Shown here piece by piece: positions 1 to 64,000 of a stretch of 64,000 nucleotides of DNA. The notes below the pieces were generated by a model that did no database searches, was not told where the DNA came from, and saw only the letters and a list, made by a program, of their open reading frames with translations. How positions within the stretch are numbered: position 1 is the stretch's first letter; each line of letters starts with the position of its first letter. The position numbers and the translations under genes were made by a program. This stretch comes from Planctomycetaceae bacterium. GTDB taxonomy: Bacteria; Planctomycetota; Phycisphaerae; Phycisphaerales; SM1A02. The DNA is taken from the NCBI GenBank assembly GCA_947492385.1, contig CANLMX010000005.1:1-64000 (forward strand). Direction: 5' to 3'.

Positions 1-28
1 GGGAACGCGCCGAACCGAGGTACGAACG

Positions 29-208
29 ATGGCAAAGCGCGCTCTCGACCGCGAATACGTGTGGCTCCAGTGCACGGAGACCGGCGACCTGAACTACCGG
101 ACCGAGATCCGGGTGAAGGGCGGCATCTCCGAGAAGGTGAAGGAGGGTTTCATGAAGTACTCCCCCCGCCTTCGCAAGCACACGCTCCACAAGATCAAGC
201 GCAAGTGA
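29..208 (+). CDS. rpmG: 50S ribosomal protein L33 (Cys-poor form)
   Basis: Reads MAKRALDREYVWLQCTETGDLNYRTEIRVKGG...KYSPRLRKHTLHKIKRK; conserved KYxPRLRKHTLHK end; immediately upstream of tRNA-Trp-secE-nusG. Confidence 0.9.
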   Translation: MAKRALDREYVWLQCTETGDLNYRTEIRVKGGISEKVKEGFMKYSPRLRKHTLHKIKRK

Positions 209-254
209 CGCCGTGGCGCGCAGGGGTCCGCCCCGCGCGCGCACGCCGTTCCAT

Positions 255-327
<73 letters not shown>

Positions 328-379
328 TTTCTGAGGCGGCGCCGGACGGCGCCGCCATCCCCCGACGAAGGAACTCCCC

Positions 380-802
380 ATGGCATCCGAGGCCATCTAC
401 AAGAGCGGGCAGGGCTACTGGACGCGGATCGTCTCCGCGGCCGGCTTCGGCTTGGTGCTGGCGCAGGGCACGTTCTGGATCTGGCAGAAGCTGGGTGCAG
501 GCAGCACCGCGACGGGCAAGTACGTCGCGGCGGCCGTGGCGCTCGCCTTCCTGGGCGGGCTTGGCTCGTTCGCCTTCTGGGCGCTGGGCCGCAACGAGAA
601 GACCGTCGACTTCCTGATCGCCACCGAGGGCGAGATGCGCAAGGTGAACTGGTCGACCCGTCGTGAGGTGATCAATTCGACCGGCGTGGTGATCTTCACC
701 ATGATCGTGATCGCGCTCTTCTGCTTCGTCTGCGACCAGGCGTTCGCCTGGGGGTTCCTGCAGGTCGGCGTGCTCGACGGCAGCGTGCTCGAGAGCGAGT
801 GA
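380..802 (+). CDS. secE: Preprotein translocase subunit SecE
   Basis: E-x-RKVNWSTRREVINST core followed by a TM segment; two extra N-terminal TM segments; directly upstream of nusG. Confidence 0.9.
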   Translation: MASEAIYKSGQGYWTRIVSAAGFGLVLAQGTFWIWQKLGAGSTATGKYVAAAVALAFLGGLGSFAFWALGRNEKTVDFLIATEGEMRKVNWSTRREVINSTGVVIFTMIVIALFCFVCDQAFAWGFLQVGVLDGSVLESE

Positions 803-838
803 ACCACGCCGCGCACCGCGGCAAGAGGCTTCCACACC

Positions 839-1636
839 ATGGACCTGACCAACGAGACCAACGAAGCGACCGACGGCGGCGAGGGCACCACGGTGCGCAC
901 CGACGGCGGCAAGACCCTTGCGCGCGGCCGCGAGGCCCTGGCCCGCATGGCCGGCCCGAAGCTCAGCGACTTCGGCGTCGAGACCGGCAAGGCGCTTGAG
1001 AGCACCCGTCGCGGCAAGAAGGCCGCCGAGCCCGCGCCGGCGCCTGCCGCGCAGGACGAGTCGGAACTCCCGATGTTCCGCGAGGGCTTCAACTGGTTCG
1101 TGCTGCGCGTGGCTTCCAACAAGGAGGACTCGGTCCGCGGCACGCTCCTGCGCAAGGTGCAGATCGAGGGCCTCGAGCGCGCCGTCGGGCGCATCATGGT
1201 CCCGACCGAGAAGACCAAGACGCTCAAGGCCGGCAAGCAGCGCATCACCGAGACCAAGCTCTACCCGGGCTACGTCTTCGTCGAGATGCGGCTGGAAGCC
1301 GATGGACGCATTCCGCAGGACGTGTTCTTCCTGATCAAGGAGACCACCGGCGTTGGCGACTTCGTCGGCACCGCCGGCCGCCCCACGCCGATGGGCCCCG
1401 CTGAGGTCGAGAAGATGCTGTTCGACAGCCGCCCCGCCGAGCAGACCCCGCAGGTCAAGATGGAGTTCGCCGCCGGCGACGCCGTCACGATCCGCGAGGG
1501 CCCGTTCCAGAATTACGAGGGCACGGTCGACAGCACCATCCCCGACAAGGGAATCGTCCGCGTGCTGGTCACGATCTTCGGGCGCCAGGTGCCCGTGGAC
1601 GTCGAATACTGGCAGGTCGCGAAGGCCGGTTCCTGA
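839..1636 (+). CDS. nusG: Transcription termination/antitermination protein NusG
   Basis: NGN domain (NWFVLRVASNKE...KLYPGYVFVEM) and KOW motif (VTIREGPFQNYEGTV); about 75-residue N-terminal extension. Confidence 0.93.
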   Translation: MDLTNETNEATDGGEGTTVRTDGGKTLARGREALARMAGPKLSDFGVETGKALESTRRGKKAAEPAPAPAAQDESELPMFREGFNWFVLRVASNKEDSVRGTLLRKVQIEGLERAVGRIMVPTEKTKTLKAGKQRITETKLYPGYVFVEMRLEADGRIPQDVFFLIKETTGVGDFVGTAGRPTPMGPAEVEKMLFDSRPAEQTPQVKMEFAAGDAVTIREGPFQNYEGTVDSTIPDKGIVRVLVTIFGRQVPVDVEYWQVAKAGS

Positions 1637-1676
1637 GCCGTCGGTGGCGCGGGGCCGGCGGTGCGCGATGCGTCGC

Positions 1677-1682
1677 TAGACT
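1677..1682 (+). promoter_or_regulatory. -10-like TAGACT, 7 nt before ATG 1690 (candidate leaderless promoter)
   Basis: TAGACT-gcgccgc-ATG. Confidence 0.55.
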
Positions 1683-1689
1683 GCGCCGC

Positions 1690-2376
1690 ATGCACTCGGG
1701 CTCCAAGGATCGGATCGGGCCGTCGTTCGTCGCAGCATCGCTTGCCGCGTGCGCCCTCGGCGCCGCGCTGTCGCTTGCCGGCTGTTCCGCCCCGCGCACG
1801 TGGCCGTCGATCACCGGCGAGCAGGGCATCTCGGCTGATGCGCCGCCGCTGCCGCAGGTGGTGATGGACGCCCTGAAGCACGCGCACAAGGAGATCGCAC
1901 CGGGCGCGCCGCTCGTCTACAACCTGCCGCAGGAGATCAACGTGTCGGCGTTCGCGACGTACGAGCGCGGACTGGCGCCCGGCAAGCCCATGTGCCCCGG
2001 GGATCGTGACGTGTGGACGGTGCGCCAGGCGCGCATCGACGGCAGCAAGGCGCAGGTCGACATCGAATACCCGACGCCGGAGGGCATCTACCAGACCGTC
2101 ACCGTGCACCTGGCCGGCGCGACCGCGGGCATCGGCTACAAGCCCGACTACCTGCAGTTCTGGAAGGTGCCCGTGAAGGCGCCGATGTGCCAGACGCCGG
2201 TCGCCGTGGTGGAGCGCGCGTGCGGCGAGGCCGCGGCGACGAAGCTGCGTGCCGAGCGCGAGGCGGCGGGTGCGGCGGCTGCGCAGGCCGCGAGCGCGGG
2301 TGCGGCCAGTGGCGCGGGTGCCACGGCACCGGCCCCACCGAAGGCCACCGCCGGCGCCGACGAGCCGGGCAAGTGA
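1690..2376 (+). CDS. Putative lipoprotein of unknown function
   Basis: N-terminal signal with lipobox LSLAGC. Confidence 0.6.
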   Translation: MHSGSKDRIGPSFVAASLAACALGAALSLAGCSAPRTWPSITGEQGISADAPPLPQVVMDALKHAHKEIAPGAPLVYNLPQEINVSAFATYERGLAPGKPMCPGDRDVWTVRQARIDGSKAQVDIEYPTPEGIYQTVTVHLAGATAGIGYKPDYLQFWKVPVKAPMCQTPVAVVERACGEAAATKLRAEREAAGAAAAQAASAGAASGAGATAPAPPKATAGADEPGK

Positions 2377-2392
2377 TCGCCGCGGCCCCGCG

Positions 2393-3298
2393 ATGAGCCG
2401 CACCGGCGCCAGGATCCGGCCGTCCGAACAGCTCGAGGAATCGCTGCGCGAAGCGCTGCTGGCGGAGATCGACGCAGCCCTGGCGGAGTGCGATCGCCTG
2501 GCCAGCTGGGAGCAGCCCCAGCGGCGCGACGCCGTGCACCAGCTGCGCCGTGCGCTGAAGCGGTTCCGGGCGGGTGCCAGCCTGTGCAAGGGCGCGGTGG
2601 ATGGAGTCGAGGTGAAGGCCGTGCAGGAGGACGTGCGTGCCACGGCCGAGCGGCTCTCGGCGACGCGCGACCGTGACGTGCTGGTCGAGACCATCGGCGG
2701 CGTCGTTCGCATCTTCCCCCCGACCTCGCGCCGGAGCGCACAGGCGATCGCCGTCGCGCTGCTGGCGCCCGACAAGGCGACGACGGCGTCCGCCGACTGG
2801 CACCAGGCCGCCGCGCTCATCCGCGCGCAGCTCGAGGCGATGCGCACGCGCATGCTGGCGGCCGACCTGCGCGCGGTGGCGCCCGACAGCGTGGCCGACG
2901 CCATCGCGAAGCGGTGGCGCCGGGCGCGGCGCGCGGCCGCGGTGCCATGGAACGCCGAGCACCTGGACGCCCTGCACGAGGTGCGCAAGGAGTGCCAGCG
3001 CCTGGCGCTCCAGCTGCACCTGGTGTCACGGCTCGGGCCGCGTGCGCGGCTTGAACGGCTGGCGCGGCGGCTTGGGCGCGTGGTCTCGACGATCGGCGAG
3101 GATCGCGACCTGGGGCTGCTTGAAGGATTGCTGCACGAACGGCGCGGCGAGTTCCCCGATCCGCGGCAGGTGGATGCCATGCTCGCGGAGATCAAGGACC
3201 GGCGCGCGGCGTGCCTGCGTGCGGCCCGCAAGCGTGCGGGGCGCGTGCTCGCGCGCAAGGCGCGCGTGGTGCGGGCGCTTGTGACTCGCGGGCGGTAA
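2393..3298 (+). CDS. CHAD domain-containing protein
   Basis: RRDAVHQLRRALKRFRAG and LHEVRKECQRLALQL: two conserved His/Lys/Arg-rich helices typical of CHAD. Confidence 0.75.
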   Translation: MSRTGARIRPSEQLEESLREALLAEIDAALAECDRLASWEQPQRRDAVHQLRRALKRFRAGASLCKGAVDGVEVKAVQEDVRATAERLSATRDRDVLVETIGGVVRIFPPTSRRSAQAIAVALLAPDKATTASADWHQAAALIRAQLEAMRTRMLAADLRAVAPDSVADAIAKRWRRARRAAAVPWNAEHLDALHEVRKECQRLALQLHLVSRLGPRARLERLARRLGRVVSTIGEDRDLGLLEGLLHERRGEFPDPRQVDAMLAEIKDRRAACLRAARKRAGRVLARKARVVRALVTRGR

Positions 3299-3351
3299 CG
3301 CGGCGCGGGGCGCGGCGCACGCGGGGACGCCGCGGGGCGTGGTCGCCCAAG

Positions 3352-3357
3352 TACCCT
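3352..3357 (+). promoter_or_regulatory. -10-like TACCCT, 9 nt before ATG of proS
   Basis: TACCCT-tgccgcccc-ATG. Confidence 0.5.
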
Positions 3358-3366
3358 TGCCGCCCC

Positions 3367-4902
3367 ATGAGCGGCAAGCAGCAGACGGCCATTACCCCCA
3401 CGCGCGACGAGAACTACGCCGAGTGGTACCAGCAGGTGGTGCGCGCGGGCGACCTGGCCGAGAACAGCCCGGTGCGCGGCTGCATGGTGATCAAGCCCTG
3501 GGGCTACGCCATCTGGGAGAACGTGCAGCGCGTCCTCGACGGCATGTTCAAGGCCACGGGGCACCGCAACGCGTACTTCCCGCTCTTCATCCCGCTCTCG
3601 TTCCTCGAGAAGGAGGCCGCGCACGTCGACGGCTTCGCGAAGGAATGCGCCGTGGTCACGCACCACCGGCTCAAGGCGGGCGCCGACGGGAAGCTGGTCC
3701 CGGACGGCGAGCTCGACGAGCCGCTCATCGTGCGGCCCACCAGCGAGACCATCATCGGCGCCACGTTCGCGAAGTGGGTGCAGAGCTACCGCGACCTTCC
3801 GCTCCTCATCAACCAGTGGGCGAACGTCGTGCGCTGGGAGATGCGCACGCGGCTCTTCCTGCGCACCGCGGAGTTCCTGTGGCAGGAAGGGCACACGGCC
3901 CACGCCACGCGCGAGGAGGCCGAGGACGAGACGATGAAGATGCTCCGCGTGTACGCGGAGTTCGCCGAGGAATGGATGGCGATGCCCGTGATCCAGGGCT
4001 GCAAGACCGAGAGCGAGCGCTTTCCCGGCGCGGTCGACACGTACTGCATCGAGGCCATGATGCAGGACCGCAAGGCCCTGCAGGCCGGCACCAGCCACTT
4101 CCTGGGGCAGAACTTCGCGAAGGCCAGCGAGATCCAGTTCTTGGACGCCGATGGGCAGCAGAAGTTCGCGTGGACGACCAGTTGGGGCGTCAGCACCCGG
4201 CTCATCGGCGCGATGATCATGACGCACTCGGATGACGACGGTCTTGCGGTACCGCCGCGGCTGGCGCCGACGCACGTGGTGATCCTGCCGGTGATGCACA
4301 AGCCCGAGACCGCGGCCGCGGTGCTGGAACACTGCCGCAAGCTGGCCGCGGACCTGCGGTCGCGCACCTTCGCCGGGCGCCCGATCGAGGTCGAGGTGGA
4401 CGCGCGCGACCTGCGCGGCGGCGACAAGATGTGGCAGTGGGTGAAGAAGGGCGTGCCCGTGCGCGTGGAAGTGGGCCCGCGCGACATCGAGCAGGGATCG
4501 GTGTTCGTCGGGCGCCGCGATCGCACCGCCAAGGACAAGCAGTCGATGGCGCGGGACGCGTTCGTCGACGGCGCGGCGTCGCTGCTGCAGGAGATCCAGG
4601 ACGGGATGTTCGCGCGTGCGAAGGCGTACCGCGAGGAACACACGAAGCGCATCGACTCGAAGGCCGAGTTCGAGGCCTTCTTCACGCCCACGCGCGCGGG
4701 CGACGAGAACGCGCCGAGCGAGATCCACGGCGGGTTCGCGCTCAGTCACTTCTGCGGCGACCCCGCGGTCGAGGCGGACGTGAAGAACCGCATGGGCGTC
4801 ACCATCCGCTGCATCCCGCTCGACGCGCCCGAGGAGCAGGGCACGTGCGTGATCACGGGGCGGCCCAGCGCACGCCGGGTGGTGTGGGGCAAGTCCTACT
4901 AA
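3367..4902 (+). CDS. proS: Prolyl-tRNA synthetase, archaeal/eukaryotic-like type
   Basis: Class II aaRS motifs: VRPTSETIIGATFAKWV, RWEMRTRLFLRTAEFLWQEGHTAHA, TSWGVSTRLIGAMIMTHSDDDGLAVPPRLAP. Confidence 0.93.
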   Translation: MSGKQQTAITPTRDENYAEWYQQVVRAGDLAENSPVRGCMVIKPWGYAIWENVQRVLDGMFKATGHRNAYFPLFIPLSFLEKEAAHVDGFAKECAVVTHHRLKAGADGKLVPDGELDEPLIVRPTSETIIGATFAKWVQSYRDLPLLINQWANVVRWEMRTRLFLRTAEFLWQEGHTAHATREEAEDETMKMLRVYAEFAEEWMAMPVIQGCKTESERFPGAVDTYCIEAMMQDRKALQAGTSHFLGQNFAKASEIQFLDADGQQKFAWTTSWGVSTRLIGAMIMTHSDDDGLAVPPRLAPTHVVILPVMHKPETAAAVLEHCRKLAADLRSRTFAGRPIEVEVDARDLRGGDKMWQWVKKGVPVRVEVGPRDIEQGSVFVGRRDRTAKDKQSMARDAFVDGAASLLQEIQDGMFARAKAYREEHTKRIDSKAEFEAFFTPTRAGDENAPSEIHGGFALSHFCGDPAVEADVKNRMGVTIRCIPLDAPEEQGTCVITGRPSARRVVWGKSY

Positions 4903-4996
4903 GGCCCATAACAAGCACCTCAGCGGCCGATTGGCGAGGTTCTCGGGCGCCATGAGCCAGTTTGGGTGCCATTTGCGCCCATCGTGGTGACCGTCG

Positions 4997-5025
4997 CCTT
5001 GCCGCGGAGCGTTGCCGCGGCAGGG
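4997..5025. terminator. Stem-loop downstream of proS / upstream of secreted protein
   Basis: ccttgccgcgg / ccgcggcaggg, 11-bp stem with one T-G, 7-nt loop; no U-tract. Confidence 0.3.
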
Positions 5026-5091
5026 TGAGGGTGTCCTCGGGAATTCTCCTGAGAAACGCCTCCCAAGGCGAACGTGAGAGAGGGAAAGGCC

Positions 5092-5757
5092 ATGCGCGTC
5101 ATCGCGTCTTCGTTCATCGCAGTTGCGGGAATCGCCGTCGTCGCGGCCGTGCCATGTGCGCACGCCGGTCTGGTGAACCCGCTGATCCCGACCTGGGCCG
5201 GACAGGCCAACACGCAGTCGGCGTCGTGGGACACGTTCACGCAGGCTTCGGGCGGCGCGAACCTTCCCGATGCGGGCGGCTCGCCGTTCTCGCTCATGAA
5301 CTTCGGCGCCGCCTCGGCCATCGCAGGCAGCGGCAACATCTACAGCTTCTCCGCGCCGCTCTACATCATGATCATGGGCGGCACGCTCGGTAACGGCCAG
5401 ACGCCGCTGCAGGTGGTCATGAACGTGGCGACGGTCGGCACGCCGATCGCGCCCGCAAGCGTGAAGCTCACCATGTGGGACGCCACGGGCGCCCAGTACG
5501 TGGTTGCCCCGAACGCGAGCGAGGTCCGTTCCGACGTGCCCGCGCCGCAGGGGGGGAGCATCCAGACCATCGCATTCACCTGGAACACGGCCGCGGCGCC
5601 GATCACGGCGAGCGGCTTCCGATTCGAGTTCCTGGCCTCGGGCCCGAGCATGTCGCTCGACGCCGTCCGGCTTGACCTCCAGTACGTGCCCGCGCCCGGC
5701 GCAATGGCACTGCTCGGCATGGCCGCGTTCATCGCGCGCCGGCGGCGCCGCGCATGA
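5092..5757 (+). CDS. Secreted protein with PEP-CTERM-like C-terminal sorting signal
   Basis: Signal peptide MRVIASSFIAVAGIAVVAAVPCAHA and C-term VPAPGAMALLGMAAFIARRRRRA; start chosen at 5092 after purine-rich agaggga. Confidence 0.75.
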   Translation: MRVIASSFIAVAGIAVVAAVPCAHAGLVNPLIPTWAGQANTQSASWDTFTQASGGANLPDAGGSPFSLMNFGAASAIAGSGNIYSFSAPLYIMIMGGTLGNGQTPLQVVMNVATVGTPIAPASVKLTMWDATGAQYVVAPNASEVRSDVPAPQGGSIQTIAFTWNTAAAPITASGFRFEFLASGPSMSLDAVRLDLQYVPAPGAMALLGMAAFIARRRRRA

Positions 5758-5821
5758 CCATGCCCACGAACTTCACCTGAGTTTCGGCTCTCTTTCCTCA
5801 GCCTGGCTCCCTGCCACGCCT

Positions 5822-5857
5822 CCGCCCGACTGCCTCCGTGCAGCGGGCGGTCTTTCA
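5822..5857 (+). terminator. Terminator-like hairpin
   Basis: ccgcccg...cgggcgg followed by tctttca. Confidence 0.5.
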
Positions 5858-5979
5858 TTGGCAGTGGGTGCGTACGACGGCCCGGGCTGCGCCAGGAATC
5901 CGTCTGCTTGCGGAGGGTGGCGATTCGTGGGAACCTCGGGACCGCTTCGCGACTCTCACGCCCCAGAGGAACCCATCCG

Positions 5980-7494
5980 ATGCTCTTCCGACAGATCGAG
6001 GACCCGAAGCTCGCCCAGTACGCCTACCTCGTCGGCTGCCAACGCACCGGCGAGGCCATCGTGTTCGACCCCGAGCGCGACGTGGATCAGTACGTCGATC
6101 TCGCGGCGCGGCATGGGCTGCGGATCGTGGCCGTCGCCGAGACGCACATCCACGCCGACTTCCTGAGCGGGGCGCGCGAGTTGGCCGAGCGCGTGGGTGC
6201 ACACCTCTATCTGAGCGCCGAAGGCGGATCAGACTGGCAGTCGACGTGGGCGAAGCCGTATGCGCACACGCTGCTGCGCGACGGGACCGAGTTCAAGGTG
6301 GGGAACATCTGGTTCCGTGCGCTGCACACGCCCGGGCACACGCCTGAGCACATGTCGTTCCTGGTCACCGACCGGGGTGGCGGCGCCAGCGAGCCGATGG
6401 GCATCATCACCGGCGACTTCGTGTTCGTCGGCGACCTTGGTCGACCGGACCTCCTCGAGAGCGCTGCGGGCGTGCAAGGCATCGCCGAACCGAGCGCGCA
6501 CGCCCTGTGGCGCAGCGCGTCGCGATTCGTGAAGCTGCCGGACCACCTGCAGGTGTGGCCTGCGCATGGCGCAGGAAGCGCGTGCGGCAAGGCGCTGGGT
6601 GCGATCCCGCAGAGCACCGTCGGCTACGAGAAGGCGAACAGCCCCGCGCTGAAGCTGGTGGGCGACGAGTCGGCGTTCGTCAAGGACATCCTGGCGGGCC
6701 AGCCGGAGCCGCCGCTGTATTTCGCGCGGATGAAGGCGCTCAACCGCGATGGCGTGCCGGTGCTCGGTGCGCTGCCCGCGCCGCCGGTGGTGACCGACGT
6801 GGCAACGCATGCGCCCGAGTGGGAGCGTGCCGGCACCGTGGTGGTCGACACGCGTCCGTGGGCTGCGTTCCGCGACGGGCATCTGCCGGGGGCGATCCAT
6901 GCCGTACCCGGAAAGATGTTCCCGATGGTGGTGGGGTCGTACGTGAAGCCCGAGGAACGCATCGTGCTGGTGTGCGAGCCGTCGCGTTCCGAGGAACTGG
7001 TGCGCGACTTGGTGCGCATCGGGTACGACCGCTTTGTGGCCGTGGTGCCGCCTGCGGCGATCGCGGGTGCGCCGCGGCTGGTGCGTTCGCGCGACGTTTC
7101 GGTGCAGGAAGCAAGCGCGTTGCGTGGGGAGTGGTTCACGCTCGACGTTCGCGGATCGGCCGAGCACGCGACGGCGCGGCTGGAAGGGGCACTCAACGTG
7201 CCGTACACGCGGCTGATGCCAAGGCTGGCCGAACTCCCGCGCGACCGGAAGATCCTGGTGCACTGCGCGCTGGGTGGGCGGTCGGCCGCGGCGACGAGCA
7301 TGCTGGAGCGGCTTGGGTTCGAGGTCGCGAACGTGTCCGGTGGGTTCGAGGCGTGGAAGAAGGCCGGGCTGCCGTTGGGCGCGCCGGCGGCGTGCGGCGC
7401 GGCGGCGGTGGGTGCGGCGGTCAGCGCAGGCGCTGGTGCCGGCGCGGGCCCGAGCGGCCGCGGGGGCTGCTGCGGCGGGTCATGCGGTGGATGA
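5980..7494 (+). CDS. MBL-fold metallohydrolase fused to two rhodanese domains (persulfide dioxygenase-like)
   Basis: THIHADFLSGARELAE, HTPGHTPEHMSF, TGDFVFVGDLGRPDL; rhodanese loops VCEPSRSEE and HCALGGRSAAA; C-terminus GRGGCCGGSCGG. Confidence 0.85.
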   Translation: MLFRQIEDPKLAQYAYLVGCQRTGEAIVFDPERDVDQYVDLAARHGLRIVAVAETHIHADFLSGARELAERVGAHLYLSAEGGSDWQSTWAKPYAHTLLRDGTEFKVGNIWFRALHTPGHTPEHMSFLVTDRGGGASEPMGIITGDFVFVGDLGRPDLLESAAGVQGIAEPSAHALWRSASRFVKLPDHLQVWPAHGAGSACGKALGAIPQSTVGYEKANSPALKLVGDESAFVKDILAGQPEPPLYFARMKALNRDGVPVLGALPAPPVVTDVATHAPEWERAGTVVVDTRPWAAFRDGHLPGAIHAVPGKMFPMVVGSYVKPEERIVLVCEPSRSEELVRDLVRIGYDRFVAVVPPAAIAGAPRLVRSRDVSVQEASALRGEWFTLDVRGSAEHATARLEGALNVPYTRLMPRLAELPRDRKILVHCALGGRSAAATSMLERLGFEVANVSGGFEAWKKAGLPLGAPAACGAAAVGAAVSAGAGAGAGPSGRGGCCGGSCGG

Positions 7495-8329
7495 ACTGCT
7501 GATCGAGGTCGCCAGCGGCGTCGCGGTCGGGCTCGGCATGGGGTTGGTCGGCGCGGGCGGCGCGATCTTCACCGTTCCCGTGTTCGGCACGTTGCTGGGT
7601 CATGGCACGAAGGACGCGATCGCCGAGGCATTGGCGGTGACGGGGTGCATCGCGGCCGGGTCGGGCGCGATCGCAGGGGCGCGCGGCTTGGTCGACTGGG
7701 GGCGGGTGGTGTCGTACGGCGCCGCCGGGATCGTGGGCGCGCAGGTGGCGGCACCGATTGCGGTGCGCATGGCCGCGTCGCTGCAGGTGGCGATGTTCGC
7801 GGTGGTCGCGGGCTACGCGGCGTGGCGGATGTGGGGATCGGCGGGTGGCGCGGAGATGGACGCGGGTGCGGCGGGTCATGCGGGCGGGCACGTCGCGCTC
7901 GACGCGGGTCATGGAAGCGCCGAGGGGCGTCGCGCGTGGTGGAAGCCGTACGCGATCGGCGGCGTGATCGGCATGCTCACCAGCCTGCTTGGCGTGGGCG
8001 GCGGGTTCCTGTTGATCCCGGCGCTGGCCGTGCATGAGGGGCTGCCGATGACGCGCGCCGTGGCCACGAGCCTGATGGTGATCGCGATCAATGCGTCAGC
8101 CGGAGTCGCGGGACTCTGGCTCAACGGTGGGCTTGACGCGGGCACGTTCCATGGACGCCCCGTGGCGATCGTGGCGGGATGCGGCGTGGTGGGCAGCATC
8201 GTGGGGGCGGCCATCCAGCGGCGCGTGCCGCAGGCAGCACTGCGTCGCGTGTTCGCCGTGCTGCTGCTGGCGGTGACCGTCGTGATGGTCGTGAAGGTGG
8301 CCCCCGGGGTCATGGTTCACGGGAAATGA
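7487..8329 (+). CDS. TauE/SafE family sulfite exporter-like permease
   Basis: GLGMGLVGAGGAIFTVPVF and GMLTSLLGVGGGFLLIPAL repeats; GTG start overlaps upstream stop by 8 nt. Confidence 0.8.
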   Translation: MDELLIEVASGVAVGLGMGLVGAGGAIFTVPVFGTLLGHGTKDAIAEALAVTGCIAAGSGAIAGARGLVDWGRVVSYGAAGIVGAQVAAPIAVRMAASLQVAMFAVVAGYAAWRMWGSAGGAEMDAGAAGHAGGHVALDAGHGSAEGRRAWWKPYAIGGVIGMLTSLLGVGGGFLLIPALAVHEGLPMTRAVATSLMVIAINASAGVAGLWLNGGLDAGTFHGRPVAIVAGCGVVGSIVGAAIQRRVPQAALRRVFAVLLLAVTVVMVVKVAPGVMVHGK

Positions 8330-8359
8330 CCTCCGGGGCCGCATCCGGGCGTCAAATGA

Positions 8360-8393
8360 AGCGGCGCCCAGCGTCTTTCGACGGGGCGCCGCT
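8360..8393. terminator. Bidirectional terminator-like hairpin between convergent genes
   Basis: agcggcgccc / gggcgccgct, 10-bp perfect stem. Confidence 0.45.
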
Positions 8394-8415
8394 CCTCGTG
8401 GGGGCTGGGATGGGG

Positions 8416-9042
8416 TCAACCGCAGCAGCTGCGGGAGCCCGCGGACGAACAGCCATTCGCACCCGGGGTCGGCCCGGTTGCAGCGGTCGGACGATTCCAC
8501 GGCATCTTCGACAGCATGGTCGCCAAGGCGCAGATCCCGGTGGCACCGGCGAAGAGCAGGCCTGCGCCCATGAAGCCGGTCCCGACCAGAAACCACGGGC
8601 TGACCGTCGCCGCGAGGGCGGTGAACGCAATCAACATGATGCCGACCGTGATCATCACCTGACGCACCAGCGGGATCGGGGCCTTGGCGTTGGTCACGAC
8701 CGGAAGGCCTGCCGACTGCCACCCCATGATCCCGCCTTCGACCACGCACACGTCGGTCCGGCCGGCGCTGCGCAACGCATCCGCCACCTTGCCCGCGCGG
8801 TTCCCCGAGCGGCACAGGATGAGGGCGACCGACCCCGGACGCGCGGCGGGGAAGCCGGACGCGCTGAACGACGAGCTGGGGTGGAGCGCCGCACCCGCGA
8901 CGTGATCGCGGCGGTGCTCGTCCGGTTCGCGGACGTCGATGATGGTGGCTTCCCCCCGCTCGATCATCCGCGCGGCATCGCGCGGCGTCACGCTGCGGGG
9001 GGCGGAAGTCATGGATGCGGAGGAAGCGTTGAGCGTGGTCAT
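8416..9042 (-). CDS. Rhodanese domain protein with DUF2892/YgaP-like membrane domain
   Basis: IIDVREPDEHRRDHVAGA, LILCRSGNRAGKVADAL, then two TM helices; C-term CSSAGSRSCCG. Confidence 0.8.
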   Translation of the reverse strand: MTTLNASSASMTSAPRSVTPRDAARMIERGEATIIDVREPDEHRRDHVAGAALHPSSSFSASGFPAARPGSVALILCRSGNRAGKVADALRSAGRTDVCVVEGGIMGWQSAGLPVVTNAKAPIPLVRQVMITVGIMLIAFTALAATVSPWFLVGTGFMGAGLLFAGATGICALATMLSKMPWNRPTAATGPTPGANGCSSAGSRSCCG

Positions 9043-9048
9043 GTTCAC

Positions 9049-9054
9049 AGGTTA
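9049..9054 (-). promoter_or_regulatory. -10-like TAACCT, 6 nt before ATG 9042
   Basis: TAACCT-gtgaac-ATG on minus strand. Confidence 0.5.
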
Positions 9055-9121
9055 CGAGGCGCCCGCGGCGCCTCGCATGGCCGAAATTCGGCGGAATCTT
9101 CCTTCATTCCTGCACGCGCCA

Positions 9122-9127
9122 TAGCCT
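9122..9127 (+). promoter_or_regulatory. -10-like TAGCCT, 6 nt before ATG 9134
   Basis: TAGCCT-gtgccg-ATG. Confidence 0.55.
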
Positions 9128-9133
9128 GTGCCG

Positions 9134-9970
9134 ATGGCCACCCTCGGGCGACGGAACATCCTCACCGTGTCACGCATGGCCGAGGCCGGCGCGTACGTCG
9201 ATGCGGGGGCGCTCGGCGAGGTGCTGCTTCCCCGCCGCTACGTGACGGCGGCGATGCGGGCGGGCGCCGCGGTGGACGTGTTCCTCCATCGGGACTCTGA
9301 GGACCGGCTGGTCGCCACCACCGAGCGGCCGCTGGCGATGGTCGGCGAGTTCGCGTGCATGGAGGTGCGGGACGTCAACCCGCGTGCAGGTGCGTTCCTC
9401 GGATGGGGGCTTCCCAAGGACCTGCTGCTGCCGTTCCGCGAGCAAGGCAAGCCGGTCAAGGTCGGGCAGAAGGTGGTCGTCGCGGTGATCGTTGATTCCC
9501 GCACCGATCGCATCATCGCGAGCGCCAAGGTGGACGACCACCTTCGCACCGGGGTTCCCGCGTACAAGCCCGGCCAGGAGGTGGACGTGCTGGCATTCGC
9601 GCGCACGCCGCTCGGCTACGGCGTGGTGGTGGAGAACGCGCATCGCGGGCTGCTCTTCACCGACGGTGCGCCGCTCCGCGTGTCGTACGGTCAGCGGATG
9701 CGCGCGTTCGTGCGCGCCGTGCGCGAGGACGGGAAGGTGGACCTCGGGGTCGACCCTGCCGGGTATGCGCGTGTCGCGCCGCTGGGCGAGCGGATCATGG
9801 AGGCGCTCGGCGCGGCGGGAGGCTCGCTCCCCGTCGGCGACCATTCGACGCCGGCCGACATCCGCGCGCGCTTCGGTGCGAGCAAGAAAGCGTTCAAGCA
9901 GGCGATCGGCGCCTTATACCGGGAACGGCGGATCGAGCTCGGCGAGGGTTCGATCCGCACCCGTGTGTGA
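9134..9970 (+). CDS. CvfB/YitL-like S1-type RNA-binding protein
   Basis: EVLLPRRYV, GAFLGWGLPKDLLLPFREQ, RIIASAKVDD, C-terminal winged-helix-like SKKAFKQAIGALYRERRIEL. Confidence 0.75.
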   Translation: MATLGRRNILTVSRMAEAGAYVDAGALGEVLLPRRYVTAAMRAGAAVDVFLHRDSEDRLVATTERPLAMVGEFACMEVRDVNPRAGAFLGWGLPKDLLLPFREQGKPVKVGQKVVVAVIVDSRTDRIIASAKVDDHLRTGVPAYKPGQEVDVLAFARTPLGYGVVVENAHRGLLFTDGAPLRVSYGQRMRAFVRAVREDGKVDLGVDPAGYARVAPLGERIMEALGAAGGSLPVGDHSTPADIRARFGASKKAFKQAIGALYRERRIELGEGSIRTRV

Positions 9971-10003
9971 CGGGCCGCGGGTGACTCGCTGCGCGCGGCG
10001 CGA

Positions 10004-11566
10004 TCAGGCCTTCGCCGCCTCCACCCGCGGGAACAGCGCGCACTTGGCAAGCCGCGTGCCCGGGGGCAGCGCGCCCCATACGGTGCGCGCGGAGAACGTG
10101 CGCACCGCGCCGCCCGGGGTCCCGAGCGCCGCGTCGAGCTCGGCCATCTTGCCGGGCAGGAACGGCTCGAGCAGGACGCCGGCGATCCGCACCGCCTCGG
10201 CGCACTGCGCGAGGATGCTCGCGAGCTCTCCGGCACGCGCGGGATCCTTCGCGACCTTGAACGGCTCGGTGCGGTTGATGAAGGCGTCGACGTCGCGCAG
10301 CAGCGCCATCGGCGCATTCGCCGCGGCGACCAGGTCGAGTTCGTCGATGGCGCGGGTCCACGCCGTGACGGCCTGCGCGCAGCGCGCGGGCCATTCGCCG
10401 CCGCGTGCGGCGTCCTCCGGCATGGCGCCGTCGAAGTACTTGCCGATCATCGCCGTGACGCGGCTGGGGCAGTTGCCCACCACGTTCACGAGTTCGCTGG
10501 TGTAGGTGTCGTGGAAGTGCTGCGCGCGGAAGTCGGAGTCGCTCGCCTGGAGCGGGCCCTGCGTGGCCATGTACCAGCGCCATGCGTCCAGGCCGTACTT
10601 CGCGAAGTAGCCCTCGATGGTGGGCAGGTCGACGAAGTTGCCCATCGACTTCGACATCTTCTGGCCATCGGCGATCCAGAAGCTGTGCGCATGGATGCAC
10701 CGCGGCAGCGGCAGCTCCAGGGCCATCAGCAGCGCCGGCCAGATCACCGCGTGGAACCAGAGGATCTCCTTGCCGATGACGTGGTACTGCGCGGGCCAGT
10801 ACTTCGCGCGCTGCGCGTGCAGCCCGGGCGCGATCGAACCATCCGGGTCGCCCATGCCGAGCGCGGTGACGTAGTTGAAGAGCGCGTCGATCCACACGTA
10901 GATGACGTGCTTCTCGTCGCCCGGGAACGGGATGCCCCAAGTGAAGTTCGTGCGCGTCATCGGCACGTCCTGCAGCCCGTCGCGCAGGCGGCCGAGCACC
11001 TCGTTGCGGCGAGCGTCCGGCTGCACGAAGCCGGGATGCTCGGCGAAGAACCGCTCGAGCCGCTCCTGGAACGCGCTGAGCCGGAAGTAGTAGTTCTGCT
11101 CGGTGGCGCGGGCCAGGGGCTTGCCGCTGATCGGGCTCTTGTAGTCGAGTTCCTTCGCCTTGGTCTCGGTGTAGTACTCCTCCTGGCCCTCGTCGTACCA
11201 GCCTTCGAAGGTTCCCAGGTACACGGCGCCCGAATCGAGCAGGCGCTTCACGAAGCGCTGGACCTGCCGTTCGTGCCGCGGCTCGGTGGTGCGGATGAAG
11301 TCGTCGTTCGAGAGCCCGAACACCTGCAGCACGCGCCGGAACTCCGCGGCGTTCTCGTCGGCCAGCGCCTGCGGGGTCACGCCCTTCGCGGCCGCGCTCT
11401 TCTCGACCTTCACGCCGTGCTCGTCGGTCCCGGTGAGGAAGAACACGTCCTCGCCGCGCAGCCGCATCGCGCGCGCCCACACGTCGCAGACCGTGGTGGT
11501 GTACGCGTGGCCGATGTGCGGCCGGTCGTTCACGTAGTAGATGGGCGTCGTGATGCAGGCGGGCAT
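10004..11566 (-). CDS. metG: Methionyl-tRNA synthetase
   Basis: TPIYYVNDRPHIGHAYT, FLTGTDEHGVKVE, DGQKMSKSMGNFVD (KMSKS). Confidence 0.95.
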   Translation of the reverse strand: MPACITTPIYYVNDRPHIGHAYTTTVCDVWARAMRLRGEDVFFLTGTDEHGVKVEKSAAAKGVTPQALADENAAEFRRVLQVFGLSNDDFIRTTEPRHERQVQRFVKRLLDSGAVYLGTFEGWYDEGQEEYYTETKAKELDYKSPISGKPLARATEQNYYFRLSAFQERLERFFAEHPGFVQPDARRNEVLGRLRDGLQDVPMTRTNFTWGIPFPGDEKHVIYVWIDALFNYVTALGMGDPDGSIAPGLHAQRAKYWPAQYHVIGKEILWFHAVIWPALLMALELPLPRCIHAHSFWIADGQKMSKSMGNFVDLPTIEGYFAKYGLDAWRWYMATQGPLQASDSDFRAQHFHDTYTSELVNVVGNCPSRVTAMIGKYFDGAMPEDAARGGEWPARCAQAVTAWTRAIDELDLVAAANAPMALLRDVDAFINRTEPFKVAKDPARAGELASILAQCAEAVRIAGVLLEPFLPGKMAELDAALGTPGGAVRTFSARTVWGALPPGTRLAKCALFPRVEAAKA

Positions 11567-11575
11567 GAGGGGTGG

Positions 11576-11581
11576 ATGGTA
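11576..11581 (-). promoter_or_regulatory. -10-like TACCAT, 9 nt before metG ATG
   Basis: TACCAT-ccacccctc-ATG on minus strand. Confidence 0.5.
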
Positions 11582-11587
11582 GTTCGC

Positions 11588-12196
11588 TTACCGCAGGTGC
11601 CTCGCGACGGCCGCGACGTCCGCGCGGTCGTCGGCGAGCACCAGCCACAGCGTCCGCCCGTCGGCCATCGCCCACGCGGTTCGCCCCGGCAATCCCTCGT
11701 CGGAAACGGTCTCGAGCCATTCGTCGCCCGGCGCCAGGGGAAGCGCCCGGCCGAAGCCGTCGAGCCGCACGACGTCGCCCCGGTCCGGCATCAGGACCAC
11801 CGTGGCCGCCGTCGCGGCCTCGGGCGAGCCGTACGAGACCATCACCCCGCGGAGGGCGGGTGCAAGCTCCACGATGCGTGCGTCGATCGGCGAGAGGCCC
11901 GCGGGCGAGAGGTCGGGTGCGCTCCGGCCGGCGACCTCCGCGAGCATCGACGGAAGGCGGTCGAGCGCCGCGTCCCGCTCGCGTCCCCGTTCGGCGTCCT
12001 GCTCCGCGCGGCGCTCGTGCAGCGCCGCCACCAGCGCCACCTCGGCGAGCGGATGGTCCTGCTGGTGGGATCCGTGTCGGTCGCGCAGGCGAGGTCCCGT
12101 GATCCCCAGGACCACCGCGAAGGCCACGCATGCGAGCGTCAGGGCCGTCGCGAGCGGGCTGATGGAGGACGTGCGCGTGGGGGGCGAATGCTGCAT
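11588..12196 (-). CDS. Hypothetical membrane-anchored protein
   Basis: ORF MQHSPPTRTSSISPLATALTLACVAFAVVLG... with one N-terminal TM; fills the gap between metG and the divergent 12230 gene. Confidence 0.6.
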   Translation of the reverse strand: MQHSPPTRTSSISPLATALTLACVAFAVVLGITGPRLRDRHGSHQQDHPLAEVALVAALHERRAEQDAERGRERDAALDRLPSMLAEVAGRSAPDLSPAGLSPIDARIVELAPALRGVMVSYGSPEAATAATVVLMPDRGDVVRLDGFGRALPLAPGDEWLETVSDEGLPGRTAWAMADGRTLWLVLADDRADVAAVARHLR

Positions 12197-12217
12197 GGAA
12201 CCTGCGCATCCCGATGC

Positions 12218-12223
12218 TACGCT
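12218..12223 (+). promoter_or_regulatory. -10-like TACGCT, 6 nt before ATG 12230
   Basis: TACGCT-tggggc-ATG. Confidence 0.55.
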
Positions 12224-12229
12224 TGGGGC

Positions 12230-14008
12230 ATGGCGGGCTTCCCGACGAACCGAGTCCTCGCGGCCGCGCTGGCCGGCCTCGTGGCCGCCGGCGGCGCCCA
12301 TGCGCAGAACGCCCTCGGCGGCGGCGATGCGCTCTCGCGCGACACGCGCCACGCCGATTACTCGAAGACCTCCAGGTATGGCGTGCTCGACGCCAACACG
12401 CGCGTCGGGTCGCTCGGCGACAACGGCCAGGGGGCGAAGGTCGACTACTACTCGCGCAACCTGATCGTCACGGGCGACGTGGGCGGCGGGCGCCAGTTCC
12501 GTGGAAACGTCGGGTACCGCGAGCAGTCCGAGTTCACGGGCAACACGGGTGCGGACGACCTGCGGTTCTTCACCGCGTACAGCGTCTACTCGAGCCCGTA
12601 CATGGCGCAGGCGAACTACAACCCGCTGGAGGCGAGCCAGCAGTTCGGCGCGATCATGTACACGCGCACCTACGCGAATGCATCGGCGCGCGACATCCTG
12701 ACCGACCAGCAGCCGCTGGACGCGCGGATCGCGTTCGACCGCTTCTCGGCCGACGGTGCGAAGGGCATGCGGCGCCAGGCGGACTTCATCGACCCGGGCA
12801 ACACCCGCGACGTGTCCGAGCGCCTGAACTGGCGCGTGACGCAGTCGCGTTCCGCGGCGACGCGTTCCGAGCGCGACTCGATGGCGTATCTCGAGAACTC
12901 GCTCTCCTCGATGGGCCTCAGTGCCTACGACCGGCAGCGCCTGAAGCAGGACATCCTGCAGGGCCGCACGCAGCGCGACATGGTGGTGGGCTCCCCGCTC
13001 TCCGAGACGTCGCTGCTTCCCGGCCGGTCGCTCTCCGACTCCGACATCATGCGCCCGACGATGGCGCCCGAATACCGGTCCATCGTGGACTCGCTGCGCG
13101 CGCGCGCGGCCGACCGCCTGCCCGACCGGCTCGGCGGCGGCGAGGACGCGCGCAAGGCCGAGGTCGAGCGTCGCCTCGGCGGGGACATGGACTGGCTGCG
13201 CGGCCAGCTGGTCCGCAGCGGCGTCGAGAGCGGCCGCGACGGTGCCGGCCGCCTGCCTGCGCCGAGCGCCGAGGGCGCGGAACCGGGCACCGAGCGGCCG
13301 GGCGACGGCGCGGCAGCGCAGGGCGCCGACGGGGGCATGGGCGCGCGCGACGAGCGCGGCGCGGGAAGCCGCGACGAGGGTCCGACCAAGTCGGGAGGCA
13401 AGGACGCCGACGAGGACGGCGTCCGCAAGCCCAACATCGACGATCTCGCGTACATCCTCCGGCATGGCCGCACGCTGCAGTCGCTGGTGCCCGAGGATTC
13501 CGGCGCGATCAAGGACATGATGTCGCTGGGCGCGACGTCCATGGCGCGCGGCGAGTACTTCCGCGCCGAGGAACGGTTCCGCTCGGTGCTCCAGGTCCTT
13601 CCCAACAGCGCGACGGCGCTCGCGGGCGTCGCGAACGCGCAGCTCGGCGCGGGGCTCCACGTGAGCTCGGCGCTCTCGCTCCGCAAGCTGTACGCGATGC
13701 ACCCGGAGATGATCGACACGCACTTCGGCGCCGAGGTCATGCCCTCGGCCGTGCGGCTCGAGGCGGCGCTCGTGTCGGCGCGCGAGCGCCTCGACGCAGC
13801 GAACCGCCCGGGCGCGTCGGCCGACCTGCAGAGCGACCGGTTCGACTTCGGCCTCGTGATCGCCTACGTGGGGTTCCAGACCGACCGTCCGGCGGTGATC
13901 CGCGAAGGCCTCGACGCCATGCGCGTGGCGCGCCCGGACGACGCGATGCTGGGCCTCCTGCAGCGCGTGTGGATGCCGCCCGCGGACGCGGCGCCGAAGA
14001 AGGACTGA
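12230..14008 (+). CDS. Secreted protein of unknown function with C-terminal TPR-like region
   Basis: Signal peptide MAGFPTNRVLAAALAGLVAAGGAHAQ; TPR-like AMARGEYFRAEERFRSVLQVLPNSATALAGVANAQLGAG. Confidence 0.7.
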   Translation: MAGFPTNRVLAAALAGLVAAGGAHAQNALGGGDALSRDTRHADYSKTSRYGVLDANTRVGSLGDNGQGAKVDYYSRNLIVTGDVGGGRQFRGNVGYREQSEFTGNTGADDLRFFTAYSVYSSPYMAQANYNPLEASQQFGAIMYTRTYANASARDILTDQQPLDARIAFDRFSADGAKGMRRQADFIDPGNTRDVSERLNWRVTQSRSAATRSERDSMAYLENSLSSMGLSAYDRQRLKQDILQGRTQRDMVVGSPLSETSLLPGRSLSDSDIMRPTMAPEYRSIVDSLRARAADRLPDRLGGGEDARKAEVERRLGGDMDWLRGQLVRSGVESGRDGAGRLPAPSAEGAEPGTERPGDGAAAQGADGGMGARDERGAGSRDEGPTKSGGKDADEDGVRKPNIDDLAYILRHGRTLQSLVPEDSGAIKDMMSLGATSMARGEYFRAEERFRSVLQVLPNSATALAGVANAQLGAGLHVSSALSLRKLYAMHPEMIDTHFGAEVMPSAVRLEAALVSARERLDAANRPGASADLQSDRFDFGLVIAYVGFQTDRPAVIREGLDAMRVARPDDAMLGLLQRVWMPPADAAPKKD

Positions 14009-14929
14009 CTAGCGGATCGCCGGCTGCGCGCCCACTCGGCCCTGGAGCCCGAGCGTGCGGTAGATGCGCCGTGTCGCGTCGCTGCGGTTGAGCGTGTAGA
14101 AGTGGATCCCGGCGACGCCGCGATCCATCAGGTCGCGCGCCTGTTCGGTGGCCCAGTGGATGCCGACGTTTGCGACGTCCTCGGGACTGTCCTCGCACCG
14201 CTTGATCGACCGGAGCAGCGATGCGGGGAATCGCGTGCCTGCCGCGAGCTCGGCCATCCGCTTCAGGCCCGCGATGGACGTGATCGGCATGAGGCCCGCG
14301 ATCACGGGCACCGTGATGCCGGCGAGCGTGCACCGGTCGCGCCAGTCGAAGAAGGCGTCGTTGTCGAAGAAGAGCTGCGTGATGATGAAGTCGGCCCCGG
14401 CCGCGACCTTCGCGCGCAGGTGATCCATCTGCACGAGGGTGTTGGGGGTCTCGGGATGGCCTTCCGGGAAGCCCGCGACGCCGATGCCGAAGCCACGCAC
14501 GTGCGGATGGCGGCCGGCCTCGTTGAACGAACGCACGGCGCGCACCAGGTCCGCCGCGTGCCGGAAGTGGCCGGGCTCGCCGCCCGATGCGCCACGCGGC
14601 GCGTCACCGCGCAGCGCGAGGATGTTCGAGACTCCGCGCGCGGCGTACCCGGCAAGGATGCCGTCGATCTCCGCCTCGGTGTGTCCCACGCACGTGAGGT
14701 GCGGCACCGGGCGGAGCGACCCCGACGACTGCAGCTTCGCGACCAGGGCATCCGTGCGGTCTCGCGTGCTTCCGCCCGCGCCGTACGTCACCGACACGAA
14801 CGAAGGGTGCAGCGACTCGAACTCGTGGACCGATGCCGCGAACGCATCCCACGCCTCGTCGGTCTTCGGGGGGAAGAACTCGAAGCTCGCGGTCATGCCG
14901 TCGCGTGCGATGACGTCGGCGATGTGCAT
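14009..14929 (-). CDS. metF: 5,10-methylenetetrahydrofolate reductase
   Basis: SFEFFPPKTDEAWDAF, PSFVSVTYGAGGSTRDRT, LALRGDAPRG, GADFIITQLFFDNDAFFDW. Confidence 0.93.
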   Translation of the reverse strand: MHIADVIARDGMTASFEFFPPKTDEAWDAFAASVHEFESLHPSFVSVTYGAGGSTRDRTDALVAKLQSSGSLRPVPHLTCVGHTEAEIDGILAGYAARGVSNILALRGDAPRGASGGEPGHFRHAADLVRAVRSFNEAGRHPHVRGFGIGVAGFPEGHPETPNTLVQMDHLRAKVAAGADFIITQLFFDNDAFFDWRDRCTLAGITVPVIAGLMPITSIAGLKRMAELAAGTRFPASLLRSIKRCEDSPEDVANVGIHWATEQARDLMDRGVAGIHFYTLNRSDATRRIYRTLGLQGRVGAQPAIR

Positions 14930-14936
14930 GGGGACC

Positions 14937-14942
14937 AGTCTA
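14937..14942 (-). promoter_or_regulatory. -10-like TAGACT, 7 nt before metF ATG
   Basis: TAGACT-ggtcccc-ATG on minus strand. Confidence 0.6.
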
Positions 14943-14968
14943 GGTGCGGGCCGTGCGAGCCCCCGGCC

Positions 14969-14974
14969 TAGACT
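14969..14974 (+). promoter_or_regulatory. -10-like TAGACT, 7 nt before rex ATG
   Basis: TAGACT-ggcgcgc-ATG. Confidence 0.6.
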
Positions 14975-14981
14975 GGCGCGC

Positions 14982-15701
14982 ATGCGAACGCCTGCCCGCC
15001 TGCCGAGGCCCACGGTGGAACGGCTGAGCCTGTACCTGCGCGAGCTCGAACGGGCCGGCCCCGACGCCGCGTCCACGGTGAGCAGCCGCCAGCTCGGCCT
15101 CGCGGCTGGCGCGACCGACGCGCAGGTGCGCAAGGACCTGGGCTTCGTCGGCGTCGTGGGACGGTCGGGCGTCGGCTACGCGCGGGATCGGGCGGTGGAG
15201 GCGATCCGCCGTGCGATCGGCATGCACCGGCCCTGGCGCGCCGTGCTGGTGGGTGCCGGGAACATCGGTCGCGCGCTCGCGGCCTATGGGCGCTTTCGGG
15301 AAGAGGGGTTCGTCATCGTCGCGATCATCGATCGCGCGCCATCGATCCTGGGGCGCCAGGTGGCGGGCATCGAGGTGCGGCCGATGGATCAGCTCGCACG
15401 GGCGGTCCGGTCGGAGGGCGTCGACATCGGGATCATCGCGGTCCCCGGCGAGGAGGCGCAGGGCGTGGCCGACGCGCTGGTGGCGGCGGGTGTGCGGGGC
15501 GTGCTGAACTTCGCGCCGACGCGGCTCGACGTCGACGGGCGCGTCCCGGTCGTGGAGGTGGACTTCCGTGCCGCGCTCGAGCGGCTGGCCGCGGAGGTGT
15601 CGCAGCGCGACGGGGATCGTCGGGCGGCGGCGACGCGACCCACGGGGTCCGCAAGTCCCGCGGTTCCCGCGCGGCGGCCGCCCCGCCGTCGACCGGGCTA
15701 G
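14982..15701 (+). CDS. rex: Redox-sensing transcriptional repressor Rex
   Basis: LPRPTVERLSLYLRELE, SSRQLGLAAGATDAQVRKDLGFVG, VLVGAGNIGRALAAYGRF, GVLNFAP. Confidence 0.92.
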   Translation: MRTPARLPRPTVERLSLYLRELERAGPDAASTVSSRQLGLAAGATDAQVRKDLGFVGVVGRSGVGYARDRAVEAIRRAIGMHRPWRAVLVGAGNIGRALAAYGRFREEGFVIVAIIDRAPSILGRQVAGIEVRPMDQLARAVRSEGVDIGIIAVPGEEAQGVADALVAAGVRGVLNFAPTRLDVDGRVPVVEVDFRAALERLAAEVSQRDGDRRAAATRPTGSASPAVPARRPPRRRPG

Positions 15702-15704
15702 CAT
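15699..15704 (+). promoter_or_regulatory. -10-like TAGCAT, 7 nt before ATG 15712
   Basis: TAGCAT-ggtttcc-ATG. Confidence 0.5.
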
Positions 15705-15711
15705 GGTTTCC

Positions 15712-15981
15712 ATGGTGGTCCTGCCTCGATGCCCGGTTCGGCAACCCGGATTCCTGCGCTCGCGCGCGGGACGGGTCGCATGCACCGCCGCCACCGCGGT
15801 GGCCGCGGCGCTGGGCCTGGGAGCCTGCGCGAAGCCGCTCTTCCCCGAGAACGCCCCGCGAACGCAGTTCGAGAAGTTCGACTCGATGCGGTCGGGTGCA
15901 GCGCCGGCCGAGGAGCCCGACGTGTTCGGGCGTCCGCAACCGGCGCTCCGTGCGCGCCTGACGCCCAAGAACGACACGTGA
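15712..15981 (+). CDS. Small putative lipoprotein
   Basis: LGLGAC lipobox; start at second ATG chosen from promoter spacing. Confidence 0.5.
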   Translation: MVVLPRCPVRQPGFLRSRAGRVACTAATAVAAALGLGACAKPLFPENAPRTQFEKFDSMRSGAAPAEEPDVFGRPQPALRARLTPKNDT

Positions 15982-16790
15982 CGGATGCGGCGTCTGCAGC
16001 AGAAGCCCCCGGCGCGCCGATGAACGCGTCGGGAGGCGGCGCCCCGCGCCGTTGCTTGGACGTGAATACGACGCCGGCCACCGAGACACCTTCAGCACCC
16101 CTCCGTCGCCGCCGGCCGCCCCGCGCCGCAGTCGCGGTCTGCGCGTTGGCGATGGCGAGCCTTGCGGCCGTGGGCGTGCTCTCCCTGCCGGGACCAGGAC
16201 ACGCCGTCGGCGGCGGGCACAGCGCATGGCCTGCGCGCGCGCAGGCCGAGCTCGGGGCGGCGTCGCCGGCGCAGGCGGCCCGCGAGCCGGGCATCCGGCC
16301 CCGGACCGCACCGCTCGACGGGCCACGGTGGCGCGCCATCGTCATCCATGAATCGGGCACGCCCGCCGGTGACATGGCGAGCCTGGAGCGCCGTCACTTC
16401 CAGGCCGGGCGTGCGGGGCTCGGGTTCCACTTCGTGGTGGGCAACGGGCAAGGCATGGAGGACGGCCTCGTGGGTGTCGGGTACCGATGGGATCGACAGC
16501 TTCCCGGGGCCCACGCTCCCGCCCAGTGGCGGGCTTCGGCGCGCGGCGGGATGCTGGACGGCGCCGGGCTCAATGAATCGGCGATCGCGATCTGCGTGAT
16601 CGGCAATTCCGACCGGCGTCCGTGGTCCGACCGACAGCAGCGCGAGACGGCGAACTTGGTGCGAGCGCTGCAGCGCGAGTGCGGGATTCCGGACGAGGCG
16701 GTGCACGTCGCGCGCGAGCTTGTGTCCCCGGTTCCCACGGCCCGCGTGGGATGGCGGCCAGGCATCGCGGAGGTCGGACGCGAACGGTGA
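15978..16790 (+). CDS. N-acetylmuramoyl-L-alanine amidase / PGRP-like protein
   Basis: WRAIVIHESGTPAGDMASLERRHFQ...GLGFHFVVGNG, NESAIAICVIGN; GTG overlaps upstream stop (GTGA); ATG 16020 is an alternative start. Confidence 0.7.
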   Translation: MTDAASAAEAPGAPMNASGGGAPRRCLDVNTTPATETPSAPLRRRRPPRAAVAVCALAMASLAAVGVLSLPGPGHAVGGGHSAWPARAQAELGAASPAQAAREPGIRPRTAPLDGPRWRAIVIHESGTPAGDMASLERRHFQAGRAGLGFHFVVGNGQGMEDGLVGVGYRWDRQLPGAHAPAQWRASARGGMLDGAGLNESAIAICVIGNSDRRPWSDRQQRETANLVRALQRECGIPDEAVHVARELVSPVPTARVGWRPGIAEVGRER

Positions 16791-16982
16791 TTTTGCCTGC
16801 AATCCCGGCGCCTCCGGGTCGTTGCACCCCTTCGGTGGGTCCGCTACCTTGTTCCGACTGTCGGCCGCCCCGGAACCACTGGGGTCACCTCCCTGCCGGC
16901 GTCACCCCTCCGTCCGCCCGCCCCGCGGCCGGGAGGGCTCCTTCCGGAGCATCCGCGGGGCAGCCGTGTCCCGTGCCGTCCG

Positions 16983-17927
16983 ATGCTTAGCCATTCCCCC
17001 ATCCCGCGCGAGCTCTTCGGCTACAAGGTGATCGATCGCCTTGGCGAGGGCGCCGCGAGCGTCGTGTACGCCGTGATGGACAAGTCGCGGCAGGTGCTGG
17101 CGCTGAAGCACGTGGTCCGCCGCGCCGAGAAGGACCAGCGGTTCATCGACCAGATCAAGCAGGAGTACGACATCGGATCGAAGCTCGATCACCGGAACAT
17201 CCGGGCGATCCACCGATTCGTGAAGAACCAGAAGTCGGTGCTCGGGATCGCCACGGGCCCCGTGTCGGATGCGGCGCTCGTGATGGAGATGATCGATTCG
17301 TCGACCCTCGAAAGCGACGACCGGCCGAGTGCTGCGAAGATCGCGCGCTACTTCGCGCAGGCCGCCCGCGGCCTCGCGCACATGCACGAGCGTGGCTTCG
17401 TGCACGCGGACATGAAGCCATCGAACATGATGGTGAACGACGACGGGACCGTGAAGGTCATCGACCTGGGCCAGGCGTGCGCGGCCGGTTCGCGCAAGGA
17501 GCGCATCCAGGGCACGCCGGGATACATCGCGCCTGAGCAGGCGTTCAAGGAGGAGATCGTCCCCGCGACGGACGTCTACAACCTGGGCGCGACGCTGTAC
17601 TGGGTGCTGGTGCGCGGCAACATCCCGTGCGCGCTGCCCGCCGGCGAGACGAATCCCGACATGCGCGTGAAGCCGTCGCTCATCCGCCTGCCGCGGCCGC
17701 TCCACGAGACCGACCCGCGCGTGCCCGAGGAGTTCAGCGACCTGGTGCTCGGGTGCGTCCAGGTTCGGCCCGAATCCCGCATCGCGAGCATGGACCTCGT
17801 GGCCGATCGCCTCGACGCCATCGCCGACCGGTGCGAACGGACGGGCGCGGGCAAGGCGCTCGAGGGCCCTGCCGGGATGGGGACGGCCCCCGACCGCCGG
17901 CTCGACAGCCAGTCGACCAAGGGATGA
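16983..17927 (+). CDS. Serine/threonine protein kinase (cytosolic, short)
   Basis: LGEGAASVVY, VLALKHV, FVHADMKPSNMMVNDDGTVKVIDLGQA, GTPGYIAPEQ. Confidence 0.85.
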   Translation: MLSHSPIPRELFGYKVIDRLGEGAASVVYAVMDKSRQVLALKHVVRRAEKDQRFIDQIKQEYDIGSKLDHRNIRAIHRFVKNQKSVLGIATGPVSDAALVMEMIDSSTLESDDRPSAAKIARYFAQAARGLAHMHERGFVHADMKPSNMMVNDDGTVKVIDLGQACAAGSRKERIQGTPGYIAPEQAFKEEIVPATDVYNLGATLYWVLVRGNIPCALPAGETNPDMRVKPSLIRLPRPLHETDPRVPEEFSDLVLGCVQVRPESRIASMDLVADRLDAIADRCERTGAGKALEGPAGMGTAPDRRLDSQSTKG

Positions 17928-20269
17928 CCGTGATCGTCGCCGCCGTGCTCGCTGTCGCCGCTGCGCTCGCGGCGGCGCCGCCGATCGATTCGCCGGACGC
18001 GCTGCGGGAGTTCGAGGATCGCGTGCGGGCCGTCGCGCCTCGCGCGCGCGACGCGGTGGTGGCGATCGTGATCGCGCCGAAGGACGGGGCCGATGCGAAG
18101 GGCCAAGGCGGCACCGGGAGCGGGACGCTCATTTCCGCCGACGGATGGGTGCTGACCGCAGGGCATGTCGGCCAAGAGCCGGGCCGTGCCGTGACGGTGC
18201 TTCTTGCCGATGGAACGGAACTGAAGGGACTGACCGCCGGGCAGCACTTCGGGCCCGACGGCGATGTCGGGCTCGTGAAGGCCGAACCTGCGGGCCGCAC
18301 GCTGCCGTTCGCGGAACTGGGGGCCTCCGCGTCGCTGGCGACCGGCGATCCGGTGCTTGCGCTCGGTCATCCGCTGGGCCCCGAGCGTTCGCCGTGGCGG
18401 CCGCCGCCCCTGCGCGTGGGCCGCGTGCTCGGTCGCGAGGGGTGGCGGATCGCGATCGACGCCCCGCTGAGCCCGGGCGACAGCGGAGGAGGGGTGTTCG
18501 ACCTCGAGGGACGCCTGGTGGGCGTCAATTCCGCCGCGGCCTCGCGGCCGGACCTGAACCTCGCGGCGACGGTCGAGAGCGCGAAGTCGCGCATGGAGTC
18601 GCTGCGGGAGGGGCTCGCCACGGGCGCGTGGCTCGCGGACCCCGCGAAGAACCCGATCGAGGCCGCGATGGAGGACCGCATGTCCGATGCGGCCGCCGAC
18701 GAGGGCCGCCTCGCCGAGGGTGCCGATGCGCGCGAGGAGCAGTACGACCGTCGCGCGCAGGTGCTCGAGGCGCTCTCGACGCTCACCGATCCCTACGCGG
18801 ACGCGGTGGTCGCGGTGCTGGTCGATTCACGGGACGCGTGCTACGGCACCCTGATCGACGACGAGGGCCATGTCCTGACCAAGGCAAGCGAGCTCGGCAA
18901 CCCCGTGCGCCGCGTGGACGTGCTGCTCGACGACGGGCAGGCGGTGCGCGCGCGGCGGCTCGCGGAGGACCGCGCGCTGGACCTGGCCATCATCGGCATC
19001 GACCCGATCGACGCGGTGCCGGTGGAGTTCGGTGATGCGCCCGAGCCCGTGCTCGGCGATTCATTGCTCACGGTGTGGCGCGGGATCGCACCGCTTGCGC
19101 TCGGGTTCCGCTCGCTCGGGCCGTACGTGTCGGGAGGCTCGGATGCCGCGGGACGCGCGTTCCTCGGGGTCACCCTGCGCGCGCCCACCGACGAGGAGCG
19201 CGCGCGGATTCCGGGTGGCGTCGGGCAGGTGGTGGGCGAGGTTATTCCCGGGGGTTCCGGCGCGGCGGCGGGCATCCGTCCGGGCGACGCGATCGTGCGG
19301 ATCGACGGCGTGGTGCTTGACGCCGCCGAGGCCGCGGCCGCACCGCTTCGTGCGCGCGCGCCCGGCGACCAGGTGGAACTGCAGGTCGTCCGCGACGAGG
19401 AAGTGAAGCCCATGTCGGTGCGCCTCCTGCGCCCGCCGTTCATGGATCCCCGCCATCTCAACGAGGGCGCCGAGGTCAGCCGGCGCTGCACCGGCTTCGG
19501 GGAGGTGATCCAGCACGATGCGGTGGTGCCGGCGCAGAACATGGGCTCCCCGGTGGTCGATTCGCGTGGCCGGGTCGTCGGGGTGAACGTGGCGCGCGCC
19601 GACCGCATGAAGACCTACGCGCTGCCGTCGCGCATCGTGGGTCCTGCGGTTGAGCGCATGCTCGGGCGCATCCGTGCGGGCGACGTGCCGGCGGACGTGG
19701 ATCCCTCCGACGGATTGGCACCCGTGCGGTTCGGGGCCGATGGGCTCGCGCATGCCCCGGCGACGATGGCGCGAATCTCGGGGCCGACGAACCAGCTGCG
19801 TGCGGCGAAGGCCGCCGAGGAAGGTGCCCCCGCCGCGGACGCCGGGCCTGCGGCGATCGTCGGGTGGGCGGACTTCGACGACATGGCGGTGTGGCGCGTC
19901 GAGGTTCCCTCGGTGGGCCGCTACGACCTCGCGCTTCGCGCGCGCGTGATGGCGGGCGGCAAGGCCGACGTGTTCCTCGGCGACGACCTCATGACCGTCG
20001 CGCTGGGGCGGCCGGGCCGGGACGGCACGGTGCGGGTCGGCGAGGTCGTGGTGCTCGAACCCGGTCCGATGGCGCTCCGCGTGCAGCCGCTTGGACGCCC
20101 CGGCGGCCCGATGATGCAACTCGAGGAAGTGGTGCTGCAGCGCACGGACCTGCTGCGTGCGCAGGAGCGCGCGAACGCGCTGCTGCGGTTCCGCGACCTC
20201 GACCGGCTCGAGCGAGAGCTCGAGCGTGACCGCAGGCGCCAGGAGCGCAGGAGGACGAAGGATGGGTGA
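17924..20269 (+). CDS. Secreted S1C/trypsin-like protease with PDZ and a second degenerate protease domain
   Basis: TAGHVG / DGDVGLVK / SPGDSGGGVFD triad; second region with PDZ (EVIPGGSGAAAGIRPGDAIVRIDGVVL) before PAQNMGSPVVDSRG; ATGA overlap with kinase. Confidence 0.85.
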   Translation: MTVIVAAVLAVAAALAAAPPIDSPDALREFEDRVRAVAPRARDAVVAIVIAPKDGADAKGQGGTGSGTLISADGWVLTAGHVGQEPGRAVTVLLADGTELKGLTAGQHFGPDGDVGLVKAEPAGRTLPFAELGASASLATGDPVLALGHPLGPERSPWRPPPLRVGRVLGREGWRIAIDAPLSPGDSGGGVFDLEGRLVGVNSAAASRPDLNLAATVESAKSRMESLREGLATGAWLADPAKNPIEAAMEDRMSDAAADEGRLAEGADAREEQYDRRAQVLEALSTLTDPYADAVVAVLVDSRDACYGTLIDDEGHVLTKASELGNPVRRVDVLLDDGQAVRARRLAEDRALDLAIIGIDPIDAVPVEFGDAPEPVLGDSLLTVWRGIAPLALGFRSLGPYVSGGSDAAGRAFLGVTLRAPTDEERARIPGGVGQVVGEVIPGGSGAAAGIRPGDAIVRIDGVVLDAAEAAAAPLRARAPGDQVELQVVRDEEVKPMSVRLLRPPFMDPRHLNEGAEVSRRCTGFGEVIQHDAVVPAQNMGSPVVDSRGRVVGVNVARADRMKTYALPSRIVGPAVERMLGRIRAGDVPADVDPSDGLAPVRFGADGLAHAPATMARISGPTNQLRAAKAAEEGAPAADAGPAAIVGWADFDDMAVWRVEVPSVGRYDLALRARVMAGGKADVFLGDDLMTVALGRPGRDGTVRVGEVVVLEPGPMALRVQPLGRPGGPMMQLEEVVLQRTDLLRAQERANALLRFRDLDRLERELERDRRRQERRRTKDG

Positions 20270-20723
20270 CGCCGCACCGAGTGCCAAGTGGGACCGACGC
20301 TTCCTGGAGCTCTCCGACCTCATCGCGACCTGGTCGAAGGACCCGAGCCGCGGCGTGGGAGCGGTGATCGTGAGCCCCGCCCGGCAGATCATCGCCACCG
20401 GGTTCAACGGCCTTCCGCGCGGCGTCGACGACCTTCCCGAGCGCCTCGAGCGGCCTGTGAAGTACGACTTCGTGTGCCACGCCGAGCTGAACGCGATCAT
20501 CCAGTGCGCGCGCAACGGCGTGAGCCCCGTGGGTGCGTCGATCTACACGAGCTTCAGCCCGTGCATCCAGTGCACGCTCGCGATCGTGCAGGCCGGCATC
20601 GCGCGCGTGGTGACCTACGAGGCCGGCGGTGAGGCCGATGCCCATTGGCTGGACTCGTTCGCGAAGGCGCGCGCCGTGATGCGCGAGGCCGGCGTCGCGT
20701 ACGAGGCGATGCCGAAGGCGTGA
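20262..20723 (+). CDS. Deoxycytidylate deaminase family protein
   Basis: FVCHAELNAI and SFSPCIQCTLAI zinc motifs; GFNGLPRGVDD. Confidence 0.9.
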   Translation: MGDAAPSAKWDRRFLELSDLIATWSKDPSRGVGAVIVSPARQIIATGFNGLPRGVDDLPERLERPVKYDFVCHAELNAIIQCARNGVSPVGASIYTSFSPCIQCTLAIVQAGIARVVTYEAGGEADAHWLDSFAKARAVMREAGVAYEAMPKA

Positions 20724-20735
20724 GGGTGGCCGCGC

Positions 20736-22595
20736 TCACATCCGCTCGGGCGCCACGATGCCAAGGAGCCCGAGTCCGTCGCGGAGGACGTGCTTCGTGA
20801 CGGCGCACAGCCGAAGGCGGCCGGCCCGCACCGCGGGATCCTCGCACCGCAGCACGGGGCACTGCTGGTAGAAGCCGTTGAACCCCGTGGCAAGCAAGTG
20901 CAGGTAGGCGCAGAGGCGGCTCGGGTCGTTGTGTTCCGCGACGTCGCGCACCACCTGCGGGTAGCGCAGGATCGCGAGCGCGAGCTGGCGCTCGGCGGGT
21001 TCGCCCACTGCGGCGCGCGGGCGTGCAGGCGCATGGGCCGCTGCGTCGAGCGCCTTCCCGAGGATGCCTGCGATGCGCGCGTGCGCGTACTGGAGGTACG
21101 GGCCGGTGTCGCCCTCGAAGCTCACCATCCGGTCGAGGTCGAACACGTAGTCGCGCGTCACGTCCGAGCCGAGGTCGGCGTACTTCACCGCGGCGATGCC
21201 GACGGCGCGGCCGATCGCCGCGAGCTCGTCCTCCGACATGCCGGCGGTCGGGGAGTCGGGCGAGGCGCTGCGCGCGCGGACCTCGCGCGTGCCCCGCTCG
21301 ATGGCCTCGTCCAGGAGCGCCTTCAGCGTGAAGTTCTCGCCGCTGCGCGTCTTGAGCGGCTTGCGGTCGGGACCGAGCACGCTGCCGAACGGCACGTGGA
21401 CCAGCCGGGCCTGCGTGCCGTCGGGCAGCCGGTCCCAGCCGACCATTCGCACCGCGTCGAAGACGTCCTTGAAGTGGTCGCGCTGGCGTGCGTCGACCAC
21501 GTAGACGACCAGGTCGCTGCCGAGTTCCTGCACCCGGAAGCGGCACGCGGCGAGGTCCGTGGTGGCGTAGAGGAACCCGCCGTCGCGCTTGCGGATGAGC
21601 ATCGGCCGCTCGCGGTCGGGGTAGCGCACGACGATCGCGCCGTCGTCCTCGGTGCCGAGCCCGGTCTTGACGAAGGCCTCGACCACGGGGCCCAGACGCT
21701 CGCGGAAGAAGCTCTCGCCCCGGCTGTGCCGCTCGGTGAGGTGCACGCCGAGGACGTCGGCCGTCTCGAAGACCTCGCGCATCGTGCAGTCGATGATCCG
21801 TTGCCAGTCGTCGACCAGCGCCTGCTCGCCGGACTGGAGCCGGACCAGGGTCGCGCGTGCGTCCTCCTGCGCCAGTGCGGCACCGGCGTTCTGGGCCTCG
21901 AGCTCGGCGACGCGGTGCGGGCCTGCATGCGTCGCGCGCGCGGCCACGAGCCCCGCGTGGTCGTCGCGGCCCTCGAGCTGCGCGGCGCGGTACGCACGGT
22001 TCAGGTCCTCGAGCGTGATTCGCCCGAGGTCCGCGCCCGCGCGCCGGAGCGCCGCGAGCGTCATCGCGATCGGCAGGCCCCAGTCGCCGAGGTGGTTCTC
22101 CCGCCACACCTTGCGCCCGAGGCGCTCGTGCACGCGGGCGATGGTGTCGCCGATGACGGTGGCGCGCAGATGGCCGACGTGCATCTGCTTCGCCACGTTC
22201 ACGCCGCAGAGGTCGACCGCCACGGCGTGGCGGTCCGTCGATGGGACGATGCCGAGCGCCGGCGTGTCAAAGGCATCGATGGCGTCCGTGAGCGCCGACG
22301 CCGAAAGGTGCACGTTCACGAACCCGGGGCCGGCGACCTCGGTGCGGTCGGCGATGCCGGAGAGGTCCGCCCGTGCGAGCACGTCGGCCGCGAGCTGCCG
22401 CGGGTTGGTGCCGAGCTGCTTGGCCAGCGCCATCGCGAAGTTCGCCTGGAAGTCGCCGAACTGCGGGTTCGTGCCGGGCCGCACCTGTGGGTCGCATGCC
22501 TCGGGCGCCAGCCCCGTGGCGGCGGCGATGGCCGTGCGAAGGGCGCGGGAGAGGCGCTCCGCGGGATCGGCGGCGACATCGTGTTCGGTGCGCAT
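20736..22595 (-). CDS. argS: Arginyl-tRNA synthetase
   Basis: DLCGVNVAKQMHVGHLRATVIGDTIAR (HIGH-like), SGENFTLKALLDEA, anticodon-binding C-terminus. Confidence 0.95.
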   Translation of the reverse strand: MRTEHDVAADPAERLSRALRTAIAAATGLAPEACDPQVRPGTNPQFGDFQANFAMALAKQLGTNPRQLAADVLARADLSGIADRTEVAGPGFVNVHLSASALTDAIDAFDTPALGIVPSTDRHAVAVDLCGVNVAKQMHVGHLRATVIGDTIARVHERLGRKVWRENHLGDWGLPIAMTLAALRRAGADLGRITLEDLNRAYRAAQLEGRDDHAGLVAARATHAGPHRVAELEAQNAGAALAQEDARATLVRLQSGEQALVDDWQRIIDCTMREVFETADVLGVHLTERHSRGESFFRERLGPVVEAFVKTGLGTEDDGAIVVRYPDRERPMLIRKRDGGFLYATTDLAACRFRVQELGSDLVVYVVDARQRDHFKDVFDAVRMVGWDRLPDGTQARLVHVPFGSVLGPDRKPLKTRSGENFTLKALLDEAIERGTREVRARSASPDSPTAGMSEDELAAIGRAVGIAAVKYADLGSDVTRDYVFDLDRMVSFEGDTGPYLQYAHARIAGILGKALDAAAHAPARPRAAVGEPAERQLALAILRYPQVVRDVAEHNDPSRLCAYLHLLATGFNGFYQQCPVLRCEDPAVRAGRLRLCAVTKHVLRDGLGLLGIVAPERM

Positions 22596-22602
22596 TCGGG
22601 GC

Positions 22603-22608
22603 AGGATA
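22603..22608 (-). promoter_or_regulatory. -10-like TATCCT, 7 nt before argS ATG
   Basis: TATCCT-gccccga-ATG on minus strand. Confidence 0.55.
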
Positions 22609-22670
22609 GGAGCGGGCCGGGCGGGGCGGGTGGCATGCCCCTGCGCCGCGGTCGCGTGCGGACGGCGGGG

Positions 22671-22676
22671 TACCAT
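22671..22676 (+). promoter_or_regulatory. -10-like TACCAT, 7 nt before ATG 22684
   Basis: TACCAT-ccgtcgc-ATG. Confidence 0.55.
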
Positions 22677-22683
22677 CCGTCGC

Positions 22684-23274
22684 ATGAGCGACATCCAGGA
22701 CCTCTCCGGCGACGATGCATCGATCGCCGACCTCTTCGAGGAGATCATGGGCGAATTGCGGCTCCTGAGCACGCTCTACATGAAGTCGCATCCGCCGGAG
22801 GTGACGCTGCAGCCGACGATCATCGTCAGCGAGGCATTCGTCCGCCTGGCTGGCCACAAGCCCGAGCAGTTCAAGGACGAGGACGACTTCCGCGCGACGG
22901 CCTCGGTGATCCTTCGCCAGGTGTTCGCCGAGCGCGCCAAGAAGCGCCTCGAGGAGAAGCAGCGCGCGGAGAAGGCGATGGAGGCGCGCCGCGCGATCCG
23001 CGCCGAGCAGGCCGCGAGCCCCGAGCCCGAGGTCGAGCTCCCGTCGTTCGAGGGCGCGTCGCCGGAGCTGGCCATGGCGCTCGAGACGGCGCTCGAGGCG
23101 CTTTCGGAGGTGGACGATCGCGCCGCGCGCGTGGCGGAGCTGCGCATCTTCGGCTCGCTGCCGATCGCCACGGTGTCGTCGATCGTCGGCGTCTCCGAGG
23201 CCGGGGCCGAGAAGGACTGGCGCTTCGCGAAGGCGTTCCTGCAGAAGCAGCTCAAGTCTCACGGTCACGCCTGA
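22684..23274 (+). CDS. ECF-type RNA polymerase sigma factor (planctomycete Sigma70_ECF-like)
   Basis: LQPTIIVSEAFVRLAG, DFRATASVILRQVFAERAKKRLEEK, AELRIFGSLPIATVSSIVGVSEAGAEKDWRFAKAFL. Confidence 0.75.
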   Translation: MSDIQDLSGDDASIADLFEEIMGELRLLSTLYMKSHPPEVTLQPTIIVSEAFVRLAGHKPEQFKDEDDFRATASVILRQVFAERAKKRLEEKQRAEKAMEARRAIRAEQAASPEPEVELPSFEGASPELAMALETALEALSEVDDRAARVAELRIFGSLPIATVSSIVGVSEAGAEKDWRFAKAFLQKQLKSHGHA

Positions 23275-24421
23275 GCACCGACGACCGCTCGGCGTACAGG
23301 CGCTCCATCAGCTGTTCCGTGGTCTCCGCCGGGGCCGAGTCCAGGCCGCGCGCCGCGACCCCGATCATGCGCACCAGCGAATGGAAGTCCGCGACCGCGA
23401 CGTGCTCGCGCTCGACGTGCGCGCGGGCGGTGCCCGCGGCCACGCCGTCGATGTCCGCCATGTTGTGGTAGTTGCCGAGCGGCAGGCAGAGGCACGTCGA
23501 CTCGTACCCGTAGGACGCGAACGCAGTCGCCTCGCATGCGCCGCCGGCCATCAGCTTGCGCTGCCAGCGGAACGTGGGGTCGGACTTCGACTCGTGCCCG
23601 AACAGCTCGGCGAGCCGGTTGGTGAGTCCCGGCGAGAAGACGCTGATGCGGTCGCCGACGCGCAGGATTGCGCCTGCCCCGATCGGCGAGTCGTGCGGGA
23701 AGCTCCGCGAGTTCTCGAGGCAGAGGAGCCTGGCGTCGCGCGGGATGAAGCCGGACCGCGCCGCATGGATGGTGCCGAGGAAGCCCACCTCCTCCGCGAC
23801 GGTGAACAGCAGGCCCACGTGGCCGCATCCGGGCGCGTCGAGCAGCTCATCGAGCGCGCACAGCGCGGCCGCGGCGGCGGCAAGGTCGTCGCACGCGTCG
23901 GTGTGGACAAGGCCATCCGCGATCTCGGCGCGCGGGAATGCCCAGCGCGCGATGGTCCCTGATGCGCACCACTCGGGGAGCGCTGCCTCACCGGTGCCGG
24001 GGCGCGCGGTCACGCGCTTGAACGGCTTCGCGTCGGCGTCCAGCGAATCGATCACGGCCCGCGCCCGGTGGTCGCCCGGGCCGACCAGCTCGATGGCCGA
24101 GCCAACGAAGTACGGATCGTTGACGCCGCCACGGAACTCGAGCTCGACGACGCCGTCTCCGGCGCGTCCCGTCACGACGAACGCCGGGTGGTCCAGGTGG
24201 GCCGTCACCAGCACGGGACGTGCGCTGCCGCCGCGCCGCTGGCGGATGATCGTGTTCCCAACGTCGTCACGGATCGACTCGACGCGATCCGCGCGGCGTG
24301 CGACCCATCGGTCCACGAATGCGATCACCCGATCCTCGTGGCCCGCGGCGGTCGGGATCTGCGTGAGTTCGAGGAGCAGGGCCTCGCGCGCGGCCATGCG
24401 GGCCGGATCGATTGCGTTCAT
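23252..24421 (-). CDS. M42-like metallopeptidase
   Basis: TAHLDHPAFVV, VHTDACDDLAAAAAAL, LFTVAEEVGFLGT. Confidence 0.8.
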   Translation of the reverse strand: MNAIDPARMAAREALLLELTQIPTAAGHEDRVIAFVDRWVARRADRVESIRDDVGNTIIRQRRGGSARPVLVTAHLDHPAFVVTGRAGDGVVELEFRGGVNDPYFVGSAIELVGPGDHRARAVIDSLDADAKPFKRVTARPGTGEAALPEWCASGTIARWAFPRAEIADGLVHTDACDDLAAAAAALCALDELLDAPGCGHVGLLFTVAEEVGFLGTIHAARSGFIPRDARLLCLENSRSFPHDSPIGAGAILRVGDRISVFSPGLTNRLAELFGHESKSDPTFRWQRKLMAGGACEATAFASYGYESTCLCLPLGNYHNMADIDGVAAGTARAHVEREHVAVADFHSLVRMIGVAARGLDSAPAETTEQLMERLYAERSSVLRRDRET

Positions 24422-24429
24422 GGGGCGGA

Positions 24430-24435
24430 ATCGTA
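24430..24435 (-). promoter_or_regulatory. -10-like TACGAT, 8 nt before M42 peptidase ATG
   Basis: TACGAT-tccgcccc-ATG on minus strand. Confidence 0.5.
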
Positions 24436-24470
24436 GGGCGGGGCCGGCCCGTGCCCCCGTGCCCGTCGCC

Positions 24471-24476
24471 TACCCT
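24471..24476 (+). promoter_or_regulatory. -10-like TACCCT, 9 nt before ribBA-like ATG
   Basis: TACCCT-gtgcggccc-ATG. Confidence 0.5.
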
Positions 24477-24485
24477 GTGCGGCCC

Positions 24486-25688
24486 ATGGCGCTGAGCCCG
24501 ATTCCCGAGATCCTGGACGACCTCCGCGCCGGCCGCGTGATCGTGCTCGTCGACGACGAGGACCGCGAGAACGAGGGCGACTTCGTCGTCGCGGCGGAGT
24601 TCGTCACGCCCGAGATGGTGAACTTCCTGACCCGGGTCGGCGGCGGGTACCTCTGCGTGAGCCTGGATTCCGAGACGTGCGATCGGCTCGACCTGCATGC
24701 GCAGACCACGTCGAACACCAGCGTGCGCGGCACACCGTTCACGGTGAGCGTCGACGGGCATCCCCGCCATGGCGTCGGAACCGGGATCAGTGCGCGCGAT
24801 CGCGCGAAGACCATCCAGATGCTGATCGATCCGGCGATCCGGGCGGACGACTTCGTGCGTCCCGGCCACATCAATCCGTTGCGCGCGCGCGATGGGGGCG
24901 TGCTCGTGCGCACCGGGCAGACGGAGGGAAGCGTCGACCTCTGCCGGCTCGCGGGACTGCGGCCCGCGGCCGCGATCATCGAGATCGTGCGGCCCGACGG
25001 CGAGATGGCGCGCATGCCCGACCTCGAGCGGATCTGCAGCGAGCACGGCCTGCGCATGTGCAGCGTCGAGCAGGTCATCCGGCACCGGCTCGACGAGGAG
25101 GGGCTGATCCGCCGGATCGAGCCCGTGCACGGCTCGCGCGTGCGCACCCCCGAGGGCGAGTTCACGCTGTTCGCATGGGAGAGCGAGGTCGACGCGCTTC
25201 CGCACTTCGCGCTCACGATGGGCGGAATCGGCGGGCTCGACGCACGGGGCGCGGTCGTGCAGCATGACGCACCCGCGCTGGTCCGCATGCACCGGCGCGA
25301 GATCCTCGGAGACGTGTTCGGGATCGCGCTCGGCGGCGGTGACCTTGCGGGCCAGCACGTGGTCCGTTCGAGCCTGCGGCTGATCGCGCAGGCGGGCGCG
25401 GGGGCGCTCGTGTACCTGCGGACCGAGGGTGCCGGGGACGACCTGCCCGGGCGGCTTGCGCGCATCCGCCGTCCCGGCCGTGACGACGTCAATGCGCCCG
25501 ACCTGACCCGGGTGGACGGCCTGGGTGCGGGTGCGCAGCCGATGGATGCACGGTTGTTCGGGGTCGGAGGTCGCATCCTGCGCGATCTCGGCCTTTCGCG
25601 CCTGCGCCTCCTGACCAATCACCCGAAGCCCATGCCCGGGCTGCACGGGTTCGGGCTCGACATCGTCGAGCACGTGCCGTTCGCCTGA
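24486..25688 (+). CDS. ribBA: RibBA-like: DHBP synthase domain plus degenerate GTP cyclohydrolase II domain
   Basis: VLVDDEDRENEGDFVVAAE, DFVRPGHINPLRARDGGVL; C-terminal GCHII fold remnants GALVYLRTEGAGDDL and RLLTNHPK but no zinc cysteines. Confidence 0.85.
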   Translation: MALSPIPEILDDLRAGRVIVLVDDEDRENEGDFVVAAEFVTPEMVNFLTRVGGGYLCVSLDSETCDRLDLHAQTTSNTSVRGTPFTVSVDGHPRHGVGTGISARDRAKTIQMLIDPAIRADDFVRPGHINPLRARDGGVLVRTGQTEGSVDLCRLAGLRPAAAIIEIVRPDGEMARMPDLERICSEHGLRMCSVEQVIRHRLDEEGLIRRIEPVHGSRVRTPEGEFTLFAWESEVDALPHFALTMGGIGGLDARGAVVQHDAPALVRMHRREILGDVFGIALGGGDLAGQHVVRSSLRLIAQAGAGALVYLRTEGAGDDLPGRLARIRRPGRDDVNAPDLTRVDGLGAGAQPMDARLFGVGGRILRDLGLSRLRLLTNHPKPMPGLHGFGLDIVEHVPFA

Positions 25689-25702
25689 GCGGCATGCGCG
25701 CG

Positions 25703-25708
25703 TATCGT
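25703..25708 (+). promoter_or_regulatory. -10-like TATCGT, 6 nt before ATG 25715
   Basis: TATCGT-tggggc-ATG. Confidence 0.5.
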
Positions 25709-25714
25709 TGGGGC

Positions 25715-26629
25715 ATGGATGCATGCGCGGTGATCGCGGTGGCTGCGGTGTTCGCGGGATGCGCCGCGGTCCCGCCTGCGGAGCCGACCGGCGCGGGCGG
25801 CACGGCGGGTGACGCATCGCCCGAAGCCGCACCGCAGCTCGCCGAGCGAGGCGGGCTGCGCTTCGCCGACGCCGCGGCCCTGCTCGAGGCCGTCGAGGGC
25901 GTGGCCGCCGGCATGCGCGACTTCCGCAGTGCGGTGACGGTCGAGACGACCGACGACGTGACGGGCGACACCGAGCGGCGCATGGGACAGGTGGTGCTGG
26001 TGCAGGACACGGGCAAGCCCGAGACCCGCCGCTTCGCGGTGGTGCTCGAGAAGTTCATCGACGGCAGCGGACGTGCCGACGACCGGCCCGTGCGCTACGT
26101 CTACGCGGACGGGTGGCTGACCGAGGCCGATTTCCGCGAACGGACGCTGGTGCGTCGGCAGCTGGCGCGGCCCGGCGAGCGCTATGACCCGCTCAAGCCG
26201 GGCGAGGGCCCGGTGCCGCTGCCGATCGGGCAACGGCGCGAGGACGTGATGCGCCGGTTCGAGGCCTCGCTGGCCGACTCGCCCGAGTCCGCCTCGCTGA
26301 AGCGCGTGACCGAACCCATGGTGGGGCTGCGGCTGCGCCCGCGCCCCGGCATGGCGGACCGTGACCTCGTCGAGGCCACGGTCTGGTACGACGCGCAGTC
26401 GCTGGTTCCGCGCGGCGTCGAGGCGCGCCGTCGCAACGGTCGCACGACCGTGATCCTGCGCAACGCGGAGGTGAACGGCGGACTCGACGAGCCGCAGCGT
26501 GCGCTGCTCTCGCTGGCGACGGGCGCGACCGAGGGCTGGCGGGTCGATGAGCGTCCGATGCCGGCGGAGCCCGTGCGCACGCCGGATCCGGCGCCTTCCC
26601 CCGGCCCCGTGCCGGAGCGCGCGCCGTGA
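25715..26629 (+). CDS. Putative lipoprotein, LolA/DUF1571-like
   Basis: MDACAVIAVAAVFAGCAAVPP lipobox; LEAVEGVAAGMRDFRSAVTVETTDDVTGD pattern. Confidence 0.6.
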   Translation: MDACAVIAVAAVFAGCAAVPPAEPTGAGGTAGDASPEAAPQLAERGGLRFADAAALLEAVEGVAAGMRDFRSAVTVETTDDVTGDTERRMGQVVLVQDTGKPETRRFAVVLEKFIDGSGRADDRPVRYVYADGWLTEADFRERTLVRRQLARPGERYDPLKPGEGPVPLPIGQRREDVMRRFEASLADSPESASLKRVTEPMVGLRLRPRPGMADRDLVEATVWYDAQSLVPRGVEARRRNGRTTVILRNAEVNGGLDEPQRALLSLATGATEGWRVDERPMPAEPVRTPDPAPSPGPVPERAP

Positions 26630-29223
26630 GCGGGCGCCGAGCGGTCCCCGCGAAGGCCGTGGTTGCCATGGTCTCGTTGCTCGGGTTCGCCGCGAGCGCG
26701 CTCGCCCAGGCCGTGCCCGCCCAGCTCGAACTTTCGCCCGCCGTGCGTGGTGCACTGCAGAGCGCTGCGCTCTCCGACCCCGAGCGCGCAGCGCTGCGCC
26801 TGAGGCACGGCACGTACGACGACGGGGACCTGGTGTCGGCCGACGATCGTGCGCGCGCGGCGCTGTCACGCTGGGACCTCCGCTCGGCCGCGCTCGCGGA
26901 CCCGGGCGCGGCGGCCGAACTGCGTGCCGAGGCTGCGGTACGCGCAGGTGAGCCCGAGGCTGCGCTCGCAATGCTGGCCGAGCCTTCCGGCGCGCGCGGG
27001 TGGCTCGTGCGCGCCGCGGCGCTCGATGCGCTTGGGCGCCCGGCCGAATCGATCGAGGCCGCGCGCCGCGCGAAGTCCATGGGCGAGGATCCGGGGGCCA
27101 CCCGCGACGCGCGCATGGACGCCGTCGAGGCGACCGCGCTCCTCGCGCGGCTCGAGGGCCGCCCGGCACGCGACTGGCAGGCGATGCTCGACGCGCTGGG
27201 GGCGTTGCGCGACGCCGACCCGCTCGACCCGCGGCCCCGGCTCCTCGAGGGCCGGCTCCTCTTCGAGAAGGAGCGCTTCGGCGATGCGGTGGCCGCGCTG
27301 CGCGAGGCGCTCGGCCGCGATCTCCGTTCCTCGGAGGCGGTGTTCCTGCTCGGGCGCGTGGCCGTGCAGACGTTCGACCTCGCGGGAGCGCGTTCGGCGG
27401 CCGGGCTGCTCCGTGCCATGCAGGCCGACCATCCGCTTGCGTCGCTCGTCGAGGCGGAGGCCGCGCTCCAGGAGCGCGCGCCTGCGGACGCGGTGGCCGC
27501 CCTCGATCCACTGATCGCACGGTTTCCGGGGCAGCGCGCCGCCCTCTCGCTTCGTGCCGCGGCGGACGGCATGCGATTCGACGATGCGGCGATGGACGCG
27601 AGGCTGCGCGCCCTCGACGCGATCATGCCCGGTTCGCCGGTCGCGCATCACGAGTGCGGTCGCTTCCTGGCGATGGCTAGGCAGTATGCGGCGGCGGCAG
27701 CGGCCCTCGGCGAGGCGGCGCGGCGTGCGCCCGGCTGGAGCGTGCCCGTCGTCGAGCTGGGGCTCCTCGAGATGCAGTCCGGCCGCGATGCGGAGGCGCT
27801 CGCCGCGCTGCGTCGTGCTGCCGAGCTCGATCCGTTCGATCGGCGTGCGCGGCACAGCCTGACGCTCGCCGAGGACCTGGCGTCGTGGAAGCGGTTCGAC
27901 GGGGCGCATTTCGCGGTCCGGTGCCGTCCGGGCATCGACGAGGCGCTCGCGGCCTGGATGCCGCAGGTGCTGGACGCCATGCATGGCGACGTGGTCGCGT
28001 GGCTCGGTCACGTCCCGGAAGGCCGGACGGTCATCGAGCTCCACCCCGACCACAAGAGCTTCGCCGTGCGCATCACGGGCATGCCGTCAGTGCACACGAT
28101 GGCGGCCAGCACGGGACCCCTGATCGCGCTCGAGGCGCCCCGCGAGGGCGCGCCGCAGCTTCATCTCGGCCGATTCGACTGGCAGGCGGTGCTTCGCCAC
28201 GAGTACGTGCACACTGTGACGCTCGACCAGACGCGCAACCGCATCCCGCACTGGTTCACCGAGGCGCTCGCCGTGCGGCTCGAGGGCAAGCCGCGCTCGT
28301 TCGAGTCCGTGCAGGTGCTTGCGCGGGCGTTCCTGCAGGACGAGCTCTTCGACCTCGACGAGATCAACCTCGCGTTCGTGCGCCCGAAGCGCCGCGACGA
28401 CCGGCAGCAGGCATATGCGCAGGGCGCCTGGATGGTCGAGTTCATCGAGCGCGAGTGGGGGCGCGATGCGCTGCACCGGATGCTCGCGCTGTACCGCGAC
28501 GGCGTGCCCGAGCAGGCCGCCTTCGATCGGGTCCTGGGTGTCGGGCGCGACGAATTCACGCGCCGGTTCGAGGCCCACGCGGAGCGCGACCTTGCGGGCT
28601 GGGGCATGCTCGCCGAACCGACGATGGCGGAGTTCAGCGACGAGGTGCGTGCGGAGACCGGTGCCGGCCCCGGACCCGTGCCGCTCGACGATGCACGGAT
28701 CGAGGCGCTGCTTGTGCGGCACCCGAACCATCCGGACCTGCTCGAAGTCGCGATCCGCCGCGCGCTGAAGGGCGGGGTGGCACCCGATGCCGCGACCATG
28801 GACAGGCTCCGCGCCTATGCGGCCGCACGGCCGGTCGATCCATGGCCGCACCGCGAACTTGCACGCGCCGCGCTCGCCGCGAACGACGCCGCAGGGGCGA
28901 TCCCGCACCTTGAGTTCGTCGACGAGCGGACCGACGACGATCCTTCGATCGCGCTCGAGCTGGCCCGGCTCGAGCGCGCACGGGGGAATCGCGTGCGCGC
29001 GCTCGAGCACGCGACGAAGGCCGCGCGCATCGACGCGTATTCCGCATCCACGCGGGAGTTCGTGGCCGCGCTCGCGGTGGAGGCCGGGAACCTCGACGCG
29101 GCGCGCATGCACGTGGTGGCCCTCGGGGCGCTCGAACCGGGCGAGGAACGCCATCTCAAGCGCTTGGAGCGCCTGGACGCCATGATTTCCGCCCGTTCCG
29201 GGCCGGCGAATGCACCGCAGTGA
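26626..29223 (+). CDS. TPR-rich secreted protein with MA-family-like peptidase domain
   Basis: VLRHEYVHTVTLDQTRNRIPHWFTEALAVRLEG (HExxH plus downstream E); multiple TPR-like repeats; ATGA-type overlap with upstream gene. Confidence 0.75.
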   Translation: MSGRRAVPAKAVVAMVSLLGFAASALAQAVPAQLELSPAVRGALQSAALSDPERAALRLRHGTYDDGDLVSADDRARAALSRWDLRSAALADPGAAAELRAEAAVRAGEPEAALAMLAEPSGARGWLVRAAALDALGRPAESIEAARRAKSMGEDPGATRDARMDAVEATALLARLEGRPARDWQAMLDALGALRDADPLDPRPRLLEGRLLFEKERFGDAVAALREALGRDLRSSEAVFLLGRVAVQTFDLAGARSAAGLLRAMQADHPLASLVEAEAALQERAPADAVAALDPLIARFPGQRAALSLRAAADGMRFDDAAMDARLRALDAIMPGSPVAHHECGRFLAMARQYAAAAAALGEAARRAPGWSVPVVELGLLEMQSGRDAEALAALRRAAELDPFDRRARHSLTLAEDLASWKRFDGAHFAVRCRPGIDEALAAWMPQVLDAMHGDVVAWLGHVPEGRTVIELHPDHKSFAVRITGMPSVHTMAASTGPLIALEAPREGAPQLHLGRFDWQAVLRHEYVHTVTLDQTRNRIPHWFTEALAVRLEGKPRSFESVQVLARAFLQDELFDLDEINLAFVRPKRRDDRQQAYAQGAWMVEFIEREWGRDALHRMLALYRDGVPEQAAFDRVLGVGRDEFTRRFEAHAERDLAGWGMLAEPTMAEFSDEVRAETGAGPGPVPLDDARIEALLVRHPNHPDLLEVAIRRALKGGVAPDAATMDRLRAYAAARPVDPWPHRELARAALAANDAAGAIPHLEFVDERTDDDPSIALELARLERARGNRVRALEHATKAARIDAYSASTREFVAALAVEAGNLDAARMHVVALGALEPGEERHLKRLERLDAMISARSGPANAPQ

Positions 29224-29248
29224 TCGTGGCGCCGGCGCAGACCGGTGC

Positions 29249-29254
29249 TAGATT
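29249..29254 (+). promoter_or_regulatory. -10-like TAGATT, 8 nt before ATG 29263
   Basis: TAGATT-tccgttcg-ATG. Confidence 0.5.
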
Positions 29255-29262
29255 TCCGTTCG

Positions 29263-30333
29263 ATGATCCCCTCGCCAGGCAGGTCCCAGGTGCGTGCATG
29301 CATGCCCCACGCGGCGGCGGCGTTCGCGTTCGCCCTGCACGGTACCGCGTCCGCGGCATCGGAGCGGTACGCGTGCACGGTGTCGCCGACGAGCACGTTC
29401 AGCCAGTCGACGCTCATCGCGCTTCCGCTCGCCGGGACCTGGATCGGCAATTACGACGCCACCGCGAATCCCGGCGGCACGCGCACGGTCCCAGGGCTCT
29501 TCGGCGGCAGCGGCAACAACGCGATCCCGTTCACTTCGACGGTGAAGCCGGGCGTCGGCATCACCGACGCGAATCCGTCGGGCTCGTTCGCGCTCGTGGT
29601 CGACCGCGCCGCGGGCACGTGCGCCGTCGAGGGCCTGTCGATCGACGTGCTGAATGGCGAGACGGGGACGGTCACGACCGACCTCGTCGTCTCGTTCTCC
29701 ACGTTCCGCACCTTCGCGCCGAACTCGACGTTCATCGGAGTGAGCAACTTCACCGTCCCGCTCGAGGCCGGCGCGCTCGCCGATGCCAGCGCCTCGCAGT
29801 CGGGCGCCGCCGTCGGCACCGTCACGGCGAATCCGGACGGCACGTGGGCGTTCGCGGTCTCGGTTCCTGTGACGTTCTCCGTGGCGGGCACCTCGATGGG
29901 CCAGCCGTTCACGAGCGACACTCCGGGGGCCCTGGTCCTGGGCGGAACGCTCGCGTTCGGGCCGGGCGGCGTGTCGTTGGGCGCCACGGGATCCGTCAAC
30001 GAGTCCGTGGCGGTCGACGCACCTCCGCCGATCGTCAACCAGCCGTTCCCGCTCCCGACCATCCTTCCTCCGGGAAGCACCGCGAACGTGCTGATGAGCG
30101 GCACGTTCTCGGCCGGAACCGCGACGACCGTGGCGTCGGCCTCGCTTGCGGCGACCGGACCGCTCGTGCTGCGGCCGGGGGACCTGAATGCCGACGGGAC
30201 GGTCAATGGCCTCGACCTGGGGATCCTGCTTGGTTCATGGGGTCCGGTGGGACCCGGGAACCCGGCCGACATCAACGGCGACGGCACGGTGAACGGGCTC
30301 GACCTCGGGGTGCTGCTCGGCAACTGGGGCTGA
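29263..30333 (+). CDS. Secreted protein with two C-terminal dockerin-like repeats
   Basis: GDLNADGTVNGLDLGILLGSWG...ADINGDGTVNGLDLGVLLGNWG at the extreme C-terminus. Confidence 0.75.
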   Translation: MIPSPGRSQVRACMPHAAAAFAFALHGTASAASERYACTVSPTSTFSQSTLIALPLAGTWIGNYDATANPGGTRTVPGLFGGSGNNAIPFTSTVKPGVGITDANPSGSFALVVDRAAGTCAVEGLSIDVLNGETGTVTTDLVVSFSTFRTFAPNSTFIGVSNFTVPLEAGALADASASQSGAAVGTVTANPDGTWAFAVSVPVTFSVAGTSMGQPFTSDTPGALVLGGTLAFGPGGVSLGATGSVNESVAVDAPPPIVNQPFPLPTILPPGSTANVLMSGTFSAGTATTVASASLAATGPLVLRPGDLNADGTVNGLDLGILLGSWGPVGPGNPADINGDGTVNGLDLGVLLGNWG

Positions 30334-30338
30334 CGCGC

Positions 30339-31310
30339 TCAGCCGTGCGTGCACCACGGGAGCGACGCGAGGTCGACGTTGCCGCCGCAGAGGACGACGG
30401 CCGCGGGCCGCGCGCGGTCGCCGCCGCAGCGGTCGGCAAGCAGCGCAGCGATGCCCACGGCGGCGCTCGGCTCGATGACGACGCGCATCTCCTCGAACGC
30501 GAAGCGCATCGCCGCCACGATCTGGCCCTCCGTGACGGTGACGACGTCGTCGACGAGGTCGCGCAGGAGCGGGAACGTCAGTTCACCGAGCGGCGCGCGC
30601 AATCCATCGGCAATCGAGACGGGCGGATGCTGCGGCGCGATGCGCCCGGACCGGAACGACTCCGCGGCATCGCCGGCGAGTTCGGGTTCGGCGCCGACGA
30701 TCCTCACGCCTGGGCACGCATCGCGCAACGCCACCGCGATCCCGCCGATCAGGCCGCCTCCGCCCACAGGCACCACGACGGTCCCGGCGTCCGGAAGCTG
30801 TCCGGCGATCTCGAGGCCAACCGTGCCCTGGCCGGCGATGGTCCACGGATGATCGTATGGCGGGACGACGAACGCACCGGTCCGGCGTGCGATCTCGTCG
30901 CACGCCGCGGCGCGCTCGGCCGCCGTGTTCCCGCACGCGTGCACCGCGGCGCCGGCCGCTTCGACCGCCGCGCGCTTGATGGGCGATGCGTTCATCGGCA
31001 TCACGACATGCGCGGGGATCCCGCGGTTCGCTGCCGCCGTGGCAAGTGCGAGCGCATGGTTGCCCGAGCTGTGCGTCACGACGCCGTGCGCGGCCGCAGC
31101 GGCATCGAGTAGGCGAACGGCGTTCGATGCACCGCGGATCTTGAAGCTTCCCGTCCGCTGCATCGACTCGCACTTGACGGCGGCGGGGCGACCCGCAGCG
31201 TCCGAAAGTGCCCGGCTTCCGAAGGCCGGCGTCAGGAACACGGCCCCGGCGATCCGGGCCGCGGCCGCGCGGACGTCGTCTGCCGATACACAGTGCCGGC
31301 GGTCGTGCAT
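30339..31310 (-). CDS. PLP-dependent threonine dehydratase / serine racemase-like enzyme
   Basis: KCESMQRTGSFKIRGA, THSSGNHALALA, VVPVGGGGLIGG, VVLCGGNVD. Confidence 0.85.
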   Translation of the reverse strand: MHDRRHCVSADDVRAAAARIAGAVFLTPAFGSRALSDAAGRPAAVKCESMQRTGSFKIRGASNAVRLLDAAAAAHGVVTHSSGNHALALATAAANRGIPAHVVMPMNASPIKRAAVEAAGAAVHACGNTAAERAAACDEIARRTGAFVVPPYDHPWTIAGQGTVGLEIAGQLPDAGTVVVPVGGGGLIGGIAVALRDACPGVRIVGAEPELAGDAAESFRSGRIAPQHPPVSIADGLRAPLGELTFPLLRDLVDDVVTVTEGQIVAAMRFAFEEMRVVIEPSAAVGIAALLADRCGGDRARPAAVVLCGGNVDLASLPWCTHG

Positions 31311-31327
31311 CGAGCCCTCCCGGGTGC

Positions 31328-32266
31328 TCAGCCCCAGACGAAGCTCTGGCGGTGCAGCTTGCGGTGCACGGTGGTCTGGTCGGTCAGCACACCCTCGGTG
31401 CGGAGGATCCGTGCGCGCAGGTCATCGAAGTGGGCGCCGTCGCGCACGTTGAATTCGAAGGCCACCGGGTGCGATCCCGTCATGATGCTGAGGAAGTCGA
31501 CCTCGGGGAACGCGGAGAGCGACGCGACCACCTCGCGGGCGGGCCGCGCGACCTGCAGCGTCATGAGACCGCTCAGGTTGAGGCCGATGCGCGTCGGGTC
31601 GGGCAGCGTGAGCACCCGCAGGATGCGATCGGCTGAGAGCTTGCGGAACCGGTCGGCGGCGCTGGTGGCCGAGATGCCGGTGTTGTTGGCGATCTCGGTG
31701 AACGACATCCGGCCGTCCGCCTGCACCTGCTTGATGATCTGCCGATCAGTGGCGTCGATCTCGCGCGGTGCGTGCAGCGCGTGGCTGGGTTCGACCCCGC
31801 GCGTCGCGTCGGCGAACTCGAGCACCGTGCGCGTCTCGGCCAGGTGGACGTTGGGGTGCGCCAACACCGCCTCGTCCAGGATCGACGCGACCGTGGGCGA
31901 ATTGGGTGCGACTCCGTACAGGACGAGATCCCATGCGCCGAAGCCAGCGCTGATGAACGAGAATGCGGGATGCCTGCACATGTCCGCGGCGACCGAGTCC
32001 ACGTCGCCGCGCACGCGGATGTAGGTCGCGAACTGCACCGAGAGGCCCAGGTACTCGGGAGGCACGAAGCCGATGATCCGCACCGAGCGCTCCTCGATGA
32101 GCCTCGCGAGGCGCCGGCTGACGTTCGCCTCCGACAGCCCGGTGCGCTGGGCGAGGTCGCGGCCGGAGGCGCGGCCGTCCGACAGCAGCATCTGGACGAG
32201 CTTGACGTCGGCGTCGTCGAGGGGAGGGAGCGAAGGATCCGAGTAGCGAGGGGGGCTTCGAAGCAT
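31328..32266 (-). CDS. Tandem Lrp/AsnC-family transcriptional regulator (two HTH regions, two RAM-like regions)
   Basis: LDDADVKLVQMLLSDGRASGRDLAQRTGLSEANVSRRLARL and IDATDRQIIKQVQADGRMSFTEIANNTGISATSAADRFRKL. Confidence 0.85.
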   Translation of the reverse strand: MLRSPPRYSDPSLPPLDDADVKLVQMLLSDGRASGRDLAQRTGLSEANVSRRLARLIEERSVRIIGFVPPEYLGLSVQFATYIRVRGDVDSVAADMCRHPAFSFISAGFGAWDLVLYGVAPNSPTVASILDEAVLAHPNVHLAETRTVLEFADATRGVEPSHALHAPREIDATDRQIIKQVQADGRMSFTEIANNTGISATSAADRFRKLSADRILRVLTLPDPTRIGLNLSGLMTLQVARPAREVVASLSAFPEVDFLSIMTGSHPVAFEFNVRDGAHFDDLRARILRTEGVLTDQTTVHRKLHRQSFVWG

Positions 32267-32443
32267 CGTGGTGGGTGCAGCCGATCCGAACCGTGACTGA
32301 TGCTCGTTCCACCGCGGTGACGGTGGGCGCACCAACCCCCCGGAAAGGAGTGGCCCGCGCGGCCTGGCGCGCGGCTTCAGGCGATCCACACTGGCTGACG
32401 CCGGCATGGTGGCCGCCTGGTTGTTTCCCCGGATCACACCCGT

Positions 32444-32471
32444 GTCACCCGATAAACCACCATCGGGTGAC
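32444..32471. repeat. Perfect 10-bp inverted repeat in lrp/thiC intergenic region
   Basis: gtcacccgat-aaaccacc-atcgggtgac. Confidence 0.7.
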
Positions 32472-32686
32472 GCACATCACCTTCGCTTGACCACGGTGGA
32501 AACTCCGTGGTTCCCGGCAGCGGGTCGAAGGAACACGTGCGGAGATACTATCGGGCACCGAAACCCGCACCTTGAGTTCGCCGATTCCGCGGCGTTTCTG
32601 CAAGTTTCGGGGTCAGAGGCGGGGAGTTTGCCGCATTGCACCGTCCGGTGGCATGTTCCGTGGCAGACCGTCGGGACCCGCCCCCC

Positions 32687-32692
32687 TAGAAT
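32687..32692 (+). promoter_or_regulatory. -10-like TAGAAT, 8 nt before the TPP riboswitch
   Basis: TAGAAT-cggaaata-TCGCTCGGGG. Confidence 0.6.
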
Positions 32693-32700
32693 CGGAAATA

Positions 32701-32785
32701 TCGCTCGGGGCGCGTCGTGCATTTCGCACGCCGCTGAGATGCACCCGTGGAACCTGACCCGGTTCGTACCGGCGTAGGGAAGCGA
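32701..32785 (+). promoter_or_regulatory. TPP riboswitch (THI element) upstream of thiC
   Basis: tcgctCGGGGcgc...gCTGAGAtgcACCCgtgGAACCTGAcccGGttcgtACCgGCGTAGGGAagcga; P1 tcgct/agcga. Confidence 0.95.
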
Positions 32786-32795
32786 ACACCATCCC

Positions 32796-34667
<1,872 letters not shown>

Positions 34668-34691
34668 ACCGGAGGGCCGACGCCCCCGCCC

Positions 34692-35906
34692 TCACGCCGC
34701 GGAGATGCGGACGCCCACGATCCGGTCCGCGCAATGCGCGGCCGGACGGCTCACGGCGTCAGCCACGCAGGCCGCGACGTCGAACGCCGCGCGCGGGCGC
34801 CCGATGGCGCCCGCCGCACGCCGCATGCCGGCGAGCCGGGCCGGCTCGCCGAGGATCGCGGCCACGTGCGCGGCTGCCTCGAGCGGGCCTGCCGCCCGGG
34901 CCGCGGCGCCGGCGGCAACCAGCATCCGTGCATTGCGCTCTTCCTGGCCCGGGATCGGCCGCAGCAGCACCATCGGAAGCCCGAGCGCCCGCGCCTCGGT
35001 CGTGGTGAGGCCGCCGGGCTTCCCGACCAGCACGTCGGCGCCCGCCATGAACTCGTGCATCATCTTGGTGTAGCCGACCACGTGGAGCGCATTGCCGCGA
35101 GGCTCGCCGCGGCGCGACGCCCGCAGCGCGACCATCGCCGACTCGAGCACCACGTTGCGTCCGGACACCACGGTGACGTCCGAATCGCGCAGGCCGTCGA
35201 GCAATGCCATGACCGTGGGGCCGACGTCACCGATCCCGCAGCCGCCGCCCGTGACAAGGACGCTCGGGCGGCCCGTGCCCTGCGTGCGCGGCGACGCCAT
35301 GCCGAAGCGCGGGTCGACGGGAATGCCGGTGACGGCCACGCGGGCGGCATCCAGCCCGCCGGCGATCGCCGCCTCACGCGCGGCGGGCGATGCCACGCAC
35401 GTCATGTCGCTGCCGCGGTGGAGCCATACGGCGTGAGGATGCTCGTCGGTCACGATCGTGACGAGCGGAGCACGCAGCGCCCCGGTCTCGCGCATGCGTC
35501 CCAAGATGGCGGAGGTGAGGAAGTGCGTCGAGACGACCACGTCCGAGCCGTGGAGCGCGGCATGTCGCCGAAACTCGCCCAGGACGCGGTCCTGCACGCG
35601 GTCGAGCATGGATCGCACCCCGGTCCGTCCGTGGCGCGGGACGTCGGTGCGGTCGTAGATCGCACCGACCGCGCGCGGCGCGTGGCGCACCGCGCGGAGG
35701 TAGCCGTCCCGGTAGGTACGCGTGAACCACGCGGGCGCCAGCTCCAGCACGTCGACGAACGATGCCTGGCCAAGCTGGCCGCGCACGCGCATCGCGTCCC
35801 GGACCGCGAGGCCCGCGCGTCCGTGTCCGCACCCCACCGACGCGCCGCAGAACGCCGTGGCGATCCCGCGCGGTGCGCCTCCGGCCTCGGGTGCATCATG
35901 CCGCAT
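34692..35906 (-). CDS. MGDG synthase/UgtP-like glycosyltransferase
   Basis: ATAFCGASVGCGHGRAGLAVRDAM, VSTHFLTSAILGRMR, VLVTGGGCGIGDVGPTVMALL, MAGADVLVGKPGGLTTTEARALGLPMVLLRPIPGQEERNA. Confidence 0.8.
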   Translation of the reverse strand: MRHDAPEAGGAPRGIATAFCGASVGCGHGRAGLAVRDAMRVRGQLGQASFVDVLELAPAWFTRTYRDGYLRAVRHAPRAVGAIYDRTDVPRHGRTGVRSMLDRVQDRVLGEFRRHAALHGSDVVVSTHFLTSAILGRMRETGALRAPLVTIVTDEHPHAVWLHRGSDMTCVASPAAREAAIAGGLDAARVAVTGIPVDPRFGMASPRTQGTGRPSVLVTGGGCGIGDVGPTVMALLDGLRDSDVTVVSGRNVVLESAMVALRASRRGEPRGNALHVVGYTKMMHEFMAGADVLVGKPGGLTTTEARALGLPMVLLRPIPGQEERNARMLVAAGAAARAAGPLEAAAHVAAILGEPARLAGMRRAAGAIGRPRAAFDVAACVADAVSRPAAHCADRIVGVRISAA

Positions 35907-36765
35907 GAACGGGGTCTCCCTCCTCGGCGGGCACGGGCTCGAGCTCGTCCGCATGCTCGGGCTCCCATCCCGCGCCGCGCAGCAATGCCTCGACATCGAC
36001 GATCTCGAGCCGCCCGTCGGCGTGCTCGACCAGCGCGCTCGCGCGCTCGATCCAGTCGCCGCAGTTCGCGTACACGATGCCATCGGCGCGCGACTCGAGG
36101 CGCGGCTCGTGGATGTGCCCGCAGATCACCCCGTCGAGCGAGCGCCGGCGGGCCTCGTCGCCCACCGCCTGCTCAAACTTCGAGATGAAGGTGCATGCGC
36201 TCTTGACCTTCTTCTTGATGGCCTGTGAGAACGACCACCGCTCGAGTCCGACCAGCCCCCGCAGGTCATTGACGCGCCGGTTGAGCCCGACCAGCCAGTC
36301 GTAGCCCAGCGTGCCCAGCTTGGAAAGGAGCGGGGAACTCTGCACGACCAGGTCGAACTCGTCGCCGTGGCACACCAGGTAGCGGCGGCCGTCGGCCGCG
36401 CGGTGCACGGCCTGCTTGGCGACCCGGATGCCCGCGAGGTCGATGCCCGCGTAGGGCCGCAGCGACTCGTCGTGGTTCCCTGGGACGTACGTGATGATCG
36501 TCCCGCGCTTGGCGAGCTTCAGGATTCGCCGCACCACCTGGTTGTGCGTGACGGGCCACGTCCATCGCTGCCGGAGCGCCCACATGTCGACGATGTCGCC
36601 CACGAGGTAGAGCCGTTCGCACCGGACGCGCTTCAGGAACGCCGCGAACTCCTCGGCGCGTGCGCCGCGGAACCCAAGGTGCACGTCGCTCACGAACACG
36701 GTGCGGTACTCGAACATCGCCGGTCCCTCGAGGTGCGGACGAACGGCCGCGGACGGCGCATCCAT
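35896..36765 (-). CDS. LpxH-like metallophosphoesterase (UDP-2,3-diacylglucosamine diphosphatase family)
   Basis: FVSDVHLGFRGA, LYLVGDIVDMW, YVPGNHDESL, VCHGDEFD, GVICGHIHEP; overlaps downstream glycosyltransferase. Confidence 0.85.
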   Translation of the reverse strand: MDAPSAAVRPHLEGPAMFEYRTVFVSDVHLGFRGARAEEFAAFLKRVRCERLYLVGDIVDMWALRQRWTWPVTHNQVVRRILKLAKRGTIITYVPGNHDESLRPYAGIDLAGIRVAKQAVHRAADGRRYLVCHGDEFDLVVQSSPLLSKLGTLGYDWLVGLNRRVNDLRGLVGLERWSFSQAIKKKVKSACTFISKFEQAVGDEARRRSLDGVICGHIHEPRLESRADGIVYANCGDWIERASALVEHADGRLEIVDVEALLRGAGWEPEHADELEPVPAEEGDPVHAA

Positions 36766-36846
36766 GCGCCGGACAAGGGATCATCGGCTGCCTTGGTTCG
36801 GGAACGGTGAGGATGCGTCGGCGCGAACCGAATCTGAACGCCCGGC

Positions 36847-38079
36847 TCAGCGCGCCATCGCCCGCTCGACGTCGGCCACCGACTTCGGGATGCCCGCCGT
36901 CAGCACGCGTGGCCCGCTGGTCGTGGCGACCACGTCGTCCTCGATGCGGATTCCGATCCGCTCGCCGGGCAGGTACACGCCCGGTTCGATGGTGACCACC
37001 GCGCCCGCCTCGAGCGGGGCGTCGGGGGAGGCATCGTGTGTCTCGAGCCCGAGGTGATGCCCCATGCCGTGGATGAACGCGTCGCCCAGGCCCGCATCGG
37101 CGATCACCTTCCGGCCCGCGGCGTCGATCTGGGCGAGGGTCGCTCCCGGACGGACCGCTGCGATGGCGGCCTCCTGCGCACGCAGCACCAGTTCGTAGAG
37201 CTCGCGCTGACGCGGCGTGAACCGGCCGGACACCGGCAGCGTCCGGGTCACGTCGGCCGAATAGCCCGCAAACTTCGCGCCGCTGTCGAGCACCACGAGC
37301 TCGCCGTCGGCCAGTGCCTGGTCGTTCGCGTGGTAGTGCAGCACCGTGGCGTTGAATCCGCCGCCCGCGATCGTGCGGAACGCGAGCTCCCGCGCGCCGC
37401 CCGTGCGGTACGCGTGCTCGACCGCCTCCTGCACTTCGAACTCGTTCATGCCCGGGCGCATGCAGCGCATCGCGGCCGCGAATCCGAGCGCCGTGATCCG
37501 GCCGGCGTGCTCGATGCAGGCGACCTCCGCATCGCTCTTTGCCGCGCGCATCCGCGGGAGCAGGTCACTGCGGTCCTCGATCCGGGTGCCCGGCACGCGC
37601 TCCGCCTGCGCGCGCAGGATGGCGAGGTCCCCGGAGACCGGTGCATTCCACGCGCTGAGCGGCATGACGCAGGCAAGCGACCGCGCACGGCGCGTGGACT
37701 CGAGGAGCAGGCGGCCGAGCATGCCCGTGCGGACGACGGTGTCGAATCCGGTGCGAGCCTTCAGCGCCGCGCCGATCTCATGGCGGAACCCGTCCCACTT
37801 CTCGACTTCGGGGTTCAGCGGGCGCAGGAGCAGCGTCGCGCGCTTCGCGGCGACCGGATGCCCAGGATCGAGCAGGAGCATCGCGCCCGGCTCGTCTGTG
37901 ACGCCCGTCAGGTACTCGAAGTGCGCGTGCGGGCGCCAGGGATGGTGGAGGTTCGGATCGGCGTCGCCTGCGAGCACGAGCGCTGCCGACGTCCCAAGCT
38001 CGGCGAGGAGCCGCTCGCGGCGGGCGCGGAACTCGGCGGGTGCGATCGTGGGAAGCGGCGCGTCAGTGCCCGTGGCCAT
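36847..38079 (-). CDS. pepP: Xaa-Pro aminopeptidase (M24B)
   Basis: VVLDSGAKFAGYSADVTRTLPVSGRF, FIHGMGHHLGLETHD, VVTIEPGVYLPGERIGIRIEDDV. Confidence 0.9.
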   Translation of the reverse strand: MATGTDAPLPTIAPAEFRARRERLLAELGTSAALVLAGDADPNLHHPWRPHAHFEYLTGVTDEPGAMLLLDPGHPVAAKRATLLLRPLNPEVEKWDGFRHEIGAALKARTGFDTVVRTGMLGRLLLESTRRARSLACVMPLSAWNAPVSGDLAILRAQAERVPGTRIEDRSDLLPRMRAAKSDAEVACIEHAGRITALGFAAAMRCMRPGMNEFEVQEAVEHAYRTGGARELAFRTIAGGGFNATVLHYHANDQALADGELVVLDSGAKFAGYSADVTRTLPVSGRFTPRQRELYELVLRAQEAAIAAVRPGATLAQIDAAGRKVIADAGLGDAFIHGMGHHLGLETHDASPDAPLEAGAVVTIEPGVYLPGERIGIRIEDDVVATTSGPRVLTAGIPKSVADVERAMAR

Positions 38080-41000
38080 GTGCCGAGGGTACATCGGCTC
38101 CGGCCGATTCCGGGCCGCTCCCGGGCTCCGTCGCGCCCCACATCCGGGCGCGCACCGTCACCAGGAGCGCATAGAACGTGGGCACGATCACCAGCGAGAG
38201 CAGGGTGGACGCCGCGAGTCCGTAGACCACGCACACGCCGATCGACCGACGCGACTCGGCCCCGGCGCCCGAGGCGAGCACGAGCGGCACCACGCCGAGA
38301 ATGAACGAGAACGCCGTCATCAGGATCGGCCGAAGCCGCAGGCGGGCCGCGTCGCGGGCGGCCTGGACGGGCGTGGCGCCCCGCTCCGAGGCCTCCTTGG
38401 CGAACTCGACGATCAGGATGGCGTTCTTCGCCGCCAGGCCGATGAGCATGACCAGCCCGATCTGCGCGTAGACGTTCACCGGGATCCCGTGCAGCGTGAG
38501 CCCCAGGATGCCGCCGAGCGCCGCAAACGGCACCGAGATCACCACCAGCACCGGGAGCAACCAGCTCTCGTACTGCGCGGCGAGGAAGAGGAACACCGCG
38601 ACGATCGCAAGGGTGAACACGATCGGCGCCGCGTTCCCCGACTTGCGCTCCTGGTAGACGATTCCGGTCCAGTCGTGCACGATGCCCTGCGGGAGCACGC
38701 GCGCGCACACCTCGTCGACGAAGGCCTGCGTCTCTCCGGAGCTGACGCCCGGTGCGCCGATGCCGTTCAGCGCAATCGTGTCGGTGACGTTGTAGTGGGT
38801 CAGGTTGTCCGGCCCGGTGGTGGTCCGCACCGAGGCGAACGCGCTGAAGGGCACCATCTCACCGACGCGGTTGCGGGCGTAGAGCTGCTCGAGGTCCGCG
38901 ACGCCCATGCGATGCGGCGCGTCGGCTTGCACGTACACCTGGTAGACCTGGTTGAACCGGTTGAACTGGTTCACGAACGCGCTGCCGAAGTTCAGCTGCA
39001 GCACGGCAAACGCGTCCGCGACGGTGAGCTCGAGCTGCTGCAGCTTGACCCGGTCGATCTCGAGCCACAGCTGGGGCACGTCCTTCTGGAACGGCGTGAA
39101 CAGGCCGGCAATGCGGTCGGGGCGCTCCCGTGCGGCCGCCATCACGTCCTGCGCGGCCTTCCAGAGTGCTTCCGTCCCGAGGCCGGCGCGGTCCACGAGC
39201 TGCACCTGGAATCCGCCCACCGTACCGAGGCCGGGGATCGACGGGGGATTCACGGGGAACACCATCGCCCCGGGGATCGGCCACAGGAGCGCCTGGAGCC
39301 GCTGCACGAGCGCGGTGGTGGTGCTTGCGGCCCCCGGCCGGTCGTCCCACGGCTTGAGCACGGGGATGAGCACGCCGCTGTTGGTCTGGGGCGCGCCCGC
39401 CAGGAAGTTCTGGCCGTCGATCTGGATGACCGTCTCGACCTCGGGCTGCGCCGCGACGATCCGCCGGGCCTGCTCGCCCACCTCGACGGTCCGCTGGAGC
39501 GTCGATCCCGGCGGAAGCTGGTACGCGACGAAGAAGTACCCGTTGTCCTCGTCCGGCACGAACGCCGTCGGCGCCCCCGTCACCATCCAGAGCGTCGCCG
39601 CGATGGCGGCGGTGAAGACCGCGAGCGCGACCGTCCAGCGGCGCACGAGCCAGCCGACCGTGGCCTCGTAGGCGCGTTCGGTGCGGGCGAACGCGCGGTT
39701 GAACGCACCGAAGGGACCGCGCTCCACCTGCTTGCGCGGACGCAGGAAGATCGCGGCGAGCGCAGGGCTCAGCGTCAGCGAGTTGATGCCCGACAGCACC
39801 ACCGACACCGCGATCGTCATCGCGAACTGGTTGTAGAGCTGCCCCGTGACGCCGGGCATCAGCGCCGCGGGCACGAACACCGCGGCCAGCGAGAGCGTGG
39901 TGGCCACGATCGGGCCGGCGACCTCGCGCATCGCGGCCGCCGTGGCCTTGACGGGGTCGGTCTCGCCGTGCTCGAACTTGCGCTCGACGTTCTCGACCAC
40001 GACGATCGCGTCGTCGACGACGATGCCGATTGCGAGCACCAGCCCGAGCAGCGTCAGCGTGTTGATCGAGAACCCGAGCGCGAGCATCACGCCGAACGTG
40101 CCGATGATCGACACCGGGATCGCCACCATCGGGATCAGCGTGGTCCGGAAGCTCTGCAGGAACACGAAGATGATCACCAGCACCAGGACCGCGGCCTCCC
40201 AGAAGGTCTGGACGACCTCGGCGATCGACGCGCTCACGAAGCGCGTGGTGTCGTAGTTGATGACGTACTCGACGTCCTGCGGGAAGTCCTTCGAGAGATC
40301 CTCCATCGCGGCGCCGATGGCCTTGGCGATCTCGAACGCGTTGGAGCCGGGCAGCTGGAACACGCCGACGAGCGCGGCGTCCTGCCCGTCTTGGCGGCCG
40401 TTGGACGCGTAGCTTGCCGCGCCCAGCTCGACGCGCGCCACGTCGCGCAGGAACACCGTCCCTTCGGGACCCGAGCGCACCACGATCTCCTCGAACTCGC
40501 GCACCTGCTCCAGCCGGCCCTTGGTGAGGACCTGCATCGCAAACGCAGGATCCCCGACCGTCGGGGCTGCGCCGGCCTTGCCCCCCACCGCCTGCCGGTT
40601 CTGCTCGGCCACGGCGCGCTGCACTTCGGTGGGGTCGATCCCCAGCGCGGCCAGCTTGGGCGTGTCGAGCCAGATGCGCATCGAGTACTGGCGGAGGCCG
40701 AAGTTCTGCACCTGCGCGACGCCCGGGATGCGCTGCAGTGTCTGGACGATGTTGATGTCGGCGTAGTTGGAAAGGAAGTCCGCGTCGTACGTGCCGTTGG
40801 GCGAACGCAGGCCGACCACCTGCACGAAGTCGGTCGACTGCTTCCGCACCGCGATTCCCTGCAGCTGGACCTCGGGCGGCAGCTGCGGGATGGCGGTCTG
40901 CGCGTAGTTCTGGACGTCGACCGCGCCGATCGACAGGTCGTATCCCACGTCGAAGGTGACCGTGATGGTGACGTTTCCGCCGTCCACGGAGTTGCTCGAC

Positions 41001-41233
41001 ATGTAGATCATGCCGGGCACGCCGTTGATCTGGCGCTCGAGCGGACGCGTCACCACGTCCGACGCGACCTTGGCGCTCGCGCCGGGGTAGAAGGCCGTCA
41101 CCGTCACGGTGGGCGGCGTGATGGGCGGGAACTGCGACACAGGCAGCACGGCCATGGCGAGGCCGCCGGCGATCACCATGAGGAGGGCGATCACCGTCGC
41201 GAAGATCGGGCGACGGATGAAGAACTCGATCAT
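38063..41233 (-). CDS. RND (HAE1/AcrB-type) efflux permease
   Basis: 1056 aa; FIRRPIFATVIALLMVIAGGLA, GIVVDDAIVVVENVER, GLAAKNAILIVEFAKE. Confidence 0.95.
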   Translation of the reverse strand: MIEFFIRRPIFATVIALLMVIAGGLAMAVLPVSQFPPITPPTVTVTAFYPGASAKVASDVVTRPLERQINGVPGMIYMSSNSVDGGNVTITVTFDVGYDLSIGAVDVQNYAQTAIPQLPPEVQLQGIAVRKQSTDFVQVVGLRSPNGTYDADFLSNYADINIVQTLQRIPGVAQVQNFGLRQYSMRIWLDTPKLAALGIDPTEVQRAVAEQNRQAVGGKAGAAPTVGDPAFAMQVLTKGRLEQVREFEEIVVRSGPEGTVFLRDVARVELGAASYASNGRQDGQDAALVGVFQLPGSNAFEIAKAIGAAMEDLSKDFPQDVEYVINYDTTRFVSASIAEVVQTFWEAAVLVLVIIFVFLQSFRTTLIPMVAIPVSIIGTFGVMLALGFSINTLTLLGLVLAIGIVVDDAIVVVENVERKFEHGETDPVKATAAAMREVAGPIVATTLSLAAVFVPAALMPGVTGQLYNQFAMTIAVSVVLSGINSLTLSPALAAIFLRPRKQVERGPFGAFNRAFARTERAYEATVGWLVRRWTVALAVFTAAIAATLWMVTGAPTAFVPDEDNGYFFVAYQLPPGSTLQRTVEVGEQARRIVAAQPEVETVIQIDGQNFLAGAPQTNSGVLIPVLKPWDDRPGAASTTTALVQRLQALLWPIPGAMVFPVNPPSIPGLGTVGGFQVQLVDRAGLGTEALWKAAQDVMAAARERPDRIAGLFTPFQKDVPQLWLEIDRVKLQQLELTVADAFAVLQLNFGSAFVNQFNRFNQVYQVYVQADAPHRMGVADLEQLYARNRVGEMVPFSAFASVRTTTGPDNLTHYNVTDTIALNGIGAPGVSSGETQAFVDEVCARVLPQGIVHDWTGIVYQERKSGNAAPIVFTLAIVAVFLFLAAQYESWLLPVLVVISVPFAALGGILGLTLHGIPVNVYAQIGLVMLIGLAAKNAILIVEFAKEASERGATPVQAARDAARLRLRPILMTAFSFILGVVPLVLASGAGAESRRSIGVCVVYGLAASTLLSLVIVPTFYALLVTVRARMWGATEPGSGPESAGADVPSAHGHGH
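38086..38091 (-). promoter_or_regulatory. -10-like TACCCT, 6 nt before pepP ATG
   Basis: TACCCT-cggcac-ATG on minus strand, lying inside the 3' end of the RND permease CDS. Confidence 0.5.
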
Positions 41234-42372
41234 GGGGTGGCCTGTGCCTGCGCCGGATCCGCCGGCTTCGGCGCGTTCGCCGCCGCCGCTGCTGCCGGGT
41301 CGAACGTCTGCGCGCCGTCATAGAGCTTGAGCGCACCCTCGACCACGATCTCGTCTTCGGGCCCCACGCCCTCAAGGATCACCACGCCGGCTCCGCCGTG
41401 CGGCCCGACCTTGACCACCTTCTGGCGCGCCTTGCGTTCGCCATCGACCGTCCAGAGGGTCGCCGCGGCGGTCTGGTAGACGATGGCCTTCTCGGGCACC
41501 GTGACCGCGCCCTTCAGCTCGTCGACGCGCAGGCGGACGTTGAGGTACGCGCCGGGCGCCATGACCAGGTCCGGGTTCGGCACCTCGAGCCGCGTGCGGA
41601 TCGTGGAAGTCTCGGGATTCACCGTGTTGTCGACGAACACGACCTTGCCCATGCGCTTCCACCGGCCGTCGCTGAGCGCCACCTCGGTGTCGGAGCGGCC
41701 CGAGGCCTCCAGTGCGCGCACGGCCGGCAGCTCGATCGCCGCGGGGCTGAATTCGACCCACAGCGGATCCATCTGCCGGACGGTCACCAGCAGCTGCTCC
41801 GGGCCGACCAGCGTTCCCGGGTAGACGCGGGTCGCGCTGGCCTTCCCCCGTGCGGGGCTCTCGATGCGCGTGAACGAGAGATTGAGGTTCGCCTCGTCGA
41901 GCGCCGCGCGGCGTGCCTGGAGCCGTGCCTTGGCGCTTCGCTCGTCTGCGAGCAGCTGGTCGAACTCCTGCTGCGAGATGGCGCCCACCTCCACCAGCGG
42001 CCGGTTGCGGGCCACGCGGTCGGTGGCATTGCGCAGCTCGGCCTCGACGATGCCGATCTCGGCCTGGGCCTTCTCGACCGCCACGGCGTATGGCCGCGGG
42101 TCGATCTGGTACAGCAGCTCGCCGTCCTCGACCAGCTCGCCGTCGACGAATGCCTGGCGGTCGATGTACCCCGACACGCGGGGGATCACGTCCACCGTGC
42201 GCACGCTCTTGGTGATGCCTGGGTAGTCGCGGAACACCCCGACGTCGGCCACGGTCGGCTTCACGGTGACCACGGGTGCCGGCGGCGGCGCAGGCGGGGC
42301 CTGCGGCGGGCGCGAGCAGCCGGCGAAGAGCGCGAACGCAGCGATCGTGGTGGCGGTCTTCGTCGGGTGCAT
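41230..42372 (-). CDS. RND efflux periplasmic adaptor (MFP)
   Basis: Lipobox FAGCSRPP; DVIPRVSGYIDRQAFVDGELVEDGELLYQIDPRPY; 4-nt overlap with permease. Confidence 0.92.
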   Translation of the reverse strand: MHPTKTATTIAAFALFAGCSRPPQAPPAPPPAPVVTVKPTVADVGVFRDYPGITKSVRTVDVIPRVSGYIDRQAFVDGELVEDGELLYQIDPRPYAVAVEKAQAEIGIVEAELRNATDRVARNRPLVEVGAISQQEFDQLLADERSAKARLQARRAALDEANLNLSFTRIESPARGKASATRVYPGTLVGPEQLLVTVRQMDPLWVEFSPAAIELPAVRALEASGRSDTEVALSDGRWKRMGKVVFVDNTVNPETSTIRTRLEVPNPDLVMAPGAYLNVRLRVDELKGAVTVPEKAIVYQTAAATLWTVDGERKARQKVVKVGPHGGAGVVILEGVGPEDEIVVEGALKLYDGAQTFDPAAAAAANAPKPADPAQAQATP

Positions 42373-42393
42373 CGCGATCCGTCGGCGGGCCCG

Positions 42394-43923
42394 TCAGCCC
42401 GCCGAGTCCTCCTGTGGTGGGTTGAGGAAGTCGTTGGCCGTGGGATGCGCCTTGAACTCCTGGCGCACGCGTTCCCAGTCCTCCGGCATGGGGCTTGCCT
42501 CCCAGCCGCCTCCGAGCGACCGGTAGAGCTCAACGTAGTTCTGCGCGGTGAGCCCGCTGGCCTGCGCCAGCCCGTCGCGAGCCACCACGGCCGCCTGCAG
42601 GTACAGGATCAGCGTGCTGAGGTTCATCGTCCCGCGGTCGTACTGCAGGAACGCAAGCTCGTACGCCGAGTCAATCTCGCGCGCCGCAGTCCGGTACGAC
42701 TCGCGCGCGGCGAGCGCCGCGCCGTAGGCGGCCACGGAACGCTCCACCTGGTTGATCGCGGTGATCACCGCCTGCTGGTAGCGGAGCAGCGCGTCCAGCG
42801 CCCGCATCTTCGCCTGGATCACGCCGGCCTCGGCGCGACCGGTGAGGATGTTCATGAAGTTCCAGGTGATCGCGGGCGTGATCCCGTACGTCATGTTGGT
42901 CGAGATGTCAGTGAGGTTCGCGAAGTCCGGGGTCTGGATGATGAAGTTGCCGTTGAAGGTGAAGCGCGGCAGGTATTCCGCCTGGGCGACGCCGATGCCC
43001 GCGGTCGCCGCCTGCAGCTGGCGCTCGGCCGCGTCGACGTCCGCGCGCCGTGCGAGCAGCGTGGCCGGGACGCCGATCGCCACCGGCGTCTCGCAGGACG
43101 GGATGGGCCGGGCCGGCTCCAGGATCTCGCGCACGCGTCCCGGGGTCTCGGCGAGGAGGATGGCGATCCCGGCGACCTGCTGCGCGATCAGCGCGTCGAA
43201 GCGCGCCGCATCGCCGACCGCCGAAGCGCGCCGCGACCGGATCTCGGCCAGCTCGGTCTTGGAGCCGACCTGCGCACGCACCTTGGCCTCGATGGCGAAC
43301 AGCAGCTTGTCGTACCCGGCCGCCAGCTGCCGGAGCGCCTCGCGCTGGGCCTGGAGCTGCCGCAGCGTCACGTACGCGGTGGCGACCTCGGCGCGCACCC
43401 CCACCAGCACGCCCCGGTACTGCGCGGCGCTCGCCTGCAGGTTCGACACGCCGGCCTCCACCTGCCGGCGCAGCGCGCCCCACACGTCGATTTCCCATGC
43501 CGCGGACGCGACGTTCCACTGCCAGTTGCTGAAGCCCTGCCGCAGGGCGTCCGGGTTCGGCACGCCGATCTGGTTGGCATCGACGCGACGGCGGCTGTAG
43601 GCGAGCCCGGTGTTGATGTCGGGAAACAGCTTCGAGAAGTCGATCGTGTACTGCGCGCGGTACGTCTCGATGGCAAGCAGCGCGCGGCGGAGGTCGATGT
43701 TCTGCAGGTCGACGCGCGCGACGAGGTCGTTGAGGATCGGGTCGTCGAGCGTCACCCACCAGGCCTCGGTCTTCGCCTCCGCCGTGCGGACCTGCGACGG
43801 CGGGCGGACCGAGAACCGCTCCCCGATCTCCATCTCGGGCGTCTGGTGGTCGGGCCCGATGGCGCAACCCGAGATCGCCGCGCAGAGCGCGACCTGCCAG
43901 GCGTTGCGGATGCGGCGGACCAT
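42394..43923 (-). CDS. Outer membrane efflux lipoprotein (NodT/OMF family)
   Basis: SGCAIGPDHQTPE lipobox; WEIDVWGALRRQVEAGVSNLQASAAQYRGVLVGVRAEVATAYVTLR. Confidence 0.92.
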   Translation of the reverse strand: MVRRIRNAWQVALCAAISGCAIGPDHQTPEMEIGERFSVRPPSQVRTAEAKTEAWWVTLDDPILNDLVARVDLQNIDLRRALLAIETYRAQYTIDFSKLFPDINTGLAYSRRRVDANQIGVPNPDALRQGFSNWQWNVASAAWEIDVWGALRRQVEAGVSNLQASAAQYRGVLVGVRAEVATAYVTLRQLQAQREALRQLAAGYDKLLFAIEAKVRAQVGSKTELAEIRSRRASAVGDAARFDALIAQQVAGIAILLAETPGRVREILEPARPIPSCETPVAIGVPATLLARRADVDAAERQLQAATAGIGVAQAEYLPRFTFNGNFIIQTPDFANLTDISTNMTYGITPAITWNFMNILTGRAEAGVIQAKMRALDALLRYQQAVITAINQVERSVAAYGAALAARESYRTAAREIDSAYELAFLQYDRGTMNLSTLILYLQAAVVARDGLAQASGLTAQNYVELYRSLGGGWEASPMPEDWERVRQEFKAHPTANDFLNPPQEDSAG

Positions 43924-43929
43924 CCGCGG

Positions 43930-43935
43930 AGTGTA
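43930..43935 (-). promoter_or_regulatory. -10-like TACACT, 6 nt before OMF ATG
   Basis: TACACT-ccgcgg-ATG on minus strand. Confidence 0.55.
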
Positions 43936-43946
43936 TTCAGGCGCCG

Positions 43947-44810
43947 TCAGGCGACGGCCCGGCGCGCGTTCCCCGACAGGATCCGGTTCGCGTAGGTGTC
44001 CATCGCGTCCCGGAGCTGCTCGAAGCTGTCGAGCACGTAGAGGATCGGCTGGTAGTGGTCGATCTCGAAGCTGGTCGAGCAGACCGTCTCGAGGTCGAAC
44101 GGCCGGCGATCGACGCCGGGCGCGGTGAGCGCGTGCTTGCTCTCGCCGGGGCTCGAGATCAGCCCGCTTCCGTAGAGCTTCAGCTTCCCGCCCTCGCGGA
44201 TCAGGCCAAACTCGACGGTGAACCAGAAGAGCCGCGCCAGGCGCTCGGTGTGCACGGGGTCGTCGGTGGTGAGCGCGGCCTTGCCGTAGGTCTGCAGGAA
44301 GTCCGCGAACGTCGGGTCTGCGTGCAGCGGCACGTGGCCGAAGATGTCGTGGAAGATGTCGGGCTCGGGCAGGTAGTCGATCGACTCCTTCGGCCGGATC
44401 ACGATGGTGGTCGGGAATTCGCGCCGCGCGAGGCAGGCGAAGAAGGCCTTCGCCGGCAGGTAGCCCGGCACGGCCTTGCTCTGCCAGCCCGTGAGCGGCA
44501 TCAGGAACGTGTTCACCGACTTCGGCCCCTCGAGGTAGGGGATGTGGTCGCGCACCAGCTTGATGCTGCGCGCACCCGAGAGGTAGACGTTGCTGGCATG
44601 GTCCGCCAGGTATGCCATCTGGCGGTCGTACAGGGTGCGCCAGGTCTCCTGGTTCTCTTCGGTGTAGCCCGCGTAGTTCTGGTCGATGTACGCGCGCGTG
44701 ATGTCCTGGAACCCCGGTTGGCCGAAGCGGTTGGCGTACTCCTGCGCCTCCCGGCCCTTGGGACCGTCGATCATCGCGTGGTTGAGGCTTCCGGACATCT
44801 TGTTGGCCAT
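43947..44810 (-). CDS. phhA: Phenylalanine 4-monooxygenase / aromatic amino acid hydroxylase
   Basis: LPEPDIFHDIFGHVPLHADPTFADFLQTYG; LFWFTVEFGLIREGGKLKLYGSGLISSPGE. Confidence 0.93.
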   Translation of the reverse strand: MANKMSGSLNHAMIDGPKGREAQEYANRFGQPGFQDITRAYIDQNYAGYTEENQETWRTLYDRQMAYLADHASNVYLSGARSIKLVRDHIPYLEGPKSVNTFLMPLTGWQSKAVPGYLPAKAFFACLARREFPTTIVIRPKESIDYLPEPDIFHDIFGHVPLHADPTFADFLQTYGKAALTTDDPVHTERLARLFWFTVEFGLIREGGKLKLYGSGLISSPGESKHALTAPGVDRRPFDLETVCSTSFEIDHYQPILYVLDSFEQLRDAMDTYANRILSGNARRAVA

Positions 44811-44851
44811 GCGTGGCTCCTCTTGGACCGGATTCTAGCGGTGCGTGCGGC

Positions 44852-45463
44852 TCAATCCGCCTCGGCGACGCCGAGCCACGCGAGCGGCTCGGAGGGGCTG
44901 CGCCACGGCGCGGGCGCGGGGATCCGCACCACGCCGAGCGTCGACCGCACGTCGATGCCCCATGGGTCCACGCCCACCACCTTCGGATTCACCAGCCGAT
45001 GCCCACCCGCCGCCTCCGCGGCGCGCGTGACCGCCTCGAGTCCCGAGGCATTCAGCGCCTTGCAGGCCGCGGGCTCGCGCGCCGCGAACGGGTTCTCGCG
45101 CGTGAGCGCGCTCCCGTCGATGAAGTACCCGTGCCACCGCGCCGCATCGACCGACATGCGTGCCCAGCGCACGTCCGGCGGCTCGCCGTGGTAGATGCAC
45201 CATCGGTCGCAGAGCGCGCCGTGCGGCCCGGACTCCTCGATCTGCTCGAGCGTCACCTGCACCTGCATGCCGTCGTCGGAGTCGTCCGGGAGCTCGAGCA
45301 CCACGTCGACCGCGCGCAGCATCGCGACCATCACGCTCGCGACGAGCGATCCGTCCGGCCCGGGGGCGACGCGGATCTCGATGCGCTCGCCGTCGAAGCG
45401 GATCTTCCCCGCAAGGTGCGCCCGGAGGAACGCATAGGCATCGTCCGCGGTGGTGTCGCTCAT
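44852..45463 (-). CDS. Conserved hypothetical protein
   Basis: ORF with candidate promoter; start at MSDTTADD from promoter spacing. Confidence 0.6.
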   Translation of the reverse strand: MSDTTADDAYAFLRAHLAGKIRFDGERIEIRVAPGPDGSLVASVMVAMLRAVDVVLELPDDSDDGMQVQVTLEQIEESGPHGALCDRWCIYHGEPPDVRWARMSVDAARWHGYFIDGSALTRENPFAAREPAACKALNASGLEAVTRAAEAAGGHRLVNPKVVGVDPWGIDVRSTLGVVRIPAPAPWRSPSEPLAWLGVAEAD

Positions 45464-45471
45464 CGGGCGCA

Positions 45472-45477
45472 ATCGTA
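45472..45477 (-). promoter_or_regulatory. -10-like TACGAT, 8 nt before ATG 45463
   Basis: TACGAT-tgcgcccg-ATG on minus strand. Confidence 0.5.
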
Positions 45478-45485
45478 ACGGCCCC

Positions 45486-45491
45486 TACGAT
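45486..45491 (+). promoter_or_regulatory. -10-like TACGAT, 6 nt before aroDE ATG
   Basis: TACGAT-gcgggc-ATG. Confidence 0.55.
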
Positions 45492-45497
45492 GCGGGC

Positions 45498-47132
45498 ATG
45501 ACGCACCTGTGCGTGTCCATTCCGGTCGATGCCGCCGACGCCGTCGGCGCCGCGCTGGCGGCCGCGGCCCGCGGAGCCGAGCGGGGTGCGTCGATGGTCG
45601 AGTGGCGCGTCGACGCGCTGGTGGACGCGCTCGGCGGCGCGCAGGCGCTTCCGCACGTGCGTGCGCTGGTGCGGGGCGCGCCCGTGCCAAGCATCGTCAC
45701 CGTGCGCAGCGCGCGCGAGGGCGGAGACTGGCACGGGGCCGACGACGAGCGCGTCAGCTTCCTCGAGGCCCTCTGCGCCGCGTCCGTGCCGGGCGAGGCC
45801 CCGGCATTCATCGACTTCGAGCTCGCGGACTTCGGGCGCAGCGCCAACCTCCGCCAGAAGGTGGAGCTGTGCGTGGTGCATCCGGGCCAGGTGCGCGACG
45901 TCGGCACGCGCCTCGTCCTGAGCGCCCATGGTCCGGAGGGCCGCCCCGCCGACCTCGTCCGCTCGGTGGCCGCGATGGCCGACGCCCCGTCGTGCACGGT
46001 GGCGAAGGTCGCGTGGACCGCACGCAGCGTTCGCGACTGCGTCGAGGCGTTCGAGCTCCTGCTTGCGCGCCCCAAGCCGATGGTGGCGCTGTGCATGGGC
46101 GAGGCCGGGGTGATGACCCGGGTGCTCGCGCCGAAGTTCGGTGCGTTCCTGACGTTCGCGCGCGCCGGAGGTCCGGGTGATGCGGACGCCGCCGCCGCGG
46201 TGGCGGTGGGCACGGCGCCGGGCCAGCCGACTGTTGCGGAACTGGTAGAGCGCTACGGGTTCGGGTGCATCGGGCCGCGCACGCAGGTCTTCGGCGTGGT
46301 GGGATGGCCGGTCGCGCACTCGCGCAGCCCCGAGGTCCACAACGCATGGTTCCGTGAGCGCTCGCAGGATGCGGTCTACGTGCCGATTCCCGTCGCGCCC
46401 GGGTGGGAGTCCTTCAAGGCGAGCCTGTCCGAGCTCCTGGCGTTCGCCCCGCTCGACTTCCGCGGCGCCAGCGTGACGCTCCCGCACAAGGAGCACCTCG
46501 TGCGATTCGTGCGCGAGTCGGGCGGGACCGTCGACGCGATCGCTGCACGGATCGGCGCGGCGAACACGCTCTGCGTGGCCGAGGGCGGCGCGCTCCGATG
46601 CACGAACACCGACGCGCCCGCGGCGGTCGACGCGCTGGTCGCGGGCATGGGGATCGACCGCGCCGCGCTTCGCGGCCGGCGCGTGGCGGTCATCGGTGCG
46701 GGCGGTGTCGCGCGCGCCGTGGCGGCGGGGCTTGCCGACGAGGGCGCGACGGTCGTCGTGTTCGCGCGCAGGGCGGACCGCGCCCGCGCGATGTGCGACG
46801 ACCTCATGCGCGGCACGGACGCCGGCGCCGCGTGCGGCGCGTTCGAGGGCAGGGTGGTCGCGGGCCGCGAGGGCGAGCTCGGCTGCGGCTGCTTCCATGC
46901 ATTCGTGAACTGCACGCCCGTCGGCATGGAGGGCGGCCCGGATCCCGACGGCAACCCGCTCGAGGACGTGGCGCTCGACGGCGCGGTGACCGTGATGGAC
47001 ACCGTGTACTCGCCGAGGGAGACGCCCTTGCTGCGCGAGTCGCGCGCTCGCGGTGCGCGATGCGTCGACGGGCTGGCGATGTTCATGGACCAGGCGCGGC
47101 GCCAGTCCGAGCTGTGGGCCGGGCTATCCTGA
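45498..47132 (+). CDS. Bifunctional 3-dehydroquinate dehydratase / shikimate dehydrogenase
   Basis: Type I DHQase-like N-terminus (GASMVEWRVDAL, VAWTARSVRD, MGEAGVMTRVLAPKFGAFLTFA) and AroE (GVVGWPVAHSRSPEVHNAWF, GASVTLPHKE, CTPVGMEGG). Confidence 0.9.
   Translation: MTHLCVSIPVDAADAVGAALAAAARGAERGASMVEWRVDALVDALGGAQALPHVRALVRGAPVPSIVTVRSAREGGDWHGADDERVSFLEALCAASVPGEAPAFIDFELADFGRSANLRQKVELCVVHPGQVRDVGTRLVLSAHGPEGRPADLVRSVAAMADAPSCTVAKVAWTARSVRDCVEAFELLLARPKPMVALCMGEAGVMTRVLAPKFGAFLTFARAGGPGDADAAAAVAVGTAPGQPTVAELVERYGFGCIGPRTQVFGVVGWPVAHSRSPEVHNAWFRERSQDAVYVPIPVAPGWESFKASLSELLAFAPLDFRGASVTLPHKEHLVRFVRESGGTVDAIAARIGAANTLCVAEGGALRCTNTDAPAAVDALVAGMGIDRAALRGRRVAVIGAGGVARAVAAGLADEGATVVVFARRADRARAMCDDLMRGTDAGAACGAFEGRVVAGREGELGCGCFHAFVNCTPVGMEGGPDPDGNPLEDVALDGAVTVMDTVYSPRETPLLRESRARGARCVDGLAMFMDQARRQSELWAGLS
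47125..47130 (+). promoter_or_regulatory. -10-like TATCCT, 6 nt before aroC ATG
   Basis: TATCCT-gaccgg-ATG, overlapping the 3' end of the aroDE CDS. Confidence 0.5.
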
Positions 47133-47136
47133 CCGG

Positions 47137-48309
47137 ATGCTCTCCTACCGCACGGCCGGCGAGTCGCACGGTCCCACGATGCTCGCGATCGTCGAGGGGC
47201 TTCCTGCCGGCCTGCGCGTGGACACCGAGTTCATCGACGTCGAGCTCGCGCGCCGCCAAGGCGGCTACGGCCGCGGCGCGCGGCAGCGGATCGAGACCGA
47301 CCGCGTGCGCATCCTCACGGGCGTGCGCGCCGGCGTGACGCTTGGCTCGCCCGTCACGCTCGAGGTGGCGAACAAGGACAGCCGGCTCGACGACCCCGAG
47401 CGCACGCCGCCGGTGACGCGCCCGCGCCCCGGGCACGCGGACCTCGCGGGCAGCATCAAGTGGCTGACGTCCGACTGCCGCGGGACGCTCGAGCGCGCGA
47501 GCGCGCGCGAGACCGCGGCGCGCGTGGCGGCCGGCGCGCTCGCGCGCGTCCTGCTCCGCGAGTTCGGGATCGAGGCGTTCGGCTTCGTGAGCGGTGCGAT
47601 TGACGCCAGGTGCTCGGTAGACGTCGGCGCATCGACGCTCGCTGCGCTTCGCGCCGCGCGCGACGCGAGCGAGGTCTATTGCCCGGACGCGGCGACCTCC
47701 GCCCGCATCGTCGACCACATCCACCAAGCCAAGACCGGGCAGGACACGGTGGGTGGCCGCGTCGAGGCGCACGTGCTGGGCGTACCTGCCGGGCTCGGCA
47801 CGTGCACCCAGTGGTGCGATCGGCTCGATTCCCGCATCGCAGCCGCGGTGATGGGCATCCAGGCGTTCAAGGCCGTCGAGATCGGCCTTGGCGCCGAGTG
47901 TGCGTGGCGCCCGGGGAGCGAGGTGCACGACCCGATTGGCTTCGATGCATCGCGCACCGGCGAATCCCACCTCGGGTTCGTGCGCCCCACCAACAACGCG
48001 GGCGGGCTCGAGGGCGGAATGACCAACGGCATGCCGATCGTCGTGAAGGGCACGATGAAGCCCATCGCGACGCTGCTGCGCGGCATGCCGAGCGTGGACC
48101 TGGTCACGCACGCGGCCGACCGCAGCCAGTACGAGCGGAGCGACGTCAGTGCCGTCGCCGCGGCGAGCGTGGTGATGGAGAACGTGGTGGCGTTCGAGGT
48201 TGCGCGCGCGTTCCTCGTGAAGACGGGCGGCGACTCGATGGACGAGGTGCGCGCGCACCACAACGCCACCATGCGCCTGGCACGCACGCTGCACGGCGAT
48301 CCGCGCTGA
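47137..48309 (+). CDS. aroC: Chorismate synthase
   Basis: GESHGPTMLAIVEGLPAGL, RRQGGYGRGARQRIETD, RPGHADLAG, ERASARETAARVAAGALA, NNAGGLEGGMTNG. Confidence 0.96.
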   Translation: MLSYRTAGESHGPTMLAIVEGLPAGLRVDTEFIDVELARRQGGYGRGARQRIETDRVRILTGVRAGVTLGSPVTLEVANKDSRLDDPERTPPVTRPRPGHADLAGSIKWLTSDCRGTLERASARETAARVAAGALARVLLREFGIEAFGFVSGAIDARCSVDVGASTLAALRAARDASEVYCPDAATSARIVDHIHQAKTGQDTVGGRVEAHVLGVPAGLGTCTQWCDRLDSRIAAAVMGIQAFKAVEIGLGAECAWRPGSEVHDPIGFDASRTGESHLGFVRPTNNAGGLEGGMTNGMPIVVKGTMKPIATLLRGMPSVDLVTHAADRSQYERSDVSAVAAASVVMENVVAFEVARAFLVKTGGDSMDEVRAHHNATMRLARTLHGDPR

Positions 48310-48345
48310 GGCTGCATCGCGAATTCCACCGGCGGCCAGTCGTCG

Positions 48346-48948
48346 TCACTTGAGACGCATGGCGAGCCACGCGCGCGCGAGCGCGATGTCGCGTTCCACC
48401 GTCGACACGCTCACGCCGAGCATCTCGGCGACCTGGGGCACCGTGAGCCCGCCGATCTGGTGCAGGCACAGCGCCTCGGCCTGGCGCGGCTCGCGTTCGG
48501 CGAGTTCGGCCAGCTTCTCGTGGAGGAACTCGACGTCGGCGTCGAGCAGCGCGTCCTGGTCGGGGGTGGGCTTCGTGTCCGCCACCTCCTGGCCGTCAAG
48601 GCTCCCCGTGTGGTTGCGGCCGCCGCGCTTCTGGGCCAGGCGCCGGCGGCGCGTGTCCGCCAGGATGCGCACGAACAGCATCGTCGCGATCGCCGACAGG
48701 TGCTTGGTGTTCGCGATCTCCGTCCGCTGCGTGAGCAGCCGCGCGAAGGCCTCGCCGAGCAGCGAACTCGGGCTCATCGCATGGCGTCCGTCCAGGTTGC
48801 GCTCGGCCGCGAGCTGCCGTTCGGCTATCGCGCGGAGTTCGGCGTAGTGCTCCTCGAGCAGGATCGCGATCGGGGACGGGCGGTTGCCCGAGGGAGCGCC
48901 CCCGGAATGGGGTGACGCTCCCTCGGAGTGGTCCGAGCTGTGGTTCAT
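48346..48948 (-). CDS. ECF-type RNA polymerase sigma factor (planctomycete Sigma70_ECF-like)
   Basis: LLEEHYAELRAIAERQLAAER, SPSSLLGEAFARLL, QAEALCLHQIGGLTVPQVAEMLGVSVSTVERDIALARAWL. Confidence 0.85.
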   Translation of the reverse strand: MNHSSDHSEGASPHSGGAPSGNRPSPIAILLEEHYAELRAIAERQLAAERNLDGRHAMSPSSLLGEAFARLLTQRTEIANTKHLSAIATMLFVRILADTRRRRLAQKRGGRNHTGSLDGQEVADTKPTPDQDALLDADVEFLHEKLAELAEREPRQAEALCLHQIGGLTVPQVAEMLGVSVSTVERDIALARAWLAMRLK

Positions 48949-49170
48949 GGGGTGGGGCGGAGGCTGGTTCCGTGGCTGCACGGAAGGCCCCCGAGAAGTA
49001 ACGCGCGATTCTCGGGAGACACCCGCAGGGATTCTTGTGAGATTTTCCACGAATTTCACCCATCTCCCTCATGAAAGATTGAGCCGTAAGTCCCTCACTG
49101 AGAGACGTCCGGGGCCGTGCTTGGTCAGACCTGGAATCCGTTGGCTCGGATCGGTCGAACCCATCGCACC

Positions 49171-49863
49171 ATGGCTTCCCGCATCGCCGCCGCCGTCCTC
49201 AGCGTGGTTTCCTCTGTCACCGGATTCGGTGACGGCCAAGCCATCCCATCCGCCGGTGCGGGCCCCGGAGCTGCCGGGTCCGCTCCGCGCCCCACCTCGC
49301 TCTTCGAGTTCAAGGTCACCGCCCTTGATGGATCGCCGGTCGACCTTGGGTCCATGGCCGGCAAGGTGGTGCTCGTGGTGAACGTGGCCAGCCGCTGCGG
49401 CTACACGGCGCAGTACGCCGACCTCGAGAAGCTCTGGAAGGAGTATCGCGACCGCGGGCTGGTGGTCGTCGGCTTCCCGTGCAATGACTTCGGCGGCCAG
49501 GAGCCGGGCTCCGAGAAGGAGATCGGCGACTTCTGCCGCGCCAACTTCGGCGTCAGCTTCCCGATGATGTCGAAGGTCCAGACCAAGCCGGGCAAGGAGC
49601 AGAGCCCGATCTACGCGTTCCTCGGAGGTGCGACCAAGACGCTCCCGAGCTGGAACTTCGGCAAGTACCTCGTGGGCCGCGACGGCGTGCCGATCGCGTT
49701 CTACGGTTCGGGCACCAAGCCGATGGGTGATGAACTGCGCGCCGCCGTCGAGCGCGCGCTGGCGGCGAAGGCGCCGGAGACGAAGCCTGCGACGCCCGCG
49801 GCGCCCGCCGATGGCACTCCAGGGGCGCAGGCTCCGTCGGACGGCTCGGCACCGAAGCGGTGA
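49171..49863 (+). CDS. Glutathione peroxidase family protein (exported)
   Basis: KVVLVVNVASRCGYTAQYADLEKLW, VVGFPCNDFGGQEPG, WNFGKYLVGRDG. Confidence 0.9.
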   Translation: MASRIAAAVLSVVSSVTGFGDGQAIPSAGAGPGAAGSAPRPTSLFEFKVTALDGSPVDLGSMAGKVVLVVNVASRCGYTAQYADLEKLWKEYRDRGLVVVGFPCNDFGGQEPGSEKEIGDFCRANFGVSFPMMSKVQTKPGKEQSPIYAFLGGATKTLPSWNFGKYLVGRDGVPIAFYGSGTKPMGDELRAAVERALAAKAPETKPATPAAPADGTPGAQAPSDGSAPKR

Positions 49864-49890
49864 GGCGCGTGGCGCAGGAGGCCCGCCTCG

Positions 49891-49896
49891 TATCTT
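49891..49896 (+). promoter_or_regulatory. -10-like TATCTT, 7 nt before ATG 49904
   Basis: TATCTT-ggagccc-ATG. Confidence 0.5.
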
Positions 49897-49903
49897 GGAG
49901 CCC

Positions 49904-51706
49904 ATGAACCATGGCCTCCGTCGATCCCGCGTGATGAGCCTGCGTCCGTGGAACCTGACGTACTCACCGCGAGGTGCGGCGTGGGCCGCGGTCCTCGTGG
50001 CGTCGGTCGCCCAGACCGCGTGGGCCGGTGGGCTCGACGATGCGCTCGCATTGGTCCCGCGCGACGCGGTAGCGATGCTGGCCGTGCCGAGCGTCAAGTC
50101 CGCAAGCGATGACCTGCAGTTGGCGATCGACCGGATGGGGAAGGCGGAGGCCGCGCTCGGAGGGCGTCCGATCGACCTCCTGAAGGCGCAGGCGCGCATC
50201 GGCCCGGGGTTCGATGACCGTGGTGCCGTGGTCGCGTGGGCTCGCCCCGTCGCGGGCGGCCTCGCGCACGTGGTCGCGATGCCCGTGACCGACGCTCCGT
50301 CGTTCGTCGCCGCGACGCTGGTGCCGGACCCCGCGGCGGGCGAGGGTGCGATGCGCGCGCCCGGGATCGATGGGCCCGTGTGGCACCGCATCAAGGGTTC
50401 GCACGTACTCGTGGCTGACCGCAAGGAGGCGCTTGCCGACGCCGCGCCCGACGCATCGGCCGCGGCACCGGGCTTTCCTGCGACCCTCGCCGCCCGCGTG
50501 GGTGCACGCGGCATGGAGATCATGCGCACGGCCGACGTGGTCGCGTGGGCGTCGACGCCCGCGATCACGTCGATGGTCGCGCGCATGCGCGACTCCGCCG
50601 ATCTCGAGCGCCGGGCCGCGGAGGCCATCGACGCCGCGGCAGGTGCCGCCGCCATCGCGCGCCGGTGGGAAGACGAGGCCGCGGCCCGAGACCGCGTTGC
50701 GCGGATGCTCGGCGAGGCACAGGACCTGGTGGTGACGGTCGACTTCGACGCACTGGCCGTCGGGCTGCGCGCGTTCGCACGTTTCGACCCGGCGGGCGAG
50801 GTCGCCAAGGCGATGCCCAGCGGCGCACGCGCAGGCGCGGGTGCCGCATCGATGCTGGCGCGCCTGCCCGGGGCGGCGTTCTACGCGGCGGCCGGCATCG
50901 ACCTGCAGTCGATGGGCGGGCTGCGCCACGTGCGCGCGTATCTGGCGACGCTGCCCGGAGCCGGGCGGATGCTTCCCCTCGAGTGGCTCGACGGCGCCGA
51001 GGACGCGGTCCAGCAGGTGCAGGTCGCCGCGTACCCGAGCAAGCTCGGCATCCTGTCGGGCGGGATCATGAACGATGCGTCCTTCGTGGTCGCCACCGAG
51101 GATCCGCAGGCCGTGGTGTCCGCGCTGCGCCGCTGGGTCGAGGCGCAGGCGGGCGAGGGCGGCGGCATCCGCCGTGAACCCACGTGGGAAGAGGCGCGCG
51201 CACTGAAGGACGGTTCGACCGTCACTGCGTTCGCCGTCAAGGAGACCGTGACGGGGCCCGGTGGCGATGTCACCGAGCGCCTCATGCGCCAGGTGCTGCT
51301 GAGCGCCCGTGGCCTGCACGGATTCGTGCGCACGGTGCCCGGTGCGGTGGTCGTGACGTTCAGCCAGCGCACCGACGTGCTCGGTCGTGCCACGGCCGCG
51401 GCCACGCCCGGCGCGGCGAAGACGCTGGCCGCGAGCCCCGTCGTGCGCGCCATGTCGGGCTGGCTCGTGCCGGAGCCCGACTTCGTGATGTTCCTGGGTG
51501 CGGGTGAACTCATGGCCGCGGCGCAGCAGGTGGCCGAGGCCGTTCCCGGCATGGCGGGCATCGCGATCCCGCAGGCCGGTGCCGCGACGGAGCCCCTCGC
51601 CACCGCGTTCCGCTCGCGCGACGGCACGTGGGAGGCGGCCGTGGTGGTGCCTGCCGGCGTGCTCGGCCTGGCGTTCGACGCCGCGAAGGGCCAGGTCCGC
51701 GAGTGA
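49904..51706 (+). CDS. Secreted protein of unknown function (DUF3352-like in layout)
   Basis: Signal peptide ending AWAGG; LVPRDAVAMLAVPSVKSASDDLQ; 600 aa; GTGA overlap with folP. Confidence 0.65.
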   Translation: MNHGLRRSRVMSLRPWNLTYSPRGAAWAAVLVASVAQTAWAGGLDDALALVPRDAVAMLAVPSVKSASDDLQLAIDRMGKAEAALGGRPIDLLKAQARIGPGFDDRGAVVAWARPVAGGLAHVVAMPVTDAPSFVAATLVPDPAAGEGAMRAPGIDGPVWHRIKGSHVLVADRKEALADAAPDASAAAPGFPATLAARVGARGMEIMRTADVVAWASTPAITSMVARMRDSADLERRAAEAIDAAAGAAAIARRWEDEAAARDRVARMLGEAQDLVVTVDFDALAVGLRAFARFDPAGEVAKAMPSGARAGAGAASMLARLPGAAFYAAAGIDLQSMGGLRHVRAYLATLPGAGRMLPLEWLDGAEDAVQQVQVAAYPSKLGILSGGIMNDASFVVATEDPQAVVSALRRWVEAQAGEGGGIRREPTWEEARALKDGSTVTAFAVKETVTGPGGDVTERLMRQVLLSARGLHGFVRTVPGAVVVTFSQRTDVLGRATAAATPGAAKTLAASPVVRAMSGWLVPEPDFVMFLGAGELMAAAQQVAEAVPGMAGIAIPQAGAATEPLATAFRSRDGTWEAAVVVPAGVLGLAFDAAKGQVRE

Positions 51707-52587
51707 CGCATGGCGTCCCCGCCGGCACGTGGCGTGCGCGTGACCGGGCGTTCGCGTGGGGGCCGGGTGCGCGCCCCGTGCTCATGGGCGTGCTCAACGT
51801 CACGCCTGACAGCTTCAGCGACGGCGGCCGCTTCCGCGACGCGCACGACGCCGTGGCCGCCGGGATGGCGCTGTTCGATGCGGGCGCGGACATCGTCGAC
51901 GTGGGTGCCGAGTCGACGCGCCCGGGCGCTGCGCGCGTGGACGCAGCCGAGCAGCGCGACCGTGCCTGCGAGGTGATCGCCAGGCTTTCCCCGCGCGGGC
52001 CGGTGTCGATCGACACGACGCTGGCGGAGGTCGCCGAGGCGGCCGTCGCGTCCGGTGCATGCATCGTGAACGACGTCAGTGGATGCACTGAGGATTCGCG
52101 GATGCTCGAAGTGGTCGCCGCCCACGGTGCAGGGCTCGTCATGATGCACCGGCTGGTCGCGCCGGAGCACGATCGATGGAGCACCGAGCGCGACGCGCGG
52201 CGTGAGGCCTACGGCGACGTGGTCGGAGCGGTGGCGGCATGGCTCGTCGCGCGCGTGGAGGCCGCCCGTGCCGCGGGCGTGGCCCAGCACGCGATCGCCG
52301 TCGACCCCGGCTTCGGCTTCGGCAAGGACGTCGTGCAGCACCTGCGCATGCTGGCGCGGTTCGACGCGTTCGCATCGCTCGGCGTCCCCGCGCTCGTGGG
52401 CGCGAGCCGCAAGAGCTTCATCGGAGCGCTCACGGGCATCGCGGATCCCGCGGGCCGCGATTCGGCATCCGCGGCGGTCGCGGCGATCGCCGTGGCCCAC
52501 GGCGCATCGATCGTGCGGGCGCATGACGTGGCCGGCCACCGTGCCGCGATCGACGTCGCCGCGGCGGTCCGCGACGCCAGCGCGTGA
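51703..52587 (+). CDS. folP: Dihydropteroate synthase
   Basis: LMGVLNVTPDSFSDGGRF, DVGAESTRPGA, SIDTTLAEVA, VNDVSG, DPGFGFGKD, GASRKSFIG. Confidence 0.93.
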   Translation: MTHGVPAGTWRARDRAFAWGPGARPVLMGVLNVTPDSFSDGGRFRDAHDAVAAGMALFDAGADIVDVGAESTRPGAARVDAAEQRDRACEVIARLSPRGPVSIDTTLAEVAEAAVASGACIVNDVSGCTEDSRMLEVVAAHGAGLVMMHRLVAPEHDRWSTERDARREAYGDVVGAVAAWLVARVEAARAAGVAQHAIAVDPGFGFGKDVVQHLRMLARFDAFASLGVPALVGASRKSFIGALTGIADPAGRDSASAAVAAIAVAHGASIVRAHDVAGHRAAIDVAAAVRDASA

Positions 52588-52614
52588 CGTGCACGTGCCG
52601 TGCGCGAAAAGCAC

Positions 52615-52657
52615 CCGGACCCGCGGCCTCGGTGGACTGAGGAAGCCGCGGGTCCGG
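52615..52657. terminator. Bidirectional terminator-like hairpin between convergent genes
   Basis: Perfect 13-bp stem ccggacccgcggc / gccgcgggtccgg, 17-nt loop; weak U-tract. Confidence 0.55.
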
Positions 52658-52702
52658 TTCGGTCGATCCGCGCGGTGACGCGCCGAGACCGTGGCGTGAA
52701 GT

Positions 52703-53491
52703 TCAGTGCGCGCGACGCCGGCGGGACGCGCGGCCTGCGAGGCCGAGCAGCGCGAGGGCCGCGGGGCCCGGCACCGGGGTGCCCTGGCCGAACAGCATGA
52801 CCGCACCCGAGGCGCTCGGTTCCGGCGCCTGCGCGAGGCCGATCCACCGGCCCCACTCGCCGGGCTGGTTCGCGCGCGTGCCGTACGCCTGGGTCGCGGG
52901 ATTGCCACCGTCGAACTCGCCGTCGACCCACGCGAAGGCGTCGCCCTCGGCATTGTCGAGGACGCCGCCGATCGTGATCATGTAGTCGCCCGCGGCCAGC
53001 TCGAACGCGCCCGAGAGCGCCGCGTCCATCTGGAACACGGGCGACAGGGTGCCGTCGATGTCGACGTTGTTGCCCGTGGCCACCTGGCTGAACTGGCTGC
53101 GGCTCAACGTCCAGATCGCCTGCTGCGAGGTCTCGCCCTCGGCAAGCGGGAACTCGGGGTTGCCCGGCGTGATGCGGAAGATCGCGACCTGGATCGCGAT
53201 GATGTTCGAGCTCAGCTCCGCCTGCGAGCCGCCGAAGATGTATTCCGATACGCCCCAGAAGCGCATCGACTTGACGGTGAAGTCCGTCACCTGGCTGAAC
53301 CGCTGGCCCAGCGCGAACGAGTAGAAGTAGTCGCCCTCGCTGTCGTAGGCATCTGAGAAGACGGCCTGGTCAAGCCCGGTGGCCGCATCCGTCGCGGGCG
53401 CGTTCGAATAGAGAAGCGTGTTCGAACCGTCGAGCGCGTGCGCGCTGCTCGCGGCGATGGCCAAGGCTGCAATGGCGAATGTCTGTCGCAA
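52703..53491 (-). CDS. Secreted protein with PEP-CTERM-like C-terminal sorting signal
   Basis: Signal peptide LRQTFAIAALAIAASSAHA; C-term TPVPGPAALALLGLAGRASRRRRAH; TTG start at 53491 proposed after aggaaaggg. Confidence 0.7.
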   Translation of the reverse strand: MRQTFAIAALAIAASSAHALDGSNTLLYSNAPATDAATGLDQAVFSDAYDSEGDYFYSFALGQRFSQVTDFTVKSMRFWGVSEYIFGGSQAELSSNIIAIQVAIFRITPGNPEFPLAEGETSQQAIWTLSRSQFSQVATGNNVDIDGTLSPVFQMDAALSGAFELAAGDYMITIGGVLDNAEGDAFAWVDGEFDGGNPATQAYGTRANQPGEWGRWIGLAQAPEPSASGAVMLFGQGTPVPGPAALALLGLAGRASRRRRAH

Positions 53492-53601
53492 CGCGACACC
53501 CTTTCCTTCCTCTTGACCGTGACTGACTGTCAGCGGGTCCCGGGTGCGTGGGGCAACCAAGACGAGAGGAGGATGGCTCGCAATCCGTGACTTGCAACCG
53601 G

Positions 53602-53617
53602 AATCCCCGTGGGGATT
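53602..53617 (-). terminator. Hairpin downstream of GH57-like gene
   Basis: aatcccc-gt-ggggatt, nested inside ccgtga/tcacgg. Confidence 0.3.
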
Positions 53618-53683
53618 GCGAGAAATCACGGTTCCGGGTGGCGTCGCTCCGGCGTGCCCGGATGCAGGCGCGTTATTGGGACA

Positions 53684-56437
53684 TCACCCGCACGGTCCCC
53701 ATGCCCCAAGCAGCACGCCGAGGTCCACGCCGTCGACCGCACCGTCGTCATTGAGGTCACCTGCGGATGTCCCGGCGCCCCATGCGCCGAGCAGTGCACC
53801 CAGGTCCACGCCGTCGACGGCGCCGTCGCCGTTCAGGTCGCCCGTGCAGCACCCCGCGTCCGTGAGCCCGCACAGGTCGACCACGGCGTACTCGGCGGCA
53901 TCGAGCGTGCCGTTGCCGTTGACGCTTGCAGGCACCTGCTGCGCGGCCTGCAGCGCGCCGGCATTCGCATTGCCGTAGACGACGGCCGCAAGCGAGATGC
54001 GCTCGGGCAGGGTTCCGAAGAGCGACGCCAGGTCCACGGTGCCCTCGAGCACGCCGCCATTGGCGCCGGTGGCGCTGCGGGCGCCCCATGCCGTGCTGAC
54101 GTTGGCTGCGGCGTCGAACCATCCGCTCCACGTGTTGTCGTTCTCGTCGGCCACGAAGGCCTTCCACTGCGCCGCCTGCCCGGCCTTCGCCCACCACGCG
54201 GCGCGCAGCGCTCCGGGCACCGCGTCGCCGATCGCGACGAACACGTCGTTGCCCTCGCCCGCGTCCTGGGTGGCCACGTAGAGCGTTGAGCCGTCGAGCT
54301 TCGCCCAGAGCGTCCGTCCGCCGTTCGTGCCGACCACGGTTGCGCCCGCATCGAGCTGACCGTCCATCGCGAACGAGCCCGTCCCGCCGCCGCCGCCCCC
54401 CGGGCCTTGGCCGCTGCCCGTCCCCACCCAGACGTGCTGGATGGGGCTCCGCTTCACGTTCCCGAGCGCGTCGGTCGCCTCGACGTAGTAGTCGATGAGC
54501 TTGCCCGCCTGGCCCGCGATGGTGGCGTACGCCTGCTTCGCGATGGCGTTGGGCATCTCGAAGAAGTCGATCGAGCCGCTGCTGAAGAAGTTGCCCGCAG
54601 GGAAGTCGCGAAGCGTCATCGCGGCCGACTGCCACGCGCCCACGCCGGCGCCGCCCGCATAGGTCTCGTTCTCGGTGCCCGACATCGGGTTCGCCCCGTC
54701 GAGGTCGACGCGCCACTTCAGCGTGACCGACTGCAGGCCGGCGGTGTCGTGGACGAACGTCCACACGATGAAGTCCGGCCCGTAGTTCTTCTGCTGGTAG
54801 CCGTGGTGCGGGCCGAAGTTGGTGCCACCCGGGTTCCACGGGTGGCGCTGCGGGATCCACACCGTGGGCGCGGTGCGGTCGACTGCGCCCGCGGAAGCAG
54901 ACGCCGCCTGCACCAGCGCCTCGTTGCACGCGACGGTCGGCTTCACCTCCATGTCGAGCGCGGTGCCGTAGTACATGTAGCCCGAGTTCAGGGCGCCGAG
55001 GAAGTAGTGCCACGCGCGTTCGCTGGCCCGGGTGCCCGACTGCGGTCGCAGCACGTGCGCCATGCGCACGGCGTTGCCCCGGTCCGCGTCGGCCTGCTCG
55101 GCAAGGTCGACCGCGTTCTGCGCAGCGGTGATCACGGCCCAGTTGCGGATGTCCTCGGCCCATCCGTTGGCGATGTCGATCTGGCCCTGCGAGTTCACGG
55201 GCGGCCAGTTCCAGTTCAGGAACTGCGGCGCGCCGAAGTCGCCGTCCGCGTTCACCCAGGCGCCGTCCTCGACGTGCACGACGTCGGACGCCGGCACCGG
55301 ATGGTTGGCCAGGTAGCGCTGCACCACGGTGGGCACGTAGCCCGAGCCATTCGCGGCGGAGACGAAGTTCGGGACGGCCTCCATGTAGTACGAGTAGCCG
55401 CCGCCCCAGGCGTTGTCGCCGTCATGCGACAGGACCACCAGCATCGGCCGGTTCGGGTCGTTGCGCGGCTCGAGGCGGTTGAGGTTGTCGATGCCGAGCG
55501 GCGCGTAGCCATCGAGCCACCCCAGGCTCTGCGAGCACGGGACGACGATGATCTCGCTGCCGGCCCCGGTGGACGGGTTCACGTAGCGCGCGCGGTGCGG
55601 GGTGTGGCCGAAGGGCACGGCCTCGGCAGGGCCGCAGCCGCGGCTGATCGACATGCGGTCGAAGTGCACGCCCGCGTTGTTCAGCTGGTCGGCCTTGTTC
55701 GGCGGGTCGCACTGCACGCCGCCCGACCCGTACTGCACGGGGAAGTCGGGGCATGCACGCGAGAGCTTCTCGCTCGAGACGAACGACCACTGGATGCCCG
55801 CTTCCTGGAGCAGCGGGATCAGGCGCATGCTGAATGCCATCTCGCTGGGGAAGAAGCCGACGCTCTGGCCTGGGCTCGAGCCCCATGCCTCCGGGTACAC
55901 GGCCTTGTAGAGGGCCAATTCCTTCCGCACCGCGCTGTCGTCGATGAGCGGGAGCAGCGCGTGGTGGAACGAGAACTGCACGATGTCCATGCGCGGGACC
56001 GCGGGCGTGCCCGATGTGGCCCAGCCCCGCGACTCGCGCCACGAGTTGAACCACCCCGTCCCGTAGCCGAGCTGCCCGCCAGCCTCGGCGAAGCTCTGGA
56101 TGTTGGCGATGAGCCCGCCGCTGAAGCTGACCTGCGCGCCCGCCTCGGGTGCCCATCGGATCGCGTTCACGGTGTCGCGCGGGCGGTACTGGTACGCGGC
56201 GACGCGGTCATCGAGCCCGAAGATCGCGCGCAGGTCGTTCTGCGGGTTCGTCGCGCCGGCGTCCTTGCGCTGGATGCTCTGCCACGCGCGCTCGTACCGC
56301 CCGTTGTTCTGGTCGGGCCAGTAGATCGGCTGCTCGAGGTGCCACAGGTACGTGAAGTGCGTCTTCTCGGCATGGGCCGAGGCGACCATCGCGGCGGCGC
56401 CGAGCACGGCGCCGAGGGAGCAGGTGGATCGGGGCAT
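53684..56437 (-). CDS. Secreted GH57-like glycoside hydrolase with two C-terminal dockerin-like repeats
   Basis: FTYLWHLEQPIYWPDQNNGRYERAW, VGFFPSEMAFSMRLIPLLQEAGIQW, VVLSHDGDNAWGGGYSYY; C-term GDLNGDGAVDGVDLGALLGAWG...GDLNDDGAVDGVDLGVLLGAWGPCG. Confidence 0.75.
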   Translation of the reverse strand: MPRSTCSLGAVLGAAAMVASAHAEKTHFTYLWHLEQPIYWPDQNNGRYERAWQSIQRKDAGATNPQNDLRAIFGLDDRVAAYQYRPRDTVNAIRWAPEAGAQVSFSGGLIANIQSFAEAGGQLGYGTGWFNSWRESRGWATSGTPAVPRMDIVQFSFHHALLPLIDDSAVRKELALYKAVYPEAWGSSPGQSVGFFPSEMAFSMRLIPLLQEAGIQWSFVSSEKLSRACPDFPVQYGSGGVQCDPPNKADQLNNAGVHFDRMSISRGCGPAEAVPFGHTPHRARYVNPSTGAGSEIIVVPCSQSLGWLDGYAPLGIDNLNRLEPRNDPNRPMLVVLSHDGDNAWGGGYSYYMEAVPNFVSAANGSGYVPTVVQRYLANHPVPASDVVHVEDGAWVNADGDFGAPQFLNWNWPPVNSQGQIDIANGWAEDIRNWAVITAAQNAVDLAEQADADRGNAVRMAHVLRPQSGTRASERAWHYFLGALNSGYMYYGTALDMEVKPTVACNEALVQAASASAGAVDRTAPTVWIPQRHPWNPGGTNFGPHHGYQQKNYGPDFIVWTFVHDTAGLQSVTLKWRVDLDGANPMSGTENETYAGGAGVGAWQSAAMTLRDFPAGNFFSSGSIDFFEMPNAIAKQAYATIAGQAGKLIDYYVEATDALGNVKRSPIQHVWVGTGSGQGPGGGGGGTGSFAMDGQLDAGATVVGTNGGRTLWAKLDGSTLYVATQDAGEGNDVFVAIGDAVPGALRAAWWAKAGQAAQWKAFVADENDNTWSGWFDAAANVSTAWGARSATGANGGVLEGTVDLASLFGTLPERISLAAVVYGNANAGALQAAQQVPASVNGNGTLDAAEYAVVDLCGLTDAGCCTGDLNGDGAVDGVDLGALLGAWGAGTSAGDLNDDGAVDGVDLGVLLGAWGPCG

Positions 56438-56444
56438 GGCCCCC

Positions 56445-56450
56445 AAGGTA
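56445..56450 (-). promoter_or_regulatory. -10-like TACCTT, 7 nt before GH57-like ATG
   Basis: TACCTT-gggggcc-ATG on minus strand. Confidence 0.5.
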
Positions 56451-56499
56451 TGGCGGCGCCGCGGCCGGAGGGAAGCGAAAACAGACGTCGATTCCGCGA

Positions 56500-57969
56500 T
56501 TATCCGCCGCCCGGGCCCTTGCCGCCGGGCTTCGTCATCGCGGTCGGATCCAGCAGGCGGTCCAGGGACTTGGGCTCCACCAACCCGTTGCGGAGCACGT
56601 ATTCGCGGATGGTCTCGCCGCTGGCATACGCCTCCTTGGCCGCCTTCGCGGCGTGGTCGTAACCGATCACCGGCGCCAGGCTCGTGACCATCATCAAGCT
56701 GCGCTCGACGGTCTGCGTGGCCGCAGGGTGCAACTCGAGCCCATCGATGCACTTCGTGCGGAACATGTCGCACGCGTTCGCGAGGAGCTCCACCGAGTCG
56801 ACGAGCGCCTCGGCGATCACGGGCATCGCGACGTTGAGTTCGAGCAGGCTCCCGATGCCGCCGAGCCCGGCGGTCGCGATCGTCGCATCGTTGCCGATGA
56901 CGCGGCAGGCCACCATCATCACGCTCTCGCAGATGACGGGGTTCACCTTGCCGGGCATGATGCTGCTCCCGGGCTGCGTGGCCGGGACCACCAGCTCGCC
57001 GAGCCCGCAGCGCGGCCCGCTCCCGAGCCAGCGCACGTCGTTCGCGACCTTCGTGAGGCTGACCGCCACCGTGCGCAGCAGCCCGCTCGCCTCGACGACG
57101 CAGTCGCGTGTCGCCTGCGCCTCGAAGTGGTTCGGGGCCTCGCGGAAGGCGATCTTCAGCTCCTTCGACAGGATGCCGCACACGGTGCTCCCGAGCTTCG
57201 GGTGCGCATTGATGCCGGTCCCGACGGCGGTACCGCCGATCGGCATGTTCGACGCGAGCACGTCGCGCGCGCGAGCGGCGCGCCGCGCGCCCTCCGCGAC
57301 CGCGGCCGCGTAGCCGCCGAACTCCTGCCCGACGCGGATGGGTGTTGCGTCCATCAGGTGCGTGCGGCCGATCTTCACGTGACGGTCCCAGGCGCGGGCC
57401 TTTGCCGCAAGCGACTTCGCGAGCGCGTCGAGCGCCGGCACCAGGCGGTCCTGGATCGCGACGGCCCCGGCCACCTGCATGGCGGTCGGGAACGTGTCGT
57501 TGGAGCTCTGCCCGCAGTTCACGTCGTCGTTCGGGTGCAACGGGATCTTCGAGCCGATGGGCTTGCCGTTCGAGATGCTCGCGACGTTCGCGATCACCTC
57601 GTTGACGTTCATGTTCGTGCTGGTTCCCGAACCGGTCTGGAAGACGTCGATCGGGAAGTGGCGCATCACCTCGGCACGGCGGTCGGCGAAGTCCTCGAGC
57701 AGGCGCTCGCACGCGTCGACGACCGCGGCGGCCTTGGGGCGCGGCAGGGTGCCGAGCTTCGCGTTCGCCAGCGCACAGGCGCGCTTGAGTTCGAGGTACG
57801 CGGCGATCACCTGCGGCGGCACCGGCCTGCCGCTCACCGGGAAGTTGAGGACGGCGCGCTGCGTGGTGGCGCCGTAGAGCACGTCGGCCGGCACGGTCAT
57901 GGTGCCCATGCTGTCGCTCTCGGTGCGGGTGCGGGCGTGCTGCTTCTTCGGGCTCGTTCGCTTGGCCAT
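56500..57969 (-). CDS. fumC: Fumarate hydratase class II
   Basis: FQTGSGTSTNMNVNEVIAN, NDDVNCGQSSNDTFPTAMQ, GRTHLMDATPIRVGQEF, GSSIMPGKVNPV. Confidence 0.95.
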   Translation of the reverse strand: MAKRTSPKKQHARTRTESDSMGTMTVPADVLYGATTQRAVLNFPVSGRPVPPQVIAAYLELKRACALANAKLGTLPRPKAAAVVDACERLLEDFADRRAEVMRHFPIDVFQTGSGTSTNMNVNEVIANVASISNGKPIGSKIPLHPNDDVNCGQSSNDTFPTAMQVAGAVAIQDRLVPALDALAKSLAAKARAWDRHVKIGRTHLMDATPIRVGQEFGGYAAAVAEGARRAARARDVLASNMPIGGTAVGTGINAHPKLGSTVCGILSKELKIAFREAPNHFEAQATRDCVVEASGLLRTVAVSLTKVANDVRWLGSGPRCGLGELVVPATQPGSSIMPGKVNPVICESVMMVACRVIGNDATIATAGLGGIGSLLELNVAMPVIAEALVDSVELLANACDMFRTKCIDGLELHPAATQTVERSLMMVTSLAPVIGYDHAAKAAKEAYASGETIREYVLRNGLVEPKSLDRLLDPTAMTKPGGKGPGGG

Positions 57970-58001
57970 GGGTCGTTCCTCGGGGCGGAGGATGGTAGCG
58001 G

Positions 58002-59552
58002 TCAGGCCGGCGCGCGGCCGCCGTCAGCGATCGCATCGCATCGCGAGCGCATCTCGCGCAGCGTCACGTCGACCGCCGAGAGGAACTCGGCCATGGCATC
58101 GGCGCCCGCCCGCAGTTCGCGCAACTCCGCACCGGCCGTCTCCGCGGCCTCGGCGGCCGCGTCGCCCTGTGCCGCGATCGCGTCGAGCGCCGGCATCACC
58201 GACGCCATCCGCTGGATCCCCTCGGCCATGTTGCCCTGGAGCCGTGCCGAGCGCGCGCTCGCCTCCTCGGCGGCGCGGGCGAAGTCCTCGGTCGCGCCGC
58301 CGCCTGCCGCGAGCGCGGCATGCAGCGCCTGCACGTTGCGCTCGATCTCCATGCTGTTGGCGGCCGCCTGTTGCGCCAGCCGGCGGATCTCGCCCGCCAC
58401 CACGGCGAACCCGCGCCCGGCCTCGCCCGCCTGAGCGGCCTCGATCTCGGCATTCAGGCTGAGCACGGCCGATCGATTGGCGATCTGCACCATCGCGTCG
58501 AGCGCGGCGTCGACTGTCTCGGCGCGCCGGCGCATCTCGTCAAGGTGTCTCACGAGCTCGCGCCCGCGCACGATCACGGCCTGCACGCCCGCGTCGATCT
58601 GCGACACCTCGCCGAGCGCTCCCGTGCCGCAATCGACCGCGGCGCGGGCGTCCGATGCCGCGTTGCGTGCTGCATCCGAGGCGCGGCGCGCGGCCCCCAG
58701 TGCGTCGAGCGAGGCACCGATGCCGCGACCGGCGCGATCGGCGAGCTCGGCGCCGGCGGCCATGCGCGCCGGGAGCCGGCTCTCGACGCGACCGGCGGAC
58801 TGGGCGATCGACGCGGACGCCCCGTGCAGCGCGGCGGCGGAAGCGCGTTCGCGCGCCGCGATGTCGGCTTCGTCCCGCAGGCGGCGCGCACGCTCCGCGC
58901 GGGTCCGTGACGCGGCGGACCATGCGACGACGGCCGCGCCCGCGAGGCACGCGAGCCCCACGGGACCGGCGACGTCGGTCGCGGCCTTTGAGGCCTCGGT
59001 GTCGATGCTCGCGGCGTCGAGGTCGATGCCCACCACCAGGCGCACGCGGCCCGACGCATCGGCGAGCGGCGCGAAGCCGCTGTAGAAGGATCCGTAGGAA
59101 TCGACGTACGCGAACGACAGCGGTTGCGACCAGTCGATGGCCGAAACCTCGCGTTCGCTGAACTTCATGGGCTCGCCGATCCCGGACTTGTCCGGGCCCG
59201 GCTCCTCGGCGTCCACCACGTAGGCCATGCCGGAGCGGCTGCCCGTGTCCGGTGCGAGCGTGAACACGAAGCGCACCGGCGCACCGGCCGCGCGCCATGC
59301 GTCGCGCAGCTCGCGCATCCGCGCCTCGATGCGCGCGTAGTCGTCGCCGTTCTGGTCGCGCGCGGCCAGCGCGCGGTCGTTCGCGTCGGGGTCGACCTCC
59401 TGCGTGGCCGTGCGCGCGTAGGCGATGGCCTCGCGCCCGAGGTTCGCCCGCAGCCGCGCGGCCACGGTGGCGTGCGCCGACCACCACGATGCGGCGGTGA
59501 CGCATGCGCCGGCTCCGAGCGCGATGAGGGTCGGTCCGACGGTGGGGTGCAC
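58002..59552 (-). CDS. Methyl-accepting chemotaxis-like protein with periplasmic sensor
   Basis: IANRSAVLSLNAEIEAAQAGEAGRGFAVVAGEIRRLAQQ signature; GTG start supported by promoter spacing. Confidence 0.85.
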   Translation of the reverse strand: MHPTVGPTLIALGAGACVTAASWWSAHATVAARLRANLGREAIAYARTATQEVDPDANDRALAARDQNGDDYARIEARMRELRDAWRAAGAPVRFVFTLAPDTGSRSGMAYVVDAEEPGPDKSGIGEPMKFSEREVSAIDWSQPLSFAYVDSYGSFYSGFAPLADASGRVRLVVGIDLDAASIDTEASKAATDVAGPVGLACLAGAAVVAWSAASRTRAERARRLRDEADIAARERASAAALHGASASIAQSAGRVESRLPARMAAGAELADRAGRGIGASLDALGAARRASDAARNAASDARAAVDCGTGALGEVSQIDAGVQAVIVRGRELVRHLDEMRRRAETVDAALDAMVQIANRSAVLSLNAEIEAAQAGEAGRGFAVVAGEIRRLAQQAAANSMEIERNVQALHAALAAGGGATEDFARAAEEASARSARLQGNMAEGIQRMASVMPALDAIAAQGDAAAEAAETAGAELRELRAGADAMAEFLSAVDVTLREMRSRCDAIADGGRAPA

Positions 59553-59558
59553 GCGCGC

Positions 59559-59564
59559 ATCGTA
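59559..59564 (-). promoter_or_regulatory. -10-like TACGAT, 6 nt before GTG 59552
   Basis: TACGAT-gcgcgc-GTG on minus strand. Confidence 0.5.
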
Positions 59565-59578
59565 GGGCGCGCGACTCC

Positions 59579-59584
59579 TACACT
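59579..59584 (+). promoter_or_regulatory. -10-like TACACT, 6 nt before ATG 59591
   Basis: TACACT-gcggcg-ATG. Confidence 0.5.
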
Positions 59585-59590
59585 GCGGCG

Positions 59591-59824
59591 ATGCATCCGG
59601 GCGTAGAAGGTGAACCGACGGCCGCGGCGCAGGACCTGCTGGTCCGGGCGCTCGCGCTGCGCCGGCACTGGCGGCCGGCGGCGGCGCTCGCCGCGGTGAT
59701 GGCGTACCTGGCGGGCATCATCGAGGGCGCCGACCCCATACAGCAGGATGGGCGCACGGACGTCACGGTGCGCGAGATGCTCGAGCGCGCGCACCCGGGC
59801 ACGATCCCCGCGACGGCCTACTGA
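59591..59824 (+). CDS. Small hypothetical protein, 77 aa
   Basis: ORF between divergent MCP gene and mscL with its own -10-like element. Confidence 0.5.
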   Translation: MHPGVEGEPTAAAQDLLVRALALRRHWRPAAALAAVMAYLAGIIEGADPIQQDGRTDVTVREMLERAHPGTIPATAY

Positions 59825-59863
59825 GCGCCGCTATCCTCCGCGCCCACACGGAGGATACGCAGC

Positions 59864-60292
59864 ATGGGCTTCATCAAGGAATTCACCGACTTCGCCGTCA
59901 AGGGCAACGCACTGGACCTGGCGGTCGGCGTGATCATCGGCGCGGCATTCGGCAAGGTCGTCAACTCGATCGTGACCGACATCTTCATGCCGCCCCTCGG
60001 CTGGGCCATCGGCGGCGTGAACTTCAACGAGCTGCAGTGGATCATCCGTCCGGCCGTCGAGGCCAAGGACGGCGTGGCCGCCCAGGCCGCGGTCGCCATC
60101 AAGTACGGGGCGTTCATCGACACGGTGATCCAGTTCCTGATCATCGCGTTCAGCGTCTTCGTCGCGATCAAGTTCCTGAACAAGCTCACGTCGCTGCGCG
60201 ACCTCGAAGATCTGAAGAAGCTCTCGGAGATCGCGACCAAGGCGACAGACCGCGTGGCGGGCGCCACCGGGCTCGGCGACGGGAAGAAGTGA
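59864..60292 (+). CDS. mscL: Large-conductance mechanosensitive channel
   Basis: MGFIKEFTDFAVKGNALDLAVGVIIGAAFGKVVNSIVTDIFMPPLG; SD ggagg upstream. Confidence 0.97.
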   Translation: MGFIKEFTDFAVKGNALDLAVGVIIGAAFGKVVNSIVTDIFMPPLGWAIGGVNFNELQWIIRPAVEAKDGVAAQAAVAIKYGAFIDTVIQFLIIAFSVFVAIKFLNKLTSLRDLEDLKKLSEIATKATDRVAGATGLGDGKK

Positions 60293-60325
60293 CGCCTCGG
60301 CGCGGGCGCGTCCCGTGCCCGCCGT

Positions 60326-61765
60326 TCAGCCCACGCGCCAGCTGACGTACCGCAGGTCGAGGTATTCCTCGATCCCCTGGCGGCCGCCCTCGCGGCCGAG
60401 TCCGCTGTGCTTCACGCCGCCGAAGGGTGCCTGCGCGGTGGCCGGCAGTGCGTCATTGACCCCGACGATCCCGTACTGCAGCTCCTCGGTCATCCGCACG
60501 ATCCGGGCGCCGTCGCGGGTGAATACGTACGCCGCGAGCCCGTAGGGCGTGTCGTTGGCGATCCGCAGCGCGTCGGCCTCGTGGTCGAACGCGCACACGG
60601 GTGCGACCGGACCGAAGGTCTCTTCCCGGAAGCAGCGCATCGCGGGCGTGACGCCCACGAGCACGGTGGGCTGCATGAAGCGGTCGGCGCATCCAGCGAC
60701 CGCGGCGCGCGCGCCGCCGGTCGTGGCGCGCGCGCCGAGCGCACGCGCGTCGGCGACGTGCGCCTCGGCCTTGCGCAGTCCCGCGTCGTCGATGAGCGGC
60801 CCGATCTGCGTGCCTGCCGCGCGCCCGTCGCCCACCTTCAGCGCGGCCACCGCGGCGGTCAGTCGGTCCACGAATGCGTCGTGCACGCCGCGCTGCACCA
60901 GGAAGCGGTTGGCGCACACGCACGTCTGCCCCGCGTTGCGGAACTTGCTCGCCATGGCGCCCGCGACCGCGGCATCGAGGTCCGCGTCATCGAACACGAT
61001 GAAGGGTGCATGGCCGCCCAGTTCGAGCGACATGCGCACCACCTGCTCCGCGCTCTGGCGGAGCAGGATGCGGCCGACCTCGGTGCTGCCGGTGAAGCTG
61101 ACGTGGCGCACATGCAGGGTGTCGAGGAACGCCGACGCGATCGCCGGAGCGTCTGTGCCCGGAACCACGTTGAGGACGCCTGCTGGCAGGCCGGCCTCTC
61201 CGGCGAGCGCGGCGATGGCCAGCGCCGAGAGCGGCGTCTGCTCGGCGGGCTTCACCACCTGCGTGCAGCCGGCCGCAAGTGCGGGACCCATCTTGCGCGT
61301 CACCATGGCGATGGGAAAGTTCCACGGGGTGATGGCCGCTGCGACACCGCATGGGCGTCGCAGCACCAGCAGCCGCTTCGCCGGGTCGGACGCGGGGATC
61401 GTCTCGCCGTAGACGCGCTTGCCTTCCTCGGCGTACCACTCGAGGAAGCTGGCCGCGTAGGACACCTCGGTGCGCGCCTCGGCCAGGGGCTTGCCGCACT
61501 CCTGGCTGCAGAGGTCGGCCAGGCGCTCGGCGTCGCGGTGCATGAGTTCCGCAATGCGGCGCAGGTGCCGCGCCCGTTCGATGGCGGCCAGCGACTTCCA
61601 CGCGGGGAATGCGCGTGCGGCCGCATCCACGGCCGCCCGCGCGTCGCCCGCGCCGCCTTCGGCAACCTGCGCGACGATTGCGTCGGTGGCCGGGTTGCGG
61701 ACGGCGAAGGTGCGCCCGTCGCGTGCGGGCACGAAGGCGCCATCGATGAAGCATGCGGTGTGCAT
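60326..61765 (-). CDS. NAD(P)-dependent aldehyde dehydrogenase (succinate-semialdehyde dehydrogenase-like)
   Basis: ITPWNFPIAMVTRKMGPALAAGCTQVVKPAEQTPLSALA, FTGSTEVGR, LELGGHAPFIVFDDAD, NAGQTCVCANRF. Confidence 0.92.
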   Translation of the reverse strand: MHTACFIDGAFVPARDGRTFAVRNPATDAIVAQVAEGGAGDARAAVDAAARAFPAWKSLAAIERARHLRRIAELMHRDAERLADLCSQECGKPLAEARTEVSYAASFLEWYAEEGKRVYGETIPASDPAKRLLVLRRPCGVAAAITPWNFPIAMVTRKMGPALAAGCTQVVKPAEQTPLSALAIAALAGEAGLPAGVLNVVPGTDAPAIASAFLDTLHVRHVSFTGSTEVGRILLRQSAEQVVRMSLELGGHAPFIVFDDADLDAAVAGAMASKFRNAGQTCVCANRFLVQRGVHDAFVDRLTAAVAALKVGDGRAAGTQIGPLIDDAGLRKAEAHVADARALGARATTGGARAAVAGCADRFMQPTVLVGVTPAMRCFREETFGPVAPVCAFDHEADALRIANDTPYGLAAYVFTRDGARIVRMTEELQYGIVGVNDALPATAQAPFGGVKHSGLGREGGRQGIEEYLDLRYVSWRVG

Positions 61766-61793
61766 CGGGGGTTCCGTCGGGTTGCGGACGGCT

Positions 61794-62141
61794 TCAGGTC
61801 CGCAGGTGGCCGTGCGCGGCCTCGAGGTCCGGTGCAATCGGCATGACGGCGTCCAGGCGGGCGGTGCGGAGCGCGGTTGCGACGATCTCGGTCGGCGAGA
61901 GCAGGATCACCTTGTGCCTGCCTGCGGCGAGCGTCCGTGCGACCTGCACCAGCATGCCCATCCCGAGGGATGCCATGAACGGGACCTGCGACATGTCGAC
62001 GATCGCATGCGTCCGCCTGCTTGCGGTGGACGCGGTGAACCGCAGCTCGATGGCCCCGACGCCGGCGAGATCGAGGGGCCCGACGATCCGGACGTGCGAG
62101 TGGCCTTCGGCCAGGTCAACGATCTCGAGTGTGGTGGGCAT
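61794..62141 (-). CDS. STAS domain anti-sigma factor antagonist-like protein
   Basis: HSHVRIVGPLDLAGVGAIELRF, HAIVDMSQVPFMASLGMGMLVQVAR. Confidence 0.75.
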   Translation of the reverse strand: MPTTLEIVDLAEGHSHVRIVGPLDLAGVGAIELRFTASTASRRTHAIVDMSQVPFMASLGMGMLVQVARTLAAGRHKVILLSPTEIVATALRTARLDAVMPIAPDLEAAHGHLRT

Positions 62142-62526
62142 GCGTGTTTCGGGCCGACGGGGGCGCCGTGCAACCCGGCCCCGAGAGGCTACCCATCCCT
62201 GCCCGGATCACGCGCGGGTGGTCGTCATGCCTCCCGGTACGGGTGGTTTCGGGGGCTTCCGAGGGCAGAGGGCGTCGAAGGGCGAGAAGTCCGGCAGCCG
62301 GGTGGAGAGAGGCCGTCCGCGGACCAGGGGCCCCGCGCGCAGCGAAGGGTGCGGCGGGACTTCGACGTGCCCCGCGTCGGCGGGAAATCGGGATCTTTCG
62401 CACTCGCCCTGATGGCCTCGGGGCGTGCATGGCGTTTCGACAGGGAGACGCCTGCCGGTCGTAAGTTCTGCCGGAGGCCGTCGAAGTCGTTCAGCATTGC
62501 CCGAAAAGGGCATCGAGTCCACCTCC

Positions 62527-63090
62527 ATGACATCCCGAATTGCCTGCCTGACCGTCGCTGTCGCCTGCGTTTCAGCCTCGGCCGACGCCGCGCTGACCCT
62601 GTCGAACTTCCAGATCACCTCTTCTCGCATTTCGTTCGACCTGACCGGCACCGTCACCGCGCAGCAGGCGGGCAGTAACGAGATCCGCATCGTTGATAAC
62701 GCGGACGACTTCTCTACGCTCCAGGGACTGACCCCGTGGACCGCCACCGACCGCTTCCTGGATTCGTACACCGGTCCTTCGTTCTCGATCGGCAGCGCCA
62801 GCCTCTACCGCGTCGACACCCGCCGCTTCGGCTCGGGGAGCAGCATGATCATGTTCTTCAACAGTGCGTTCGTGCAGGGCGCCTCGGTCAGCGGCACGTT
62901 CTCGTTCGACGCCCCCGCAGCAGGCGGCTTCAGCGGTAGCCTCCCGGCGCAGCAGTTCATCAACCTCGCGGGCCGCCAGTTCAAGGCCGGCATCAATAAC
63001 GTCGCGTTCGCGACCAACCTGCCCGCGCCGGGCGCCATCGCCGTCCTCGGCATGACGGGCCTTCTCGGCAACCGTCGCCGCCGAGCCTGA
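62527..63090 (+). CDS. Secreted protein with PEP-CTERM-like C-terminal sorting signal
   Basis: Signal peptide MTSRIACLTVAVACVSASADA; C-term LPAPGAIAVLGMTGLLGNRRRRA. Confidence 0.75.
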   Translation: MTSRIACLTVAVACVSASADAALTLSNFQITSSRISFDLTGTVTAQQAGSNEIRIVDNADDFSTLQGLTPWTATDRFLDSYTGPSFSIGSASLYRVDTRRFGSGSSMIMFFNSAFVQGASVSGTFSFDAPAAGGFSGSLPAQQFINLAGRQFKAGINNVAFATNLPAPGAIAVLGMTGLLGNRRRRA

Positions 63091-63116
63091 ACCGATCGCG
63101 CTCTAATCGCCATTCG

Positions 63117-63157
63117 ACGGGCCGCGCATCGGGCGATGCGCGGCCCGTTCGCGTTTT
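63117..63157 (+). terminator. Intrinsic terminator
   Basis: acgggccgcgcatcg / cgatgcgcggcccgt perfect stem followed by tcgcgtttt. Confidence 0.7.
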
Positions 63158-63190
63158 GCGGCGGGTGGCAAGGAGCGAGCGATCCAGCAC

Positions 63191-63559
63191 ATGACTCGCA
63201 CGAGCTTCTGGCACCCGGATGGCCGTCCGATGAGTGCCCAACAGTTCATGGAACTTCTGTTTGGCCGCCTGCCCGAGTTCTTCCGTAACGAGGGCGAGCT
63301 GAGGACAATCTGGAGCTCGCCGGACACTCGTCGGCGTCTGCTGGATGGGCTTACCGAGAAGGGATTTGGTCGGCAGCAATTGGCAGAGATGCAGAGGATC
63401 ATCGACGCTGAGTCGAGCGATCCTTTCGACGCGCCAGTGGTGATGCCGGTCCCGTTGGCGCGGCAGCACCGGTGGTGTCGTCAGTCTTCGTCCCTGACCG
63501 TAAAGAACCGTCCCCAGCAACCGAAGCTGCTGGGGACGGTTCTTGACGGAGTTCGTTGA
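63191..63559 (+). pseudogene. Remnant of type I restriction endonuclease HsdR C-terminal (EcoEI-type) domain
   Basis: DGRPMSAQQFMELLFGRLPEFFRNEGELRTIWSSPDTRRRLLDGLTEKGFGRQQLAEMQRIIDAESSDPFD resembles the HsdR C-terminal domain; no helicase/nuclease part upstream; reads into a palindrome at its 3' end. Confidence 0.6.
63503..63544. repeat. Perfect 17-bp palindrome (REP-like)
   Basis: aagaaccgtccccagca-accgaagc-tgctggggacggttctt. Confidence 0.8.
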
Positions 63560-63612
63560 CGACTCAGGCGAACTCGTGACTGTCGGAGGTGATCGTGGAG
63601 ATCACCATCTAG

Positions 63613-63685
63613 TGGACCTGATCGGGCTCGAACCGACAACCTCTTCCATGCCATGGAAGCGCTCTTCCAATTGAGCTACAGGCCC
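63613..63685 (-). tRNA. tRNA-Ala (GGC)
   Basis: Minus strand gggcctg...cttcc-atGGCat-ggaag...ggttcgagc...caggtcc+A; contains the G3:U70 pair. Confidence 0.93.
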
Positions 63686-63758
63686 GCTGTTGGCCGCGCG
63701 CGGCATGGGCCGCGCGCGAGGAAGAACGTGGGAATGTACCTCGCGCCCCGATGACGCA

Positions 63759-63793
63759 CAAGCGCCGCGCGCGGATGCCGCGCGCGGCGCTTG
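63759..63793 (-). terminator. Hairpin downstream of trxA
   Basis: caagcgccgcgcgcgg-atg-ccgcgcgcggcgcttg, perfect 16-bp stem. Confidence 0.5.
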
Positions 63794-63857
63794 GATCAAT
63801 AACCATCGCGATGGTCGCGCGGCAGCCGCATCGGCGCGCGGTGCTGCGCGCCTTGAC

Positions 63858-64000
63858 TCACTGCGCGCCCGAGATCGCGTTCACGTAGTCGGCCTTCGGG
63901 CGGATGCCCACCCACTTGCCGACGGGCTGGCCGTTCTTGAACAGGATCACCGTGGGGATCGACTGGATGCCCAGGCCGGCCGCGATCTCCTGCGCGGCGT
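63858..64000 (-). CDS. trxA: Thioredoxin, C-terminal part (truncated by window end)
   Basis: AAQEIAAGLGIQSIPTVILFKNGQPVGKWVGIRPKADYVNAISGAQ*. Confidence 0.85.
   Translation of the reverse strand, partial: AAQEIAAGLGIQSIPTVILFKNGQPVGKWVGIRPKADYVNAISGAQ

What the first reader, a model, noticed from the sequence alone, without database searches (positions are those of the whole stretch)
1677..59590. Widespread leaderless-type promoters: TANNNT hexamer 6-9 nt before the start codon at 24 genes
Reading every intergenic region shows the same layout at 24 starts on both strands: 1690, 3367, 9042(-), 9134, 11566(-), 12230, 14929(-), 14982, 15712, 22595(-), 22684, 24421(-), 24486, 25715, 29263, 38079(-), 43923(-), 45463(-), 45498, 47137, 49904, 56437(-), 59552(-, GTG) and 59591. 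A TA[G/C/T]NNT hexamer ends 6-9 nt before ATG/GTG, so a TSS about 7 nt downstream would be at the start codon. No consistent -35 box or SD was seen. Operon-internal genes (for example the threonine dehydratase-like gene with gggaggg) and mscL (ggagg) keep an SD-like leader. At thiC the same hexamer lies 8 nt before the first base of the riboswitch, which independently calibrates the spacing. Leaderless transcription is well established in Actinobacteria, Deinococcus-Thermus and archaea; I do not know of it being characterised as a dominant mode in this lineage.
Basis: partly seen in the sequence, partly recalled or inferred. Interest (0 to 1): 0.72.

Follow-up and report, generated by a model that had tools for sequence, protein, structure and literature searches.

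The report
Leaderless genes in a freshwater planctomycete
In this uncultured planctomycete (order Phycisphaerales) about two in five genes that begin a transcript have their promoter so close to the start codon that the messenger RNA should begin at the first codon with no leader, a known bacterial mode that earlier surveys did not report for this group.

Summary
All 24 hexamers are at the stated places, and the window has 24 TANNNT-(6-9)-ATG sites against 5.1 in simulated sequence (max 11 in 200). A gene caller blind to the motif finds the same peak across 464 kb of the genome. In an unbiased scan of 640 patterns, TANNNT ending 6 or 7 nt before the start ranks first and second. The motif marks transcript heads (42% of divergent genes, 7% control) and is nearly absent from overlapping operon genes (5%). 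Shine-Dalgarno shows the opposite pattern. 150 of 177 orthologues in other Phycisphaerales keep the hexamer 5-11 nt before their own start (control 12%). The hexamer also precedes 27/27 TPP riboswitches (mode 8 nt before P1) and 29/29 RNase P RNAs of the order, so it is the -10 promoter box and the start codon is at or within about 3 nt of the transcription start. The lineage is Planctomycetota, Phycisphaerales. The level, roughly 23% of genes, resembles the Deinococcus control here and published Actinobacteria values. Use is patchy: near zero in some genomes of the same family and order. The mechanism is known; the new parts are the lineage and the turnover within it. No transcription start has been mapped.

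The parts
1677..1682 (+). -10 box TAGACT, 7 nt before ATG 1690 (lipoprotein-like, no Pfam)
   Evidence: (2/2 orthologues keep it)
3352..3357 (+). -10 box TACCCT, 9 nt before ATG 3367 (prolyl-tRNA synthetase)
9049..9054 (-). -10 box TAACCT, 6 nt before ATG 9042 (rhodanese-domain protein)
   Evidence: start differs from caller
9122..9127 (+). -10 box TAGCCT, 6 nt before ATG 9134 (S1/CvfB-like RNA-binding protein)
11576..11581 (-). -10 box TACCAT, 9 nt before ATG 11566 (methionyl-tRNA synthetase)
   Evidence: (orthologues at 9-11 nt)
12218..12223 (+). -10 box TACGCT, 6 nt before ATG 12230
   Evidence: 6/6
14937..14942 (-). -10 box TAGACT, 7 nt before ATG 14929 (methylenetetrahydrofolate reductase)
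   Evidence: (9/9)
14969..14974 (+). -10 box TAGACT, 7 nt before ATG 14982 (Rex-like redox repressor)
   Evidence: (11/11)
15699..15704 (+). -10-like TAGCAT, 7 nt before ATG 15712 (weakly supported start)
   Evidence: only; no orthologue
22603..22608 (-). -10 box TATCCT, 7 nt before ATG 22595 (arginyl-tRNA synthetase)
   Evidence: (11/11)
22671..22676 (+). -10 box TACCAT, 7 nt before ATG 22684 (ECF-type sigma factor)
   Evidence: (3/3)
24430..24435 (-). -10 box TACGAT, 8 nt before ATG 24421 (M42 peptidase)
   Evidence: (9/9)
24471..24476 (+). -10 box TACCCT, 9 nt before ATG 24486 (RibBA)
   Evidence: (13/16)
25703..25708 (+). -10-like TATCGT, 6 nt before ATG 25715 (weakly supported start)
   Evidence: only
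29249..29254 (+). -10-like TAGATT, 8 nt before ATG 29263 (dockerin-domain protein; weakly supported start)
38086..38091 (-). -10 box TACCCT, 6 nt before ATG 38079 (Xaa-Pro aminopeptidase)
   Evidence: (17/31); one search shows SD-led orthologues in three loci
43930..43935 (-). -10 box TACACT, 6 nt before ATG 43923 (outer-membrane efflux protein)
45472..45477 (-). -10 box TACGAT, 8 nt before ATG 45463
   Evidence: 28/29
45486..45491 (+). -10 box TACGAT, 6 nt before ATG 45498 (AroD/AroE fusion)
   Evidence: (10/15)
47125..47130 (+). -10 box TATCCT, 6 nt before ATG 47137 (chorismate synthase)
   Evidence: (19/19)
49891..49896 (+). -10-like TATCTT, 7 nt before ATG 49904 (weakly supported start)
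   Evidence: only
56445..56450 (-). -10-like TACCTT, 7 nt before ATG 56437 (GH57-like; weakly supported start)
59559..59564 (-). -10 box TACGAT, 6 nt before GTG 59552 (methyl-accepting chemotaxis protein)
59579..59584 (+). -10 box TACACT, 6 nt before ATG 59591 (short ORF)
32687..32692 (+). -10 box TAGAAT, 8 nt before the P1 helix of the thiC TPP riboswitch (spacing calibrator)
32696..32797 (+). TPP riboswitch upstream of thiC (32796-34667)
59832..59837 (+). TATCCT, putative -10 of mscL, 26 nt before ATG: a leadered counter-example
   Evidence: sequence; promoter role inferred
59850..59854 (+). GGAGG Shine-Dalgarno of mscL (ATG 59864)

Best explanation
TANNNT is the -10 box of the housekeeping (sigma-70-type) promoter. 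In this genus it commonly sits 6-9 nt before the start codon of the first gene of a transcript, so RNA polymerase starts on or within about 3 nt of the A (or G) of the start codon. The resulting mRNA is leaderless and is translated without a Shine-Dalgarno contact. Genes inside operons, and a minority of first genes such as mscL, keep a leader with an SD. Shown: motif, position, context, conservation and coincidence with non-coding promoters. Inferred: the transcript start itself, and translation by the leaderless route.
For: Unbiased scan of 640 patterns at 22 positions in 447 starts called without the motif: TA...T ending 6 nt (40 against 1.8) and 7 nt (35 against 1.8) before the start are the two top hits. 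With start uncertainty allowed for, 42% of own and 47% of same-genus divergent genes carry it (controls 7-8%), against 5% and 4% of overlapping operon genes. SD-like sequence is 28% at overlapping genes and 8% at divergent genes, which equals background. The same hexamer precedes 27/27 TPP riboswitches, 15 of them exactly 8 nt before P1, and 29/29 RNase P RNAs of the order; these are RNAs without a start codon, so the hexamer is a promoter element. Those promoters also show TTGACA-like boxes at the classical 17-bp spacing, 10/56 against about 1-2 at most other spacings. 150/177 distinct orthologous starts keep the hexamer at 5-11 nt, controls 12%, and it moves with the start codon when the N-terminus changes length. 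The D. radiodurans MP1 control gives the same peak (23% of heads, 6.8x; own genome 23%, 8.2x), while E. coli gives 1.0x.
Against: No transcript ends are available. The -1 base (C 63% in motif genes, 56% in others) does not separate the classes, so an initiator signature is not shown. No -35 enrichment is seen in the 115 leaderless promoters. Spacings of 8-9 nt, and 11 nt for MetRS orthologues, would also allow leaders of a few nt. In the class co-directional with gap >20 nt, the E. coli control also gave a small positive residue (5/15 against 2.2), so small samples are noisy.
Confidence: 0.88

Rival explanations
1. TANNNT at -15 to -7 is a translation signal, an A/T-rich or unstructured non-SD ribosome landing site (as in Bacteroidota, or an S1 site), inside a real 5' UTR.
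For: Planctomycetes have few SD genes and a published analysis could not separate 'leaderless and/or RPS1' signals (PMC5397173).
Against: Overlapping operon genes, which need translation signals just as much, lack it (5% and 4%). It precedes 56/56 untranslated RNA genes at promoter spacing. The intact anti-SD tail CCTCCTTTCT is present in the two same-order 16S genes found.
Confidence: 0.04
2. The hexamer is a real -10 box, but transcription starts a few nt inside or before the start codon, so the true starts are short-leadered (1-10 nt), or the real start codon lies downstream with a short UTR.
For: Start codons are uncertain for about 10 of 24 genes; spacings of 8-11 nt occur.
Against: A peak at 6-7 nt in independently called starts, and orthologues that keep the spacing to their own first in-frame codon.
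Confidence: 0.15
3. Chance or composition artefact of a GC-rich genome together with choice of starts by eye.
Against: Motif-blind calling, shuffles, shifted-position controls and orthologue controls all reject it.
Confidence: 0.01

Closest known systems
'TA-led' leaderless genes of Actinobacteria and Deinococcus-Thermus (Zheng et al. 2011, PMC3160421)
   Same: Same TANNNT consensus about 12 bp before the start, in high-GC genomes with uninformative middle bases; about 20-40% of genes; SD retained elsewhere.
   Different: Different phylum. Planctomycetes are not among the groups in which that survey of 953 genomes found leaderless genes. Here use varies from about 40% to about 0 of heads within one family.
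Leaderless mRNAs of Mycobacterium (experimentally mapped; PMC4633059 listed)
   Same: Start codon placed where a -10-only promoter would start transcription; ATG and GTG starts.
   Different: Here inferred from sequence only.
GeneMarkS-2 leaderless class (21.6% of representative bacterial genomes; cited in PMC9581028)
   Same: Genome with leaderless first genes plus SD-led internal genes.
   Different: The species assignments of that study were not readable here, so some planctomycetes may already be counted there.
Non-SD initiation in Planctomycetes (PMC5397173)
   Same: Reports nucleotide bias upstream of non-SD genes in the one planctomycete analysed, attributed to leaderless mRNA and/or ribosomal protein S1.
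   Different: One species, no positional promoter evidence, and the two causes left unseparated; here they are separated for Phycisphaerales.

Membership tests
Leaderless (TA-led) bacterial genes | TANNNT -10 box at a fixed 6-9 nt before the start codon, above background | tested here: met
Leaderless (TA-led) bacterial genes | Box is a promoter element, not a translation element | tested here: met
   56/56 TPP and RNase P promoters of the order carry it; absent at overlapping operon genes
Leaderless (TA-led) bacterial genes | Confined to first genes of transcripts; SD at internal genes | tested here: met
Leaderless (TA-led) bacterial genes | Conserved between orthologues | tested here: met
   150/177 against 12% control
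Leaderless (TA-led) bacterial genes | Mapped transcript start at the start codon | not testable with these tools
   no RNA data
Leaderless (TA-led) bacterial genes | Pyrimidine -1 / purine +1 initiator specific to motif genes | tested here: inconclusive
   C at -1 in 63% against 56%
Sigma-70-type promoter | -35 TTGACA-like box at about 17 bp | tested here: inconclusive
   present in some non-coding promoters (10/56 at 17 bp), not in leaderless coding promoters
Lineage without SD translation (Bacteroidota-like) | SD absent at all genes | tested here: not met
   SD in 27-28% of internal genes against 6% background

The most novel reading that the evidence does not exclude
Leaderless start is the default for transcript-head genes in this freshwater Phycisphaerales genus, reached independently of Actinobacteria and Deinococcus. 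Within single planctomycete families genes switch between leaderless and SD-led states by gain or loss of a 15-20 nt leader behind an unchanged -10 box, as seen for the Xaa-Pro aminopeptidase gene (leaderless here; -10 box 21-25 nt upstream plus AAGGAG in three relatives).
Probability: 0.45. Interest if true: 0.55.

Novelty: new member of a known kind. Interest (0 to 1): 0.42.

Why it matters
It adds a lineage outside the classical leaderless groups, with essential genes (prolyl-, methionyl- and arginyl-tRNA synthetases, chorismate synthase, RibBA) apparently made from leaderless mRNAs. It implies that automated start calls in these metagenome genomes, which look for SD sites, will often be wrong. 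Because close relatives differ from about 40% to about 0, the order is a natural system for how leaderless and SD-led initiation replace each other.

Tried and rejected
The -1 base as initiator test: no contrast between motif and other genes. A -35 box in leaderless promoters: not enriched. An RNA polymerase beta search in the own genome and a 16S search found nothing, as can be expected of a 69%-complete MAG, so the anti-SD was read in relatives. A Streptomyces plasmid control was not held. The first version of the gene caller failed on low-GC genomes and was fixed; one script failed on a missing file key. An apparent CAT peak at 5-6 nt is the shadow of CATG, not a second signal. Composition artefact and reader bias were rejected as explanations.

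Full report
WHAT WAS CLAIMED.

CHECK OF THE OBSERVATION. All 24 sites are present as described. Counting every ATG on both strands, the window has 24 with TANNNT 6-9 nt upstream, against a mean of 5.1 (maximum 11) in 200 block-wise dinucleotide simulations. Shifted positions in the real sequence give an expectation of 2.9. In 400 kb of the same genome outside the window the ATG profile by spacing is 27, 28, 10 and 13 at 6, 7, 8 and 9 nt, with about 5 elsewhere; GTG shows a smaller peak and TTG, CTG and ACG none. The signal is therefore genome-wide, with the window somewhat richer than average.

START CODONS. To avoid circularity I wrote a gene caller that uses only codon usage. Five more (9042-, 14982+, 24486+, 38079-, 45498+) are supported by orthologues that keep the motif at the aligned or local start. 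Five (15712, 25715, 29263, 49904, 56437-) are supported by the motif only and should be held loosely.

UNBIASED MOTIF TEST. Over 447 motif-blind starts (own genome plus same genus; divergent genes or gaps over 20 nt), 640 three-base patterns were scored at 22 positions. The two top results are TA...T ending 6 nt (40 seen, 1.8 expected) and 7 nt (35 seen, 1.8 expected) before the start.

CONTEXT. Allowing for start uncertainty (any in-frame ATG/GTG within 20 codons), 42% of own divergent genes have the box (control 7%), 26% of co-directional genes with gaps over 20 nt (3%), 20% with gaps of 0-20 nt (3%) and 5% of overlapping genes (0%). In the same genus the values are 47, 20, 33 and 4%. After background correction this sums to roughly 23% of all genes. 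SD-like sequence behaves the other way: 28% at overlapping genes, 8% at divergent genes, background about 6-7%. A translation signal would be expected at operon-internal genes; a promoter would not.

NON-CODING CALIBRATION. The thiC TPP riboswitch has TAGAAT at 32687-32692, 8 nt before its P1 helix. Among 27 TPP riboswitches of the order whose upstream DNA I could read, all have TANNNT just upstream, 15 at exactly 8 nt from P1 and 25 within 5-10 nt. All 29 readable RNase P RNA genes of the order have TANNNT ending between 2 nt inside and 11 nt before the modelled 5' end. Some sequences in these sets are close relatives, so the counts are not fully independent. These 56 promoters also show TTGACA-like hexamers at the classical 17-bp spacing (10 of 56). 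The hexamer is thus the ordinary -10 box of the order, and transcription starts roughly 6-8 nt after it, which at the coding genes is the start codon.

ORTHOLOGUES. Of 177 distinct orthologous starts (40-97% protein identity) in other Phycisphaerales, 150 (85%) have TANNNT 5-11 nt before a local in-frame start; shifted controls average 12%. Flanking DNA is largely unrelated, and the box moves with the start codon when the N-terminus varies. The Xaa-Pro aminopeptidase gene (38079-) shows the alternative state: in loci L051, L064 and L065 a TANNNT lies 21-25 nt upstream with an AAGGAG SD in between. In the window mscL has the same layout, with TATCCT 26 nt and GGAGG 9 nt before ATG.

CONTROLS AND SPREAD. 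With identical code, 100 kb of D. radiodurans plasmid MP1 gives 23% of heads at 6.8x background, E. coli gives 1.0x, the own genome 23% at 8.2x and its genus 24% at 9.9x. Elsewhere the picture is patchy: strong in G035 (same family) and G056 (same order), moderate in two more distant families of the phylum (G109, G066), near zero in G022 (same family), G051 (same order) and several others. Each of these genomes was sampled by only 48-80 kb.

LINEAGE. ThiC places the genome in Planctomycetota, Phycisphaerales, with freshwater MAGs as nearest named relatives. Its own 16S is missing from the MAG; the two same-order 16S genes found end in the standard CCTCCTTTCT, so the anti-SD is intact in the order.

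GENE CONTENT. Genes with a leaderless layout include prolyl-, methionyl- and arginyl-tRNA synthetases, MTHFR, a Rex-like repressor, RibBA, AroDE and chorismate synthase, i.e. housekeeping genes rather than mobile DNA.

MECHANISM. Most likely RNA polymerase starts at the first base of the start codon and ribosomes load on the 5'-terminal AUG/GUG as on other bacterial leaderless mRNAs (established knowledge). In very compact divergent regions such as 45463/45498 the two -10 boxes are 8 bp apart, so the -35 region of each gene falls at or beyond the start of its neighbour. That may explain why no -35 is conserved (inference from the coordinates).

NOVELTY. TANNNT about 12 bp upstream as a sign of leaderless genes is established (PMC3160421). 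That survey lists the groups in which it detected leaderless genes, and Planctomycetes are not among them. A later study attributes the non-SD bias of one planctomycete to leaderless mRNA and/or S1 (PMC5397173). GeneMarkS-2 assigns 21.6% of bacterial species to a leaderless class (PMC9581028), whose species list I could not read. A full-text search for Phycisphaerae and leaderless finds no dedicated study. This is a new lineage for a known mode, with unusually patchy use among close relatives.

Noticed in passing
window 45463-45498, 59552-59591, 14929-14982: Very compact divergent promoters (intergenic 34-52 nt) with two back-to-back -10 boxes 8-26 bp apart; the 14929/14982 and 45463/45498 arrangements are kept in same-genus genomes although the DNA between diverges.
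   Followed up: partly
G022, G051 (near zero) against G035, G056 (31-41% of divergent genes): Leaderless layout differs from about 40% to about 0 among genomes of one family and order, while the TANNNT -10 box is universal at the non-coding RNA promoters read in the order.
   Followed up: partly
56 TPP and RNase P promoters (L102-L130, L276-L305): A TTGACA-like box at 17 bp is enriched in non-coding promoters (10/56) but not in 115 leaderless coding promoters; perhaps -35 is relaxed where it overlaps a neighbouring gene.
   Followed up: partly
all start-proximal regions, -3 to -1: Strong excess of C just before start codons (C at -2 in 62% and -1 in 60% of transcript heads), also present at operon-internal genes, so not a transcription signature; unexplained.
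   Followed up: no
L051, L064, L065 (orthologues of 38079-): The same gene is SD-led with its -10 box 21-25 nt before the start codon in these relatives, a candidate leaderless/leadered switch.
   Followed up: partly
record titles of L021 and others: Several Phycisphaerales-like MAGs carry odd organism labels in their public titles (Singulisphaera, Kuenenia, Leptolyngbya, Myxococcales).
   Followed up: no
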